A stretch of DNA of 64,000 nt from Cephalotus follicularis (taxonomy: Eukaryota; Streptophyta; Magnoliopsida; Oxalidales; Cephalotaceae): contig BDDD01002260.1 of the NCBI GenBank assembly GCA_001972305.1, positions 220,263 to 284,262 on the forward strand. The letters run 5' to 3'. This document shows positions 1 through 64,000 of this stretch, in pieces; positions within the stretch are counted from its first letter, which is position 1; every line of letters starts with the position of its first letter. The position numbers and the translations under genes are program-made. Under the pieces are notes generated by a model. That model was not told the origin of the DNA and searched no databases. It worked only from the letters and a program-made list of their open reading frames with translations.

Positions 1-896
1 ACTTCAAAATATACTTTTAAACACTAAACTTCACAGGATCTGATTCATGATATTCAATAATCGTATAATCATTTATGATTTATCATATTTAATAGTTTCA
101 TAGTACACCTTTACAATCTCTTAATACAAAACTTTTAGAATCATCATAATTCTTTTTGAAACATTTAAATACCAATCTTGAACCTTAAAATCATCATACT
201 TTTCATCACGACGTGTCATAATTATCATTTCTTCCATATAACAATTTTACTTATTACTAACATTTACCATTAATTTCTCATAATCTCAAATATGTCTTCA
301 CAATTTTCAACATCACTACTCTCATTGGAACAGTCCTTTCATTTACCTTTATCTTTATACATAACTTGTCATATTTCATTTCACAGCGGAAACATCACCT
401 CATAATTGATAACTTGATATCTTCAATTATCCTTATTACTTAAGAATTGTCATATTCGTAATAATTTATGGTAGAATTAAAACCTCGAATATATATTCTA
501 TAACTTTCAGCACCAACTTCTAAACAACAACAAATTATGAAAAAGTCGTAATTATAGCGTTCATTTCTATACATATATGTCTATACGTCATCTGTCATAA
601 AAACTTGCACAACAAAAAACATAGACTTGTCATAACACCGTTATACAGTCGAAACATAAACTTGTTATGTCAAAAGGAGCTGATGCAAAACCATATTTTC
701 TTTCCAAAACTTCTTTTATGAACTTTCTCTAAAGCTCGCAATTCCACCTTCGATCATCGCCTGGAAAACATTTTATTTGGTAACAAAAACATTGCAAGGA
801 ATGAGCTCAAATGGCCCAGTAAGAATCATAGTTATACAAATATTTTCGAAATTCCCTTTTTGAAAATATTGGCATATAATATAGTCATACTTTTTG

Positions 897-1060
897 AAAA
901 CATTTCAAAAATCCTTTTGAAAACATTTCAAAAATCCTTTTGAAAAAAAAACATTTCGAAAATCCTTTTGAAAAACATTTCAAAAATCCTTTTGAAAAAC
1001 ATCGTAAAAATCCTTTTTGAAAACATTTCAAAAATCCTTTTGAAAAACATTTCAAAAATC
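897..1060. repeat. AT-rich tandem repeat, unit about 24 bp, about seven copies
   Basis: Copies of an acatttcaaaaatccttttg-type unit follow one another with small length changes in the A runs. A looser relative (gaaaacattt runs) reappears at about 3530-3700, on the other side of the solo LTR. Both tracts belong to the same minus-strand LTR. Confidence 0.8.
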
Positions 1061-1080
1061 ATTTTCTTTTCTATTCATAT

Positions 1081-3251
1081 TGTTAGATATAGTGACCCGA
1101 CAAGCCATTAGATGGGTTGTCATATTTTATCTTACCATGTATGGAACAATCTTATTCTTATATATATATGATGCGTGCTAAATTTGTTATGGCTATATCA
1201 CTTGTATTTTATCACATAATTGAAGTAGTTTATTAATTACCTACTTATACTAGTGATGTACCGACATAAGGTTGGATGCCTGGCATGGAGGCTGTGACAC
1301 TGGTTACCTTACCCCTTATGTCAAACTTGTTTCAACTCATAGGTTCACTTTGTGGGCATTAGTGAACCGGATAGACTTGCGCGTATGTTGTCTGCCCATG
1401 GAATCGGGGGATGGATTCTCTCACTACCATCTATGTTGGACACTAGGGCAAATACGGGGTGCGCGCTGGGAGCGTGTACACTGAACATGACCCGCGTAGG
1501 AGACACCATTTGGATAGTCGCTATTCTCGTGTCAGTAGTGACTCCTACTTGTTGCGGTTGTGTATAAGTGATCATCACTTAGCGAGTTTTTTAACTCGTC
1601 TGATCCTTAGACCTGAGCGACTACTCTATATTGTATGGAGACGGTTATGCTTTGATCTCTACCTTACCCAGTCCTTACGCAGGGCTGACAATCGGGTGGT
1701 CTTTGGGTATGATCGAATCTATACGAATATAAGTGAGTGCGCAATAAGGGATTGTCACACCTGAGCGAAGGTGATCGGCTCTATTATGGTCTGATTATAC
1801 TTTGGATTTATGAAATCCTTGGCCAAGGTTGAGGTAGACTGGAAATTAGATTTTCGGAGAGTTTACCAAAGGTCCTAGTAATGATCAGATATTTTAGCCA
1901 TTGAGGTCCTATCTAGGGTTGACACATATCCTTACCCTAGACCTCAATCAGGACCAAACATGACAAGGGATTATAGTACACGCGAACCGACAACTTAGAA
2001 AATCTAGTGTTATTGAAGTGTGTAATAAATTGTGGGAAAATTAATTAGATTAATTTTTCCATCTGGATAATATTAGATATTAGTCCGAGAGCATTTAAAT
2101 TGGTCGAGGACCATTTAGAATGGCTAAACCGAACCGTAGGGGTATTTCGGTAATTTGAGTACACCTCTCGTCTTAACCAAGATTTTAAAGGGTTCCTGCC
2201 TTATAATGTTTAGATCTTTAATATGTTGGACATATTAAGTCTTGGTGTCAGATATCGGTTGTGTGGATTTTGCATTTCGTGGAAACACGTATGCTTGATC
2301 TTACTTAACAAATATTTGAAAGTTATATGAGATCACTAAAAGAGTTAGACTCTTTATGCTTGACTGGTCAGAAGGCGTCGATGTCTTTTAGAAATACGTG
2401 GATGCTTTTCTCTGATAAAGATATCGATGTCTTTTAGAAAACATCGATGTGCTTTAGTGCCACGTTGCATAGGCGTCGACGTCCTTTGGAAGGCGTCGAC
2501 GTCTTTAAGCAGAACGTGCAACCTGTGCACGAGCTCAAATCGTGGGCACTACTTCTCTCACATCCTTAGCCGATTCCTCTTGTTTTTACACAATTTAGAA
2601 ACGTGAGAATCATGGCTTTGAACTCCTAGGGAGTGAAGGACATGATTCTAAGTGAATGGTAGATTGGGAGAGAGAAATAAAGGCTAGTTAAAAGCATTTC
2701 TGCAGAAAAATGGAAGTGTGGAAAAAGTTTGAGTTTTTGCTGGGCAATTGAGAGCTCGAATTCCTCTGTAGATTGTGAGTGATACTTCATCTGGTATACA
2801 CCAAGCAAAGGCTTATCTAGGGTGGATTGATTGTTGACTTCATTGGTCAAAATCAATACACATTTTCTAAGCTAAGTGAGAGAGAGTGTGAGTTCATACA
2901 CTTTGTAATTGCTGGTTGGATTACTTGTTGTTCCTGAGGCTTGGAGAACATCAAAGGGAATCTACTCAAGCTTGTACCGGCAAAGAAAGAAGGAGCCTTC
3001 ACCCACTGGTATAATCTTTGGCCCCTTTTCTTCTTGCCATGCTTGTGTGTCACCATTGTTTCCAATGGTGACACCAATTCAATTTTGTAGATGTTGTGGT
3101 GATCCGTGTGATCTGTGGACGTGTCATTATGGACTAGTTATGTTATATAGGGTGTTATTCCACTGCCATGATAATTTGTTTAAGTTTTATTCTACACCCT
3201 TACACCCTTTGTCCATTTTGACATTGGTTTCGGTTTAGTCCGTTTCCATCA
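1081..3251 (+). mobile_element. Solo LTR (Copia-like), TSD catat
   Basis: This 2171-bp unit begins TGTTAGATATAG and ends TTTCCATCA, the canonical TG...CA limits. It is flanked by a perfect 5-bp duplication, catat (1076-1080 and 3252-3256). No primer site, coding domain or second LTR is present, so it looks like a solo LTR. Its first half can be followed alongside the solo LTR at 18573-20308 (shared TGTTAGA start, the 'aaccggatagac' region, 'tgtatggag'), so both belong to one superfamily. A GTCGAC-motif cluster lies at 2374-2505. The Copia label is a guess from LTR style. A compact non-autonomous element is the alternative. Confidence 0.7.
2374..2505. repeat. GCGTCGAC motif cluster in the solo LTR
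   Basis: Five copies of (a)GGCGTCGA(C/T)GTC or atatcgatgtc occur in about 130 bp. They are spaced irregularly and partly decayed by C-to-T and G-to-A changes at the CG positions. Confidence 0.7.
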
Positions 3252-4150
3252 CATATATCATGAGACAGAACATTTCGTAAATAACTGAGGGGTCATAAAA
3301 ACATAAAACAGACCCAATTGAACCAGTCACCGGGGCATGGTGCACATCCCTGATCACCAACCTACATCACATGCATGCCCGTGAGCACTCTCCGCTTATA
3401 ACATTAATCTTTTACGAGATTAATTCTTCCTGGATCGCAATCCAGTAGTTGTTCATCTCAGTTCATTGCATTATCTCATTCTGTAAATACATTTCTTAAT
3501 ACTTTGAGTGATCAGCTCAAAACATTAATAAAACAATTTTGTAAAACATTTGAAAACATTTTGAAAAAAAAAACATTTTGAAAACATTTGGAAAACATTT
3601 TGAAAACAATTTTATTAAAACATTTTAAAAACTGATTTTAAAACATTTTTGCAAAACATTTTGAAAACATTTGTAAAACTGAATTTAAAACATTTTTGTA
3701 AAATAATAATAACTATAATTTTCCAGAAAATACTTTAAAATAAGTAAGTATAAAATACTTAGGTAAAAATATAGAATTTTCGTAAAATACTTTGGTATAA
3801 AAATAGCATTTTTCCTTACCACCATAAAATACTTTAGAAAGGTGATTAGGAATCCTTACCTTAATTTATTCTCCTTCTTTCCTCCTTTATACCCATGTCA
3901 GCAGAACTCGCCTTCTTTATACTAAAATTCTCCTACTTTTTCTCTTCTCCTCTCTTTTCTCTCATTCTTTCTCTCCTTCTTCTTTCTCTCTTTCTCTCCC
4001 TCTCTTCTTCTTTCTCTCCCTTCCTGCCAAATACACTGATAAGGGAGCAGCATTTATAGGGAGTCTTCAGCTGCCTTCATTTTGTCGTTTCTCCATCAAG
4101 TCAACACGTGTCCTCTTCTTTCGTCCATTTCTTGATAGGCGTCCTTTTTC

Positions 4151-4430
4151 TTTAAGCGTCGGAGGTTAAGCTTTAAGCGTCGCCGCTTAAGCTCCAGAGT
4201 GCTACCGCTTTGTCCTCTAAGCGTTGCCTGTTGACGCGTAACAAAGGAAAATTAACGCTTGAAAGCGTCTCCGCTTTCTCCATTACACTATAACAAATTG
4301 TTGACGCTTTAACTCACAAATTCGGTACCCACAAAAGAAGCCAAACTGTCATCGCTTTAAAATAACTGTCGACGCTTTATGGCATTTCACTAAACTGTCG
4401 ATGCTTTAAAATAGGCAGTTGACGCTTTCA
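4151..4430. repeat. GCGTCG(A/C)C motif cluster in the minus-strand LTR
   Basis: Forms such as aagcgtcgccgctt, gttgacgcttt, gtcgacgcttt and gtcgatgcttt recur about ten times in 280 bp. They are variants of the palindrome AAGCGTCGACGCTT that also occurs in unrelated LTRs of this window. Confidence 0.7.
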
Positions 4431-5740
4431 ATGTCCCAAGATGCGCAAACATGCTTACGGCACACTGTTTAATCCTTAAAATAATCGTATATCTACCGTA
4501 TATCCATAAATAATGACTTCAAAATGTTCCAGTCCAAAAAAAATAGCCAATTTCGATTTTCTTCCGGGGGCGCTGGCCCCGAGCCCCTGCTCGCTGTCCA
4601 GGCAGCGGGACCCCCCATCCGCTCACCAGGGAGCGGAACCCCCCGAATCCCCCCTAGAGTTAGGGTCATATTACGGGTCCCTTGTAGCATTTGCTAATCT
4701 CAACAACAGAAATCATACTTTCATAAATAATATCTCTAATAAAAATTTCTGGTTATTACAGGCTGCGAAGGCAGCCGTGGTCAACGTGCTTGTTCCGGCC
4801 AGATGTGGCGGCGTCGTGACCAACGCGCCTCAGATCCATGATCCCCAGCCTCCGTCGACCAGTTTCTGATAGCTTTCTGACTCCATTTTTCGGGTAGGTA
4901 TGATCCGTTCCTGTTTCACTGCGGGATTCTGGCTCTGTACTCCGTTCCGTCTGCTTTCGGTAAACTCTGAATTCTGTTCCGTTAATTCTGATTTTTGTTG
5001 AATTCTGTATTTCTGTATCTGTTTCTGTTGTATATGAACTTGAATTGCTTATATGACTCAAAATTGGATAACTTGGACAACCACTTGGATTTGTTTTAAT
5101 GATTTCTCACGCCCCGTTCCCATAACAAAAAAAAAAGTGGTGAGAATCAACATATAAATCCAGCTTATGCAATTTACCATAAATTTAAAACTTTCCAATG
5201 CCATAAACAACTTGCGGAAGCATTTAAATATAAGCCGAAATAAAACGTAACATGCATCCCATACTACATGCTACAACAATAAACATCATCAAAGTTAACT
5301 GCCCTCAAACGGAGCGTGAACAATATTCATCAATACATCGATTCATTTATTACAAAGATCCACTAACGTTTCTCAAAAGCAGAAACAACATAAACTCCAC
5401 TTTGCTCCACGGAACTCAACGGTAGCAATCCGCTGCATCAACCTGAAATCAATCTAAAACTGTAGGGGGGTTAGCCTTTGTCCTCACTCGGCTAAGTTAT
5501 AAACATGATTTGGGGTCAACGATAAAGAATGCCATGTAATGAATGCACCATGATGCAATACATACTATACTACAATACATATATATGTATGTATGTGTAT
5601 CTATAACAATAGGCGCATCCATGCCAAGTGGCCACAATCACCAATCCAGCAGTCATGTCCTGGAGGACCAATGGAATCAATCCAGCCAATCCAATCAATC
5701 CGATGTTTCTTGCGCAAAGGTCAAGCAAACAGTGTTTGTG

Positions 5741-5935
5741 GGTGTCCCTAGCCATCTCCTGGCCCCTAGGCGCACAATCCCGCCCCTAGTCCTCATGACA
5801 CCTCCGTCACAGAACTAGCGCAACATCAATCCGATCAGTATGGGTGTCCCTAGCCAACTCCTGGCCCCTAGGCGCACAATCCCACCCCTAGTCCTCATGA
5901 CACCTCCGTCACGGAACTAGCGCAGCATCAATCCA
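5741..5935. repeat. Tandem duplication, unit about 102 bp, two copies
   Basis: The block starting ggtgtccctagcca at 5741 is repeated from 5843 with only a few substitutions, including 'cctcatgacacctccgtcac' in both copies. It lies inside the 5107-8093 solo LTR. Confidence 0.85.
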
Positions 5936-6237
5936 AGCACAAACATCGATCAATCAATCCAAAAACAAACCGTTTCCAAGTAGTTTATAGGTTACAAAAT
6001 ACTGGAATTACTACATTTATTCAAAATGTGATTCATCTTTAAAACCCTTTTTCAATCCCTTGAAAACACACATTTATCAAAATATATGTTTTCACTTCCA
6101 ACTAATGATTGTATAAAATCATTTACACATTTCCAAAACGGATAAAACATTTTAGACATCAATCACATTCAGTCAACAATCCATTCCATATCAAAATGCA
6201 ATGCAAAGATATGCTCAAAGTACGGGTCAGCCCCTAA

Positions 6238-6484
6238 CCAGTCGGCTGTGTCTCTTGACAGTCGGCTGTTTTCCTTCAACAATCGGCTATCCTAATTCTG
6301 GCAGTCGGCTGCTGGCGTACAGCAGTCGGCTACTCAAGCCTCTGCAGGCATTTCTCAGTAACACACATGGACAGTCGATTGGCTCCCAAGCACAGTTGGC
6401 TGGATCCATTGAGTAGTCGGCTATTCATACTGAACAGTCGACTGGCGCACTCGAGCAGTCGACTGTCCTCCTGGACAGTCAGCT
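6238..6484. repeat. CAGTCGGCTG / CAGTCGACTG motif cluster
   Basis: About nine copies of (c)agtcg(g/a)ctg occur at roughly 20-30 bp spacing, with decayed forms such as aatcggcta and agttggctg. The same motif fills 44006-44168 and 52816-52888 in a different Gypsy element. Confidence 0.8.
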
Positions 6485-6566
6485 GGATTCTGCAGACAGT
6501 ATAGAAAAACAGCAGCAAAACAAAGCCACAACTCACAACGATCCATTCTAACACACAACGAATCAT

Positions 6567-6672
6567 AGCGTCGACGTTATCTCTAAGCGTCGACATTTAT
6601 CGTGAACCAGGACTCATTCTCCGTATAACAATCTATAGCATCAACGCTTCTTTCCTAAGCGTCGACGGTTAA
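6567..6672. repeat. GCGTCGAC motif cluster beside the CAGTCGACTG cluster
   Basis: agcgtcgacgt, aagcgtcgaca, gcatcaacgctt and aagcgtcgacggtt occur within about 105 bp of the 5107-8093 solo LTR, immediately next to the previous cluster. Confidence 0.7.
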
Positions 6673-7388
6673 GCGAACCAAAACATGGTTCCTTCGACAC
6701 GTCTCAAAACCGATCGAGTTCAAGGCATACAACACATGCAATCCGATCTACAATCATCGCAAAACACAATATGCATAGCGGGTTAACTATTCATAGCAAC
6801 CCTAACACAGTCACACAATTCATAATCCACAGCCCACAATCATTCCAAGACATGATATGCACGAATATCATCAAGGAACATTTATTATAATTGAACTCAA
6901 ATCAAATTTATAAAATCCCCTACCTGTTACAGCAGTAGCAACCGAACAGTCTAGCTGCACGTTCAATTGCCAAACCTTTTCGATAACCGTTGAACCGAAG
7001 CCGGTTCTTGTCGATTAATCAGTTCCTAAATGCCAAATCCAATGGCCACTCACACACTACACATACAACACATTTCCGTTATGTTCGACACACAAAACAT
7101 TTTCGTCACCGAAACGCCGGTCGGATTCCGACCGACACAACCAGGCGGTGAAACACCCATCAACGGGTTCCACATTGAACGGTCTACTCAAAACTGGTCA
7201 AGACTCATCGGGAATCGGCGCCAAACGACGCGCCATGGCCGGCAGCGAGTCGTGACTCACTGAGTCAACTCTCCAGACCTCCACATGTCCGATCGCCACC
7301 CAAAAATGCCACACTTTCACCAGTCCTACACGTCCCTGCCCGTGACTCGCCAAGACTCGGCGCTAAACGTGCGGTCCAAGGCGGCAGT

Positions 7389-7413
7389 GAGTCGACTCGC
7401 TGAGTCGACTCAG
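7389..7413. repeat. GAGTCGACTC double palindrome
   Basis: GAGTCGACTC at 7389-7398 is followed by the perfect 14-bp palindrome CTGAGTCGACTCAG at 7400-7413. Decayed relatives (gagtcaactg, gagttgactc) occur at about 49588-49615 and 49838-49868 in the related LTR. Confidence 0.8.
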
Positions 7414-9912
7414 TTAACTGATTCCGGCCGTTTTTGGCTGAATCACTCCTCACCAGTGGTCGAAATGGGTAGAGCGGGCCTTCTACACCATAACCCACGC
7501 CATCCGCGATGCTAATGGGACCGGGAAACGCCGGGAAGAGGCGCGACAGTGGCGGCAGAGGAGAAGAAAAAGAAGAGAAGGGGGAAGGGGGAAGGAGGAG
7601 TTACTGTCCGTTGGCATGCCTGGGTTGACCGGCGTGCTCTCCCGGTCCGGTGGCTGGCTCCGGCTCGCTCTCTCTCCCTCTGCTCCAATCTCTCTCCCGC
7701 TCTCTCTCGCTCTCTCTCTGGCGCGGGCGCACAGAGCGCCCGCTGCCTCTCTCTTGCACGGGCGCGTGATGCGCCCGTGTCCCTCTCTCCCTTCCTTTAT
7801 TCTTTTGCTTCCCCCTTAGTATTTTCTTGTAAAATACTAAGATCGGGGTCTCGATTTTTCCGCGAATCGTGAGATAAATTATCCGAACAGCCACCAAAAT
7901 AATCGCAATAAAAATACGAATATTTGGGCTTTATTGTCGCGCATTAAAAATAGGCTTTATTAGCCGTTTTGGCTAACACAATTACGACTTAAATGCGTAA
8001 TGCCTTTTTATTACTCCGGGCCTCTATCGATTTTATTACGATTGTACACGCACCAATTTCATAATAATTATTTATGAAATTCGGGGCATTACAATTTCGA
8101 AAGTGTGTTAATTGAAGTTTAAACGGTGTTTTTAACTAATATACTTCTGCCGCTGATGACCGTTTTGATTGGTTATAGTTTTCTGACATCTGCACGTATT
8201 TCATTGCATAACGCATTTCACGTCTTAGTACGTGTTTGAGTCTGATAGTCTATTGTCTGTTTGTCTGTCTGTCTGTTGGCAGAGGATCCTACTGTTGAGG
8301 TCGGCCAGGGAGGCGACCATTCATGTGGCTTGTTTCGTCTGTATTGTGAGTGTAACGCCTTTCTTTAACCCTTTTTACTCTGAAATGCTTTTAGATGTTT
8401 TGAATGTTTAAGCATTTCGCTTAATTATTTATGTATATGAGTGAACTTGGTTTTTGCTCACTTCTAAAATCTGTCAAACTTTTAATGTCTGAAACTTTCT
8501 TTTAATATTTTCAAATGCTTGCATGATTATAGTCATACTATGATGCTATTTTCAGCTATATCTGTACATGATAAGGAAGATGATTCCTCTGTCTATTTAA
8601 ACGTGTTTTAAATCTATTTTGATGACTCTAATGATTATATATCTGTCTGAAATCTGTTTTAAGTCTGTTTTGAAGAATTGTGATTTTCTGAATCTCCTGA
8701 ATCTGTTATTTATGTTTAGATGCTTGGTGATCTCGGTCCAAGTTACCTAGTAAACCCATTGCATATTTATATATTTTTATCTGTTTAAACTCTGTTATTA
8801 TTATATATATATGAAATTCTAATGATTTGAATCTGGTTTTCTAATCTGGTTTTCTGCTGATTTCTGAAAATACTGGTTTATAAATAGGTTTTGATTTTAT
8901 ATTCTGTTTAAACCGTTTTATATATGTTTTATAAATCAGATTCTGTATTTTGATTCTGATTCTGAAACTCTGTTTCAGTTGTTTTACTTTGTTGTTATAT
9001 CTTTTCTGTAAAAGATATTTTATTGCGAGCAAAAGCTCTTTGGAGTCTATTTGTTCCATCTCACTAGTCCTGTGGACTAATCCCCTCCTTTGTTTTCTGT
9101 TTTTAGTTTTAACAGGTTAGTCTACTGAGCTCTGTCAGCTAGAGTCAGTCTGTCAACACATGCATATCATTCATGATATTAGCATTTAAATTATACATCA
9201 CTTATGTTTTTATGCAAATGTTTTAGTTTCATTTTAAAAGGGCTGAGCCCTGTTTCTGGTTTATGTTTTGATAATGTGGTTGAGACAGAGCCCAATCTAT
9301 ACTTGTTTTCTACTTTTAAATTGTGATTTGTTGAGGGCTGAGCCCATTACAAACTGGTTCCTCATTCGGGAGTGTGGATTTTATAAAACTGTGTTTTTCT
9401 TTACATGGGGCATAGTCCTATAAACGAATACTACATGCCCGATTTTCGTAAAATTTTAAGAGTTAGAATTATTTTCAAGTTTTTCAAAAAACTTTTCTGT
9501 TTTGAAGAAATTTCTCTGCTTTAAAAACGTATTTTTTAAAGTTCTGTTCTACTGAACCTACGAGGTGAGTCTTTGACTCGTAGTGGGCGAGACGGATCCC
9601 AGCGAGCTGGGTCCGGGCGTGTCATATTTGTGTTCCCCCGCTCGTATAAATTAGTACCGTGCATGTAGATATGTCTGTCAACATAAGGAAATGCAAAAAA
9701 AAAAAAAAAACATGCCACATCCTCAGTATTTTTCTTTAATGGAGTAAAGAACTATTTTGAGATTACGTCTCGGTCTCACATATGGAAATGTGAGATTTTC
9801 ACACTTCAAAAAAATAAATTTTCGATTTTGTCGAATGTGAAAAAAATTCAAACATGAAACCTTATTTTTTGAGATCTCAAGTTTTACGGAACCACTTCTA
9901 TATTTAACTGTC

Positions 9913-10105
9913 GAGAAATTCTTGCATGCACTCTGTGCGTTACGTGACTATATACTTAGTCAATAATACTCAGACACGTAAGCATAATTAATGATAGTTG
10001 TTAGATAAATTAAAAACAAACATCATTAATTATGTTTACTTAATTTTATGTTATTAACTTAATACATCACGTGAACTATACACTTAGTATATACAAGAAT
10101 TAATC
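9913..10105. mobile_element. Mutator-type MITE, copy 1
   Basis: Two arms of about 80 bp are inverted repeats of each other. The left arm gagaaattcttgcatgcac matches the reverse complement of the right end, ttcttgtatatac. Both arms continue to cataattaatgat around a short centre. It is related to the MITE at 30143-30325 through the GCACTC(A/T)GTRC block. A 9-bp duplication is only partly kept (taactgtcg against taattgcgt). No coding capacity. Confidence 0.65.
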
Positions 10106-10372
10106 CTAATTGCGTATAAAATTTAAACATTGGTATCTTAGTCTTGTATCCAACGGCGTTCAAATTAAGTAAGAAAGCGACTACTACTTATAATTAAAAA
10201 TTACCTAATAAGAACACAATGCATTATAAAAACGGATTAGATAATGATGAATGTTAACTTTATTGTTTGGTCAGATATTGATAATGGACGCTTGATTGCA
10301 GTGTTTTTAGTGTGAAACAAGATATTTACACAATGTTTATCCTCCCTTAATTCTTTCGAAGCAAGGGTGTGT

Positions 10373-10390
10373 TTATATATATATATATAT
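10373..10390. repeat. (TA)n microsatellite
   Basis: Uninterrupted TA dinucleotides, about nine units. Confidence 0.9.
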
Positions 10391-12795
10391 GAAGATAGAT
10401 ATCTTGTAATGTGTACATCATTGATAATGTGTACATCATTGATCGATGATATTTTTATATTTACGAGTAGTTTTCTTAAGAGACTTGATATCATATATTG
10501 ACCATGCAAAACAGAAAGGTCCATGGAAAAGATAAATATTAAAAACGAAGGCAGCCAGGCATATATGACCCTTCAACTAGTGTGGCAGCAATGCATGCAA
10601 CACTCACTCTCTACCAAATCAAGGATTCATTTCTTTTTGGTGATAACGAAAAGGATTTGTTTATCACCAACTCCATATCTTTGAACCTTATCCAAACTAT
10701 GATATTTCTATGTCCATAAAATGGCCCACAGGTTGAAATATCTAAAGCTTAACTTGGTTTGCAAAACTCCTGTAGCTCTCACTCAAGTCGTCTCTCAACT
10801 TGCACTATGCGTAGAGATATTGTGAAAAAGTATGATAAATACAAGTGGCATGTGCCATAGCCAATTTTAGTGTATCCCCTATATCCAGATAATAAATTAA
10901 TGAAGAAATAACATGTTTTGTGACCAATGACCATGCTTGCAAGTAAGCATTGCCAAGACCAAGATTTTTTTTCCCCATTAAAGAAGGGAAGAAATTTTTT
11001 AAAATACCGTACATATTTTGGCCCATATTCTCAATTGTCAGGGCTGCGTATCACATACATTATCGTTATTAAGTTGCAGCCAAACTGCATCAATAATCAC
11101 GCATTAGGGAGGGTGATATACTAATCAACAGTTGTTTAATTATATTAGATCTATTAGTAGGGAGGGTGATATTCTAATAAACAGTGCTCTTATTAGATTA
11201 GATACTATTATGCCTTTTGACTTTGGTTATGCAATGGATTCAATTTCTACCTATTAAGCAATCTCGACAAATCTGATCAAAGCAATGTCCATGGCATCTA
11301 TATTGATATAGTATGTACTTGACTTTAAAACTAATGAAAAAATAAGAAAAACCAAAAATGATTTGATGTGAGTTTTGTGCATTATGAGTATATATCATAT
11401 ATTATATATAGATCAATAAACCTAAATATTGGATTTGTTAAAAAACGAATTCTTTATAGAAATATAAAAACTTTTTTTTAAAAAAGAAAAAGATTGAATC
11501 CAATCCCTTAAAAATATATCCATATAGTAGGGATTCATTAACATTTATTATCAATTTTACATCTCATCTCTCACTATTAATTAAGTATTAAAGATAATTT
11601 TATCAATTTCTCTTACTCGATCTGAGATGGAGTTTAAAAGTGAAAGTTTCACACTTGATGTATGAATCCCTCTTTAATTAATTTATCTTCTTTTTTACTG
11701 GGAAGTCGGAAGATCATTATTTCATCATGATGTAGACTTATTAATGTAGTGTTTATAATTCTTTTTCCTTTTTTGGTAAGCAATTTGCAACTCGAATTTA
11801 TAATAAAAATGTAAATTACACTCCAAATTTATTAGCGGTGCAATAAAAAAACTCAATTCTTAAAATCATTGCAACTAAGTCACGATTATTACTTATTGAC
11901 GAACAGACGCCAACGTGTCTAATAGAGGTTGTGACGTACTTTGTGAGGTGATAATTGGGTTGATGTATAGTGGCTTGGATTGTTTTTATTATGGCGAAGC
12001 TTATGGGTTTGAGGGGGTTATATGTGTAAGTTGTAGACTTGGTAGAGATGGCAAAGGCTTGGAGGGTTGATGTTTGAGGGGTTGCGGGATTGTGTTGGTT
12101 GTTGTGGATTTAATGATTGTTGTGGTGGTGACAGGTTGTCTGCATGGCGATGTTTAGGCATTCGAAATTTGGGTGGTGTAGTGATTGTGGCAGATTGGAT
12201 AGTTGTTGGGTTTTAGCTTTTATTTCAAGTGAGTTGATAGGGATATGAGGATGGTGGCGGTTTGGTTTTGATTTTTGGAAGTTGACTTGCAGCAAGGGAA
12301 TGTGTGTGGCTTGTCTTGGCAGTGGTGTGTTGCAAATGTGGGTGGCGCTGGTTTTTTTTTGGGTTATTGATGGAGCTAGGCTTGTGGGCAGCGATGGCAA
12401 TTTTCTCCACTCCCACTCCCTCTGTTTTGTTCCGTTTCAAATGGGGTGGAGAATTTTCGTCCTGTTTAAGTATTGAGGTGGAGAATGAGGGAAAAAATAT
12501 GTCCTTTAGGTGAGAGTGAGGAAGGGACAAAACAAATGTTTTTTCCGCTCCGCACCGCCCCGCTTCACTACGCTTCGTCTTTATATATTTTATCACATAT
12601 ATGATATATCAATAAATGAACTTCTTAAAATATTATTGTAATATTATATCTAAGATTTATTATAATATGTTTTTATGTATAATAAATACATGTAATCTTT
12701 TTTTTTTCTTAAACTTAAACATATTAATATGTGAGTTTAATAATAAAATAAACTAGTAGTCATGTGGTTGTGTTTAGCTTATACATCCATGAGGT

Positions 12796-12988
12796 TAGGG
12801 ATGACGATGATGTGGATTGAGACATATGTTGCCATCCCCGCCCCTGCCCCGCCAAAGAAATGGCGTCCCCGCCTCCGACCCGTCTCGCCATGGGGAAAGG
12901 AAACTTCGCCCCATCCCCGCTGGAATCTTTTACGGGGTGGGGACGGGGATGGTAAAATCCACTCCGATCCGCCCCATTGTCATCCCTA
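12796..12988. mobile_element. Short hAT-like non-autonomous element (MITE)
   Basis: The ends read tagggatgacgatgatg on the left and cattgtcatccctac on the right, an imperfect inverted repeat of about 20 bp. The interior is rich in ccccgcccc/ggggcgggg strings, the familiar plant 'GGGATGACAATGGGGCGG' type. An 8-bp flank comparison (catgaggt and cttgtggg) gives 5 of 8 matches, so the duplication is decayed or absent. Confidence 0.5.
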
Positions 12989-13795
12989 CTTGTGGGTACG
13001 ATTTGGTGTAACGCCCCGAACCCCAAGGGTCAACCCCCAAGGTTTGACGCGCTACCAACAGTACCATTCATTTACAATTTAGCGGAATAATTAAAAACTT
13101 TCAACAATATAATAATGCATGCGGAATAAATCCAATAAATAATCATTTGTGTGGATATTACCCAATGTTATACAATGTTGTCTATAAAAGCTCTGCCACA
13201 AGTCGGCAGGTCAATAAATACAATATTCAAAAATATAGATAAGTTGATCGTCGATCTGCTGTGGAGGAGACTCACCCGGGGCTTCAATCTTCGGCTAGCT
13301 ACGAGGCTTCACCTGTACCTGACCCATTACATTAAAATGCAATGGGTCAGCGACCACTGGTCGTGCAGGAACTACAACCCACTCAGGCATGGAGATGCAG
13401 ATGTAGCAGGCAATATGCAATGCAATGAAATGCAGAATATAATAGTACAGTATAACATTTATTCATTTGCTACTAGCAATCGATAACAGTATGATGCGTT
13501 TGTATCATTCCTTAACAGTCATTGAAAATCATTAACCGTCATAATAAATCCTTCCTCGGTATCCCTTACTAAGGAGGAGCGATAACGCACTCCAGACGTT
13601 AAGGCAGAGGATCCGAGACAGGAATAATCATTACATTTTAGGCAGACTGGTTCCTCGGGTTCCTCGGCCGTAGGAAGAGCATATACGCGCTCTAGACGTT
13701 AAAGGCAGAGGAGAGGAACACTAACATTATACAGTATCAGTAACAGTCATTCGGTACACTACTCTAATAATAACATTAACAGTAACAGTCAGTGT

Positions 13796-13970
13796 GGCTC
13801 ATCTCGGCCGGTGATCCGTCGGCTCATCTCAGTCGGTGATCCGTCGGCTCATCTCGGTCGGTGATCCATTGAGCTATCTCGGTGATCCACCAGGCTCATC
13901 TCAAAGATAGCCTCGCCGGCTCATCTCGGTCGGTGATCCCATAGGCTCATCTCAACCGGTGATCAAGCAC
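13796..13970. repeat. Tandem repeat, unit about 25 bp, about six copies
   Basis: The unit is ggctcatctcggtcggtgat plus ccgtc. The first three copies (13796-13820, 13821-13845 and 13846 onward) are regular; later copies have gaps and substitutions. Confidence 0.85.
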
Positions 13971-14872
13971 AGTACAATACATTTACTAACAGTACATTAC
14001 ACTACATTCATTATGTTGACATTTATAACATTTCATTATTTATTATAGGGTCTGCCAACATTAACACATTAAACCATATTTAAGTCATTATACATTTTAT
14101 TGTTATAATCCTTGCTTTTTATTCCCATTTACTAACCCATGAAGTATATTGTCCAAGGCCTAAAATCCCACTAACTCATTTAGAGTCCAAGCAGAGGAAG
14201 GCCCAACTCTGCCAAGCCCAACGTTTAAAGGATGGCACTGGCGCCCAAAATTGACAACATCTTCTCTCTCTCTCTCATTTTGCCTGCATGCATACTCCCA
14301 GACCTTCACACGTTGGCGCCAGACTTGTCCTCTGCAGTTGTACATCTCGGTCAGCATTATACAAATAGCGTGCTTGGCGCCAATAACACAAACGTCCAGT
14401 TTCATGCACAATGTACACGTAGGCAGCGCTGGTGCGTCTTCAACCTTGCTTCCTCATGAGGGAAGAGTCCAGGCGTCCAGTGGATGGCCCAGGTGCGTGA
14501 CGCTATGGCTATTAAACATCTTGTATGGCTGAGAGGAGCACACAAAGGATAGTTGGCACCATCGTATGCTCACCCTCCCCTTCTCGGACGCGAAGCAGAG
14601 AACGTCGCGCATGGCAGAGGAGCGCTTAGTGCCTCAGCATGCACAGGACGCATGCGTAGAGGATACCTGGTGCCCTGTCAGGCATGCGCTGCAGTCACGG
14701 GATACTGCTCGGCATCCCAGCGCATGCTCGGTACTGGTATGACGTGCTCGAGCACCCCCTGTCACCAAAGCACTAAAACAGAGGACGAGCTCGCTAGCAT
14801 TGGCGCTACCTGGCAGAGGAGGAGCTCGGCAATGCACATGGCAGGGGACAAGCTCGGAGTGCGCATGGCAGA

Positions 14873-15046
14873 GGACGATGGTGTCCCCCACGCTTGTTCC
14901 TCTGGCGAGCTCGACAGTGCGTGTGGCAGGGGATGATGGTGTCTCCCACGCTTGGTCCTCGGGCGAGCTCGACAGTGCGTGTGGCAGAGGATGATGGTGT
15001 CTCCCACGCTTGGTCCTCGGGCGAGCTCGACAGTGCGTGTGGCAGA
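14873..15046. repeat. Tandem repeat, 58-bp unit, three copies
   Basis: Units start at 14873, 14931 and 14989 with ggatgatggtgtctcccacg and run through gagctcgacagtgcgtgtgg. Copies 2 and 3 are nearly identical. Fragments of the unit extend upstream to about 14780. Confidence 0.9.
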
Positions 15047-16129
15047 GGATGGCTCTTCACACAGGTGTGTCCTCGGCGTATAATTTGGGATGCATGATAC
15101 GGTGGCATCGTCGGCGCCATGGCAGTAGAGAGCCATGGATGACAGTGGCATCTCGGACCCCTGGCAGTGACCGGTGGATAGCTCGGCGCCCTGGTATGTT
15201 TGGGTCCTCGGATATTGGCTCCTCGGACGCATGGCCACCTCAGCTCATGGGTGCATGCTTGAGTTGCATGCTCACGTTATACCGAGGACGCATTACTCGT
15301 GTAAAGGCCACCAGATCACAATGCTCGGTTCATTCCTTAGCATACTCATCATGTATGGTGCTATCAACATGCTTAGCCCATGGGAGGTAAGGGTTCACTC
15401 CCAAGATGTGTTCATACTCGGTTTCTAATGACAGTGTACTTAGTCGCATAAATACTTATTTCATTTAAGCAGTGTATACAATTCTAATACTCATCAATTA
15501 TGGAGGGTCATTAAATCCGTCTTAGTCCTCTGCCTTTATACATTTATCTATCACTGACTAGCAATCACACTATAGCAATTATAGCTAATACACATAAAGT
15601 AGAGCACTGAGTAGGAGTAGATCCTACCTGGACGTCCTCGGTAGTCTGATCATGCCTTCATTTTGCCTTGCTCATCAGTTTTAAATGCTCCTTTGTCTCT
15701 AGAAAGCTCCTTTCTCCCCTTGCTTCTTCTTCTTGCTCCTTGGTAAAGCTTTCCTTGTCTCATTCTTTTTCTCCATGACAACAGCAGCCGTATGCACACA
15801 TCTCCCTTCCTTTATATAGCCAACTCAAGGAAGGTTCTAGCATTTTTGAGACAATTCCAACCTATTCCTTCACATAGTGGGCTAAGGACTAAAGAAATAG
15901 GCCAAATTCTCTCTTCTCTCCAATTTGACCCAAATTTCTCCTTCTTAATCCACTACCTTTCAAGCCCAAAGACCATTTGGTACATTTCCAAGGCCCAAAC
16001 AACAATCAAAACCCACATAGCAATAATAAATATTTCAAGCCCAATTCTTTATTAATTCAATTTCTACCCCAATACATTTTGGGCCCAATTTTCACTATTT
16101 AATTATTTATAAAAATTTCGGGTATTACA

Positions 16130-16586
16130 TTTGGTGTTTGTGTGACTTTGCTGTTTACGGGGTTGATTTTTTTTGGGTGTTGGCAGTGGGTATAGGTGAT
16201 GGTGGTGGCGTGGATAGGGTACTGTGTTGGGTGCAATTTGTTTTTTTAATTTGTTTTCAAATTATGTGTAAAACAATTTTAAATATGTAAATTGAGATTA
16301 AGTAGTTACGGGTAATTATGGTATTTATAATTTATTTGTTGAGGTGTAAGGTTGACATCAGTAATATTTAACATAAAAGTAAATGGTTAACTAAGGTAGG
16401 GGCTAACTTCTCTGGTCAACCCTAATAATTAGGGACTAATTAATCTTGTATTTGTCCTCAACTTTGAAGAATTTTTTGTATTTTGCTCTTTATTCAAACT
16501 AATGTTGAGATCAAAACCTCGATTAACCCAAAAACAAAAGTCTTCTTCTTCCGTCGACTAGTTCAACTCGACCCGCAAGTCTTAAA
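16130..16586. other. AT-rich DNA between the solo LTR and the CACTA-like end
   Basis: It continues the GT-rich sequence seen left of 13002. No gene is seen. The 'agggactaatta' region near 16430 resembles MULE terminal-repeat sequence but has no proven partner. Confidence 0.5.
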
Positions 16587-18122
16587 CACTACTGGAAAAA
16601 CAACGTTTTGAGACAAAAAATCCATCCCAAAATTCAATTTGAGACGAAATTTTCGTCTCCAAACTTGGCGTCGCAAAGCAAATTTGAGACAGAATTTTCA
16701 TTTATGTCTCAAATTTGTGACAAACAAATTCCATCTCAATATTTTTTGAGATGGAAATTAAAGTTTGTCACGACCCGAACCCTGAGGAAGACCCCGGAGC
16801 CCGATACGTGGCAGGTCCGTCCATACGATACATCCTAGACGTAGCATAATACCCCCAAATACGCTATAATTTAAAATTTTAATACATAATCATGTATGTG
16901 GAAACAACTGCTCAAAACATGCATAGATGAACCCAACATAATCCGTAATACAACATTCATAACTTAAGCAATGTCACAAGCATGCAGGTCAACACAACTG
17001 AATACAATATGTTCTTATACAACAAGTCTCTTATACAATAAGGTAGATAGAGGAAACTGCACTGCAGCTAGACATCCTACTCTGCAAGCCATCACGTTTC
17101 ACATCAAGGCGTCCCCAGCACTCGTCCCTAAAATGTTGTGTCCATTTCGAGAATGGGTCAGCCAAACACGGCTATGCAGGTAATACTATATGCAATGAAG
17201 TGAACAGATATATATACAAGTATATGCATGGCATGTGAAATACATGAATGTCAATTGTGGACAACGCTAGTATATCAACCGTCCCTAAACGGTGGTATAC
17301 TTAATGAGTCCTAATCATATAAAAGTCCCTAGGTCTACAGACACTCCATAATTCAATTCATAACCATCCATGGGTACAAATAATCCATAAGGTCTGAGTA
17401 CCATTCTGCCCCCCCCCAGGCCCGAGATAGTACTGCCACTGACTACCTACCCTTTCGGGGTCATAGCCTAATGGGTCGAAATAACATTGACCACATCATT
17501 CATACGATAAAACTTGTTCACAATGGTCCCAGCCAACGATACGATAGGGCTTATTCACAATGGTCCCAGCCCATGATACGATATTCTTATTGGTCTGCCC
17601 ACAATGCGGTGGTCCTCGTAGGTCCACCCCCAAAGTGGGGTTCCGTAACCCCCATATGATATGGTCTAACACCCATAATATTCATGACGGAAATGAAGAT
17701 TATAAATGAGTTATCTCATCAGGTCTCCAATAATAGCAACCATCAATCGTACCATGCAAATCCCGTAACCCATAACCATATAACCATTTAAAGGATAGGG
17801 ACCTAACCATAAAGGATCACATACGATCTATCCGTCAAAACCATTTCCATAACCATTTCTTGGTCCCTATCGTAGTTTGTAAGACAATAAAGAGGAAGCC
17901 CAACTAGGATATTCGCGTTCAAACATCCTAATCGAACTAACCTAACAATTTATTGAAAACCTCTTTGAATTTGAAGATTGATTTGAAGACCATTTGTTTT
18001 AAAGAAGGGTTCGCATAGGCTACACTGCTTTAGGGAGGCTTCCTATGGAACCCGTTTGAAGGTAAAAGGATTTGGGGTTGAAAAGGGGTGAAAATAGTGT
18101 AATTTGGCTAAAAATAGGGCTC

Positions 18123-18435
18123 TAAGCGCCGACAGCCTCATCCAAAGTGTCGACAGTTAGCGTCCAAAGTGTCGCCAATTTCGTGTAAAGTGTCGACGGT
18201 TAAGGCGTTAAGAGTTGACGATTACACTAGGCGTTGACTGTTTCGTAATTTATAAAGCGTCGACAATTGCGCCAGGTATCAACCTTATCCCTTAAGCAAG
18301 GCGTCGACGGTTTCGTGCAAGACGTCTATGGTTAAGGATCGAATCCAAAAGTGTCGACAAATTGCATGAAAGCGTCGACTGATCACCCGCCAAGTGTCGA
18401 CGCTTTTGATCAAAGCGTCGACGGTCAGGCGGTAG
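18123..18435. repeat. GCGTCGAC motif cluster in the 3' LTR
   Basis: About twelve variants of (a)agcgtcgac occur in 310 bp at 25-40 bp spacing. They include gtgtcgacagtt, gcgttgactg and aagtgtcgacgctttt. The same array is kept in the other LTR at 26240-26575, where some copies are less decayed. Confidence 0.85.
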
Positions 18436-18572
18436 CAGACAGTTCGTCGACGGTTCAAAAAATTGATTCAAAACAAGTTTAAATATATTTAAATCGTTTA
18501 AAACTCGATCCAAAGGAAGCAAGAAGCCCCCTATGGTCAATTACAACTTTAAACACCTTTAAAACACCATTA

Positions 18573-20308
18573 TGTTAGAGATAAAGTCCTGCAAGCCAGT
18601 GACGAGCTTGTATTTGCTGTATCTTGTATGAAACGATTTATAAATTCAATAAAAATGTTTATGTTTTATCAATGGCTATGCGTTCATTTCTTTAATACAT
18701 GATTAATATTAAATGAATGTCCTGGAATGAAGTTAGAGAACCAAGTTCATGATGAGATCATGATGTGAGAATTGGAATCTCGGTATACTTTATTTCGAAT
18801 CTTCCAGGTCATAGGATTGACACTCAGGGCATGATCAATCCGGATAGACCAGCACGTACTGTTAGATTGGTAAGCAGAGGGTGATTGATCTCACACTCAC
18901 TTGCATGTATGATGCCATTACAACTACGTAAGTGCTCGTTAATTAATTAATGAGTTCATTGAAGGTGACTGTTGATAGAATATCTGTATGGAGTTTTACT
19001 TACATGTCAGATAGAATTCTAGTTTTACGGCAGTGCATGTGGTCCTTGGACATGAGCCGTCACTGGATGTCTTGTGCATAGGGTGCTGTGTTGATTGTGC
19101 TTAAATACATATTCAATGAAGTGTATACAAACATTAGTTGGTCATAGTACATTTTTGTATGGAGGCATGTGAACGCGCAATAATGAATTCATTGCTTATA
19201 GTAAAAGAAGATTATGCTCAAGATGATTTTCGTTAGCAATTAAGCGCCTGGTCAGGCTAGCCACGATATCAAGAGTGTGATATTATTGGTTGAATATTAG
19301 ATGGGCACTTCTAATATTATTTAGGCTGACGAAAGATAGTCACGAGACTAAAGATTAAATTATTGGGGTCTGACATAATCCGTACCCTAGATTTAATCAG
19401 AGCATTGTCAATGGAGGGACTATACGTGCATGTACCTGTAAATCATGGTTCGCAGATAATTCATATTACCTGGGGGTCGTTATGCATTGTTAGATGTCGA
19501 TGTTGACCTATAGGATACCCGAGATTAAATTAATAATTATTCTTGGAAGAAAAGAATTAAAAGAGTTTTAAATTAAAAAATTCGAGAGAATATTTTTATG
19601 TGATAATAAGTATTTAATTGGATAATTGTGAGTGTCACGAATTAATCCTATGGCTAGCGTAATAGTGAACTCATAGGGTCACACACAATGCAGGCTGGTA
19701 TTTTAACACATTATGAGAGAGAAATAATTATGATAATTATTTACTAATAATAATTAATGAGATTAATTATCCTTAATAAGATTAAGGTAAATTAAAAGTC
19801 TAAAATGAATAAGAGACTTCTTCTAGAAGGAAACAAAAGAGTTTGCGTTCTAATATGATTGCCTAGCAGCAAATATATATAAAACACACCCCCCTCCTAT
19901 AAAGTAGACATTTTTGTGTTCTTTTGGCATATTCTCTCTTCTCTCTCAAGAACACAATCAAGAGTTGAAGGTTTGAGAAACCGAGTGCTGGAAATTGAAG
20001 CTTGGTGTGGATACCTTTGAGGCCTTCTACACTTGGAGGCCAGAACCGTTTCAAAGAAACAAAGGAACCTGTGCTTTTGGAAGTAAGAAGACGCAAAGGA
20101 AGAATGAAGGAGCCGCTCCAATCATGTGAGTAATTCCGTCTGCTCCTCCTTATCGATATCTGTATATGTAACTGTAAATGTATGCTCAAAAGATCCTGCG
20201 AATGAATCTTATGGTTTGATAATCATAAGATGATAACACAATATATATTTATTAGGGTTTTATACATCTAGATATTTTTAATGTTTAAATCGCCATAAGG
20301 CTCCAACA
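18573..20308 (+). mobile_element. Solo LTR nested in the Gypsy LTR, TSD catta
   Basis: This 1736-bp unit begins TGTTAGAGATAAAG and ends GGCTCCAACA. It is flanked by a perfect 5-bp duplication, catta (18568-18572 and 20309-20313). The other LTR of the host element shows the uninterrupted site at about 26690 (acaccactatccatgc), which proves the insertion. No primer site or coding domain lies inside. It is related to the solo LTR at 1081-3251. The insertion is younger than the Gypsy element that hosts it. Confidence 0.9.
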
Positions 20309-20930
20309 CATTATCCATGCTCGTAACCCATAATCGAGAGAGAGAAGAGAATAGGCTTATAAACCTATAACTCTTAATTCTCTCTCTGATTTCTATTTAA
20401 AACCATAATCAATCATAGCAATTACCCTAACTCATCCATTTAACCTATATCCATCCATTTATAACCATACAAGTATACGATTCAATCAATATGCATGGAT
20501 TCAAATGATATATGTAAAACCTACCTCAATTTCGTTGAGAACGAAGAACAAGCTGATTAGCTGCTTGAATCCTTATTCCGCTTCTTCCTTCAAATTCTAC
20601 ACTCTGCCACAAGCCCAAGGACTCCTTCCTTGCTCGATTTTGCCCACACTCTCTCTAACTCACTCTCTCTCTCTAGAACAGGAGATGAGAAATAAAAATG
20701 AGGATAGAAAGAGTTAACTCATCTATACATAGACTTCTTTAGGCAAAAATCTCAAAAAATATGCTTTGGTTCGATTAAACCCTCATAACCCATAACGACA
20801 TAAAAATGGAAAATGTTGTATACTATATGCAATCCATGCCATCCATCAATACAATACTGTATAATATCGTATAAATATAATCAAGTACGGACATCTATAC
20901 TCGGGGCTTACATCCTCCCCTCCTAGAGAA

Positions 20931-22680
20931 ATCTTGTCTTGAGATTCCCTAGGGTCAAAACAGGTGAGGATATAACATTCTCACGTCTTCCTTATGCTCC
21001 CATGTCGGTTCATCGAGCCCATGATACTGCCATAATACTTTGATGAATGCAATGCTCTTGTTCCTTCAATGCTTGACTCGCTGGTCTAGAATCTGAACAT
21101 GTATCTCCCTCTTCATGTTATATCACCAATAACTGAGCTTCAAGTCTCGGTACATCTTGGTACTCCCTGGATGCACTGAGAAACTAGAGCAATGAGCCAG
21201 TGACAATAGCTCATCCTTCAGCTTCTTACTTCAGGAACACAAACCCTACCCTGGAACTCGATCAATCCATCACCACGAATCGAGAATTCATGTTTCAACC
21301 CTCATTGACCATCCAATGCAACCTTGAGCAAGCTTCCATCCATACCTTGAGCCTCTCTGATTCTATCCATTAACCATGGGCGTACCTGAATCTGAGTTAT
21401 GGTCAAGCAAGCTAATCGACGACTTAAGGCGTTTGCAACCACATTAGCCTTGCCTATATGGTATTGTATTTCGCAGTTATAATCATTAAGCAGCTTCATC
21501 TACCTCCTTTGTCTTATATTCAGGTCTTTTTGGGCGAAAATGTGCTTTAAACTTTGATGATCCATGTACGCATCGAACTTGGTACCATATAAGTAACGCC
21601 TCCATTTGCGTAATGCAAAGACTATCGCTGTCAACTCTAGGTCATGAGTAGGATAACTCTCATCATAAGACTTCAACTTCCTTCAGGCATAGGTAATCAC
21701 CTTCCCATATTGCATTAAAACACAACCCAAACCGTTTCCTGATGCATCACTGTACACCATGAAGTCATCATTGCCCTCCAGCAAAGCCAAGATTAGCACA
21801 TAAATCAGGTGATGTTTTAACTCCTGAAAACTTTGCTCGTAGCTGTCATCCCGAACAAATACTGTCTTTTTCTGCATCAACCTGGTCAAAGGTGTAGCAA
21901 TCCGTGAGAATCTTTTGACAAAGCGGTGGTAGTAACCCGCTAAACCTAAGAAACTATAGACTTCTGTCACGTTTGTCAGCCGTCTCCAATCCCTCACTGC
22001 CTCAACCTTTGCTGGGTCCACTAATAAATCTACACTGGAGATGATGTAAAAAAGAAAAGCCACCTCTAGCAACTAAAACTCACATTTGCTAAACCTGGCA
22101 TACAATTGATGGTTTCTCAGAATCTGCAATGCCAAGTGCAAATGTGCCCCATGTTCCTCCATACTCTCGGGAATATATCAAGATATCATCAATAAAAACC
22201 ACGATGAACTAGTCAAGATATGGACTAAACACCCTGTTTATAAGACTCATGAATGTAGCAAGGGCATTGGTTACTCCAACAGCATTACCACAAACTCATA
22301 GTGCCTATATCGTGACCTGAAGGCTGTCTTAGGGATATCTTCTGCTCTGACCCTTAGCTGATGATATCCTGACCTCAAATCCAACTTGGAGAATACTGAA
22401 GCACCTCTCAATTGATCAAACAATTCATTGATATGTGGTAGCGTGTACTTATTCTTAACAGTAACCCTGTTGAGTTATCGATAATTGATGCACATCCGGA
22501 GGGACCCATCATTTTTCTTAACAAATAGGAAAGGTGATCCCCAGGGGGAAACACTCGGCTTGAAAAATCTCTATGGAGAAATTCCTGCAGCTGAACTTTT
22601 AACTTTTTCAACTCATGAGGTGTCATACGATAAGTAGCCCTCGATATCGGTGTCGTCCCTAGTAAGAGATCAATCACAAA
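20931..22680 (-). pseudogene. Gypsy pol remnant: reverse transcriptase, RNase H and a following zinc-finger trace
   Basis: Minus-strand fragments carry recognisable Gypsy motifs: 'YRMTPHELKKLKVQLQEFL' at the start of reverse transcriptase, '[16 protein letters not shown]' at the RT/RNase H junction, 'VYSDASGNGLGCVL' in RNase H and 'IGKANVVANALSRR' at its end. Beyond that, only traces of a later pol segment are seen before the LTR. The order matches Ty3/Gypsy (RT then RNase H). The region is a fossil with multiple breaks and codes for no functional product. Confidence 0.85.
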
Positions 22681-22840
22681 CTCTGTATCCCTTTCCTGGG
22701 TAAGGATGTCAACTCATCCGGATACTCATAAACAACTGAAACATCCTCCAACCTCGGTACCCATCTCTTACTATCCATTACATGTGCCAGGTAGCCACTG
22801 CAACCCTGTCTCATAAGCCTGTCAGCATGAATTACCGTTA

Positions 22841-23314
22841 TCATTGAACTGACTGATGCTTTAAGGTCCCAATAAACTGGAATTGAGACTGTCCTGGCAG
22901 ACTGAAGGTTACGACCTTCCCGTAACAATTCACTTGAGCATAGTGTACCGCTAACCAATCCATCACTAGGATCACATCCAATTCACCCATCGGCAACACT
23001 ATAAGATCTGCTAACAAGACACGGTCGGCGATCTCTATGACGCAAGACCTACACACCTATTCAGAATAAATAGGCTCTCTTACTGGAGTGCTAACCTCCA
23101 TCACAAAAGGCAAAAGCTTGGGTCCCACATCAACGTAACATATAAAATGTGATGCAATGTATGAATGAGATGAACCTGAATCTATAAGGGATCGTGCCAT
23201 ATGCTGGGAGATACAAATAGTACCTCCTATCACTGAAGTAGATCCCACTGCAGCTCTCTGATCCATAGCATACACCCCGCACCATAGGTGTTGACCCCAT
23301 AGACTGTTTACCAC
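22841..23314 (-). pseudogene. Gypsy protease remnant
   Basis: The retroviral-type aspartic protease motif 'LIDSGSSHSYI' and the downstream 'LDVILVMDWLAVHYA' are visible on the minus strand, between the gag and reverse transcriptase fragments as expected. Fossil sequence. Confidence 0.8.
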
Positions 23315-23515
23315 AATCTCTCCTTGCTACTGAAGGCGAACTGGTACTAGGACGACCTTGATGCTATTGTCCCATACCACGGCCCTATTGAAAACTGGTA
23401 CCCAGGTTTTGCTGAGAATCTCCTTGAGCTCGACCCATACTCTGTCATGACTGACTCCCTGAACCATATCTATCATGAGGGCACTCTCTATCCATGTGAT
23501 CAGAAGCTCCACAAA

Positions 23516-24768
23516 TTATGCACTTACCAGCCCTCCACCAATAATCATCTGATGTATGGTTATTGCATTGACAATGTACGCACAGTTCAAAAGAAGCTTG
23601 GATACCACCATTGGAAAGTCTAGAGTGACCTCCCTGAGAAGATGTCCTCCTTTGCTCCCTTTGCCAGAAGCCCTGTCCACTACCCCTCTGCTGTGAACCT
23701 CTAAACTATCCTTTCTAGTCAGGAAAACTGGGTAGATTGATGACACTCTGAGGTGAGTTGCCCTGACTTGGGCTGCTGTTCTCTGATCTCTGGGACTTAT
23801 TACTGCTCTCAGAACTCCTCCCTGACTACCCACCTGAAGAAGTAGGTCTCTTGCTACCAGCCTGAATCCTCAAGTTGGGAAGTTCATCATATACAGACTC
23901 AAGCTCCCTGGCTCTGCTAGTCAATTCAAAAAAAGATCTCAACTGAAGTGGTACCATTCTTTGTCTAATGTCGGGTTTAAGCCTATCGAGAAACTTGTTA
24001 GCCTTCCTTGTCTCTATGTTAACCATGTGGGGAGAAATCCTCGCCAATTCAATGAAGTTGGCTTCATATTAGGGCACTGTCATGCTGTCCTCCACCAAAC
24101 TGAGGAACTCAACCTCCCTTTTGTCAACCTCTGTCTCGAGAAAATACTTCTCATTGAACGCTATGATAAACAAATCCCAAGACCTCTCAACCCCCAATTC
24201 TTCCTAGAAGGATTCAACCATCCTCCACCAATGCTCTGCCTCCCCCCTGCAACATATAGGTAGCAAAGACAATCTTTTGCAGGTCTGAACACTCTAAAAA
24301 CCTAAAATTTTTATCCATCTACATCAACCATCTCTCGGATGCCATAACATCTGAATCTCCCATAAAATCTAGAGGATTTAGCTTCAAAAATCTAGTCAAA
24401 GAATACTCCCTACGTGCAGCATGACTAGTTGACCTCTATGTCGCCTCTGCACGTTCAGCTGCTCCCCCAGCTGCAGCTTGATCTGATGCAGCCATTTGGC
24501 GTTGCAAGATTTCATTCATTCTGGCCATAATGGCATACATCTCCCTCAAATGATCAACTGGATCTTCTGGAGGGGGTGCAATATCCGGTACAACATTGCT
24601 CCATTCTGGCTCCTCAACACCCCTTCTAGCCCTGGTACGCCTACTTGGTTGACTACCTCTGGCTCCTCTAGCAGTTCCTCTTTGACGGCCGTCCATATCT
24701 ACTTTGTATAAGAGAAGAATGTCACATATCCAATTATCATAACCATAATTCCAAAATAAATGAAGCAA
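23516..24768 (-). pseudogene. Gypsy gag remnant
   Basis: The N-terminal part is basic and proline/arginine rich ('MDGRQRGTARGARGSQPSRR') and continues into 'EDPVDHLREMYAIMARMNE', typical of chromovirus gag. A later fragment, 'KANKFLDRLKPDIRQRM', matches the retrotransposon gag domain. A zinc-knuckle region follows near 23.5 kb in degraded form. Fossil with several breaks. Confidence 0.75.
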
Positions 24769-24840
24769 CCAACAATCTTATCAATACCACTTAATTCCAA
24801 TAGCCAAGGATCCCATCCTGGCATAGCCAACATAGCGCGG

Positions 24841-24853
24841 CTCTGATACCACC
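24841..24853 (-). promoter_or_regulatory. Primer binding site (initiator tRNA-Met) of the Gypsy element
   Basis: The minus strand reads TGGTATCAGAGCC a few bases inside the 5' LTR, complementary to the 3' end of initiator tRNA-Met. This fixes the element's orientation. Confidence 0.9.
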
Positions 24854-24858
24854 TAAAC

Positions 24859-27275
24859 TGTCACACCCCGAACCCTAAGGAGGACCCCAGGGCCCGACAC
24901 ATGGCATGTCTGTCTATACGATCCATCATATACGTAGCATCATACCCCCAAACACGCTGTAATTTAAAACTTTAATACATAATCATGCATACGAAAACAA
25001 CTGCTCGAAACTTGCGTAGATGAATCCAACATAATCCGTAATACAAGATACATAACTTAAGCACTGCCACAAGCCAGTAGGTCAACACAACTGAATACAA
25101 TATATTCTTATACAACAAGGTAGATAAAGGAAACTGCACTGCAACTAGACATCCTGCTTTGCAAGCCATCATGTCTCACGTCGAGGCGTCCCCAACACTC
25201 GTCCCTAAAATGTTGTGCCAATTTCGAGAATGGGTCAGCCAAACATGGCTATGCAGGTAATACTATATGCAATGAAGTGAACAGATATACATACAGGTAT
25301 ATGCATGGCATGTGAAATGCATGAATGCCAATTGTGGACAACGTTAGTATATCAACCGTCCATAAACGGTGGTATACTTAACGAGTCCTAATCACATAAA
25401 AGACCCTAGGTCTACAGACACTCTATAATTCAATCCATAACCATCCATGGGTACAAGACATCCATAAGGTCTGAGTACTACATTGTCCCTTCGACCCGAG
25501 ATAGTACTGCCACTGACTACCTACCCTTTCGGGATCGTAGCCAAGTGTGGTTGAGATAACACTGGCCACATCATCCATACGATAAGGCTTGTTCAAAATG
25601 GTCTCAGCTAACTATATGATAGGGCTTGTTCACAATGGTCCCAGCCTATTATACGATATTCTCATTGGTCCACACACAATGCAATGGTCCCCATATGTCC
25701 ACCCCCAAAGTGGGGTTCCGTAACCCCCATATGATGTGGTCTAACACCCATAATCTTCATGATGGAAATGAAGATTATAAATGGGTTATCTCATCAGGTC
25801 TCAAACAATAGCAACCATCAATCGTACCATGCAAAGCTTGTAACCCATAATCATATAACCATTTAAAGGATAGAGACCTAACCATAAAGGATCACATGTG
25901 ATCCATCAGTCAAAACCATTTCAAAACCATTTCCATTGCCATTTCCATAACCATTTTTCATAACCATTTCTTGGTCCCTATCGAAGTTTTTAAATCAATG
26001 GAGAGGAAGCCCAACTAGGATATTTGCGTCCAAACATCCTATCGAACTAACCAAACCATTTATTGAAAACCTCTTTGAAAATCCCTTTTTGAAGATTGAT
26101 TTGAAGACCATTTGTCTTAAAGAAGGGTTCACATAGCCTACACGGCCTTAGGGAGACTTCCTATGGAACCCATTTGAAGGTAAAAGGATTTGGGGTTGAA
26201 AAAGGGTGATATAGTGTAATTTGGCTAAAAACAGGGCGCTAAGCGCCAACTGCCTCATCCAAAGCGTCGACAGTTAGCGTCCAAAGCGTCGCCGATTTCG
26301 TGCAAAGTGTCGACGGTTAAGGCGTTAAGAGTTGACGATTACACTAGGCGTTGACTGTTTCCTAATTTATAAAGCGTCAACAATTGCGCCAGGCATCAAC
26401 CTTATCCCTTAAGCAAGGCATCGACGGTTTCGTGCAAGACGTCGATAGTGAAGGATCGAATCCAAAAGTGTCGACAAATTGCATGAAAGCGTCGACTGAT
26501 CACCCGCCAAGCGTCGACGCTTTTGATCAAAGCATCGACGGTCATGCGGTAGCAGACAGTTCGTCGATAGTTCAAAAAATTGATTCAAAACCAGTTTAAA
26601 TCCATTTAAATTGTTTAAAACTCAATCCAAAGGAAGCTAGAAGCCCCCTATGGTTGATTACAACTTTAAACACCTTTAAAACACCACTATCCATGCACGT
26701 AACCCATAATTGAGAGAGAGAAGAGACTAGGCTTATAAACCTATAACTCTCAATTCTCTCTCTGATTTCCATTTAAAGCCACAATCAATCATAGCAATCA
26801 CCCTAACTCATCCATCTAATCTATATACATTCATCTATAACCATAAAAGTATACGATTCAATCAATATACATGGATTCAAAGCATACATGAACCTACCTC
26901 AATTTCCTTGAGAATGAAGAACAAGTTGATTGGCTGCTTGAATCCTTGTTCTGCTTCTTCCTTCAAGTTCTACACTCTGCCACGAACCCAAGGACTCATT
27001 TCTTGCTCAATTCCGCCCACTCTCTCTCTAACTCACACTCTCTTTAGAATAGGAGACAAGAAATGAAAACGAGAATATAAATAGTTAACTCGTCTATATA
27101 TAGATTTCTTTAGACGAAAATCTCAAAAACTACGCTTTGGTTCGATTGAACCCCCATAACCTATAAACAAACATAAAAATAAAAAATACTATATACTACA
27201 TACAATCCATGTCATCTATCAATACAATACCGTATAAATACAATCAAGTACGAAAATCTATCCTTGAGGCTTACA
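24859..27275 (-). repeat. 5' LTR of the minus-strand Gypsy element
   Basis: A 2417-bp copy from TGTCACACCCCGAACCC to GAGGCTTACA, partner of 16766-20912. It holds the GTCGAC-motif array (26240-26575) and no ORF of interest. Confidence 0.9.
26240..26575. repeat. GCGTCGAC motif cluster in the 5' LTR
   Basis: Twelve or more copies. One is the perfect 14-bp palindrome AAGCGTCGACGCTT at 26509-26522. Comparison with the paired array at 18123-18435 shows mostly C/T and G/A differences at CG positions. Confidence 0.85.
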
Positions 27276-27597
27276 CAATTTGTCAAAAAATAATAATATT
27301 TGGGACGTAATATTCTCCCTCAAATAGCGATTTAAAATAACAGAATCACTTAGGGAGGCTCAAACCAAGAACATCTAGGCACTAACATGAGCGCGTACCA
27401 CGTGTACCACCTTAGCTAGCTCTTGCTACTATTTTTTAATACAGTATATTCAACTTAAATCTAAAAAATTCACTAAGTTATTCACTAAGTTATAATTTGA
27501 GTGACTTGAACCTTACACCTTGAATGCGCACCACAGGACCAATGGATTAATGTAGTGATTGTATGTAAACAATAATATATACTTACTTCGTCTATTG

Positions 27598-27632
<35 letters not shown>

Positions 27633-28560
27633 CAAGTAATGTGCTATGTAATTAAAATATAAACTAAAATACGTAAAGAGACGTTAAAACAAATAATGAT
27701 ATCATATAAAGGTGAATTTTATGTTTTTATAATTTTCTCTTCATTTGTTTTCAATTTATATTTGTGAATTATGACTATAGTAGTTTAATTAAAAAGTCTT
27801 AAAAAATTATATTATTCAAGTTATTGAAGATAAGATTATTGAAATATAATAAAAATATAATATACCAACAATAATAGTCATTGATAATTAAGCCAAACAA
27901 ATGAATATTGTTATTTTTATAGTTTGATAATATTTAATTATTAACAATAATTATAGTTTTAAAATTATAATTATTTTAGTATATAATTATTTTAGTAATT
28001 ATTGGACTATGTAATCAAAATATGCACTAAAATAAATAAAAAGATATTAAAAAACAATGATAATGTAATTTGTTTTATAATCTACTCTTTCTTTGAATAG
28101 TGTCTAGACATCTAATTTGAGTGTAGATAATATTTTTCTTATTATTGCCAATTAATATCACATGGTGGATGATAATTATATAAAATCATATATTAGTTTG
28201 AGTTGTAGTTACCTCGTAATAATTAATGATTATCCAGCGATATCTATATAGAGATTTAATAATTTTTTCTCCAATTAGGTTCTCCCCAATAAACTTTTTT
28301 TTTAAAAGAAAAACCTTCAAAATTGACTATATTTTTTTCATACCAAATTTAAGGTTTATTAGACATTACTTTTTCTACAAATTGAATTCCGACTTATAAT
28401 CAAATGCATTGGAAAGTAGACATCAATAGCTTTTCAAGGAGTATTTGTTTGCCCAATTTGAATAAAAAATGAGAACGCTATGATGTTTACAAGTTGCTAA
28501 AGAATCAGAGAAATACTGATTTTCAAATTTTCAAGATTAATTATTTTTTTAAGAAAAATA
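27276..28560. other. AT-rich DNA inside or beside the CACTA remnant
   Basis: No gene seen. It starts with sequence continuous with 16765 once the Gypsy element is removed (gggacgtaat, ctccctcaaat). An (ATT)n microsatellite lies at 27599-27633. Confidence 0.5.
27599..27633. repeat. (ATT)n microsatellite
   Basis: About twelve ATT units with one interruption (agt). Confidence 0.9.
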
Positions 28561-28720
28561 TTTTTAAAAATTTGAAGATGGAATGAAAATTTTGTCTCGA
28601 TTTCTATTTGGTCTCAAGATTTCAAGAATAAATTATAAATAATTTGAGACAGAATTTTAATTCCGTCAAAATGAAAATTTCGTCTCAAATTTGAGATGAA
28701 ATAAATTACAAGAATAATTT

Positions 28721-31060
28721 TAAAATAAAGGCAGGTCATTAAAAAAATACCATACATAAAAAATATCCAAACCATTTAAAAAAAGGCTAAGACACATCAG
28801 CATCAGTTAAACATATTAACGTCCGTTAATTATAAAGCAACTGTAGTGACGTAATTCATTGATTTAACAAATTGATTTTCTTAATTATACTAAAAAAAAA
28901 AAAAAAGTTATAAGGTATCACTTTCAATTTTGTGTAAAGTTGTGACTCAATTAATCAAATTCACAAAAAGATAGGATGAAGAATCCCATACAATATCAAT
29001 AAGCAGCACATATACAATGAACTCTCCGCTACAAGGTCCTCATTCTTGATTAGATCTCAAACCCGCTCTGCTACAGAAATATGAAATTTGAAGTCAATCT
29101 TTGAACATAATTAACCTTCTAAATTTGACTGTCAAAAGTTGTGATATACCGTTTTGGACCATTCAACCTATAAGAGAATCGAATCACACATTCAACTTAC
29201 ATCAAATCACATTCAACTCCAATTTTTTTGTTTTTACTTTTTACTTTTTAAAATTTATATTTTTAGTTAAAAATAAGATATAAAAATTTTAATTTATATA
29301 CTCTTTATACATACGGAATAGAGCTTAAAATATATTTTGAAAAAAGGTTAAAAACATAAATGAAAACACATAAACTGTCATTTATGAAATGCATTTTAAT
29401 GGGCTAACACTTTTTAGTTATTTCAAAATGGTAAAACAACAAACAAGTTTGGAGGGTTTTTTTTTTGTTGTTGTTGTTTAGGGAAACTTTGTATTTGTGG
29501 AACATGGAATTGGAATATAACAATAACATATAAGACATTAGGCTATTGTTAAGTTCAATTAAAACTGAATTAAAAAAAATCTAAATATTTCGTTATGAAA
29601 TCAATAAATTAAGTAAAAGAATTGTGACTATTAAATAAGAAACAAGGAGAGATGTATGGAATTTAATTAATTTAGTGTACAAAAATAGAGACTTGCACTC
29701 AAACGGTGAAGCTCTAGCATCGGAGAAAATGGGACTCTGTTTAGTCATATAGCTAAACCGTACGCAACTGAAATGAGTGCGCTGGCCCTGCACAAGGGGG
29801 CCACTTTGACCACTCCCATTGCCATCCCATGCTTACCATTTCTAATCATCCACACCACACCCCAGTCCCCTCGCACGATACTAAATGGAAAATATTTGCT
29901 CCTATTTAATATTCATAAAACAATATTTATATTTTATATCTCATTCACATTATGTTTATCATTTTCAATTTATTTTTTTATCGTTAAAAAGTCAATAAAA
30001 AAAAGGAAATTTTATTATAAGTTTCTACCCATAACTTTACTTTTTATATCCCATATGTCGTACTTCAAACTTTTAATCCGTATCATTTAATATATACCTA
30101 AAACAATGTATTTTTTTTATTTGTTAAATAACTATCATAATGAAAAAGTTTTTACGTACACTCAGTACATTACATGTCTTATACATTTATCCAATAATAC
30201 GCAGTCATGTAAATATTAATTAATTATTTTATTTTTTACTTTATCAATAAATTTTATTTATTATGTTTTATGTGGCTACATAACATTATGAATTGTATTG
30301 TACTGAGTGCACACATAAATTGCTCATCATAATGGGATTAAGTATATAAATCTAATAATTGGATTTCAAAACCCATATTTATGCAAATCATTTATACACA
30401 TTTTGGAGTTAATCGGTTATTTATATATAGGAAAAGTGGATATACAAGATTAAGGTAGGTAGATGATCACTTAAAAATGATGTATTTACGATTTATATTA
30501 TATAATTCAGTCGTTGAATTTGATAATCTAAATGTGTAAATCATATATGTCAATTTTAATGTGCATTGAACGTCTATAACGGTTTCATTTTCGTGTAATC
30601 ATTTGAACCGTTAAGCTAATTTTTTTCATATATAATCAATAATAGTTGAAATTATTATAATTGGACGAAATAATTAGAATTATTTAATCGACTTGGAAAA
30701 TAATAACATTTATGATATATAAATTATCTAATTTATCGATTATATTTATAATATATAAATTATAGATCAAAAAAAAAATAATAGGTAAAGGTTGATCATG
30801 TACGTCAATAATCCTAAGATTATCTTGCATATCCATTTTTTTCTTTTATGGATATTCAATTTTATACACAAAAATTCAATCATCGTGTAATTTTCACTTA
30901 TTAGTTATCAAAATTATTATATATAATTGTAATAGTTAAAAATATTTAATAAAATTTAAATTTAATATATAAAAATTTTAAGGTTGTAAAAAAAAGAAAA
31001 GAAGAAGAGTATTATATTATAATATAACAGATTATTAGATGGATTGAAGGGTCATTAAGT
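28721..31060. other. AT-rich intergenic DNA upstream of the F-box/MYND gene
   Basis: No gene seen other than the MITE at 30143-30325. The short ORFs here are AT-rich chance frames without domains. Confidence 0.6.
30143..30325. mobile_element. Mutator-type MITE, copy 2, TSD atcataatg
   Basis: A 183-bp fold-back unit. The left end aaaaagtttttacgtacactc pairs with the reverse complement of the right end (gagcaatttatgtgtgcactc). The arms share CACTCAGTACA(t/a)TACA. The flanks are a perfect 9-bp duplication, atcataatg (30134-30142 and 30326-30334), the length Mutator-type transposases make. It is related to 9913-10105. Confidence 0.85.
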
Positions 31061-31070
31061 TAATTTAACA

Positions 31071-31160
31071 TTTACGTGGGCCCAAGCACGATAGCCACGT
31101 TCTATGCGTCTTCTAAGTTCCTCTATATATACAGTCAATCGCTTACAATGATTCCTTTGC
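31071..31160 (+). promoter_or_regulatory. Putative core promoter of the F-box/MYND gene
   Basis: A TATA-like tatatatac sits at 31124-31132, about 180 bp before the start codon. Upstream at 31076-31083 is GTGGGCCC, which fits the GTGGGNCC consensus of TCP factors and overlaps an ACGTGG core. The transcription start is not known; this is a motif-based guess. Confidence 0.4.
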
Positions 31161-31305
31161 TTTCATGAGACACGAATAAAAGTAGCAAAAAAGTGGTTAT
31201 GACCCCCCGTATGTAACAACAAAGAGACAGTATCGTACCCTTCCGCTACAACAACAATAAGGTAGATAAGATTAGCGATTTCTTCTTTCGAGAAACAAAA
31301 GAGAG

Positions 31306-32496
31306 ATGAGGAAAAAGCAAAGAACTTGTCGAAAAATAACCGAAAAATCTGATCTCTTCGATGGATTACCTGATGATCTCCTCCTTTGCATCCTCTCCAA
31401 GCTTAGCTCCTCTGCCTCTTGCCCTTCTGATTTCATTAGCATTCTTATAACGTAAGTGTTATTTATATCCTTGCATGTACTTTCTCTCTCTCTCTCTCTC
31501 TCTCTCTGATATAGTATAGTTATATATTGATTTTTGTTATTATAACAGATGCAAGAGACTAAATCGTTTAGGCCTCCATCCATTAGTCTTATCAAAAGCT
31601 GGTCAAAAAACATTTGCCATCAAACCCAAAAACTGGTCAGATTCTGCTCATCGTTTTATCAAACTGTGCGTTAACGCCGCTAACCCAGAAGCCTGTTACA
31701 CTCTAGGAATGGTAATGTTTTTTAAACAATATGGATGGTTTTTAATGTTTGTATATAAATACACATTTTTTGTTTAGCTAAGGGAAGTGTTTTTATTTTT
31801 TATTTTTTACTTTTAAAGATCCGATTTTACTGCTTACAAAACCGAGGAAACGGGGCGTCGTTAATGGCAAAAGCGGCTATCAAATCTCACGCGGCAGCTT
31901 TGTACTCGCTAGCTGTTATACAGTTCAACGGCAGCGGTGGTTCCAAAGACGAGAAAGATTTACGAGCCGGGGTTGCGCTCTGCGCTCGAGCCGCTTTCTT
32001 AGGCCACGTCGACGCGCTTCGTGAGCTCGGCCATTGCCTACAAGACGGTTACGGTGTGCGCCAAAACATCGCCGAGGGAAGGAGACTCCTCGTCCAAGCC
32101 AACGCTCGTGAACTCGCGTTGTCACTACGCTCCTTGATGACGTGGCACTCACAGTCGGGTCCAGGAGGGCGTCAGTTGTTGAGTGATTTTGGGTGTAATG
32201 TGGGCAGACCAGAGGTGCATCCTGTGAATAAGTTTTTGAAGGAGTGGTTCAAGTCGTCGGTCCTGACCGGAGTGGGTGATGGGCTAAGGGTGTGTTCCAA
32301 TGATGGGTGTGGTAGGCCCGAGACTCGAGCACACGAGTTTAGGAGGTGTTCGGTTTGTGGCACGGTCATTTACTGTTCACGAGGTTGTCAAGCGCTAGAC
32401 TGGAAGTTGAGACATAAGGGTGAGTGTGCACCAATGGATTGGCGAGTTGATGAAAATGCTGGCGTCGATATCCATGCTAATGCTATTATAGATTGA
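31306..32496 (+). CDS. F-box protein with Sel1-like repeats and a MYND zinc finger (At1g67340-like)
   Basis: Three exons: 31306-31451, 31549-31711 and 31819-32496, all with GT-AG introns, giving 328 residues. The ATG at 31306 opens a basic start (MRKKQRTCRK) followed by an F-box, 'LFDGLPDDLLLCILSKLSS', at about residues 17-60. Residues 110-200 resemble Sel1/HCP-type helical repeats ('ALRELGHCLQDGYGV', 'EGRRLLVQANARELA'). A MYND finger spans about 262-306 with all eight ligands (Cys 262, 267, 280, 283, 289, 293, His 302, Cys 306) in 'EFRRCSVCGTVIYCSRGCQ'. The length and layout match the plant family of Arabidopsis At1g67340 and At5g50450, expected to act as SCF ubiquitin-ligase substrate receptors; the substrate is unknown. 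The frame is intact. It is the only convincing host gene in the window. Intron 1 holds a (TC)n microsatellite. Confidence 0.93.
31483..31508. repeat. (TC)n microsatellite in intron 1
   Basis: About 13 TC units within the first intron of the F-box/MYND gene. Confidence 0.9.
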
Positions 32497-34843
32497 ATTG
32501 GATCTTTGGGTGATGGAAGTTGAAAGCAAATCTTGTTTTTGAAACTAGCAACTTTATTACTTTATCTGGTCAAAGGAATAAGGATATTTTTCCTTCTTTT
32601 TTGGTGATTTTCTTTTTGTCCACATGGGAGAAGTTATAAAAATATCTATTAGATTACTAGTGTACTATTGAAAAAAAAAAAAAAGGACTTGGTTATCACT
32701 TAGGTTTCAAAAAAGATATAAGATATTTAATAAAATATATTAATTTTAAAATTTTATTTAATATATATGATATTTAGTGATGAAAGATGAAATACGCCTC
32801 CATTTCAAAGGTAATAATTTAGTCGTTAGGTGCCAGGATATGTACTCTAAGGTGCTACTTTATATAGATTAAGTTAAATTGCAAAAAACATTTTATTCTG
32901 AGAGGTCCATATTGTAACACACTCAGATGTGTGTGTGTTTTTTAATGTTATTGTTAACGTGTCACTTTCTAGAATTAGCCATAAATTAAAAATTTCCTAG
33001 ACAGCATGTCGTTATGAAATAGTATGCGTCTCTTTCTGTATAGTTACTTGTGTCTCCAAGTTGCCATAGCAGAGGCCCAAGACCGCAAACTTATATAATG
33101 TTTGGGTGTTTCAATGTAGTATACTCATTTTTTATTTCAATAGACAGCTTAATGCTCTGTTCAAGAAAGAGATTCTTGCTGAGTCCAAAATACTATAAAT
33201 TTCAATATTTTTATAAACGTTTTTATGTTATTATACATGTTATTATATATGTTATGTATTTATTAATTCAAAAAAATTAAGATATACATTAACATGTTTT
33301 ATTTATTAAGTATAGTTTATTTGTAATGACATATCATTAAAATAAAAAAATTAACAAAAATATTGAGACATCCAACGTGAGTCAAAATTTTGATCCGAAA
33401 CTATTTAATTTTTATACCGGCCATATATAAGATTTAAAGATGTAGCTTTTTAAGGTAGCTTTAGAAATTTCCATAATCCAAATATCTTGCCTTTCATTAA
33501 AACAGATATTGCAAAATTAATGAAAGAAGGATCACCTAAGAAAAATTGAGAACCAAGAGAAAGGATTACTCAAATATAGTGATTCTTCCCAGAATGACAA
33601 CTGAATACTGACACAACAAATTAAAAGTGTTTGGTTTGTGTTTTCTTCTTTTAATCAATAAGTCACACTAGCAAGGATAAGAGAGACACACATACATTAC
33701 AGGGCACCGTTTCCCCTTTTCCTACGCATATCAATGAATAATAAGTTTTCCAATTGGTAAGGTTAGCAAAAGACGTGTCTGTTCCTTATCACATGACACG
33801 AAAGAAGCTTCTTCTTGACCTTCGGTGGCCATCGAATTCAAGTGTGGCGTGGTTATCAAATTTGAGCATTGTTATTCTAGCAATTATTCAAGACTAATGT
33901 GTGGTTGTGGTTTTACGAATGAAAGTAACGTTCTTTTTTCTTTCCAGAATTGTTAATCCAAATTTGTGCTTCCAGGATGAAAATCTTAATAATAAATGAC
34001 ATATAAATGATGATATATGACGTATATTGATAAGTATTATATCATTCGAGTTACAAATTTGAGTCGTATAATATTACTCTATAAATATATAATACAGTGG
34101 TGTTATAGCAAATCATGAGAAATCGGATCTCTTTTTTCCTTGTGTCATTTAATTGAAAACAAATTACAAATATATAAGTTTACAAAGTAAGAAGCACCTT
34201 CAAGTAACCTAAAAAAAAAAACAAAAACAGAAAAGAAACTAAAACTTACAACAGATAGATATGAAGCAATATTTTTACTTCTGAATGCGGGTTATATATA
34301 TATATATATATGCGATAAACGGATTGCATGGTAGTTCATGTACATTACATGATAAACTTCAATAAAGTTGTGATTTATGAGGCGGATCAAAGGTCATCCC
34401 ACATCATATGTCCTTACATGTTAATAACGTGATATTGTAGTGTAAAGCTTGATTAATTGTTGATGGATAGGGTCTAAAGTAGCTATCATGTCTAACAGCT
34501 AAATTCTAATTTTCTTCTATGTTTATTTGCGTCTGAATCGCCAATGAAACAAACAGATTGTATTTTCTAATAATTCAACCGAGAAAAAGATGTATCAACT
34601 AATATTATAATAAAACTATAAAATGAAATGGGTGATTAACAAATAGCTTATACTCTTTTTATTTTTTTATCAATAAACTAATCTGAATTTTAGTCATTTT
34701 TAGACGTGTCATATATGGTATATCCTAACGATCGGGATGTATGATTTTTTACATTTCATATATCAGAAGTAAATTTATAATAATCACAACGAAATATAAA
34801 AATATTTAAACTTATACCTATTTATTAAATATCTTAAATTCTA
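32497..34843. other. AT-rich intergenic DNA between the host gene and the MULE
   Basis: The 3' UTR of the F-box/MYND gene probably ends within the first 150 bases (an aataagg string near 32577). A (TA)n run lies at 34293-34311. No gene or clear element is otherwise seen. Confidence 0.6.
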
Positions 34844-34960
34844 GGGTAAAGTACGAAAATACGCCTATGTTTTACATGATAGGATACTTTAACCACTAAA
34901 GTTTTAATAAAGACACTTTGACACAAAAAATTAAACGCCGTTAACAACTGTTAAATACCA
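34844..34960 (+). repeat. Left terminal inverted repeat of the MULE
   Basis: Pairs with 54815-54934. The best-matched stretch is about 75 bp (…ataggatactttaaccactaa…). Weaker similarity seems to go on towards an 'aaataccctc' block and a pyrimidine-rich leader before the transposase gene. Confidence 0.85.
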
Positions 34961-36434
34961 GATAAAAAGACGCAAATACCCTCATCAGCACAGGCTGTCC
35001 ATTACCATAATACTAAACACTAACAAACCTTACTCTCACTTCTCTCTCTCTTCTTCTTCGTATCCTAACCTAAATCCACATAACCACATTTCTGTGTGGG
35101 TTTTCACCGAACAGCTTCCACCTCCATCAAAGCCACAAACACAAAAGTGGAGGAAGAATGGGCCACAACACCAGACGATGAAACCCAGCAGATCTAGGGT
35201 AGATTGGAGGACGTCGCCACAATAGCTCGAAGCAAAAGGGGGGGAACCGTACAGGAACCCACAACCGGTGCAAAAATTTGGTAGGTTATACAATGATTCA
35301 CAACTAAGGGTAAGTCCAAAGTTGTTGATGAAACATATGAGATATTTTGTGAGGAGGATGATGATGATGATGACGATTGGCTTGAATCTGGTGAGGAAGA
35401 AAATGTAGGTTTTAAAGGTGATAGTGGAGAGGAACCTGGGACTGATGATGAGAATGACAGTAGTGGGGGTGAGAGTGGCAGTGATGATGATCCTCATGCT
35501 GCCCACTTTGATGAGTCCTATGATCCATTGATTAGTGATGATGATGATGATAGTCATGATGATGGAAATGCAAGGGTTAAGACTAGAAGGTTTGATTATA
35601 AGTACAAAGGGGATGTAAAAATGTTTGAACCTAAATCAGATGGTAGCATAGAGTTTGAGAGGGGTCAGGTGTTTGAGAATGTGCAAGCATTCAAAGACAA
35701 GCTAACACAATATGCCATTGATGGTGGGTTCAATTTAAAAAGAAAACCCAATGAACCAAGTAGGATAGCTGCTCAATACCTTGATGCAGGAGGCAATTGG
35801 AAATTATATGCATCCTCTTTATCAGATGGAACCACCTTTATGATCAAAACTATAGGCTCTAAGCATACTTACTCTAGGCCATTGACTGTTAAGTGTGCTA
35901 ACTCAACCTGGATAGCCAAAAAGTTAGAACATCTATTAAGAGCTGATCCAGGGATCAGTTATGAGCTCATGGCAGAGACACTAGCCAAGGAGCATAATGT
36001 TGTTGCTGGTTATAAATAGTTGTATAGGGATAAAACTAAAGCTAGGTCGAAGGTTGAAGGAAATTATAATGAAGCATACTCACATCTGCAAAAGTATGCA
36101 GACTTGGTGAGAACAACAAATCCTGGTACACTTGTTTTTTTTAACATCAAATAATGCATGAGGAGTATCAAGGTCCTCCAACTTTCAAAAGGATTTTCAT
36201 ATGTTATGAGGCATCTAGGAGGGGTTTTGCTGTTGGATGTAGACCTTTCATTGGGCTAGATGGCTGTCATTTAAAGGGGCCATATAGTGGGGTTCTTTTG
36301 TGTGCTGTTGCTTTGGATGGAGACCAAGGGCTGTTTGCTGTTGTTGAAATTGAGTCCAGAGACAGTTGGGAGTTCTTCTTGAGGTATTTGTATAGAGCTA
36401 TTGGTGGTGGCACTGAAGGTCATCCGATTGTTTT

Positions 36435-37463
36435 TGTTGACTTTTAGTCTCAATCCTAAGTTTTAATGATTACAAATTTGCATTTAACTTTGCTGCTTTC
36501 TGTGCAAGAAAAGAAATAAGCAAAACAAAGAAGTACAGAAACAGGGCAAAGCGTCGACTCTTTGATCAAAGCGTCTACTCTTAGAGGTACAAAGCGTCTA
36601 CCGTTTGTTGCAGAGAACAAAATGGCAATTACAAGACTGACTAAGCGTCGACTCTTAAGGCTAAGCGTCGACTCTTTAACTGGCAGTCGACTCCAACATG
36701 TTGACGCCTACGCTTTGAGCTGAGAATTCAAATTGAGATCCCCAACGGTCACATGACCGTCGACGCTTAAAGCTACTTCGTCGACGCTTTGGACGGCTGG
36801 AACAATGATAGAACTTGTTTTAAAGAGCCAACTTTTGTGCAACAACTTCCAACACTTCTCCAACGGCTCTATTTCTTCACCAACGGCTAGAAACTAAATG
36901 AAGCTATATATACAAGCCAAGAATGAAGATTTAAGGGACTTGAAAAATAGAGGAACAACACTTGAATATCCAATCTCAAAATCTCAACTTGCACATTTAC
37001 AAAGAGAAAGAACATCAAGCTTTTGCTTATCACTTTCATATCCAAAGCTTGTATCTAGATTACACTTTCACATCCAACCTTTAAGAGGTTATTGTAAACA
37101 CAAACCAAAACCATTTCTATCATTCATTGTAAAAGAGGGGAGTGAACCCTTGTAAGGTGTTTCATTGATTTGCACCCGGAACCCAAAATCAATTGTAAGG
37201 TGGTTTCTTTGATTTGCACCTGTAAGCCGAAAATTAAAGGTTGCTAGGGGATTCTAGTGGAAACTCAAGGGGCTCTTGAAAAAGTGGACGTAGACACGGA
37301 TTTGCCAAACCACTATAAATTTGTTTGCACACTCTCTAACTCTCTCTCTTTATTACTTGTGATTATTTTGATTGTTTGTTGTGTGCTTGTTTAGATTCAT
37401 TGTCTTAATTTGTTTTTTCCGCGTACAAAATCTTTAGTTAAAGATTGCCATACATTTCTTTCA
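36435..37463 (+). repeat. 5' LTR of the Copia element
   Basis: 1029 bp, TGTTGACTTTTAG to CATTTCTTTCA. It includes a GTCGAC-motif cluster (36549-36790). The ORF at about 36898-37155 is within the LTR and is not a gene. Confidence 0.9.
36549..36790. repeat. GCGTCGAC motif cluster in the Copia LTR
   Basis: About ten copies: aaagcgtcgactcttt, aagcgtctactctt, aagcgtcgactctt, cgtcgacgctt and others. Only the first one or two are found in the 3' LTR copy. Confidence 0.85.
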
Positions 37464-37480
37464 GTTGGTATCAGAGCGGG
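37464..37480 (+). promoter_or_regulatory. Primer binding site (initiator tRNA-Met) of the Copia element
   Basis: TGGTATCAGAGC lies at 37466-37477, directly after the 5' LTR. Confidence 0.92.
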
Positions 37481-37516
37481 TTTTTATCGGTAATCTTAAT
37501 TGAGATAAATTGATCC

Positions 37517-38530
37517 ATGGCAACCATTTCATGTTTTAATGATAATAAGTTTATTAGCATGCCACCATTTTTTGATGAAAATGATTATAGTCAATGGAAA
37601 ATTAAAATGTCCACCTTTATCCAATCCCTTGATTATGATCTTTGGGATATGATTGTTTTTGGTCTAGAATTGCCTAAAGAATATATCTCTAAACCAAGAA
37701 TTAGATACAATGAAAAGGAAAAAGATATGTTAAAACTAAATGCTAAGGCCAAACATATTATTTTTTGTGCTTTAAGTTCTAACGAATTTGATCGTATTTC
37801 TTCTTGTGAATCGGCAAAGGAGATATGGGATAAGTTGGAAGATCTTCATGAAGAAAGTGATGAAGAAGTCGTCAACCTTGCTCTCATGGCTATGGAAGAA
37901 GATACAAGTGGAGATGAAAGCGAAAGTGAGGTAAATTTTACTTTCGATGAATTACAAAATGCCTATGAGAAATTATATGTTGAATATGAAAATGTTTGTT
38001 TAAAGAACAAGACCCTAAAGAAAAATGCTATATCCATGTCTAAAGAAATTGATGATTTAAAGAATGAGAATAGCAAGTATTTAAATGAAATTGAATCTCT
38101 AAAGGATAAAAATAGTTTTTATATGAATGAGATTGAAATTTTAAATGTTTCTTCAAAATTGTCAATTGATTTTATGAAAGAAAATGAAAAGCTAAAAATT
38201 GAAATTGATGCTTTGAAAAAATCCTTTTCTATTTTTTCAAATAGTAGTGCTAAATTGGATAATCTATTAGGTTTACAAAGATGTGTGTTTGACAAAACCG
38301 GTCTTGGCTTTGAAGAGATGAAAAATGTCAAACACTTTAACAATTTCTTTGTCAAGAAAGTAGAACCTCAAATGTGTTGCAATTATTGTGGTAGAATAGG
38401 ACATATTTCTACCTCTTGCATGTTTAGAAATAATCTTTGCTATGAAAAAACTAGAAAGATTTGGGTTCCGAAAGGAACTCTTGTGACTAACTTGCAAGGA
38501 CCCAAGTTCAAATGGGTACCAAAAGCTTAA
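37517..38530 (+). CDS. Copia gag polyprotein (retrotransposon)
   Basis: A 337-residue ORF, open from ATG to stop. The N-terminal 110 residues ('PPFFDENDYSQWKIKMSTFI', 'AKEIWDKLEDLHE') match the Copia gag capsid region. An acidic linker follows, then a long coiled coil (about residues 145-235, rich in Lys, Glu, Asn and Leu). A CCHC zinc knuckle, 'CNYCGRIGHISTSC', lies at about 287-300, and a C-terminal 'WVPKGTLVTNLQGPKFKWVP' is characteristic of SIRE-type elements. No protease, integrase or reverse transcriptase follows, so the gene would depend on other elements. Retroelement gene, not a host gene. Confidence 0.88.
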   Translation: MATISCFNDNKFISMPPFFDENDYSQWKIKMSTFIQSLDYDLWDMIVFGLELPKEYISKPRIRYNEKEKDMLKLNAKAKHIIFCALSSNEFDRISSCESAKEIWDKLEDLHEESDEEVVNLALMAMEEDTSGDESESEVNFTFDELQNAYEKLYVEYENVCLKNKTLKKNAISMSKEIDDLKNENSKYLNEIESLKDKNSFYMNEIEILNVSSKLSIDFMKENEKLKIEIDALKKSFSIFSNSSAKLDNLLGLQRCVFDKTGLGFEEMKNVKHFNNFFVKKVEPQMCCNYCGRIGHISTSCMFRNNLCYEKTRKIWVPKGTLVTNLQGPKFKWVPKA

Positions 38531-39042
38531 TTTTTGTCTTGTAGGTGTACTTGGAGTTACATTTCAAGATGTTCAAAGTACACAAATATGGGAAAAAGCT
38601 TTTGTTGAGGGGGAGGTATTAATATAATAATAATATTGCTTCTTTCAATCTTTTTTTATTTAGTATCATTTTTTATCCAACAATTGGTATATCTCAAATT
38701 TATTTTGGTATTTTAACTTTAAAAGGATTTTATTTAAATAGGTTAACTTTTTGATATAAACTTTTTGATGCTAACAAAAAGGGGGAGAATGCTTTATGAT
38801 TAAGAAAAAAATTGATAGCATATGCTTAGAGGGAGTTAGAAATGAAAATGTGCTTTTAAATGATGAATATATTCAGGGGGAGTTTTTGTATGTCATATTA
38901 AGGGAGAGTTTATATAGATTTTTTTTAAATTGGTATCTAAAGAAAAATTCTTGTTATCTTCAATTGGTATATAGACTTTTCTACTGGCATAAATTTCTTC
39001 CTAAATGTAGCAAATTTTTGTAATCGTCAAAAATGGGGAGAT

Positions 39043-39489
39043 TGTTGACTTTTAGTCTCAATCCTAAGTTTTAATGATTACAAATTTAAATTTAACTTTG
39101 CTGCTTTCTGTGCAAGAAAAGAAATAAGCAAAACAAAGAAGTACAGAAACAGGGCAAAGCGTCGACTCTTTGATCAAAGCGTCTATTTCATTGATTTGCA
39201 CCCGGAACCCAAAATCAATTGTAAGGTGGTTTCTTTGATTTGCACCCGTAAGCCGAAAATCAAAGGTTGCTAGGGGATTCTAGTGGAAACTCAAGGGGCT
39301 CTTGAGAAAGTGGACGTAGGCACGGATTTTCCGAACCACTATAAATTTGTTTGCACACTATCTAACTCTCTCTCTTTATTACTTGTGATTATTTTGATTG
39401 TTTGTTGTGTGCTTATTTAGATTCATTGTCTTAATTTGTTTTTTCCGCGTACAAAATCTTTAGTTAAAGGTTGCCATACATTTCTTTCA
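39043..39489 (+). repeat. 3' LTR of the Copia element
   Basis: 447 bp, same start and end as the 5' LTR but shorter. It is preceded by the purine tract aaaatggggagat at 39030-39042. Confidence 0.9.
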
Positions 39490-41036
39490 GTTTTTATGTC
39501 AGATCGACAAAAGGTATGAAAATGAATTTATACTTCAATCATTTCTTATTACTTTGTTTCATTATTGTAATTAAATATATAAATATGTTGAGTTTATAAG
39601 TATATGCTATTTAAATATGTTGAGACTTTTGTAATCGCTTATTTGTTGCATTTTGTAGGGACTGCTTGAGGCAGTAGCCGAAATTTTTCCTTGGTCAAGG
39701 CACAGATTCTGTGTCAGACACATATATGCAAACTGGAGGCAAGCTAATCCAGGAGTTGAGTTGAGGATTGCTTTTTGGAGAGCAGCAAGAGCCTAGAATA
39801 ATTTAACTTGGAAATCTGCCATGGATACAATGCAGAGGCATAGTAAGGGTGGGTGGGAGAAACTAATGAAGCTATCTCTACATCTGTGGGCTAGGCATGC
39901 ATTTGATGCATCTTGTAAGTCTGATGCATGGACTAATAACTTGTCTGAGTCATGGAACCATTGGATAGGAAAGTTGAGGGATAAAAACATTATTAAGGTG
40001 CTTGAGGGTGTTAGGATGCCGATGATGACAATGATGTGTAAAAGGCATGGGAAAGCATGTCAGCATATGAAGAACAGAGTTAGGAAGATAAGTCCTCATG
40101 CTAGAGCAAGGTTGGACAAAATCATTGAAGATTCAAATGATTCCAGACTATTACCTGCAAGCTTTGTTGAGTTCCAGGTTATGGAGCATGGTCACAAGTT
40201 TGTAGTTAATTTGAAGAGGAAGAGTTGTAGCTGCATTGAATGGAACCTTACTGGTTTTCCATGTAGGCATGTAGTTCCAGCACTGGCTCATACAAGGGAA
40301 GACATTGAAGATTATTGTGATGCTTATTACAGTGTAAGAACATACTTTGCCTGTTACAATGAGGTCATTCACCCAATCCCCGATGCTGATTTAGCACCTG
40401 ATAGTACATTAGAGAATATTCAGCCTCCTCCGTTGAAAAGGCTGCAAGGAAGACCAAGAATAACAAGGAGAAGAGCGGCAGGGGAACCTGGACCAAAGAA
40501 AAGGTCCTATTCAGTGAGATGCTCCAACTGTAGGGAGATTGGTCACAATGCCAAAAGTTGTCGAAGAGCTCCAGTTGCAAAAAAAGTGAGTATATAAATT
40601 CTGATTCATTAATTAAATTAGTTTGATTGTGAACTGACCAATGAATTAAATTTTGCAGATTAAATTACCTCCTGGCAGGCCTAGAAAGGTTACAAATGAT
40701 GGGCTTGGGCATGGCAAAGGCCAAGGAACAAGCATGGGCAGTGGGCAAGGAGCAAACATGGGTAAAGGCAATGAGACCAGCAAGGGTAGAGGCAATGGGG
40801 GAAGGGGTCAACGAGCAATTACAAGTGGAAGGGGTCAAGAAATAATTACAAGTGAAAGGGGCCGAGGAGCAAGAAGTGGAAGGGGCCGAGGACTAGTTGT
40901 AACCCAAAACACTCACAATACTCAAGCAACTCCTACTCCTACAGTGATGACAGTGAAGTGGTATGGTGTAACACTTCCACCTGGGCAACTTGGGAACCAA
41001 CAAAGCAGTTGTGGGAAGCAGGAAAACCATAAATGA

Positions 41037-42420
41037 TTAATGTTGTATCAACTTTTGGGTTGTAATTTTATGGAGATACACTTGTGGTTTCAGTTGTGGG
41101 AGGCAGGAAAACCAATGGTTGAGTTTGCCAATATGTTGTATTTTGATAGGATTTTAATGATTAAAGTCATGTTGAGACTTTAGTTAGACTTTGCGTATGT
41201 GTAAGCATTTTATTATCAGTGTGTTGCTGAGACTCCAATTTATAGCTCCTTATCTTGTGCTTTGATTGGTAGAAGAAACTTGAAATGGTAAACTGGCCTT
41301 CCATGTCTGAGAATTATAGTCCACCAACAATTACGCTTTTTCCACTTCTTATTGGCACTACAAACATATGAGGGTGTTTATATATGCATAAGGATTTTTT
41401 TTTCCATAGAATTGTCTGTCTTAATCTCTTGTTTTTGAATGCCTGTTGCAGTATGCATCTATGATCAACTAATAAATGTGGACACCAAATTACTTATTGC
41501 TTGGCTTCCATTTTTATGCTTATTCAAGCATGTATACACTAGTAACAATACTCATTACTTACAGTGCCATCTGGTGCTCCAGGGAATGTTTATTCTACTA
41601 TACTATGGGCGTTGTCATGGCCTATTAACCATGACAGATATCGAAGAGTTCTGATGATGGCCTATTAGTCTAAAAATGGAATGTTAGAATACATTTAGAG
41701 CATTCAGACCAGCAAAGATACCACCTGCACATAACCCATCACTACCCACCATAAGGTCATGCCATTCATGTATCAACCTACAGATACATAAGAGCATTCA
41801 GACCAACAAAGATACCACCTGCACATCCCAGCAGACCAGCCCATATGACGCCATATCCCCGCGGCCCCTGCGACTCATACAGAGCAAAGAGCAGGCAGAC
41901 CAGCAGGATACTACCTGCACATCATAACAAAACAGCCCACATGATGCCAGACAGATCCCCGCGGCCACTGCGACTCATAACCTGCAGATACCACAATCAC
42001 CTTGTGTCTTGTGACAAGCCCAGCAGCTAAGCAACGCTTAGAACAAAGGCCGGAATACAAGCCTTCACATAAACTATACCAAATGAAATAGGCCAGAATA
42101 CAAGCCCCCAATAACAAAAGCCTACTAAACCAACTAAGCTGTTTAGAAAACAACAACAAAATGCTCAAACATAAACATAGGCCCGAATACATAAACAATG
42201 AAACAAAAAAAGAAAGAAAAGGAAAACAGCCTAAAACAGAGCCCAATAGTCATACTTATTCAACTCATAACATTAAATTACACTACTTTTGTTATAATTC
42301 AAACTATGCAATTAGTCATAACATTTAATTACACTACTTAAGTTAATGGGAAAATCAAATTATATTACTCAGTCATAACATTAGGTACATTACAAATGAT
42401 CTCATTACTGCCACAATAGC
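41037..42420. other. MULE interior between the two convergent genes
   Basis: Probably the 3' untranslated parts of both genes. A near duplicate of 'accaacaaagataccacctg' recurs around 41710-41830, and cgcggccmctgcgactcat recurs at about 41858 and 41958. No ORF with recognisable homology. Confidence 0.5.
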
Positions 42421-42840
42421 CTAATTCTTCATCACTAGTAGCACAATAATGACCAACATATTACAAAACATGGTCACAATCACTAATGCATTCAAGTTGC
42501 ACAAATTGTTCTCCACCAACTGTAACCTCCCATAAATCCTCATAGTTTCATCTTTCAAAGTATTAAATTCTGCCCTCATTAAATCCTCAAAGGATTTGGT
42601 ATTAATACAACTGCAGTCTCCTCTCTTGTATGCAACAGAACCACCACCCATAGGGAGGCACCAACCTAAGAACCCTCCACCACAATTCTTGTCTTCACAA
42701 CAATAGTATAACTTATTTTTATTTTGCTCAGAATGCACAATCCTCACTGCAGCTCTCTTGCCACACTTGCAAAACTTGGGCTGGTATCTTAGTCCACCAT
42801 AGTCAAGCTCATTCACACTAGACGAAGACATGCCTATCAT
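42421..42840 (-). CDS. GRF-type zinc-finger protein with coiled coil and C-terminal membrane segment, second gene of the MULE
   Basis: A 139-residue intact ORF on the minus strand. Start at 42840 (Met1) or 42831 (Met4). Residues 22-63 fit the GRF zinc finger: Cys24 and Cys26 in 'FCKCGKRAAVR', then 'LYYCCEDKNCGGGFLGWC' with Cys47/48 and Cys53. Residues 83-117 are likely to form a coiled coil. Residues 118-137 ('ALVIVTMFCNMLVIIVLLVM') form a hydrophobic tail anchor. GRF fingers in TOP3A, APE2 and NEIL3 bind single-stranded DNA. Short plant GRF proteins with this layout are abundant and uncharacterised. It lies within the MULE, converges on the transposase gene, and has a Gypsy element inserted 36 bp upstream of its start. 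An upstream exon or UTR may lie at 53903-54814. Role in transposition is inference. Confidence 0.75.
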   Translation of the reverse strand: MIGMSSSSVNELDYGGLRYQPKFCKCGKRAAVRIVHSEQNKNKLYYCCEDKNCGGGFLGWCLPMGGGSVAYKRGDCSCINTKSFEDLMRAEFNTLKDETMRIYGRLQLVENNLCNLNALVIVTMFCNMLVIIVLLVMKN

Positions 42841-42876
42841 TAAATTCTAGAATATTAACAACTAGTATAATAAAGC

Positions 42877-44080
42877 TGTAATACCCTGCTCGTTCGTAAA
42901 TATATTTTACGGATTTTATTTGTGTTTTTGGGCTTTTAATTTTGCTTAATTTTAAAGTCCGGTTGCCCTACGATTTGGGCTTATGTGAATTGTGCTGACT
43001 GATACCAGTCCGATATATTTTGGGTATGTTATGCTATGTTGGGTTTGAATTTTATTTACCTTATTATAATCCAAAATTATTTATTAAAAACAATTTATTT
43101 ACCTTTTATTTTAAAATTTCTTAATTCTTTTTATTTCTTTTTTTTCCTATTTTATCAATTTCTCCTACTTCCTCCCACCTTCCTCCTTCTTTCCAGCAAA
43201 TCCCACCATCATTCACATGCTAAAGTCTCTCTTTTCCCATTTCAAAATCCAAAAAAGTCCCCTTTCTTCCCCCTTTTGTCAAATCATGTCTCCTCCTTTC
43301 TCCTTTATTGTGTGCCATTGCCATTTTATATGATACCACCATCTTTCTTGCAAGCCATTGTCAAATCTGCATTGTGGGTGTGTGTCAAGCTGCTGTGTAT
43401 TTGTTTCATCAAATTCGTAGAGGTAATCTTAATCCTTTTTGTGTTATTTTGAGTTGAATTTGTTTAGTTTGCTAAGTTCCTCCTTGTTTTTGGTTTTCTT
43501 TTGGTTTTGGTCTCTTTGCCTCTGTTTTTGTTCACAGCAGATTGTATGTTTGTGCTTGTGTTCCTCCTGCTAGTTTCTGTGTCCTTAACATCATTACATG
43601 TCAGTAAATTCATTCCCTTTAATTATATTTTTGTTTCAATGGCATACTTTGAGTTTTTATGCTCTTGGAGTCTTTGAGTCATTGATTCTTGTCTAAACAT
43701 GTTGTCATTGTGTTAGTGATATTGCAAACACGTTTTATACTCATATATGTGTCACAAACTTGTTTTATAACATCTGTAATCAATTAGAGACAGAATTTGG
43801 AGATATGCATCCATTTCCTTCTTACTTTCTTTTATAAGTTAAATCACTATCAAGCTATTTCCTTGTCAAATTTGTGTTTGTATGTCACCTACAAGTCATA
43901 TATGATCATTTGTTTATGTCCATATGTCTCTAGTTTAATGTAGAAACCATTTGAACCATTTTCAGTAGCAAATCGTCGGATTTCCAACTGTTCTGTCGCC
44001 CAGAACAGTCGGCTGTCTCTGTGGACAGTCGGCTGGAATGGTTGTGTAGTCGATTGGAGGGATGAACACAGTCGACTGCC
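42877..44080 (+). repeat. 5' LTR-matching segment of the Gypsy element
   Basis: Nearly identical to 51669-52890 of the 3' LTR. Beyond 44080 the sequence leads to gag rather than following the rest of the 3' LTR. The ORF at 43036-43452 is part of the LTR, also present at 51828-52262, and is not a gene. Confidence 0.88.
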
Positions 44081-44168
44081 TGCATTTTGGGTTGTGTAGT
44101 CGACTGGACCATATGAACAGTCGACTGCCAAGCCTCCCCAGTCGACTGGAGCCCTGTTTTAGTCGACT
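44006..44168. repeat. CAGTCGACTG / CAGTCGGCTG motif cluster
   Basis: About eight copies in 160 bp, including the perfect palindrome CAGTCGACTG at 44069-44078. The first few are also in the 3' LTR (52816-52888). Confidence 0.88.
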
Positions 44169-44171
44169 ATT

Positions 44172-45125
44172 TTGCCCTGGAATGTGTTGTTTTCAACTGT
44201 TTTGATTCGTTTGATCCCCGAATCGATCCAGGAAGCTAGAAATGAGCCTACTATGGAGGAGCTCGTACGTCAGGCAGTCGCTCAGGAGATACGACGCGTG
44301 TTGAGTGAGCAGAATCAGAATCAGGACCGTAGGGAGCCGGTTGCTGCTAATGATGCTCCAGCTGATGTCCAGTTGGGAAGAAATGCTGGAAACGGGACTG
44401 ATACGCCCACTTATGTTTGGCTAGAGCGGTTCCAGAAGCAGAGACCGCAGTCTTTCAGCTCGGCCGTGAGTCCGGTGGAAGCTGAGCACTGGATTGCTAA
44501 TATGGACAAGATCTTTGATGTGCTTGGTTGCAGTGATGAACAAAAGATTAAGTTAGCTGTGTACAAGCTTGATGATGCTCAGAAATGGTGGAAAGCTGTG
44601 GTTTTGGCTAAGGGTGGCAACTATGCGGAGACTTTGATCTGGTCTGAGTTTTGTGAGGTCTTTTATCAGCAGTATTTTCCCACCGCTGATAAGGAGGCTT
44701 ACGCCAGAGAGTTTATCAATACCAGACAGAAGGATGGAGAGTCGGTGACGGAGTTCTTGACCCGTTTCACTAGGCTTGCTGGTTTTGCTAGTTCTGCGGC
44801 AGGGACAACATTGGAGCAGGCAGAAAAGTTCAAATGGAAGTTGCACTATCAGTTCCGGGGTAAATTGATCAACACCAGGTTTGCTGATGTATCTGAAGTG
44901 GCTAATGAGGCTAAGAACATTGAGCTGGAAAGGTTAGATTTCCAGGCTGCTCGACAGGAGAGTGATAGGAAGAGAAACCGATGGGATTCTCAAGGGCAAG
45001 GTTCTGGACAGAATAAGAATAGGAATGGTAAGCGTGGGAAGAGAAATGATGAATGGGGACAGCAACACCCTGGTAATGACCAGAGGCAGACACAGGGAGC
45101 TGCGGATGTCCAGATTGTCAAGTGA
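44172..45125 (+). CDS. Gypsy gag region (retrotransposon)
   Basis: A 317-residue frame whose likely gag start is the Met of 'MEELVRQAVAQEIRRVL'. The central part ('AEHWIANMDKIFDVLGCSD', 'FCEVFYQQYFPTADKEAY', 'VTEFLTRFTRLAGFA') matches the chromovirus gag domain, and the end is basic (about residues 255-300). A zinc knuckle, 'CGRQHPVGVCYKAIG' to 'CGQKGHFVKDCP', lies in the following segment. It forms the capsid part of the element and is a retroelement fossil rather than a host gene. Confidence 0.85.
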   Translation: MPWNVLFSTVLIRLIPESIQEARNEPTMEELVRQAVAQEIRRVLSEQNQNQDRREPVAANDAPADVQLGRNAGNGTDTPTYVWLERFQKQRPQSFSSAVSPVEAEHWIANMDKIFDVLGCSDEQKIKLAVYKLDDAQKWWKAVVLAKGGNYAETLIWSEFCEVFYQQYFPTADKEAYAREFINTRQKDGESVTEFLTRFTRLAGFASSAAGTTLEQAEKFKWKLHYQFRGKLINTRFADVSEVANEAKNIELERLDFQAARQESDRKRNRWDSQGQGSGQNKNRNGKRGKRNDEWGQQHPGNDQRQTQGAADVQIVK

Positions 45126-45128
45126 GAT

Positions 45129-46658
45129 GTGTGTGGTAGACAACATCCGGTGGGAGTATGCTATAAGGCTATCGGGGCCTATTTTGTGTGTGGACAGAAA
45201 GGGCATTTCGTGAAGGATTGTCCAGACCCTCGTGCAAAGGAAAGGAAGGGAAACAATGCAGATCGTGGACAGCGCAACGTGGGAGGTCGTGTCTTTGCTA
45301 TCACGGCTCAGCAGGCAGCTATCACACCAGGTACTGTTTCGGGCTTTATTTATGTTGGTAACCGTAGGGCTTATGTTTTGTATGACACTCAATCGACCCA
45401 CTCGGTTGTAGCGAGGTCTTTTATTCGGCATCTTGGGATGTCTTCTCAGTTGCTTGATCCAGTTTTGGTTCTTTCGACCCCTACGGGCTCTACTGTTGTG
45501 ATATCTGAGTGCTTTTATGCTTGTCCCCTTGTTTTTGATGATCGGGTTCGTGATGCGGACCTTTTGCCTATCGATATGTACGACTTTGATATGATTTTGG
45601 GAATGAACTGGTTGGATCGACATCGGGTTACGATCGACTGCTATGCTCGGAGAGTTCTATTTGGGGATGTGAATAGTCCTGAGTTTGACTTTCAGGGTTC
45701 ACATCCTAGGAAAGAAGTGAAAGTTATATCCGCTTTGGAAGCTCAGAAGTTGGTAGCTAAGGGCGCTGAAGGTTTCTTAGCTGTTGTGAAGGATGTCTCG
45801 AAGGTTGAGCCTCGCCTTGAAGACTATCCTGTGGTCAGAGAATTTTCTGATGTGTTTCCGGAGGAGTTACCGGGTTTACCACCGCAATGGGAAGTGGAGT
45901 TTACCATCGAACTCATTCCCGGAGCGGCACCTATATCTAAGGCACCTTACAGAATGGCACCGTTGGAACTGCAAGAGTTGAAGGAACAGTTGCAAGAACT
46001 GTTGGATCGGGGTTTCATTCGGCCTAGTATTTCGTCGTGGGGTGCTCCGGTTCTTTTTGTGAAGAAGAAAGATGGGTCTATGATGTAATGTATAGACTAC
46101 AGAGAGTTGAACCGAATCACTGTTCAGAATAAATACCCGCTACCTAGGATTGATGACTTGTTTGATCCACTCCAAGGTGCTCGGTATTTCTCGAAGATCG
46201 ATTTGAGATCAGGATATCATCAACTTCGGATAAAGGATGAAGATGTGCCTAAAACTGCTTTCCGTACTCGGTATGGGCATTATGAGTTTTTGGTGATGCC
46301 TTTCGGACTCACTAATGCACCGGCAGTTTTCATGGATTTGATGAACAGGGTTTTTCATGAGTACTTGGATCAGTTTGTTATGGTGTTCATAGATGACATT
46401 CTTGTGTATTCCAAGTCGAAGGAAGAACATGAAGAACAGCTTCGCATTGTGTTGAGTATTATGAGGAAGAATCAGCTATACGCGAAGTTTTCGAAGTGTG
46501 AATTCTGGTTCGAACATGTGGCGTTTTTGGGTTATGTGGTTACAGCTGAAGGTATCTGTGTGGATCTTGCTAAAGTTGAGGCTATTACTAAATGGCCGAG
46601 ACCTACCACAGTGACGGAGGTTAGGAGCTTCTTGGGTTTGGCTGGATATTATAGGTGA
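45129..46658 (+). pseudogene. Gypsy protease and reverse transcriptase region
   Basis: A zinc-knuckle end, then a protease-like block ('AYVLYDTQSTHSVVARSFI', 'DMILGMNWLDRHRVTIDC'), then reverse transcriptase with '[13 protein letters not shown]', '[19 protein letters not shown]', the catalytic '[10 protein letters not shown]' and '[11 protein letters not shown]' at the junction to RNase H. The motif order and wording fit Tekay/Del chromoviruses. RNase H begins at about 46660 ('QIYSDASKKGLG' near 46830). Retroelement remnant, broken. Confidence 0.85.
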
Positions 46659-46856
46659 TTTGTGGAAGGTTTTTCCTCTATAGCCCTACCACTTACTCAG
46701 CTTATGAGGAAGGGAGCAAAGTTTGAATGGAATAAGGAGCGATAAGCAAGCTTCGGGAAATTGAAGAATGGTCTTGTGTCAGCACCAATTCTTCGATTAC
46801 CATCTGGGTCGGGTGGATACCAGATATACAGCGATGCTTCTAAGAAGGGTTTGGGN

Positions 46857-46857
46857 T
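46857..46857. other. Ambiguous base (n) in the assembly
   Basis: The only undetermined base seen in the window. It sits where the young Gypsy RNase H sequence gives way to the decayed foreign segment, so the join may be an assembly or polishing weak point. Confidence 0.95.
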
Positions 46858-48548
46858 ATAGTACTTTTTGTTTGAGTACTTAGTGGAACCGTAAACGGAG
46901 TACAAGGAAGGATTTAGCCTATAAGGCTATGTTTAGAAGACATCATCGATTGTGGATGAATGTCAGTTTTACACAGATCTTTATAGAGATATTTGAACCT
47001 CGAGCAGAGCACGGTGGAGACGATTAATGACTACGATTACATTAACGAATACCCAAGGCAAACGTGATTACAGATGCTTTGAGTAAGAAGTTTTGTACTT
47101 CTCTTGCTTATCTTTGGATGAGTTTTTCTATCATTGCACGTGAACTTGTCAGTCTTATTCATGGGAGCTCTATCGTCTACTCTTCGGGAGAGATCGATAT
47201 TGCAGGACCTGATCAGCGATGCTCGGTGATAGAATTGTAACCGCATTGAATGCTCACTTTGAGACAACGGAACGTTGATGTATGGGACAGGTTATGTTTG
47301 TCTCACGATGAAGCTGTCATACATAAGTTTTTGTGAAAGACATAAATCATTTTTCCGTAATACAACCTAATAGTACCAAGTATGTCGTGCTGGAGGGAGC
47401 ACTTCTGGTAGAATAACATGTGGAGTAATAGCGAAACTTCAGGCAATTGCAGCTGCTTTATATTCTCAAGCAGAAGTGTGTGTGACGATTGCAGTGTCCT
47501 TGTGCTATTGATGCTAATTGTTGTGCGCTTGGTTGTTGTGCGTGCATCTTGATGTGCGCTCGTGTGCATTTTATGTAGACGATGCGTTCGTTGTCCACAC
47601 GATGAGTTTGTACGCATGCTATTTTGTGCACTTTTTACTGCTTGCTTGGTGAATGTGATCGCATAATGTGGTGCTTGCACGAGGTTTATCTGTGTAATTA
47701 TGTACACGTTCTTCTGCGTATGCTTGCGTTTTGTACGCATGATGACATGAGTATGTGCAACCTGCCTTTATGGTGCCTTGAGCTTGTGCATTTTGTATAT
47801 GATGCTTCGATCGTCAGCCTTGATTTTCTGGACCAGGAGTTTTTACTCATTCTTACATCACGCCTAACGGTGCTAGCATGGGATTCTCTCGACGTTTCCA
47901 CACATTTGACGTTGACTATTCATCGTTTTGAATTGTGGTTCGTCCAGATAACTTCTTGCTTGTATACGTACGGGCGCTTGAGCGGGATTCTAATTACGTG
48001 GCTCGGTTGGCTCCATATTGATTCATCGATCGATCAATACGCATGCCTCTTCAGTTTTGTCTTCGGACATCCTTGCTATTGATGGATTGCGTTTGAGACC
48101 TTATGCTGCATACCTATGAGACGGAATCCCATTGTTCCTCGGAAGATTTTTGTCCGATGCCTTTTCAGGCGATGGCTGACCCTGTAGTAGTTTGTGTGTT
48201 TCAAGCATATGTTGTTCATTCGACGTGTTGTGGGCTACTAGACCTTTCTCGTACAATTGGATACGGGATATGAAATGAGCGTGGGACTTCGCTCCTTATT
48301 CGTTGTCCAAGTGTGTGTCACTCGACGCGTATGATGTTCCTGTACCTCGTTGACCCTGCAAACTTGCATGTTGGCTTCAATGCATGGCTCATATGGTTTT
48401 TGACATCATGTGGTAACATGTCGCGATGGACATCACTATATGACTGACACGGACACAGCAGAGGTATGATGCGATATAAGTCATACTGAAATGACTTGCC
48501 TAACAGCTCACGTCTATTGATTCTGCGCCTATGACTTAGATCGTTTGG

Positions 48549-48636
48549 GGGAGCGACCATATCAACACTAATGCACTGGATTCCATCAGAACTCCGCAAT
48601 TAAGCATGCTTGGGCGAGAATAGTTCTAAGATGGGT
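48549..48636 (+). ncRNA. 5S rRNA-like relic
   Basis: About 88 bases match the first three quarters of plant 5S rRNA: 'CACTAATGCAC', 'CCATCAGAACTCCGCA', 'TGCTTGGGCGAGA' and 'GATGGGT'. The box A, intermediate element and part of box C of the internal promoter are recognisable. About eleven differences from the plant consensus are seen, most of them C-to-T or G-to-A. Homology stops after the box C region. It could be a dispersed 5S pseudogene, or part of a Cassandra-type TRIM element, whose LTRs carry 5S sequence. It is not a working 5S gene. Confidence 0.8.
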
Positions 48637-49089
48637 TTGTCCAATGACTTTCATAGACATAGGCTAGTGGCATGATATCTCCATGAATGTTGTGTGGTTG
48701 GCAACACGAGATACCTTATGTTGGGATAATATCAGTGAGAGTAATATGTGAAGAGCCTACTGATATCTCAAAGTAGACTAAGGAGTTAGTAAACAGATTC
48801 CGCGTGAACATGAAGTTTCAGATGGATGAAAAAGTGTTCTTACGAGCATCACACTATAAGAGTAATTAAGTTAGAGAGCTGCGAAAGGCTCAGTTCCAAC
48901 GGCATTGGATCGTTCGAGACCACTCTATGTATTGGCGCGTTAGTCTACCATAACCAACTCATCTATAAAGCTGTAATGCATCCATGATAGCTTCCATGTA
49001 TCAGTGTTGATGGAGCATTCGATACACGGTTTGCTTTACCATGTGATGTGAGTAAATTTCGGGGAAAAAATTTCTTAAGGGGGGGAGAT

Positions 49090-50456
49090 TGTGACACCCC
49101 GTGTCACGTTTTAGTTGTGAGCGTGCAAACACGTGAGTGTAATATTAGTATTATTATATGTTAATATTATAATTGTAAAAAAAAAAAAATTAGTAAATAG
49201 GGAAGGCACCCGACGTTTCTGGAAGAAACGCCAGGTGCCTTATCAAAATACAAATGGACGGGCGCATAGCGCCCGTGCTAATGAAAGAGACAGAGAGAGG
49301 CGCAGAGAGATCGGGAGAGAGACGACCAGAGAGACGACGGCGCAAGGCGCCTCACCTGGAGGAGCAGCGCAGGTCCTCATCGTCGACGGTAAGCCTTCCC
49401 TCTCCCTCCTTTCTTCTTCTTTCCTTCTTTTCTCCCCATGCCCGATGGCCACTGTCGGTGCGCGTTCGCCGCCGTCCACCACTTTTGGCGTCGCGGATGG
49501 GTGCGGTCATGGTCTAGAAGACCACCTCTTCCCATTTCGACGGCTGTTGTGGCGTGATTCGGCCTGAAACGGCCGGATTTTAGCGGTTGAGTCAACTGAG
49601 CGAGTTGACTCACTGCCGCCTCTGCCGCCGCTTTTGGCGCCGATTCCCGGCGAGTCTCAGCCACCAATGAGTAGACCGGAGCTTGTGGATGCCAGGGGTG
49701 GTGAGACCGGAGCAATGGCGTCTCGGCCGGAGCTCTGGCGCGGCGGCAGGCGCCGATTCTAGGCGAGTTACGGGCGGAGACGCGTAGTACAGGCCTCGTG
49801 GACACTTTTTTGTGAAGCGGCCTAAATTGTTGGATGATCGGCGAGTTGACTCAGTGAGTCAACTCACTGTTGGCGGTGGCTGCTCGTTTCCGGGCGAGCC
49901 ACCGTGACTTTCGATCAATAATGTGAGTTGATCAATTGTTTTAGGGGTTGTTATAGGTGTCGTCGGAACTTTGGCAGGTTGATCAGAAATTGGCCAAAGC
50001 TTTGGTGACTCACAGTGTTAAATGCGTATATGTAGAAAGTAACGGATATGTGTTGTTTATGCAAAGTGAAGGATAATAGAGTTACGAAACGATGACGAGA
50101 ACCCGATGGTCGATTCAAAGCTTCAAGGGGTTAGTTCGTGGAAGTATCAGCTCTGATATTGTGAGTAGAACATCTCCTTCCTTATTTTATCTTAGTTGTT
50201 GTTGATATTCCTTATGATGGATATTGCCTCTATTGTGATCTTTAAATGGCATAGCTTGTCGATTCTGAATTGTTGATATCCTAAGCTTGTTGATATTCTG
50301 TTTGTTGACTTCTATGGCTTGTGATATGCTGATTCCATAATTGCTCTTGGAATCCCTTATTGATAACTTAATTTGAATCGATTTCCGAATCGTTTGCTTG
50401 AAACCTTTATTGGTATTTCGATTGAATGTTCATATTGATATGACTTGTTGATAGTA
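49090..50456 (+). repeat. Partial LTR of a second Gypsy family
   Basis: Starts TGTGACACCCCG directly after a purine tract and carries the gggcgc...gcgccc hairpin (about 49259-49278), a GA-rich tract and gagt(c/t)(a/g)actc palindromes. These are the same family features as the minus-strand solo LTR at 5107-8093. It stops where integrase of the host element resumes. Confidence 0.7.
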
Positions 50457-50457
50457 T

Positions 50458-51614
50458 GTTGCGGAGTACGTTGGGAAGTGTTTAATCTGTCAGCAGGTAA
50501 AGATTGAACACCAGCGTGCTAGTGGTTTGTTACAACCCTTGGAAGTTCCGGTTTGGAAATGGGAAAGTATATCGATGGACTTTGTTACGAGTTTGCCGAG
50601 AACTTTCAGAAAGAATGATGCTATCTGGGTAGTAGTGGATCGATTGACGAAATCGGCTCACTTCTTGGCTATCCGAAAAGACTTTTCTGTGGACCGTTTG
50701 GCTGAGGTGTTTTAGCAGGAGATAGTGAGACTGCATGGGACTCTGGTATCCATTGTTTCGGATAGGGATCCTCGTTTCACTTCGCGGTTTTGGAAAGGGT
50801 TTCAGAAAGCTTGGGGTACTAGGCTCAGTTACAGTACAGCTTTTCATCCACAGACAGATGGGCAGACTGAGAGAACCATCCAGACCTTAGAGGATATGTT
50901 GAGGTCTTGTGCTTTGGAGTGGACTGGGAGCTGGGATGAGTATTTGAGCTTGGTGGAGTTTGCCTACAATAACAGTTGGCATGCTAGCATCAGTATGGCT
51001 CCGTTCGAAGCTCTGTATGGGAGGAAGTGTCGTGCTCCGACGTGTTGGGATGAAGTTGGAGAGCGAGTTATCGAAGGACCCGAGCTAGTGTAGATCACTA
51101 CGGAGAAAGTGACAATAACAAGGGAGAGATTGAAAGCGGCTCAATCTCGACAGAAGATTTATGCGGACAGACATTGGAGGGACTTGGAGTTCAAGGCTGG
51201 CGAACATGTGTTCTTGAAAGTTTCGCCTTGGAAAGGAGTCCGACGTTTTGGACTGAAAGGAAAGTTGAGTCTGCGGTTTATCGCGCCTTTCGAAGTTCTG
51301 GAAAGGATCGGCGCGGTTGCTTATCGGTTAGCTTTGCCTCCGCAGTTAGCACATGTCTATAATGTGTTCCACGTGTCTTTGTTGAGGGGTTATCAGTATC
51401 ATCCTCTACATGTGGTTCACTATCCGTTGGATAGTTTCGTGATGATTTATCTTGTGATGAGGAGGCCGAGGCTATTCTGGATCGACAAGAGTGGGTGACA
51501 CGTAGCAAGACCGTTTCTTTTGTGAAAGTGCTGTGGAGGAATCATCCCGAACGCGAAGCTACTTGGGAGCTTGAGGAGCATATTCGGGAGCGATATCCGC
51601 ACTTGTTTGTTTGA
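50458..51614 (+). pseudogene. Gypsy integrase and chromodomain-like end
   Basis: The zinc-binding part reads 'YVGKCLICQQVKIEHQRASG'. The catalytic core follows with 'SISMDFVTSLPRTFRKNDAI' and '[16 protein letters not shown]', then '[20 protein letters not shown]'. The GPY/F-type region ('LSLRFIAPFEVLERIG', 'AHVYNVFHVSLLRGY') and a chromodomain-like tail near 51530-51610 come last. Fits the Tekay/Del lineage. Retroelement remnant, broken. Confidence 0.85.
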
Positions 51615-51656
51615 GGTATGTTTTTGTTTGTGATTTCAGGACGAAATCTTCTTTTT

Positions 51657-51668
51657 AGGGGGGGTGGA
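51657..51668 (+). promoter_or_regulatory. Purine tract of the Gypsy element
   Basis: agggggggtgga lies immediately before the 3' LTR start TGTAATACCC, the expected plus-strand priming site. Confidence 0.88.
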
Positions 51669-53897
51669 TGTAATACCCTGCTCGTTCGTAAATATATTTT
51701 ACGGATTTTATTTGTGTTTTCGGGCTTTTAATTTTGTTTAATTTTAAAGTCCGGTTGCCCTACGATTTGGGCTTATGTGAATTGTGCTGACTGATACCAG
51801 TCCGATATATTTTGGGTATGTTATGCTATGTTGGGTTTGAATTTTATTTACTTTATTATAATCCAAAATTATTTATTAAAAACAATTTATTTACCTTTTA
51901 TTTTAAAATTTCTTAATTCTTTTTATTTCTTAATTCTTTTTATTTCTTTTTTTTTCCTATTTTATCAATTTCTCCTACTTCCTCCCACCTTCCTCCTTCT
52001 TTCCAGCACATCCCACCATCATTCACATGCTAAAGTCTCACTTTTCCCATTTCAAAATCCAGAAAAGTCCCTTTTCTTCCCCCTTTTGTCAAATCATGTC
52101 TCCTCCTTTCTCCTTTATTGTGTGCCATTGCCATTTTATATGATACCACCATCTTTCTTGGAAGCCATTGTCAAATCTGCATTGTGGGCGTGTGTCAAGC
52201 TGCTGTGTATTTGTTTTATCAAATTCGTAGAGGTAATCTTAATCCTTTTTGTGTTATTTTGAGTTGAATTCGTTTAGTTTGCTAAGTTCCTCCTTGTTTT
52301 TGGTTTTCTTTTGGTTTTGGTCTCTTTGCCTCTGTTTTTGTTCACAACAGATTGTATGTTTGTGCTTGTGTTCCTCCTGCTAGTTTCTGTGTCCTTAACA
52401 TCATTACAGGTCAGTAAATTCATTCCCTTTAATTATATTTTTGTTTCAATGGCATACTTTGAGTTTTTATGCTCTTGGAGTCTTTGAGTCATTGATTCTT
52501 GTCTAAACATGTTGTCATTGTGTTATTGATATTGCAAACACGTTTTATACTCATATATGTGTCACAAACTTGTTTTATAACATCTGTAATCAATTAGAGA
52601 CAGAATTTGGACATATGCATCCATTTCCTTCTTACTTTCTTTTGTAAGTTAAATCACTATCAAGCTGTTTCCTTGTCAAATTTGTGTTTGTATGTCACCT
52701 ACAAGTCATATATGATCATTTGTTTATGTCCATATGTCTCTAGTTTAATGTAGAAACCATTTGAACCATTTTCAGTAGCAAATCGTCGGATTTCCAACTG
52801 TTCTGTCGCCTAGAACAGTCGGCTGTCTCTGTGGACAGTCGGCTGGAATGGTTGTGTAGTCGACTGGAGGGATGAACACAGTCGACTGCCTTACAATACG
52901 TTAAGACATGATATGTTATAATACGATATGTTATGATACAATTGTGAAAGGTTTCTGAATATGTTGAGAGAAAACATATGTCAAGTGATTTTAAGTTGAT
53001 TTTGATAAATCAATTATTTTAAATTAAATACTGAGTATTGTACCCACCTATGGGGCGTATCCATAGGCACGTCGTGGGCCTGGCACCAGAACGTGACACT
53101 TCCGTAGCGGTGTGATTAGACTACGGCATCTCTGAGTGTATGAACAAATCCCATGAGGTGGATTTGTGGATCCGCTATGTGTGATAGAGGCGTATGAATC
53201 GATTCTAGTTTATGTGATCTGAGGTGAATTCAGATATGTGGTCCGAGGTGTGATCGGATATGTGTATGTGAGAATTGACTTGTGTAGTGCCGTACACTTC
53301 AATTCTAGTGGGCATGTGGAATTAGCGCCTCCCATGCCAAAATTTATGATATGTGATATGAATACGGCTCAGTATGTTTTATGAACTATGATTTATAACA
53401 TTCCGTAATTGTTTCGAAAAATATGCAATTGTCATTTGAATATGATTAAACTGTTTTATTTGTTAAAGATTTCTGTTACGTTATTATTGAAATATTAACG
53501 TTTTTAAATTACCGTTTACTGTTTTGTTTCCCTTATCCGTACTGAGGTTTGCTCAGCCGCGTTTTTGTTTCCATGCGGCAGGTTTTCAGGAGCAGCGGGG
53601 GAAAGTGTGATTGAGTGGTGACCACCCTATGTGTTGGATCCTTAGGAGAGTGATCCTTATGTTATGATTAGTGGTCTGAGATATGGATTTTTATGTTTTA
53701 TGTTTTAAATTGGAACTAATTTATGTTTTGAATTTTCCGCAACTACTTAATATGTTAAATGGTTAAGTTTTAATGTTTTGATAAGACTGCCACGTTTTCG
53801 ACTGTTATTGGCTAATAAAGCAAACTTATGATTTGTTAAGTTGAATTATGTTATGATATGACTCTGTGACGACTCCCGCCGTTCCGGGGGTGTTACA
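51669..53897 (+). repeat. 3' LTR of the Gypsy element
   Basis: 2229 bp, from TGTAATACCCTGCTCG to GGGGGTGTTACA. It contains a shortened CAGTCGACTG cluster (52816-52888) and the 'cctatggggcgtatccatagg' block typical of Tekay/Del LTRs. No gene inside. Confidence 0.92.
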
Positions 53898-53902
53898 AAA
53901 GC

Positions 53903-54814
53903 ACAAGCAAAAGTATAATATATCACATTACTATATCTAAATAGGCATCGTTAGTCCTACACTCGGGCAACATTTCAGCTTTGTTGGAAAACAGAATTAA
54001 ACATTTCATTGCCATATAGGATATATAAACCCTATATATATCAACAAAGGGAACAAATTCTAGGATATATAAACCCTATATATATCAACAATCAATAACA
54101 ATATCTGCAACCCTGCATAAGAATACATAACATTGGAAGCCAAAGTTACAGATTAATATAATGCACACTGGCTGCCAAGCTATGGAGGGGGAATTTCAAG
54201 CCTTATTGCACATTCCTACATGGGTCTTAACCCTCCTGCCAATAGGTCGTTAAATTATTGGATCAAAATGGGTTCTATTGAGTGGTATAAAGATATGATG
54301 GCACAAGGATACAGGGGCTAGACTTCACTGAAGGAAGATGATAGAGAGGGGGAAGACAAAACCATACGTCCGTCGATTTTGGTGACAATCATTCCCCCAT
54401 CAAAAACCCATGTACCAAACTGAAGGAACCATCAAATTAATTCATCTTCTTAATTCAGTGACAATTTTGGTGCAACAAAATTAATAAATAAAAGTAATGA
54501 CAAAAAAAAAAAAACTAAAGAAGTGTAGAGAATCGGTACACAACTCCGTTGATTTTGGAAGAGGAGAAGAATCTGGGGCTTCTGTGGAAGAGATCGGAGA
54601 TCGGAGATCGGTTGTCGTCTATGGGTGGGGCTTCGTTCGTCACTCGTGGATTTTGGAATGGAGATATCACTTGATGCGTAGGGTAACTGAGAGAGGAGCG
54701 TGAGTAATAGAGAGGTGTATGTCAGTGGCCTTATGTGGAAGAGGGTAAAATTGCCATTAAACAAAGTTTTAAGTGAATTGCTGACGTGGCTAACGGAGTC
54801 TTGCACGGTCAACT
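53903..54814. other. MULE interior right of the Gypsy insertion
   Basis: This is the DNA upstream of the GRF ORF before the Gypsy insertion, so it may hold its promoter and leader. 'ggatatataaaccctatatatatcaacaa' type sequence is repeated at about 54020 and 54060. No domain-bearing ORF. Confidence 0.45.
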
Positions 54815-54934
54815 AACGTTAGGTGTCAACATGTCTGATTTATAACAGATTAGTGATTTATATGTCCTTATTAAAATTTTAGTGGTTAAAATATCCTATT
54901 ATATAAAACCTATGTGTATTTTTATATTTTACCC
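54815..54934 (-). repeat. Right terminal inverted repeat of the MULE
   Basis: Reverse complement pairs with 34844-34960. It ends TTTTACCC and is followed by the target duplication taaatttta. Confidence 0.85.
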
Positions 54935-54943
54935 TAAATTTTA

Positions 54944-56485
54944 TAACAGAGTCATCTTTTGAAATCATTCTTTTTCTGATATATGACAAAATAAAATAAT
55001 TTTCATTTAAACATGAGCTACGCAAACGCATCAGAAGAATAAGAAAAGAAAATCTTTACTGCCTATGAATGAATGCTTTTATATACCTTTCGTCTTTCTC
55101 ATTTTTCAATGTACTAATGCTTTATACTTTTTCTTTTTCTTATTCTTATTCTTATTTTTTTTTTTCGTTGGATGTATAACATGAGACAATTTTATTACAA
55201 GATAAAACTGAATTTACTAATATTAAAATTAAATAAATTATACATTAAATTAGATCAAGCCTTCATTTTTACTTCTACACGAATGGGACAAATCGTATGA
55301 TTTTCTTACCACAACTGTCTTTCTATCGTTAATAGCTTTAATCATAATTAACAACCTACTTTATTAATTAATTGAAAATAAGCAAGAGCTTCTTATTACG
55401 CCTGCTACTTCTTTTTTTTTTCTTTAACAGTTGGTTGATTTTCACCCTGTCTCACTGTTTAATCAAGCATATAAGTTAAATTTGAATCTTCTCTGCTTAA
55501 AAATAAACCGGACACGAAATATGACTTTTGAGAAAACAACTAGGAGCGGAGCCAAGAATTTTATTATGGAATACGGAGGCTAATCTAAAAATATCAAATT
55601 ATATTTAAAAAAAAAGTATGCCTAAACGTAAATTCTCAGTACCATAAAAAGTCTAATATTACTTGTTAAAAATGCATACAGTAGGTACAAAAACCAGATT
55701 GTGTTTGCCCATAAGAACGACCAAGGGTTTATGTATATGTTATCATCGTACATAACTTATGTACATATATAATTATTTCAGTTAAATAAGTTGAGATTAA
55801 TATTTTTTAAATTAATCTAATTGTTAGTATGAAAACTTCTAAGCTAATCGGATTAAACATATATTTCGTTGGATAAGTTAATATATTGTTATAATTGAGT
55901 AAAATATAAAACAGTTAAATTTTTTATGTACATGTAAAATAGTTAACTATATTCAATTGACTTGTATAGATAATTTATATATATAGATCATCAAATTCAA
56001 TGATTACATTTCTAAAATATTAATCACAAACCATCTAATTAACTAAGAAAACTATACACTTAAATTAGGTATATTGACAATATATAGAGGATTTTCCCGT
56101 AAGGCTTGAGCTTAAGCTATATATATTGTTAATAGACCTTAATTAGGTGTATATTCACCCTAGTTAGATACTTGAGATTATTATTTATCAAATCTAACTA
56201 TTGTATTTGATAGTTTACTAATATAAATAGTTCATACAAATTTCCAAATCAATCGAATATCAATCCACATATTAAAATTTATTGAGAAGTTTGGAAATAC
56301 CTGACACTCTCCAAACTCCTTGCCTTCGTTCTTATTTAATGGTCATGCTATTGACCATTTAGAGTGTTCGAAACAAGTTGAATGTTAAAGCAAAATAGAA
56401 AATCAACTTTAACCATGTAAAAATATAAAGGAGAAACTTGGCTCCAACATAGGTTTGAGTCAAATCCTCTAAACTTTTACTAGTT
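54944..56485. other. AT-rich intergenic DNA
   Basis: No gene seen. Stretches such as 'aaatctaactattg' near 56180 look like decayed relatives of the fold-back MITE that follows. Confidence 0.55.
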
Positions 56486-56790
56486 CATTAATTTATAATT
56501 TGTGTTTCTTAAATCTAACCGTTAGATTTAGTTGTTCTATCTATGTAGATCATTCAATTCAAATCAATCGGATATCACAAAATTGTATATTTATACATAA
56601 TAATTCAACGATTGTATGAGTTTCACCGTGAATTATTTGTAATCGTTGAATTATTCTGTATAAAAACACATAAATGAAATATATATAGATATTCAATTGA
56701 CAAAAAAAACTACATACAAGATCTTCATAGATAGAATATTATATTCAACGGTTAGATTCAAAAAAATTTAATTCTAAATTGTGTAAATTA
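56486..56790. mobile_element. Fold-back MITE
   Basis: About 300 bp forming one long imperfect hairpin. The outer arms share aatctaaccgtt and ttctatctatg(t/a)agatc; the inner arms are ataattcaacgatt and aatcgttgaattat around a loop of about 27 bases. No coding capacity. The limits are approximate and no target duplication was established. Confidence 0.65.
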
Positions 56791-56813
56791 CAAAAATTTA
56801 AAAGATTTGGTTG

Positions 56814-57280
56814 TGTTGATGTTGAAATCAACAGCACAACAGTCCTCTACGTGTAGATGTTTGATTTGTTGAAGGAAACGCTGTGAATGCTTCAGAGAAG
56901 GTATTGGTATGGTGTTTTATGATCCTCCCTGCACACAAGAAGCAAACTAAACAAAAGTCCAAGAGTTTTACTCCCGGGAACACTCCGATGCTTAAGTCAG
57001 ATAGTGACAGAGAAGAAACAATAAGGTAGTTTAAGTCTATGATTGACCGACCTGTATATAGTGTTTCTTTGGGGTATTTATAGGCATACCTGGTCATGAT
57101 TGTCTCCCAACAGCTTGCATCGTGGTGGAGTTTAATGTCCGTAGGAAACGACCTATTCTATTAAAAGGCGTTTCCTTATTTTCGAATGTAGCGTTATCTC
57201 TATGAGATTTGACGATTTATTTGTGGGATCTTCTTGGACACGTGTCAGTGTCACAATAAGAAGAAGATTTTTCTATATCA
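56814..57280 (-). repeat. 3' LTR of the Tat-type element
   Basis: 467 bp, TGTTGATGTTGAAATC to CTATATCA on the plus strand. The purine tract follows at 57281-57292. Confidence 0.9.
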
Positions 57281-57659
57281 TATGCCCCCTGGTCTTCATT
57301 TTCTGGGCTTGGCAGAGGAGGAAGACCATTAGTGAGGTATATCTTTCATTGAGCGGGTCTTTAGTGCATAATTAAGCCTGTTTTGGCTTGTGAGCTTTGA
57401 TTCTTGGCCCAGGTCGGATTTTAAATGACGCGTGGCCAGGCGAGCATGTCTCCCACCCACGTATTTTCATTAGCCGTGCCTGGTCTCTTTGTTTCCCGCA
57501 CTTGATTTGATGGGTTGATATCAGCTTATCGCTCTTTAAATTGCTCCTTCTTCTTAGAGGAGTTTCTTTTACTTTAACCTTCTTCGACTTTCAAAGTTAT
57601 TGCTCTACCAAGCTCTTCAATCTTCATGGCTTTCAACTAATTTCCCTTCGGATCTTCTT

Positions 57660-60218
57660 TAGCAAAAATCCCAGGTGAGCCGTTCTCTGCCGTTCATTTT
57701 ACAAACCTGTTTGAGCGTCACTTTGGGTTTTTATAACTTCTCACCATCTCTCTCTCACTCTCTTCACGGGTTTATAGATGGCTAGAGTTAAGCAAACTAG
57801 CATACTAGCTACCTCTGAGGATGCTCACCGCTTAGTTGAGGCGAAAACTGTCGCTGAGCATTCTCTTGGCTCGGAGGATGCTATATATGCCATCATGGTG
57901 GGTGGTCCCGAAGTATCTTCTTCAGAGCCAGTGACCCAAGTTTTTAGGACCCATGGCCAGAAGAGCGTGCTTCGGCTTGGGAAGGCGGAGTAACTGGCAA
58001 AAACTTATTGTTTCCCTCGTCGCCTGGCGATTTCCGTCCCCAGCGATTCCAAGACGGCCATGGAGAGCAGACCCGGACTCTTAGTGGTTTATAAGGATGC
58101 TCTCTCCCATGGCTTGAGACTTCCCCTGCACCCATTCGTTGTTGAAATCTTGTAGAGCTTCCAAATTCATCCTTCCCTGCTCCCAGCGCAATCTTGGAGC
58201 TTCATCATAGGCTTCCTAGTTAAGTGCTTGGAGACAGGGGTAGAAGCAACAGTGGGCTTTTCAAGGAGTTCCACACCCTCACTGCCTCTTCCAACAAGCC
58301 CAGGTACTATTTCAAGTTCCGCAGTGATTTGAAAAAGAAGTTGTTGGTGAATCCCGCTAAGTCCATCAAGAACTGGAGGGAGAGGTATTTCCTCGTCACA
58401 AATATTCCCAACTTTACTCCCCTGACATGGAATGATTCTCTGGATTGTCACAGCTTGAATCGGAGGTCTCGATTAACTGAGGCAGAGAAGGCATACCTGA
58501 TTAAACAGTTAGCTCTGCCATCAGAGGAGATTAATTTCACTGTTATCGAGGACAGCCTACACGGCGTTGGATTAAGCATGTCTCCAAGTCGTCGGAACAC
58601 TCTGGATGATGAGGAGAAGATTCCAGTGGGGGTAGAGAGAGAGGGAATTCCCAATAGAGAGGGAGAAACCCGAGCTGTGCCCAACACTAAGGGGGAAAGC
58701 TGTATCAAGCCTTCATCTCCTCCTTTACTTTTAATCTCATCATTTTGGTTTTCACTTATAATTATTTTTTGTAATCCATGCTTTTTACTAAATTCTAGTG
58801 GTCCTCTACAGCAATGGCTTCTCGGTGACCTACGACTGACGTCTTTTGAGCTGCTAGGGAGAAAGAAAAGGTTGTTGCCGAGGAGGGGAGGCAGAGAACC
58901 TCAAGAGAAGTGGCTGTGATGGCACAGAGAAGAGCAGAGAGGAAAGCTGCTGTTGCTGCCGCTGCTGCTGAGGCTGCAAGGGTAAGGTCTGCCCGTGGCA
59001 AACGTGTTATGGATGACACATGCCCTCCATCCAAAAAAAAAGAGGAGAAGAAACGAAGAGGGCTCTTCTCGGGATCAAGCTGATGTGCCCCTCGAGGTGG
59101 GTTCTCATGACCCGTTCGTCTTGGTGATCCTCGGGACGGCGAGTAGTTTGAGGAAGAGCTCCAGGGGCTGGGCTTCTCTGGCTCGGATCTGAATACTCCA
59201 GGGGCACCATTTGAACTTAGCAGGATGTGCTTCCTCTCTGCCGAGATGAATGCAAGAAATGGTTGGACCATTAGCCAACTCTGGAACCACTACCTTCAGA
59301 GCAACATTAGAGTATGTAACTTCTCCTCATTTTCTTTTTAGATATGCTCTCTACTCTTCCTCTGACTTTGGTCTTTCTTTTCCAGGCTCTGAATGATGTC
59401 CATATAATGATGGAGAACTCTAAGGCTGACCATAAACTCATTAACCAGCTTCGGGAGCAGGTCATAGAGCTCAAGCAAGCGGCTAGTTCGGCCCAAGCTC
59501 AGTTGGATGATGTTCTTGGGGCCCAAAGTCCGTTTTGGAGGAGAAGAGGCAGGCTTTAGAAGCTCTGGCCAAGGAGAAGAGGGAGAGAGAGGTAGAAGTT
59601 CATAGCAACATCAAACTTCAGGATCTGCTGCAAGCTACAAAAGAAAAGTTCTCCAAGATCCAAGAGTTAGAGGTAGCTCGGACCCAAGCAGCAGTGGGCA
59701 AAGCCCTTGCGGAATTTAAAGCTTCAGCTGAGTTCCAAGGTGCTCTGACTAAGGCCATGGATGACTTTAGGGCTTCCCAAGATTTTGAAGAAGAAGTCCT
59801 TATGGAGTCCATGATACTTTTTCGTAGGGGCTTCTATACCTGCAGCAATTGGGTTGCTAGCCATCCGGAGGTTCCTCTGGATTTTATCATTTGCTATCCT
59901 TTAGCGGATGAGTTTGACTTTTTTCCCAAGGGGATTGAGGCAAAGGAAGAGAATGTTTGCCTCACCTTTGAGGAACGAGAACGCCTCGCCCGGGAAGCTG
60001 AAGAGTTACAAAGGGCAGAGCACTCAGGTGTGATTGTCCCATACACTGGTCCCGCTACAGATCTTGACTTTGCTCCTCTACCTGAGAACTCCCAGTTGCC
60101 TGCTTCTCCACTTGTATATAACATCCCTTCAGGGGATGATGATGTTCAGGATATTTTTTTTTTTTGCCTTGTACGCTTTTACAGTGATTTACACTTGTGT
60201 AATTTCTTCTCAGAGTGA
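57660..60218 (+). pseudogene. Antisense ORF region of the Tat-type element ('putative gypsy type transposon' family)
   Basis: Plus-strand coding fragments lie antisense to gag between the tandem repeats and the 3' LTR. One begins 'MARVKQTSILATSEDAHRLV' at 57778 after a GTGAGC...TTATAG intron-like stretch. Others carry 'GLFKEFHTLTASSNKPRYYF' and 'NPAKSIKNWRERYFLV', which resemble the plant family named 'putative gypsy type transposon' (PF04195 in my recollection). The later part (59535-60218) is a Lys/Glu-rich coiled coil followed by an acidic end. Antisense ORFs at this position are known from Tat-lineage elements such as Grande. Function unknown. The region is broken in several places. Confidence 0.65.
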
Positions 60219-60289
60219 TAAAAATTTGACTTTTGCTTTTTTTGAGCTTTTTCATTCCCTTAAGAATTTTTATGCCCTTGTAGACATCT

Positions 60290-60620
60290 TTTATAGTGGT
60301 TTGATATTTTTCAGACTAGGTTGCCTGAACTTTCTAGCCCACATGGGGCACTTGTATAAAAGCGCTCAACCAACGATACTTGATCTTTGCGAGTTCTTAA
60401 GTGTTTACAGATCAAAGTTTGTTTCTGATCTGACAAGTTCTTACGGGTTTGTAGTCTAGGATCTCTTCTGGTCTGATATTTTTCTGATCAGGCCGATTGA
60501 ACTTTCTAGCCCCCATGGGGGCACTTGTATCAAAGCGTTCAGCCAACGAACTTGATCGTTGCGAGTTCTTATGGGTTCGCCTCTCAAGATACAATATTGG
60601 TCTGGTTTGTCAAGTTCTTA
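60290..60620. repeat. Direct duplication of about 180 bp in the Tat-type element
   Basis: 'gaactttctagcccacatgg' with its following 'cacttgtat(a/c)aaagcg' is repeated as 'gaactttctagcccccatgg' about 180 bases on, with matching 'tgcgagttctta' downstream. Part of the element's 3' region. Confidence 0.75.
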
Positions 60621-60639
60621 TGGGTTGGCAGACCAGCAT

Positions 60640-60877
60640 TTGCTCTCTTGGGAGTCTTTTGTTTGTTCCCTTAGGAGTCTTTTTTGATTGCTTCCTTAGA
60701 AGTCTTTTGTTGACTGATCCCTTAGGAGCTTTTGTTGATTGCTCCCTTAGGAGTCTTGTATAGTAAGCTTGAATTAAAGCTTGTGGTGCTCCTCTGATGG
60801 GTCTTAGGTGCTCCTCTGACGGGAGTCTTAGGTGCTCCTCTGACGGAGTATTAGGTGCTCCTCTGACTGGAGTCTTC
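60640..60877. repeat. Two adjacent short tandem arrays in the Tat-type element
   Basis: Units of about 28-30 bp built on cccttaggagtcttttgttg run from about 60640 to 60755. Four units of 22-24 bp (ggtgctcctctgacgggagtc plus tta) start at 60785, 60807, 60831 and 60854. Tandem repeats in the 3' region are a known habit of Tat/Ogre elements. Confidence 0.85.
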
Positions 60878-61078
60878 TAGGATTGCTCCCTTAGGATTCT
60901 TTTTTGAGCTTGTATTAAAGCTTTAGTCTGCTTGAGATTTGGAGAGCTTTGATTCTATATCAAGGACCTGCTCTGACCACTTCTATGGGAGTTTCCTATT
61001 GTAAACTTGGATTTAAAGTAAACTCATCTTTTATTGAATGCATCAAAGATTTATACATACTTTGCTTCTGCAGACTAG

Positions 61079-62880
61079 ATGAATACATCTCTATTATTTT
61101 TGAGTAACGTAATCAGTTCCTCTCTCTCCACCTCTTCTCAGTTGAGGAACATTCTTAATCAAAAAATGGTGTGGAGCGCCCCTCTAGGTTGTTGCTCCTC
61201 TCCCTGCTGCAGAGCTTCTTCTTTGCCCTCATTTCTTCTCCGAGGAGCATCTCTATCCACATACTCCCTCAGATGTCCCTTGCGGATCAGGTCTTATATC
61301 TGATTTTTTAACTGTCTACACCCCTTCCTATCATGCCCATGATTTCGGTGGTACTGGCAGTACTTGTTTGTGTCCCTCTTGTTTGCCGGGGACCTTAAAG
61401 GAGCTGGCCATTAGATTGAAACTTTTTCCTTCTCCACTGCAAGGATTCTAGTCTGTGACTCTAGGAGAGGGGTGAAAGTTTTTTTATTGGGGATCGGTGA
61501 TCCCCCTTTTGACTAGTCTTCCCTCTTGGAAAGTTTGTGCTTCAGGTCATCTTCAGTAAGCTCTTGCCCCCCTTTCCTCTTCTGATGGTCAGACCAATTG
61601 GTCCTCTACTTTCTAGCCTCTAGAGCCTCTTCTGCATTTACATATTTCTCTGCTCTTCTCAGCAGGTCTGCCATGCTCAGAGCAGGCTTCATGAGAGAAA
61701 AAGTAAATACTGAGTTGTCTCTTAACCAGTTGTTCAATGCTTCTAGAGGAAAAGAGGGCTCCAAGTCCTTCACCATCAGACACTCCTTGTTGAATCTAGT
61801 GAGGTAATCTTTGAGGGATTTATTCTTCCATTGCACCACGTTGATTAGATGATTTGAATACTTTCTCTGTGTGGTGCTGTTGAGGAATTTGGTGACGAAC
61901 ACTTCAGTGAACTGCTCAAAGTTTGCCACTGAGTTTGGGGGAAGCGTGGAGTACCACGTCTGGGCTACACCAGTCAAAGTTTCCAGGAGTCCTCGGCAAA
62001 GCACATCATATGTAGCCTGGTGAACCAGAATGATCTGAGTGTAGTAACGCACATACTGGATTGGGTCAATGGACCCGTCGTACTCCTTGAGATTTGGGAA
62101 CCGGAATCCTCTTAGGATACGCTCCCTCATTATCTCTGGTGTGAAGGGTGTACAGTTTATATTTCGTACCTCTGATAGGTTCCCCTTCGACTGAACCGCT
62201 CCTCTGAGCCTCATTTCCATCTCGGCAAACCTTCTATTCATGGTCTGCTCAATATTCTCTATGTTCCTAGTCTTGCTAAAAACCTATGACTGCCCCGCTG
62301 GTCTGACCGAGTAGTCCGACCTACTCCTTGGTCGGGTCTCATTCCTACGAGAAGGATAGGATCGTGCTCGGGTCTCCTCCTCCTCCACAGAGTAATCCTC
62401 TTCCATCTGATCTTTCTCTGGAAGGTCTTGTTGGGGATTATAACTATAATCCCTTAAGCTTGAAGACTCCACCCTCAGAGATGTATCAATCTCTTACCGC
62501 CTTTGAAGACGCATGGCCCTCATCGGTGGGTTTCGCCTTGGTTCTGCTCTCAGAGATGTATCAACCTCTGACCGCCTTGGAGGGCACCTTGCCCCCCTTT
62601 GCGGGTTTTGTCTAGCCTTATAAGGCTGTTGTGGTTCTGAGGCTGGTCTGCTTGGTCCAGCCTTATCCTGGGGAGCTGGTCTGCTTGGTCCAACCAGATT
62701 TTGTCTGGCTAAATTGTTTGCAAGCACGGTGGTGAGTCATCCCATTTCCTGGAGGAGCTGATTGAGTTGCTTGCTGGTGATGGGAGCTTGCTCGGGAGTG
62801 TGTTCAAGAGCTTGCTTAGGAGCGTGCTCGGGAGCTGATACTGAATTGGTTCTCCTCGGAGGCATGGTTAAACAACTTTT
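61079..62880 (-). pseudogene. Gag region of the Tat-type element
   Basis: The clearest part is the 211-residue minus-strand frame at 61606-62241 with 'ILRGFRFPNLKEYDGSIDPI', 'TLTGVAQTWYSTLPPNS' and 'FTEVFVTKFLNS', the Tat-type gag capsid domain. Upstream (62284-62730) are acidic and Arg-rich stretches of the N-terminal part, including two similar blocks. Downstream near 61300-61360 is 'YCQYHRNHGHDRKGCRQL', a gag-end zinc-binding motif. The element is a fossil; no pol follows. Confidence 0.8.
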
Positions 62881-62891
62881 TGTTGCATTTC

Positions 62892-62908
62892 CCACAGACG
62901 ACGCCAAC
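62892..62908 (-). promoter_or_regulatory. Primer binding site of the Tat-type element
   Basis: The minus strand reads GTTGGCGTCGTCTGTGGG next to the 5' LTR, the form common in Tat-lineage elements. The exact tRNA partner was not determined. Confidence 0.7.
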
Positions 62909-63378
62909 TGTTGATGTCGAAATCAATAACATAACAGTCCCCTACGTGTAGATGTTTAATTTGTTGAAGGAAACGCTGTGAATGCTCTGGAGAAGGTATT
63001 GGTATGGTGTTTTGTGATCCTCCCTGCACACAAGAAGCAAACTAAACGAAGGTCCAGGAGTTTTACTCCCCGGGACACTCCGATGCTTAAGTCAGATAGT
63101 GACAGAGAAGAAACAATAAGGTAGTTTAAGCCTATGATTGACCGACCTGTGTATAGTGTTTCTTTGGGGTATTTATAGGCATACCTGGTCATGATTGTCT
63201 CCCAACAGCTTGCATCGTGGTGGAGTTTAATGTCCATAGGAAACGGCCGATTATGTTAAGAGGCATTTTTTTTTATTTTCGAATGTAGCATTATCTCTAT
63301 AAGATTTGGTGCTTTATTTGCGGAATCTTCTTGGACATGTGTCAGTGCCACAATAAGAAGTAGAATTTTCCCATATCA
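62909..63378 (-). repeat. 5' LTR of the Tat-type element
   Basis: 470 bp, partner of 56814-57280. Ends CCATATCA, followed by the flank tgttg. Confidence 0.9.
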
Positions 63379-63383
63379 TGTTG

Positions 63384-64000
63384 AAACCAAATTTTTTCCA
63401 AACATAAATATGGTGTTTTAAGTAATTAAAAGTGAATCCGATCAATCAAACATTTCACGGGAACTAAACAGTCGTATGATACCTTTATGAACCTAAACAA
63501 AAACTACCCTACATGTAAAAGTTTATCCTTCAATGCTTTTTGTTTCACATTGATTCATATTGGATGATGAATTCAAAATTAATAATGTTGTGTATCACTG
63601 TTAATTTAGGTTACGATACGTGAGTACAATTCGAAAAAAACACGAAGTTAATAAGTTTGAATTTGATATAAATGAGTTTGAATCAATTTGTGGTCGACAC
63701 GTTAAATACGATTAATAAATGGGTCGTTTTAGGGCTAATCCGCTTAATTCAAAATTGATCCATAATTAACCAGTTTATTAATTATGTCTATTATCAATCT
63801 GATTAATTTGACATAATAGTGATTATGCTTGCTATACGTCATTAAAAATAAAACATAATGTATATCTAATTAACTATGAAAATAATAAAATAGTATTAAT
63901 TTGCAATAATAATTATCTTTTTCACTATCTTTCATTATTATTGATAATATATATATGATTATATATATTATATATTATATTATATATATGATGTACTTTC
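63384..64000. other. AT-rich DNA to the window end
   Basis: No gene seen. The last 60 bases are TA-rich (tatatattatatattatat). Confidence 0.6.

Follow-up and report, generated by a model that had tools for sequence, protein, structure and literature searches.

Binding sites for host factors are a known kind of feature in LTRs. The LTR of tobacco Tnt1, a Copia element, has repeated boxes that bind protein in its U3 region, although these belong to one family and their sequence is unlike that of the arrays described here.

Several better documented systems resemble these arrays in part. In catalogues, GTCGAC bears the name CRTDREHVCBF2 (low temperature) and RYCGAC the name CBFHV (PMC6628100); GTCGAC is also listed as an AP2/ERF binding sequence (PMC8207140). 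Rider, an LTR element of tomato, contains DRE-type and CBF sites and is responsive to drought but not to cold (PMC6762207). These systems share the core, or stress-type sites in an LTR, with the present locus; unlike here, the accessible portions of these sources describe neither arrays nor phasing nor a symmetric flank that is conserved. In Arabidopsis, REM proteins and GDE1 together direct Pol IV to repeated short motifs (PMC12270911). The REM/GDE1/CLSY3 system (PMC12270911, PMC8752594) likewise uses a repeated short motif to bring a host complex to loci, but its sequence differs, its spacing is one base and, as far as the available text goes, it has no dyad. The VANDAL transposons of Arabidopsis carry arrays of VANC target motifs (YAGTATTAY and AGTTGT[CA]C), for which the accessible part of the source mentions no dyad, and one VANC motif is also found in the unrelated element AT9TSD1 (PMC5735166). 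VANC is encoded by the transposons themselves, whereas the arrays here reside in LTR retrotransposons, which are not known to encode such a factor. The nitrate-responsive element of NLP proteins is a semi-palindromic plant site composed of the half-site TG(A/G)C(C/T)CTT and its reverse complement, and overlapping double elements have been reported (PMC13170786, PMC9085827). A keyword search limited to open-licence papers found no earlier report of GTCGAC arrays in LTRs, and the accessible part of PMC11291829 gives no motif.

Here we describe clusters of GTCGAC in a 64,000 nt stretch of the Cephalotus follicularis genome, referred to as the window (GCA_001972305.1, contig BDDD01002260.1, 220,263-284,262, forward strand). 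GTCGAC has 43 matches, against a shuffle mean of 4.81 and a largest value of 15 in 100 shuffles, and is the most over-represented 6-mer of the whole window by Markov z. Of the 43, 28 fall in seven non-redundant arrays and 10 either in second LTR copies (26266-26513, 39161, 52859-52881) or in a nearby pair at 7391/7404, which leaves five at other places (4854, 16553, 32008, 49382 and 63693). The longer motif AAGCGTCGACGCTT matches 36 times with <=3 mismatches (1.06 expected), and CAGTCGACTG also 36 times with <=2 mismatches (13.75 expected). Scans of the window for motif and core recovered all nine clusters of the preliminary description, as well as its perfect palindromes at 26509-26522 and 44069-44078. 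The GTCGAC clusters are thus real in the window. Clusters 18123 and 26240 occupy the two LTRs of a single element, and so do 44006 and 52816, so that the nine clusters count as seven arrays, which belong to six LTR families. The phasing, core-variant, linker, logo and folding counts below were made with the second LTR copies and the pair 7391/7404 set aside. Logos separate two sharply defined motif classes, AAG[C/T]GTCGAC[G/A]NTT (class 1) and [C/T]AGTCG[A/G]CT[G/A] (class 2). Core numbers by the fixed rule allow at most one change. The arrays and their host LTRs are as follows.

1081-3251: solo LTR holding array A, with the 5-bp target duplication CATAT
2374..2505, plus strand: array A, class 1, weak, 3 cores (fixed rule)
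4151..4430, minus strand: array B, class 1, 6 cores (fixed rule), mostly off 21 bp
near 4757, minus strand: start (TGTAATAACC) of the LTR of array B, which is split by solo LTR A
6238..6485, minus strand: array C1, class 2, 8 cores (fixed rule)
6567..6672, minus strand: array C2, class 1, 3 cores, in an LTR common with C1
18123..18451, minus strand: array D, class 1, with 13 cores; carried by the 3' LTR of a minus-strand Gypsy-type element
26240..26575, minus strand: array D, second copy; carried by the 5' LTR of that Gypsy-type element
36435-39489: Copia-type element of array E, with the target duplication GTTTT
36549..36790, plus strand: array E, class 1, with 9 cores; carried by the 5' LTR of the Copia-type element
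39157..39184, plus strand: array E, remnant; the 3' LTR that carries it has an internal deletion
44006..44169, plus strand: array F, class 2, at the 3' end of the 5' LTR of a Gypsy-type element
52816..52888, plus strand: array F, second copy; carried by the 3' LTR and truncated at 52891

The coding content was assessed by listing ORFs and scanning ten proteins with Pfam. Element D has an RNase H-like domain on the minus strand, element E a copia-type gag, and element F a gag and a reverse transcriptase (RT). A search of viral contigs with this RT confirmed no relative. The LTR pieces of element D are 87-92% identical between its two LTRs, and the two LTRs of element F are 97% identical; array F extends beyond the end of the LTR match at 44081. 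Array B is upstream of a CTATAAA box at 4059 and array E upstream of a TATATAT box at 36905. Elsewhere TATA-like boxes are weak and on both sides (A), several (C), absent (F), or placed one upstream of the array and one within it (D). Only for B and E is the position relative to a TATA-like box clear, and there the arrays are upstream.

It had been claimed that these LTRs do not otherwise align, and this is borne out. When eight LTR regions were compared with the arrays masked, the sole aligning pair was A and H, a solo LTR related to A but without an array, and their alignment is weak (62% over 172 bp). Descent of all of these LTRs from one family was looked for and not found. The six families, of Copia and Gypsy type, share no alignment outside the arrays, and a single common LTR family is rejected.

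The arrays are also not simple tandem repeats, as the preliminary description held. In A, B, D, E and F, Tandem Repeats Finder detects no more than short pieces (2.1-3.5 units, 67-86% matches), and in C1 or C2 nothing with a period near 21. The linkers are near background, with a modest excess of similarity over shuffled sequence within C1, D and E. A simple tandem repeat or minisatellite does not fit these data. An older origin is a different matter: the arrays could be old tandem repeats passed between LTR families by ancient recombination, in which case the spacing would be the old repeat unit and the core would have been kept by chance or by past selection. Consistent with this, some of the Tandem Repeats Finder pieces have a period of 20-22, linkers are alike within C1, D and E, and D and E have one 10-base linker, TTTGATCAAA, in common. 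Mean linker similarity is also raised between six pairs of families (B-C1, B-D, B-E, C1-D, C2-D and D-E; p 0.000-0.020, uncorrected for 21 comparisons), although the class-1 values are inflated because the linkers used include motif edges. However, the linkers of C1-F, D-F, E-F and every comparison with A are at the shuffled level, and a neutral relic should not keep its cores (41 and 19 units) while its linkers reach background. We consider such an ancient origin unlikely. Repeated exchange between families had been proposed as well. Some pairs are indeed raised, but most linker comparisons are shuffle-like and recent exchange is not shown; the linkers carry little sign of it, and as the main cause it is weakened.

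The spacing of the cores had been called irregular. On the contrary, cores tend to lie about 21 bp apart. Counted by the fixed rule within the already known clusters, 22 core pairs are at 20-22 bp, against 5.17+-2.05 for random placement (maximum 15 in 20,000). The period of about 21 bp, two helical turns, is clear in C1, D, E and F, which supply 20 of these pairs; the other two come from A, B and C2, where phasing is weak. Spacings of 25-29 and 49-51 bp are present too. With second LTRs masked, GTCGAC is the 6-mer with 19-23-bp-spaced copies at the most separate loci (five). The 21-bp spacing is the same in both classes despite their differing conserved widths, the logo edges being near +-8 in 41 units and at +-5 to 6 in 19 units. 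Tandem duplication could produce a spacing of about 21 bp without function.

In both classes the flank consensus is conserved and symmetric. Within single units, the two flanks show no more complementarity than after shuffling across the array at +-4 to 7 and 9 (p 0.13-0.72), with p 0.025 at +-8, so the symmetry belongs to the consensus and not to each unit. Models built with one family left out recover the array of the omitted family. For the class-1 arrays the matches are 3 in 161 bp (A), 9 in 301 (B), 4 in 141 (C2), 14 in 361 (D) and 8 in 261 (E), against 6-10 in the 61,810 bp outside; for C1 they are 11 in 261 bp against 18 outside, and for F 8 in 201 against 28. The cluster intervals were known before the motif, linker and folding tests, and in the unit lists for the linker, logo, leave-one-out and folding tests some degenerate units were hand-picked with a 21-bp lattice in mind. 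Outside the arrays the class-1 model exceeds its threshold 6 times, and in simulated windows 11-19 times; for the class-2 model the numbers are 13 and 12-25, respectively.

The core itself varies in a restricted way, and the variants in the arrays are limited to selected ones. Enrichment inside the arrays is 227-fold for GTCGAC, 54-fold for GCCGAC/GTCGGC, 30-fold for GTCGCC, 12-fold for ATCGAC/GTCGAT and 6-fold for GTTGAC. Three of the four most enriched cores, GTCGAC, GCCGAC/GTCGGC (the canonical CCGAC) and ATCGAC/GTCGAT, fit RYCGAC on one strand, and the catalogues cited above name GTCGAC and RYCGAC as CBF-type cores. The arrays could accordingly be read as CRT/DRE-type sites for monomeric AP2/ERF proteins of the CBF/DREB class, which would make the LTRs responsive to cold or drought, much as Rider is to drought. 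The palindrome would then be incidental, because RYCGAC on either strand suffices. However, GTCGCC and GTTGAC fall outside RYCGAC, and a monomer site needs no symmetric conserved flanks, so the symmetric consensus of both classes fits poorly, although single units show no excess of flank complementarity over shuffling. This weakens the CBF/DREB reading, to which we assign a low probability. RWP-RK proteins (NLP or RKD) have been considered in the same way, since the class-1 half GACGCTT resembles the NLP half-site (related half GACYCTT) and GACTCTT halves occur in array E. In the NLP arrangement as given in the accessible text, TGRCYCTT-N10-AARRGGCA, a spacer separates the halves, whereas the logos here have abutting halves, AAGYGTC-GACRNTT. 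In addition, the fourth base is mostly G instead of C or T, and class 2 (AGTCGRCT) does not fit. This reading is likewise weakened, and we regard RWP-RK sites as very improbable.

The reading that we prefer, at about an even chance, is that the arrays are clustered sites on double-stranded DNA for a candidate host dimeric protein and probably act as LTR enhancers. The protein, encoded by the host, would form a symmetric dimer on a site of 10-16 bp centred on GTCGAC. Adjacent sites often lie about 21 bp from each other, and since this is two helical turns, bound dimers would be on the same side of the helix, where they could cooperate. Copia- and Gypsy-type LTRs that share no other sequence would have acquired or retained such arrays; the simplest reason would be that the protein turns on transcription from the LTR in a certain tissue or under some stress. 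Either two related proteins or two modes of one protein may underlie the two flank classes. We infer four parts of this reading, namely the binding of a protein, its dimeric state, its host origin and its activating effect. The broader proposal, that Copia- and Gypsy-type elements converged independently on arrays for an undescribed host dimer, so that one switch is shared by many families, is more tentative and, on present evidence, doubtful. If true, the presence of this phased dyad array in several families of each superfamily would argue strongly for convergence of unrelated elements on one host regulator, and would offer a handle on the waking or silencing of retrotransposons in this plant. 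The motif models make the claim testable by computation on any sequenced relative.

A host factor could also act in the opposite sense, recognizing GTCGAC arrays as a mark of retrotransposons and bringing RNA-directed DNA methylation or repressors to them. REM proteins with GDE1 offer a precedent (PMC12270911), and CG-rich arrays in LTRs would suit methylation targets. Identity with the REM/CLSY3 motifs is rejected, as the array logos differ from the one-base-spaced repeats of TTTTGCTTAT and AAGCGGAT given in the accessible part of PMC12270911. Moreover, elements would be expected to lose such sites, not to carry arrays of them in several families. We therefore think a silencing role rather improbable. 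Decay of methylated CG had been put forward to account for the differences among copies. It is visible between the LTR copies of D, where CpG transitions make up 8 of 18 substitutions in the array and 5 of 34 in the flanking LTR stretch, but GCCGAC/GTCGGC, the core variant with the strongest enrichment, does not derive from GTCGAC by CpG decay. CG methylation by itself would leave GTCGAC, the flanks and the spacing all unaccounted for. Between LTR copies the array of D is not clearly better kept than its flanks (18 substitutions in 332 positions versus 34 in 404), and that of F is not at all (2 in 92 versus 17 in 1113).

The preliminary description favoured a common selective cause, with binding sites or RNA hairpins among its forms. 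A common cause acting on DNA, through predicted binding sites, is well supported by the core, the mostly free linkers beside it, the logos, the spacing and the leave-one-out models. The RNA form does not hold up. Arrays could serve as hairpins in the element transcript for dimerisation, packaging or translation, and array RNAs do fold better than dinucleotide shuffles (z -4.92 for D, -5.06 for E, -6.60 for F and -2.68 for C1). The strength of this folding comes solely from the palindromic nature of the units. When linkers were shuffled with units fixed, in six arrays (all but C2), there was no effect in five (z 0.01 for B, -0.45 for C1, 0.40 for D, -0.99 for E and -0.15 for F), and array A was borderline (z -1.95, 7/150). 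Furthermore, the TATA-like boxes of B and E are downstream of the arrays, and Rfam gives no match at gathering score in the window. An RNA hairpin element is accordingly rejected for five of the six arrays, and hairpins are, as an explanation, highly unlikely.

Three GTCGAC at 20-22 bp intervals are also found in viral contigs, in 118 stretches. Plant LTRs show no sign among the viral matches listed. In 114 of the 118 the match is inside a stop-free run of at least 60 codons in some frame, which is consistent with coding repeats.

GTCGAC is strongly over-represented in this transposon-rich, plant-like DNA (64 kb). The window contains 43 copies versus 4.81±2.40 in 100 shuffles (maximum 15). The hexamer has the top order-4 Markov z among all 6-mers (43 versus 25.0, z 3.6); among the 64 palindromic 6-mers its observed/expected ratio, 8.8, is the largest. 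The preliminary description listed nine GTCGAC-core clusters. These reduce to seven non-redundant arrays in six LTR families: A (2374-2505), B (4151-4430), C1 (6238-6485) and C2 (6567-6672) in one LTR, D (18123-18451), E (36549-36790) and F (44006-44169). The arrays hold 28 of the 43 copies. Another 10 belong to second LTR copies or to the pair 7391/7404, and the remaining 5 lie outside all of these. The CpG observed/expected ratio is 0.70-1.91 in the arrays versus 0.35-0.79 in the neighbouring stretch of the same LTR, partly by construction. The cluster intervals were known in advance, some units (a GTCGAC-type site with its flanks) were chosen by hand, and the sample is one 64-kb window. No report of such GTCGAC arrays was found in open-licence text.

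The spacing of the cores, initially described as irregular, is phased. When a core is defined by a fixed rule as GTCGAC with no more than one change, 22 pairs of cores lie 20-22 bp apart versus 5.17±2.05 for random placement in the same intervals (maximum 15 in 20,000 simulations). No simulation reached 22 pairs in any 3-bp bin from 10 to 70 bp. Further peaks occur at 42-44 bp (13 pairs), 49-51 bp (9) and 63-64 bp (7). It is C1, D, E and F that carry the phasing, because the 22 pairs are split as A 1, B 1, C1 4, C2 0, D 7, E 3 and F 6. Including hand-added degenerate units gives a median of 21 bp between successive units, with 32 of 53 spacings at 20-22 bp (C1 9/10, F 6/7). The phase is held between neighbouring units but not along an array as a whole. 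When 6-mers are ranked by the number of separate loci with copies 19-23 bp apart, GTCGAC comes first with 5, and GCGTCG, a piece of the same motif, is second with 4.

Units fall into two flank types. Class 1 (41 units; A, B, C2, D, E) has the consensus WAAG[C/T]GTCGAC[G/A]NTTW, and class 2 (19 units; C1, F) has [C/T]AGTCG[A/G]CT[G/A]. Information is low past ±8 to 9 and ±5 to 6, respectively. Both classes keep the 21 bp period despite these unequal conserved widths, an argument that the spacing is itself important. The consensus forms a dyad, with complementary bases at mirror positions ±4 to ±8 in 38, 25, 37, 32 and 30 of 60 units versus 15.8 from base composition, and at ±9 in 16. Shuffling right flanks within arrays leaves nearly as many (36.8, 24.7, 33.9, 31.1, 23.3), therefore single units are not individually mirrored. 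Models built with one family left out recover A (3 matches/161 bp), B (9/301), C2 (4/141), D (14/361) and E (8/261), with 6 to 10 matches in the 61,810 bp outside. The corresponding figures for C1 and F are 11/261 and 8/201, with 18 and 28 outside. Core variants are selective, and the CTCGAC, TTCGAC and GACGAC types are absent from the non-redundant arrays.

Core variants: number in non-redundant arrays, enrichment over the rest of the window
GCCGAC/GTCGGC: 8, 54-fold
GTCGCC: 3, 30-fold
ATCGAC/GTCGAT: 4, 12-fold
GTTGAC/GTCAAC: 6, 6-fold
GTCTAC: 2, 4-fold
GTGGAC: 1, 2-fold

Judged by these motifs, a CBF/DREB-type protein, which recognizes RYCGAC sites, may bind the arrays. The consulted portions of PMC6628100 and PMC8207140 catalogue GTCGAC as CRTDREHVCBF2, RYCGAC as CBFHV and CCGAC as a low-temperature core. 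GTCGCC aside, three of the four core types with the highest enrichment match RYCGAC or nearly so; however, a monomer does not imply a symmetric flank consensus. An NLP protein is a less likely candidate. Its half site TGRCYCTT, as given in the available parts of PMC13170786 and PMC9085827, is similar to the class 1 half GACGCTT, but the fourth base and the arrangement differ and class 2 does not fit. The REM motifs in the accessible part of PMC12270911 differ from the array motifs. In logic, the nearest analogue is the VANC targets, as described in the portion consulted of PMC5735166.

A third motif type, GAGT[C/T][G/A]ACTC, has cores paired 13 bp apart in the LTR carrying C1 and C2 (7391/7404; 7389-7420). 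Pairs that have lost the CpG occur at 49591/49604 (49589-49610) and 49845/49858 (49843-49866) in an LTR nested in element F and related to the former (7344-7515 versus 49656-49485, 78%).

Self-comparison of the window identified the LTR pairs of three elements.

16766-18573 and 20305-20864 with 24859-27237, minus strand: element D
pieces of 36434-37466 with 39042-39492: element E
42877-44081 with 51669-52891: element F

Element F encodes Retrotrans_gag and RVT_1, and a reverse-transcriptase RNase H-like domain is present in element D; such domains mark both as Gypsy type. Element E has a copia-type gag. The claim that these LTRs otherwise do not align held among eight masked regions (six array families, H and G, 56814-57281; ends of B and C set by eye), where the sole match was A-H (62% over 172 bp, E 4e-6). 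Without the masking, the arrays also bring B-D, C-F, C-D and D-E into alignment. H has neither GTCGAC nor an array. It is a solo LTR (18573-20308; target duplication CATTA) that splits the left LTR of element D and is weakly related to solo LTR A. The Copia-type element E (36435-39489; gag present, internal region short, target duplication GTTTT) has parts of a Mutator-like transposase gene (DBD_Tnp_Mut, SWIM) on either side, at 35297-36016 and 39797-40594. The 5' copy of array F extends beyond the LTR match end (44081-44169), and the 3' copy stops inside the array at 52891. No typical tRNA-primer site was seen following the 5' LTR of element F.

Repeated exchange between families had been suggested as a source of the arrays. 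Recent exchange is not shown by the linkers (DNA between units), which are at the shuffled level in most inter-family comparisons. Mean similarity is nevertheless raised for B-C1, B-D, B-E, C1-D, C2-D and D-E (p 0.000-0.020, uncorrected, 21 comparisons), and D and E have one linker in common, TTTGATCAAA, much of it motif edge. Old exchange may have occurred, or the families may have converged. Tandem duplication within arrays is likely because linkers within C1, D and E are somewhat alike (0.45-0.56 versus 0.37-0.43), as is the single pair in A, and Tandem Repeats Finder reports pieces of 2.1-3.5 units.

Two observations speak against shared binding sites. The paired LTRs of an element do not keep their arrays markedly better than the flanks (18/332 sites changed in array D versus 34/404 beside it, and 2/92 in array F versus 17/1113), although no selection on LTR sites is expected once an element has inserted. 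Solo LTR H, despite its relation to A, lacks an array.

RNA hairpins, proposed earlier as a common cause, lost their support. Array RNA folds better than ordinary shuffles (z -4.92 D, -5.06 E, -6.60 F, -2.68 C1), but with units kept and linkers shuffled z is 0.01 for B, -0.45 for C1, 0.40 for D, -0.99 for E and -0.15 for F (-1.95 for A). A sharply defined site whose consensus is symmetric, unconstrained linkers and a spacing of two turns instead suggest a putative dimeric DNA-binding protein with neighbour contacts that would occupy the arrays. By pattern matches only, the B and E arrays are upstream of a TATA-like box, and in C, D and F a splice-donor-like GGTA[A/G] precedes the array by ~250-750 bp. 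Such sites (B 3862, C 6926, D 26900, F 43419) possibly reflect a shared intron-like layout. An enhancer would fit better than a transcript feature because array position changes between LTRs. We prefer that the arrays would activate rather than silence the elements, since a build-up of self-silencing sites would not be expected in an element.

Elsewhere in the window, an open frame with a MYND finger (31759-32493) is perhaps a host gene fragment, and a tandem repeat at 14851-15051 has a 58-bp unit in 3.5 copies (93% matches).
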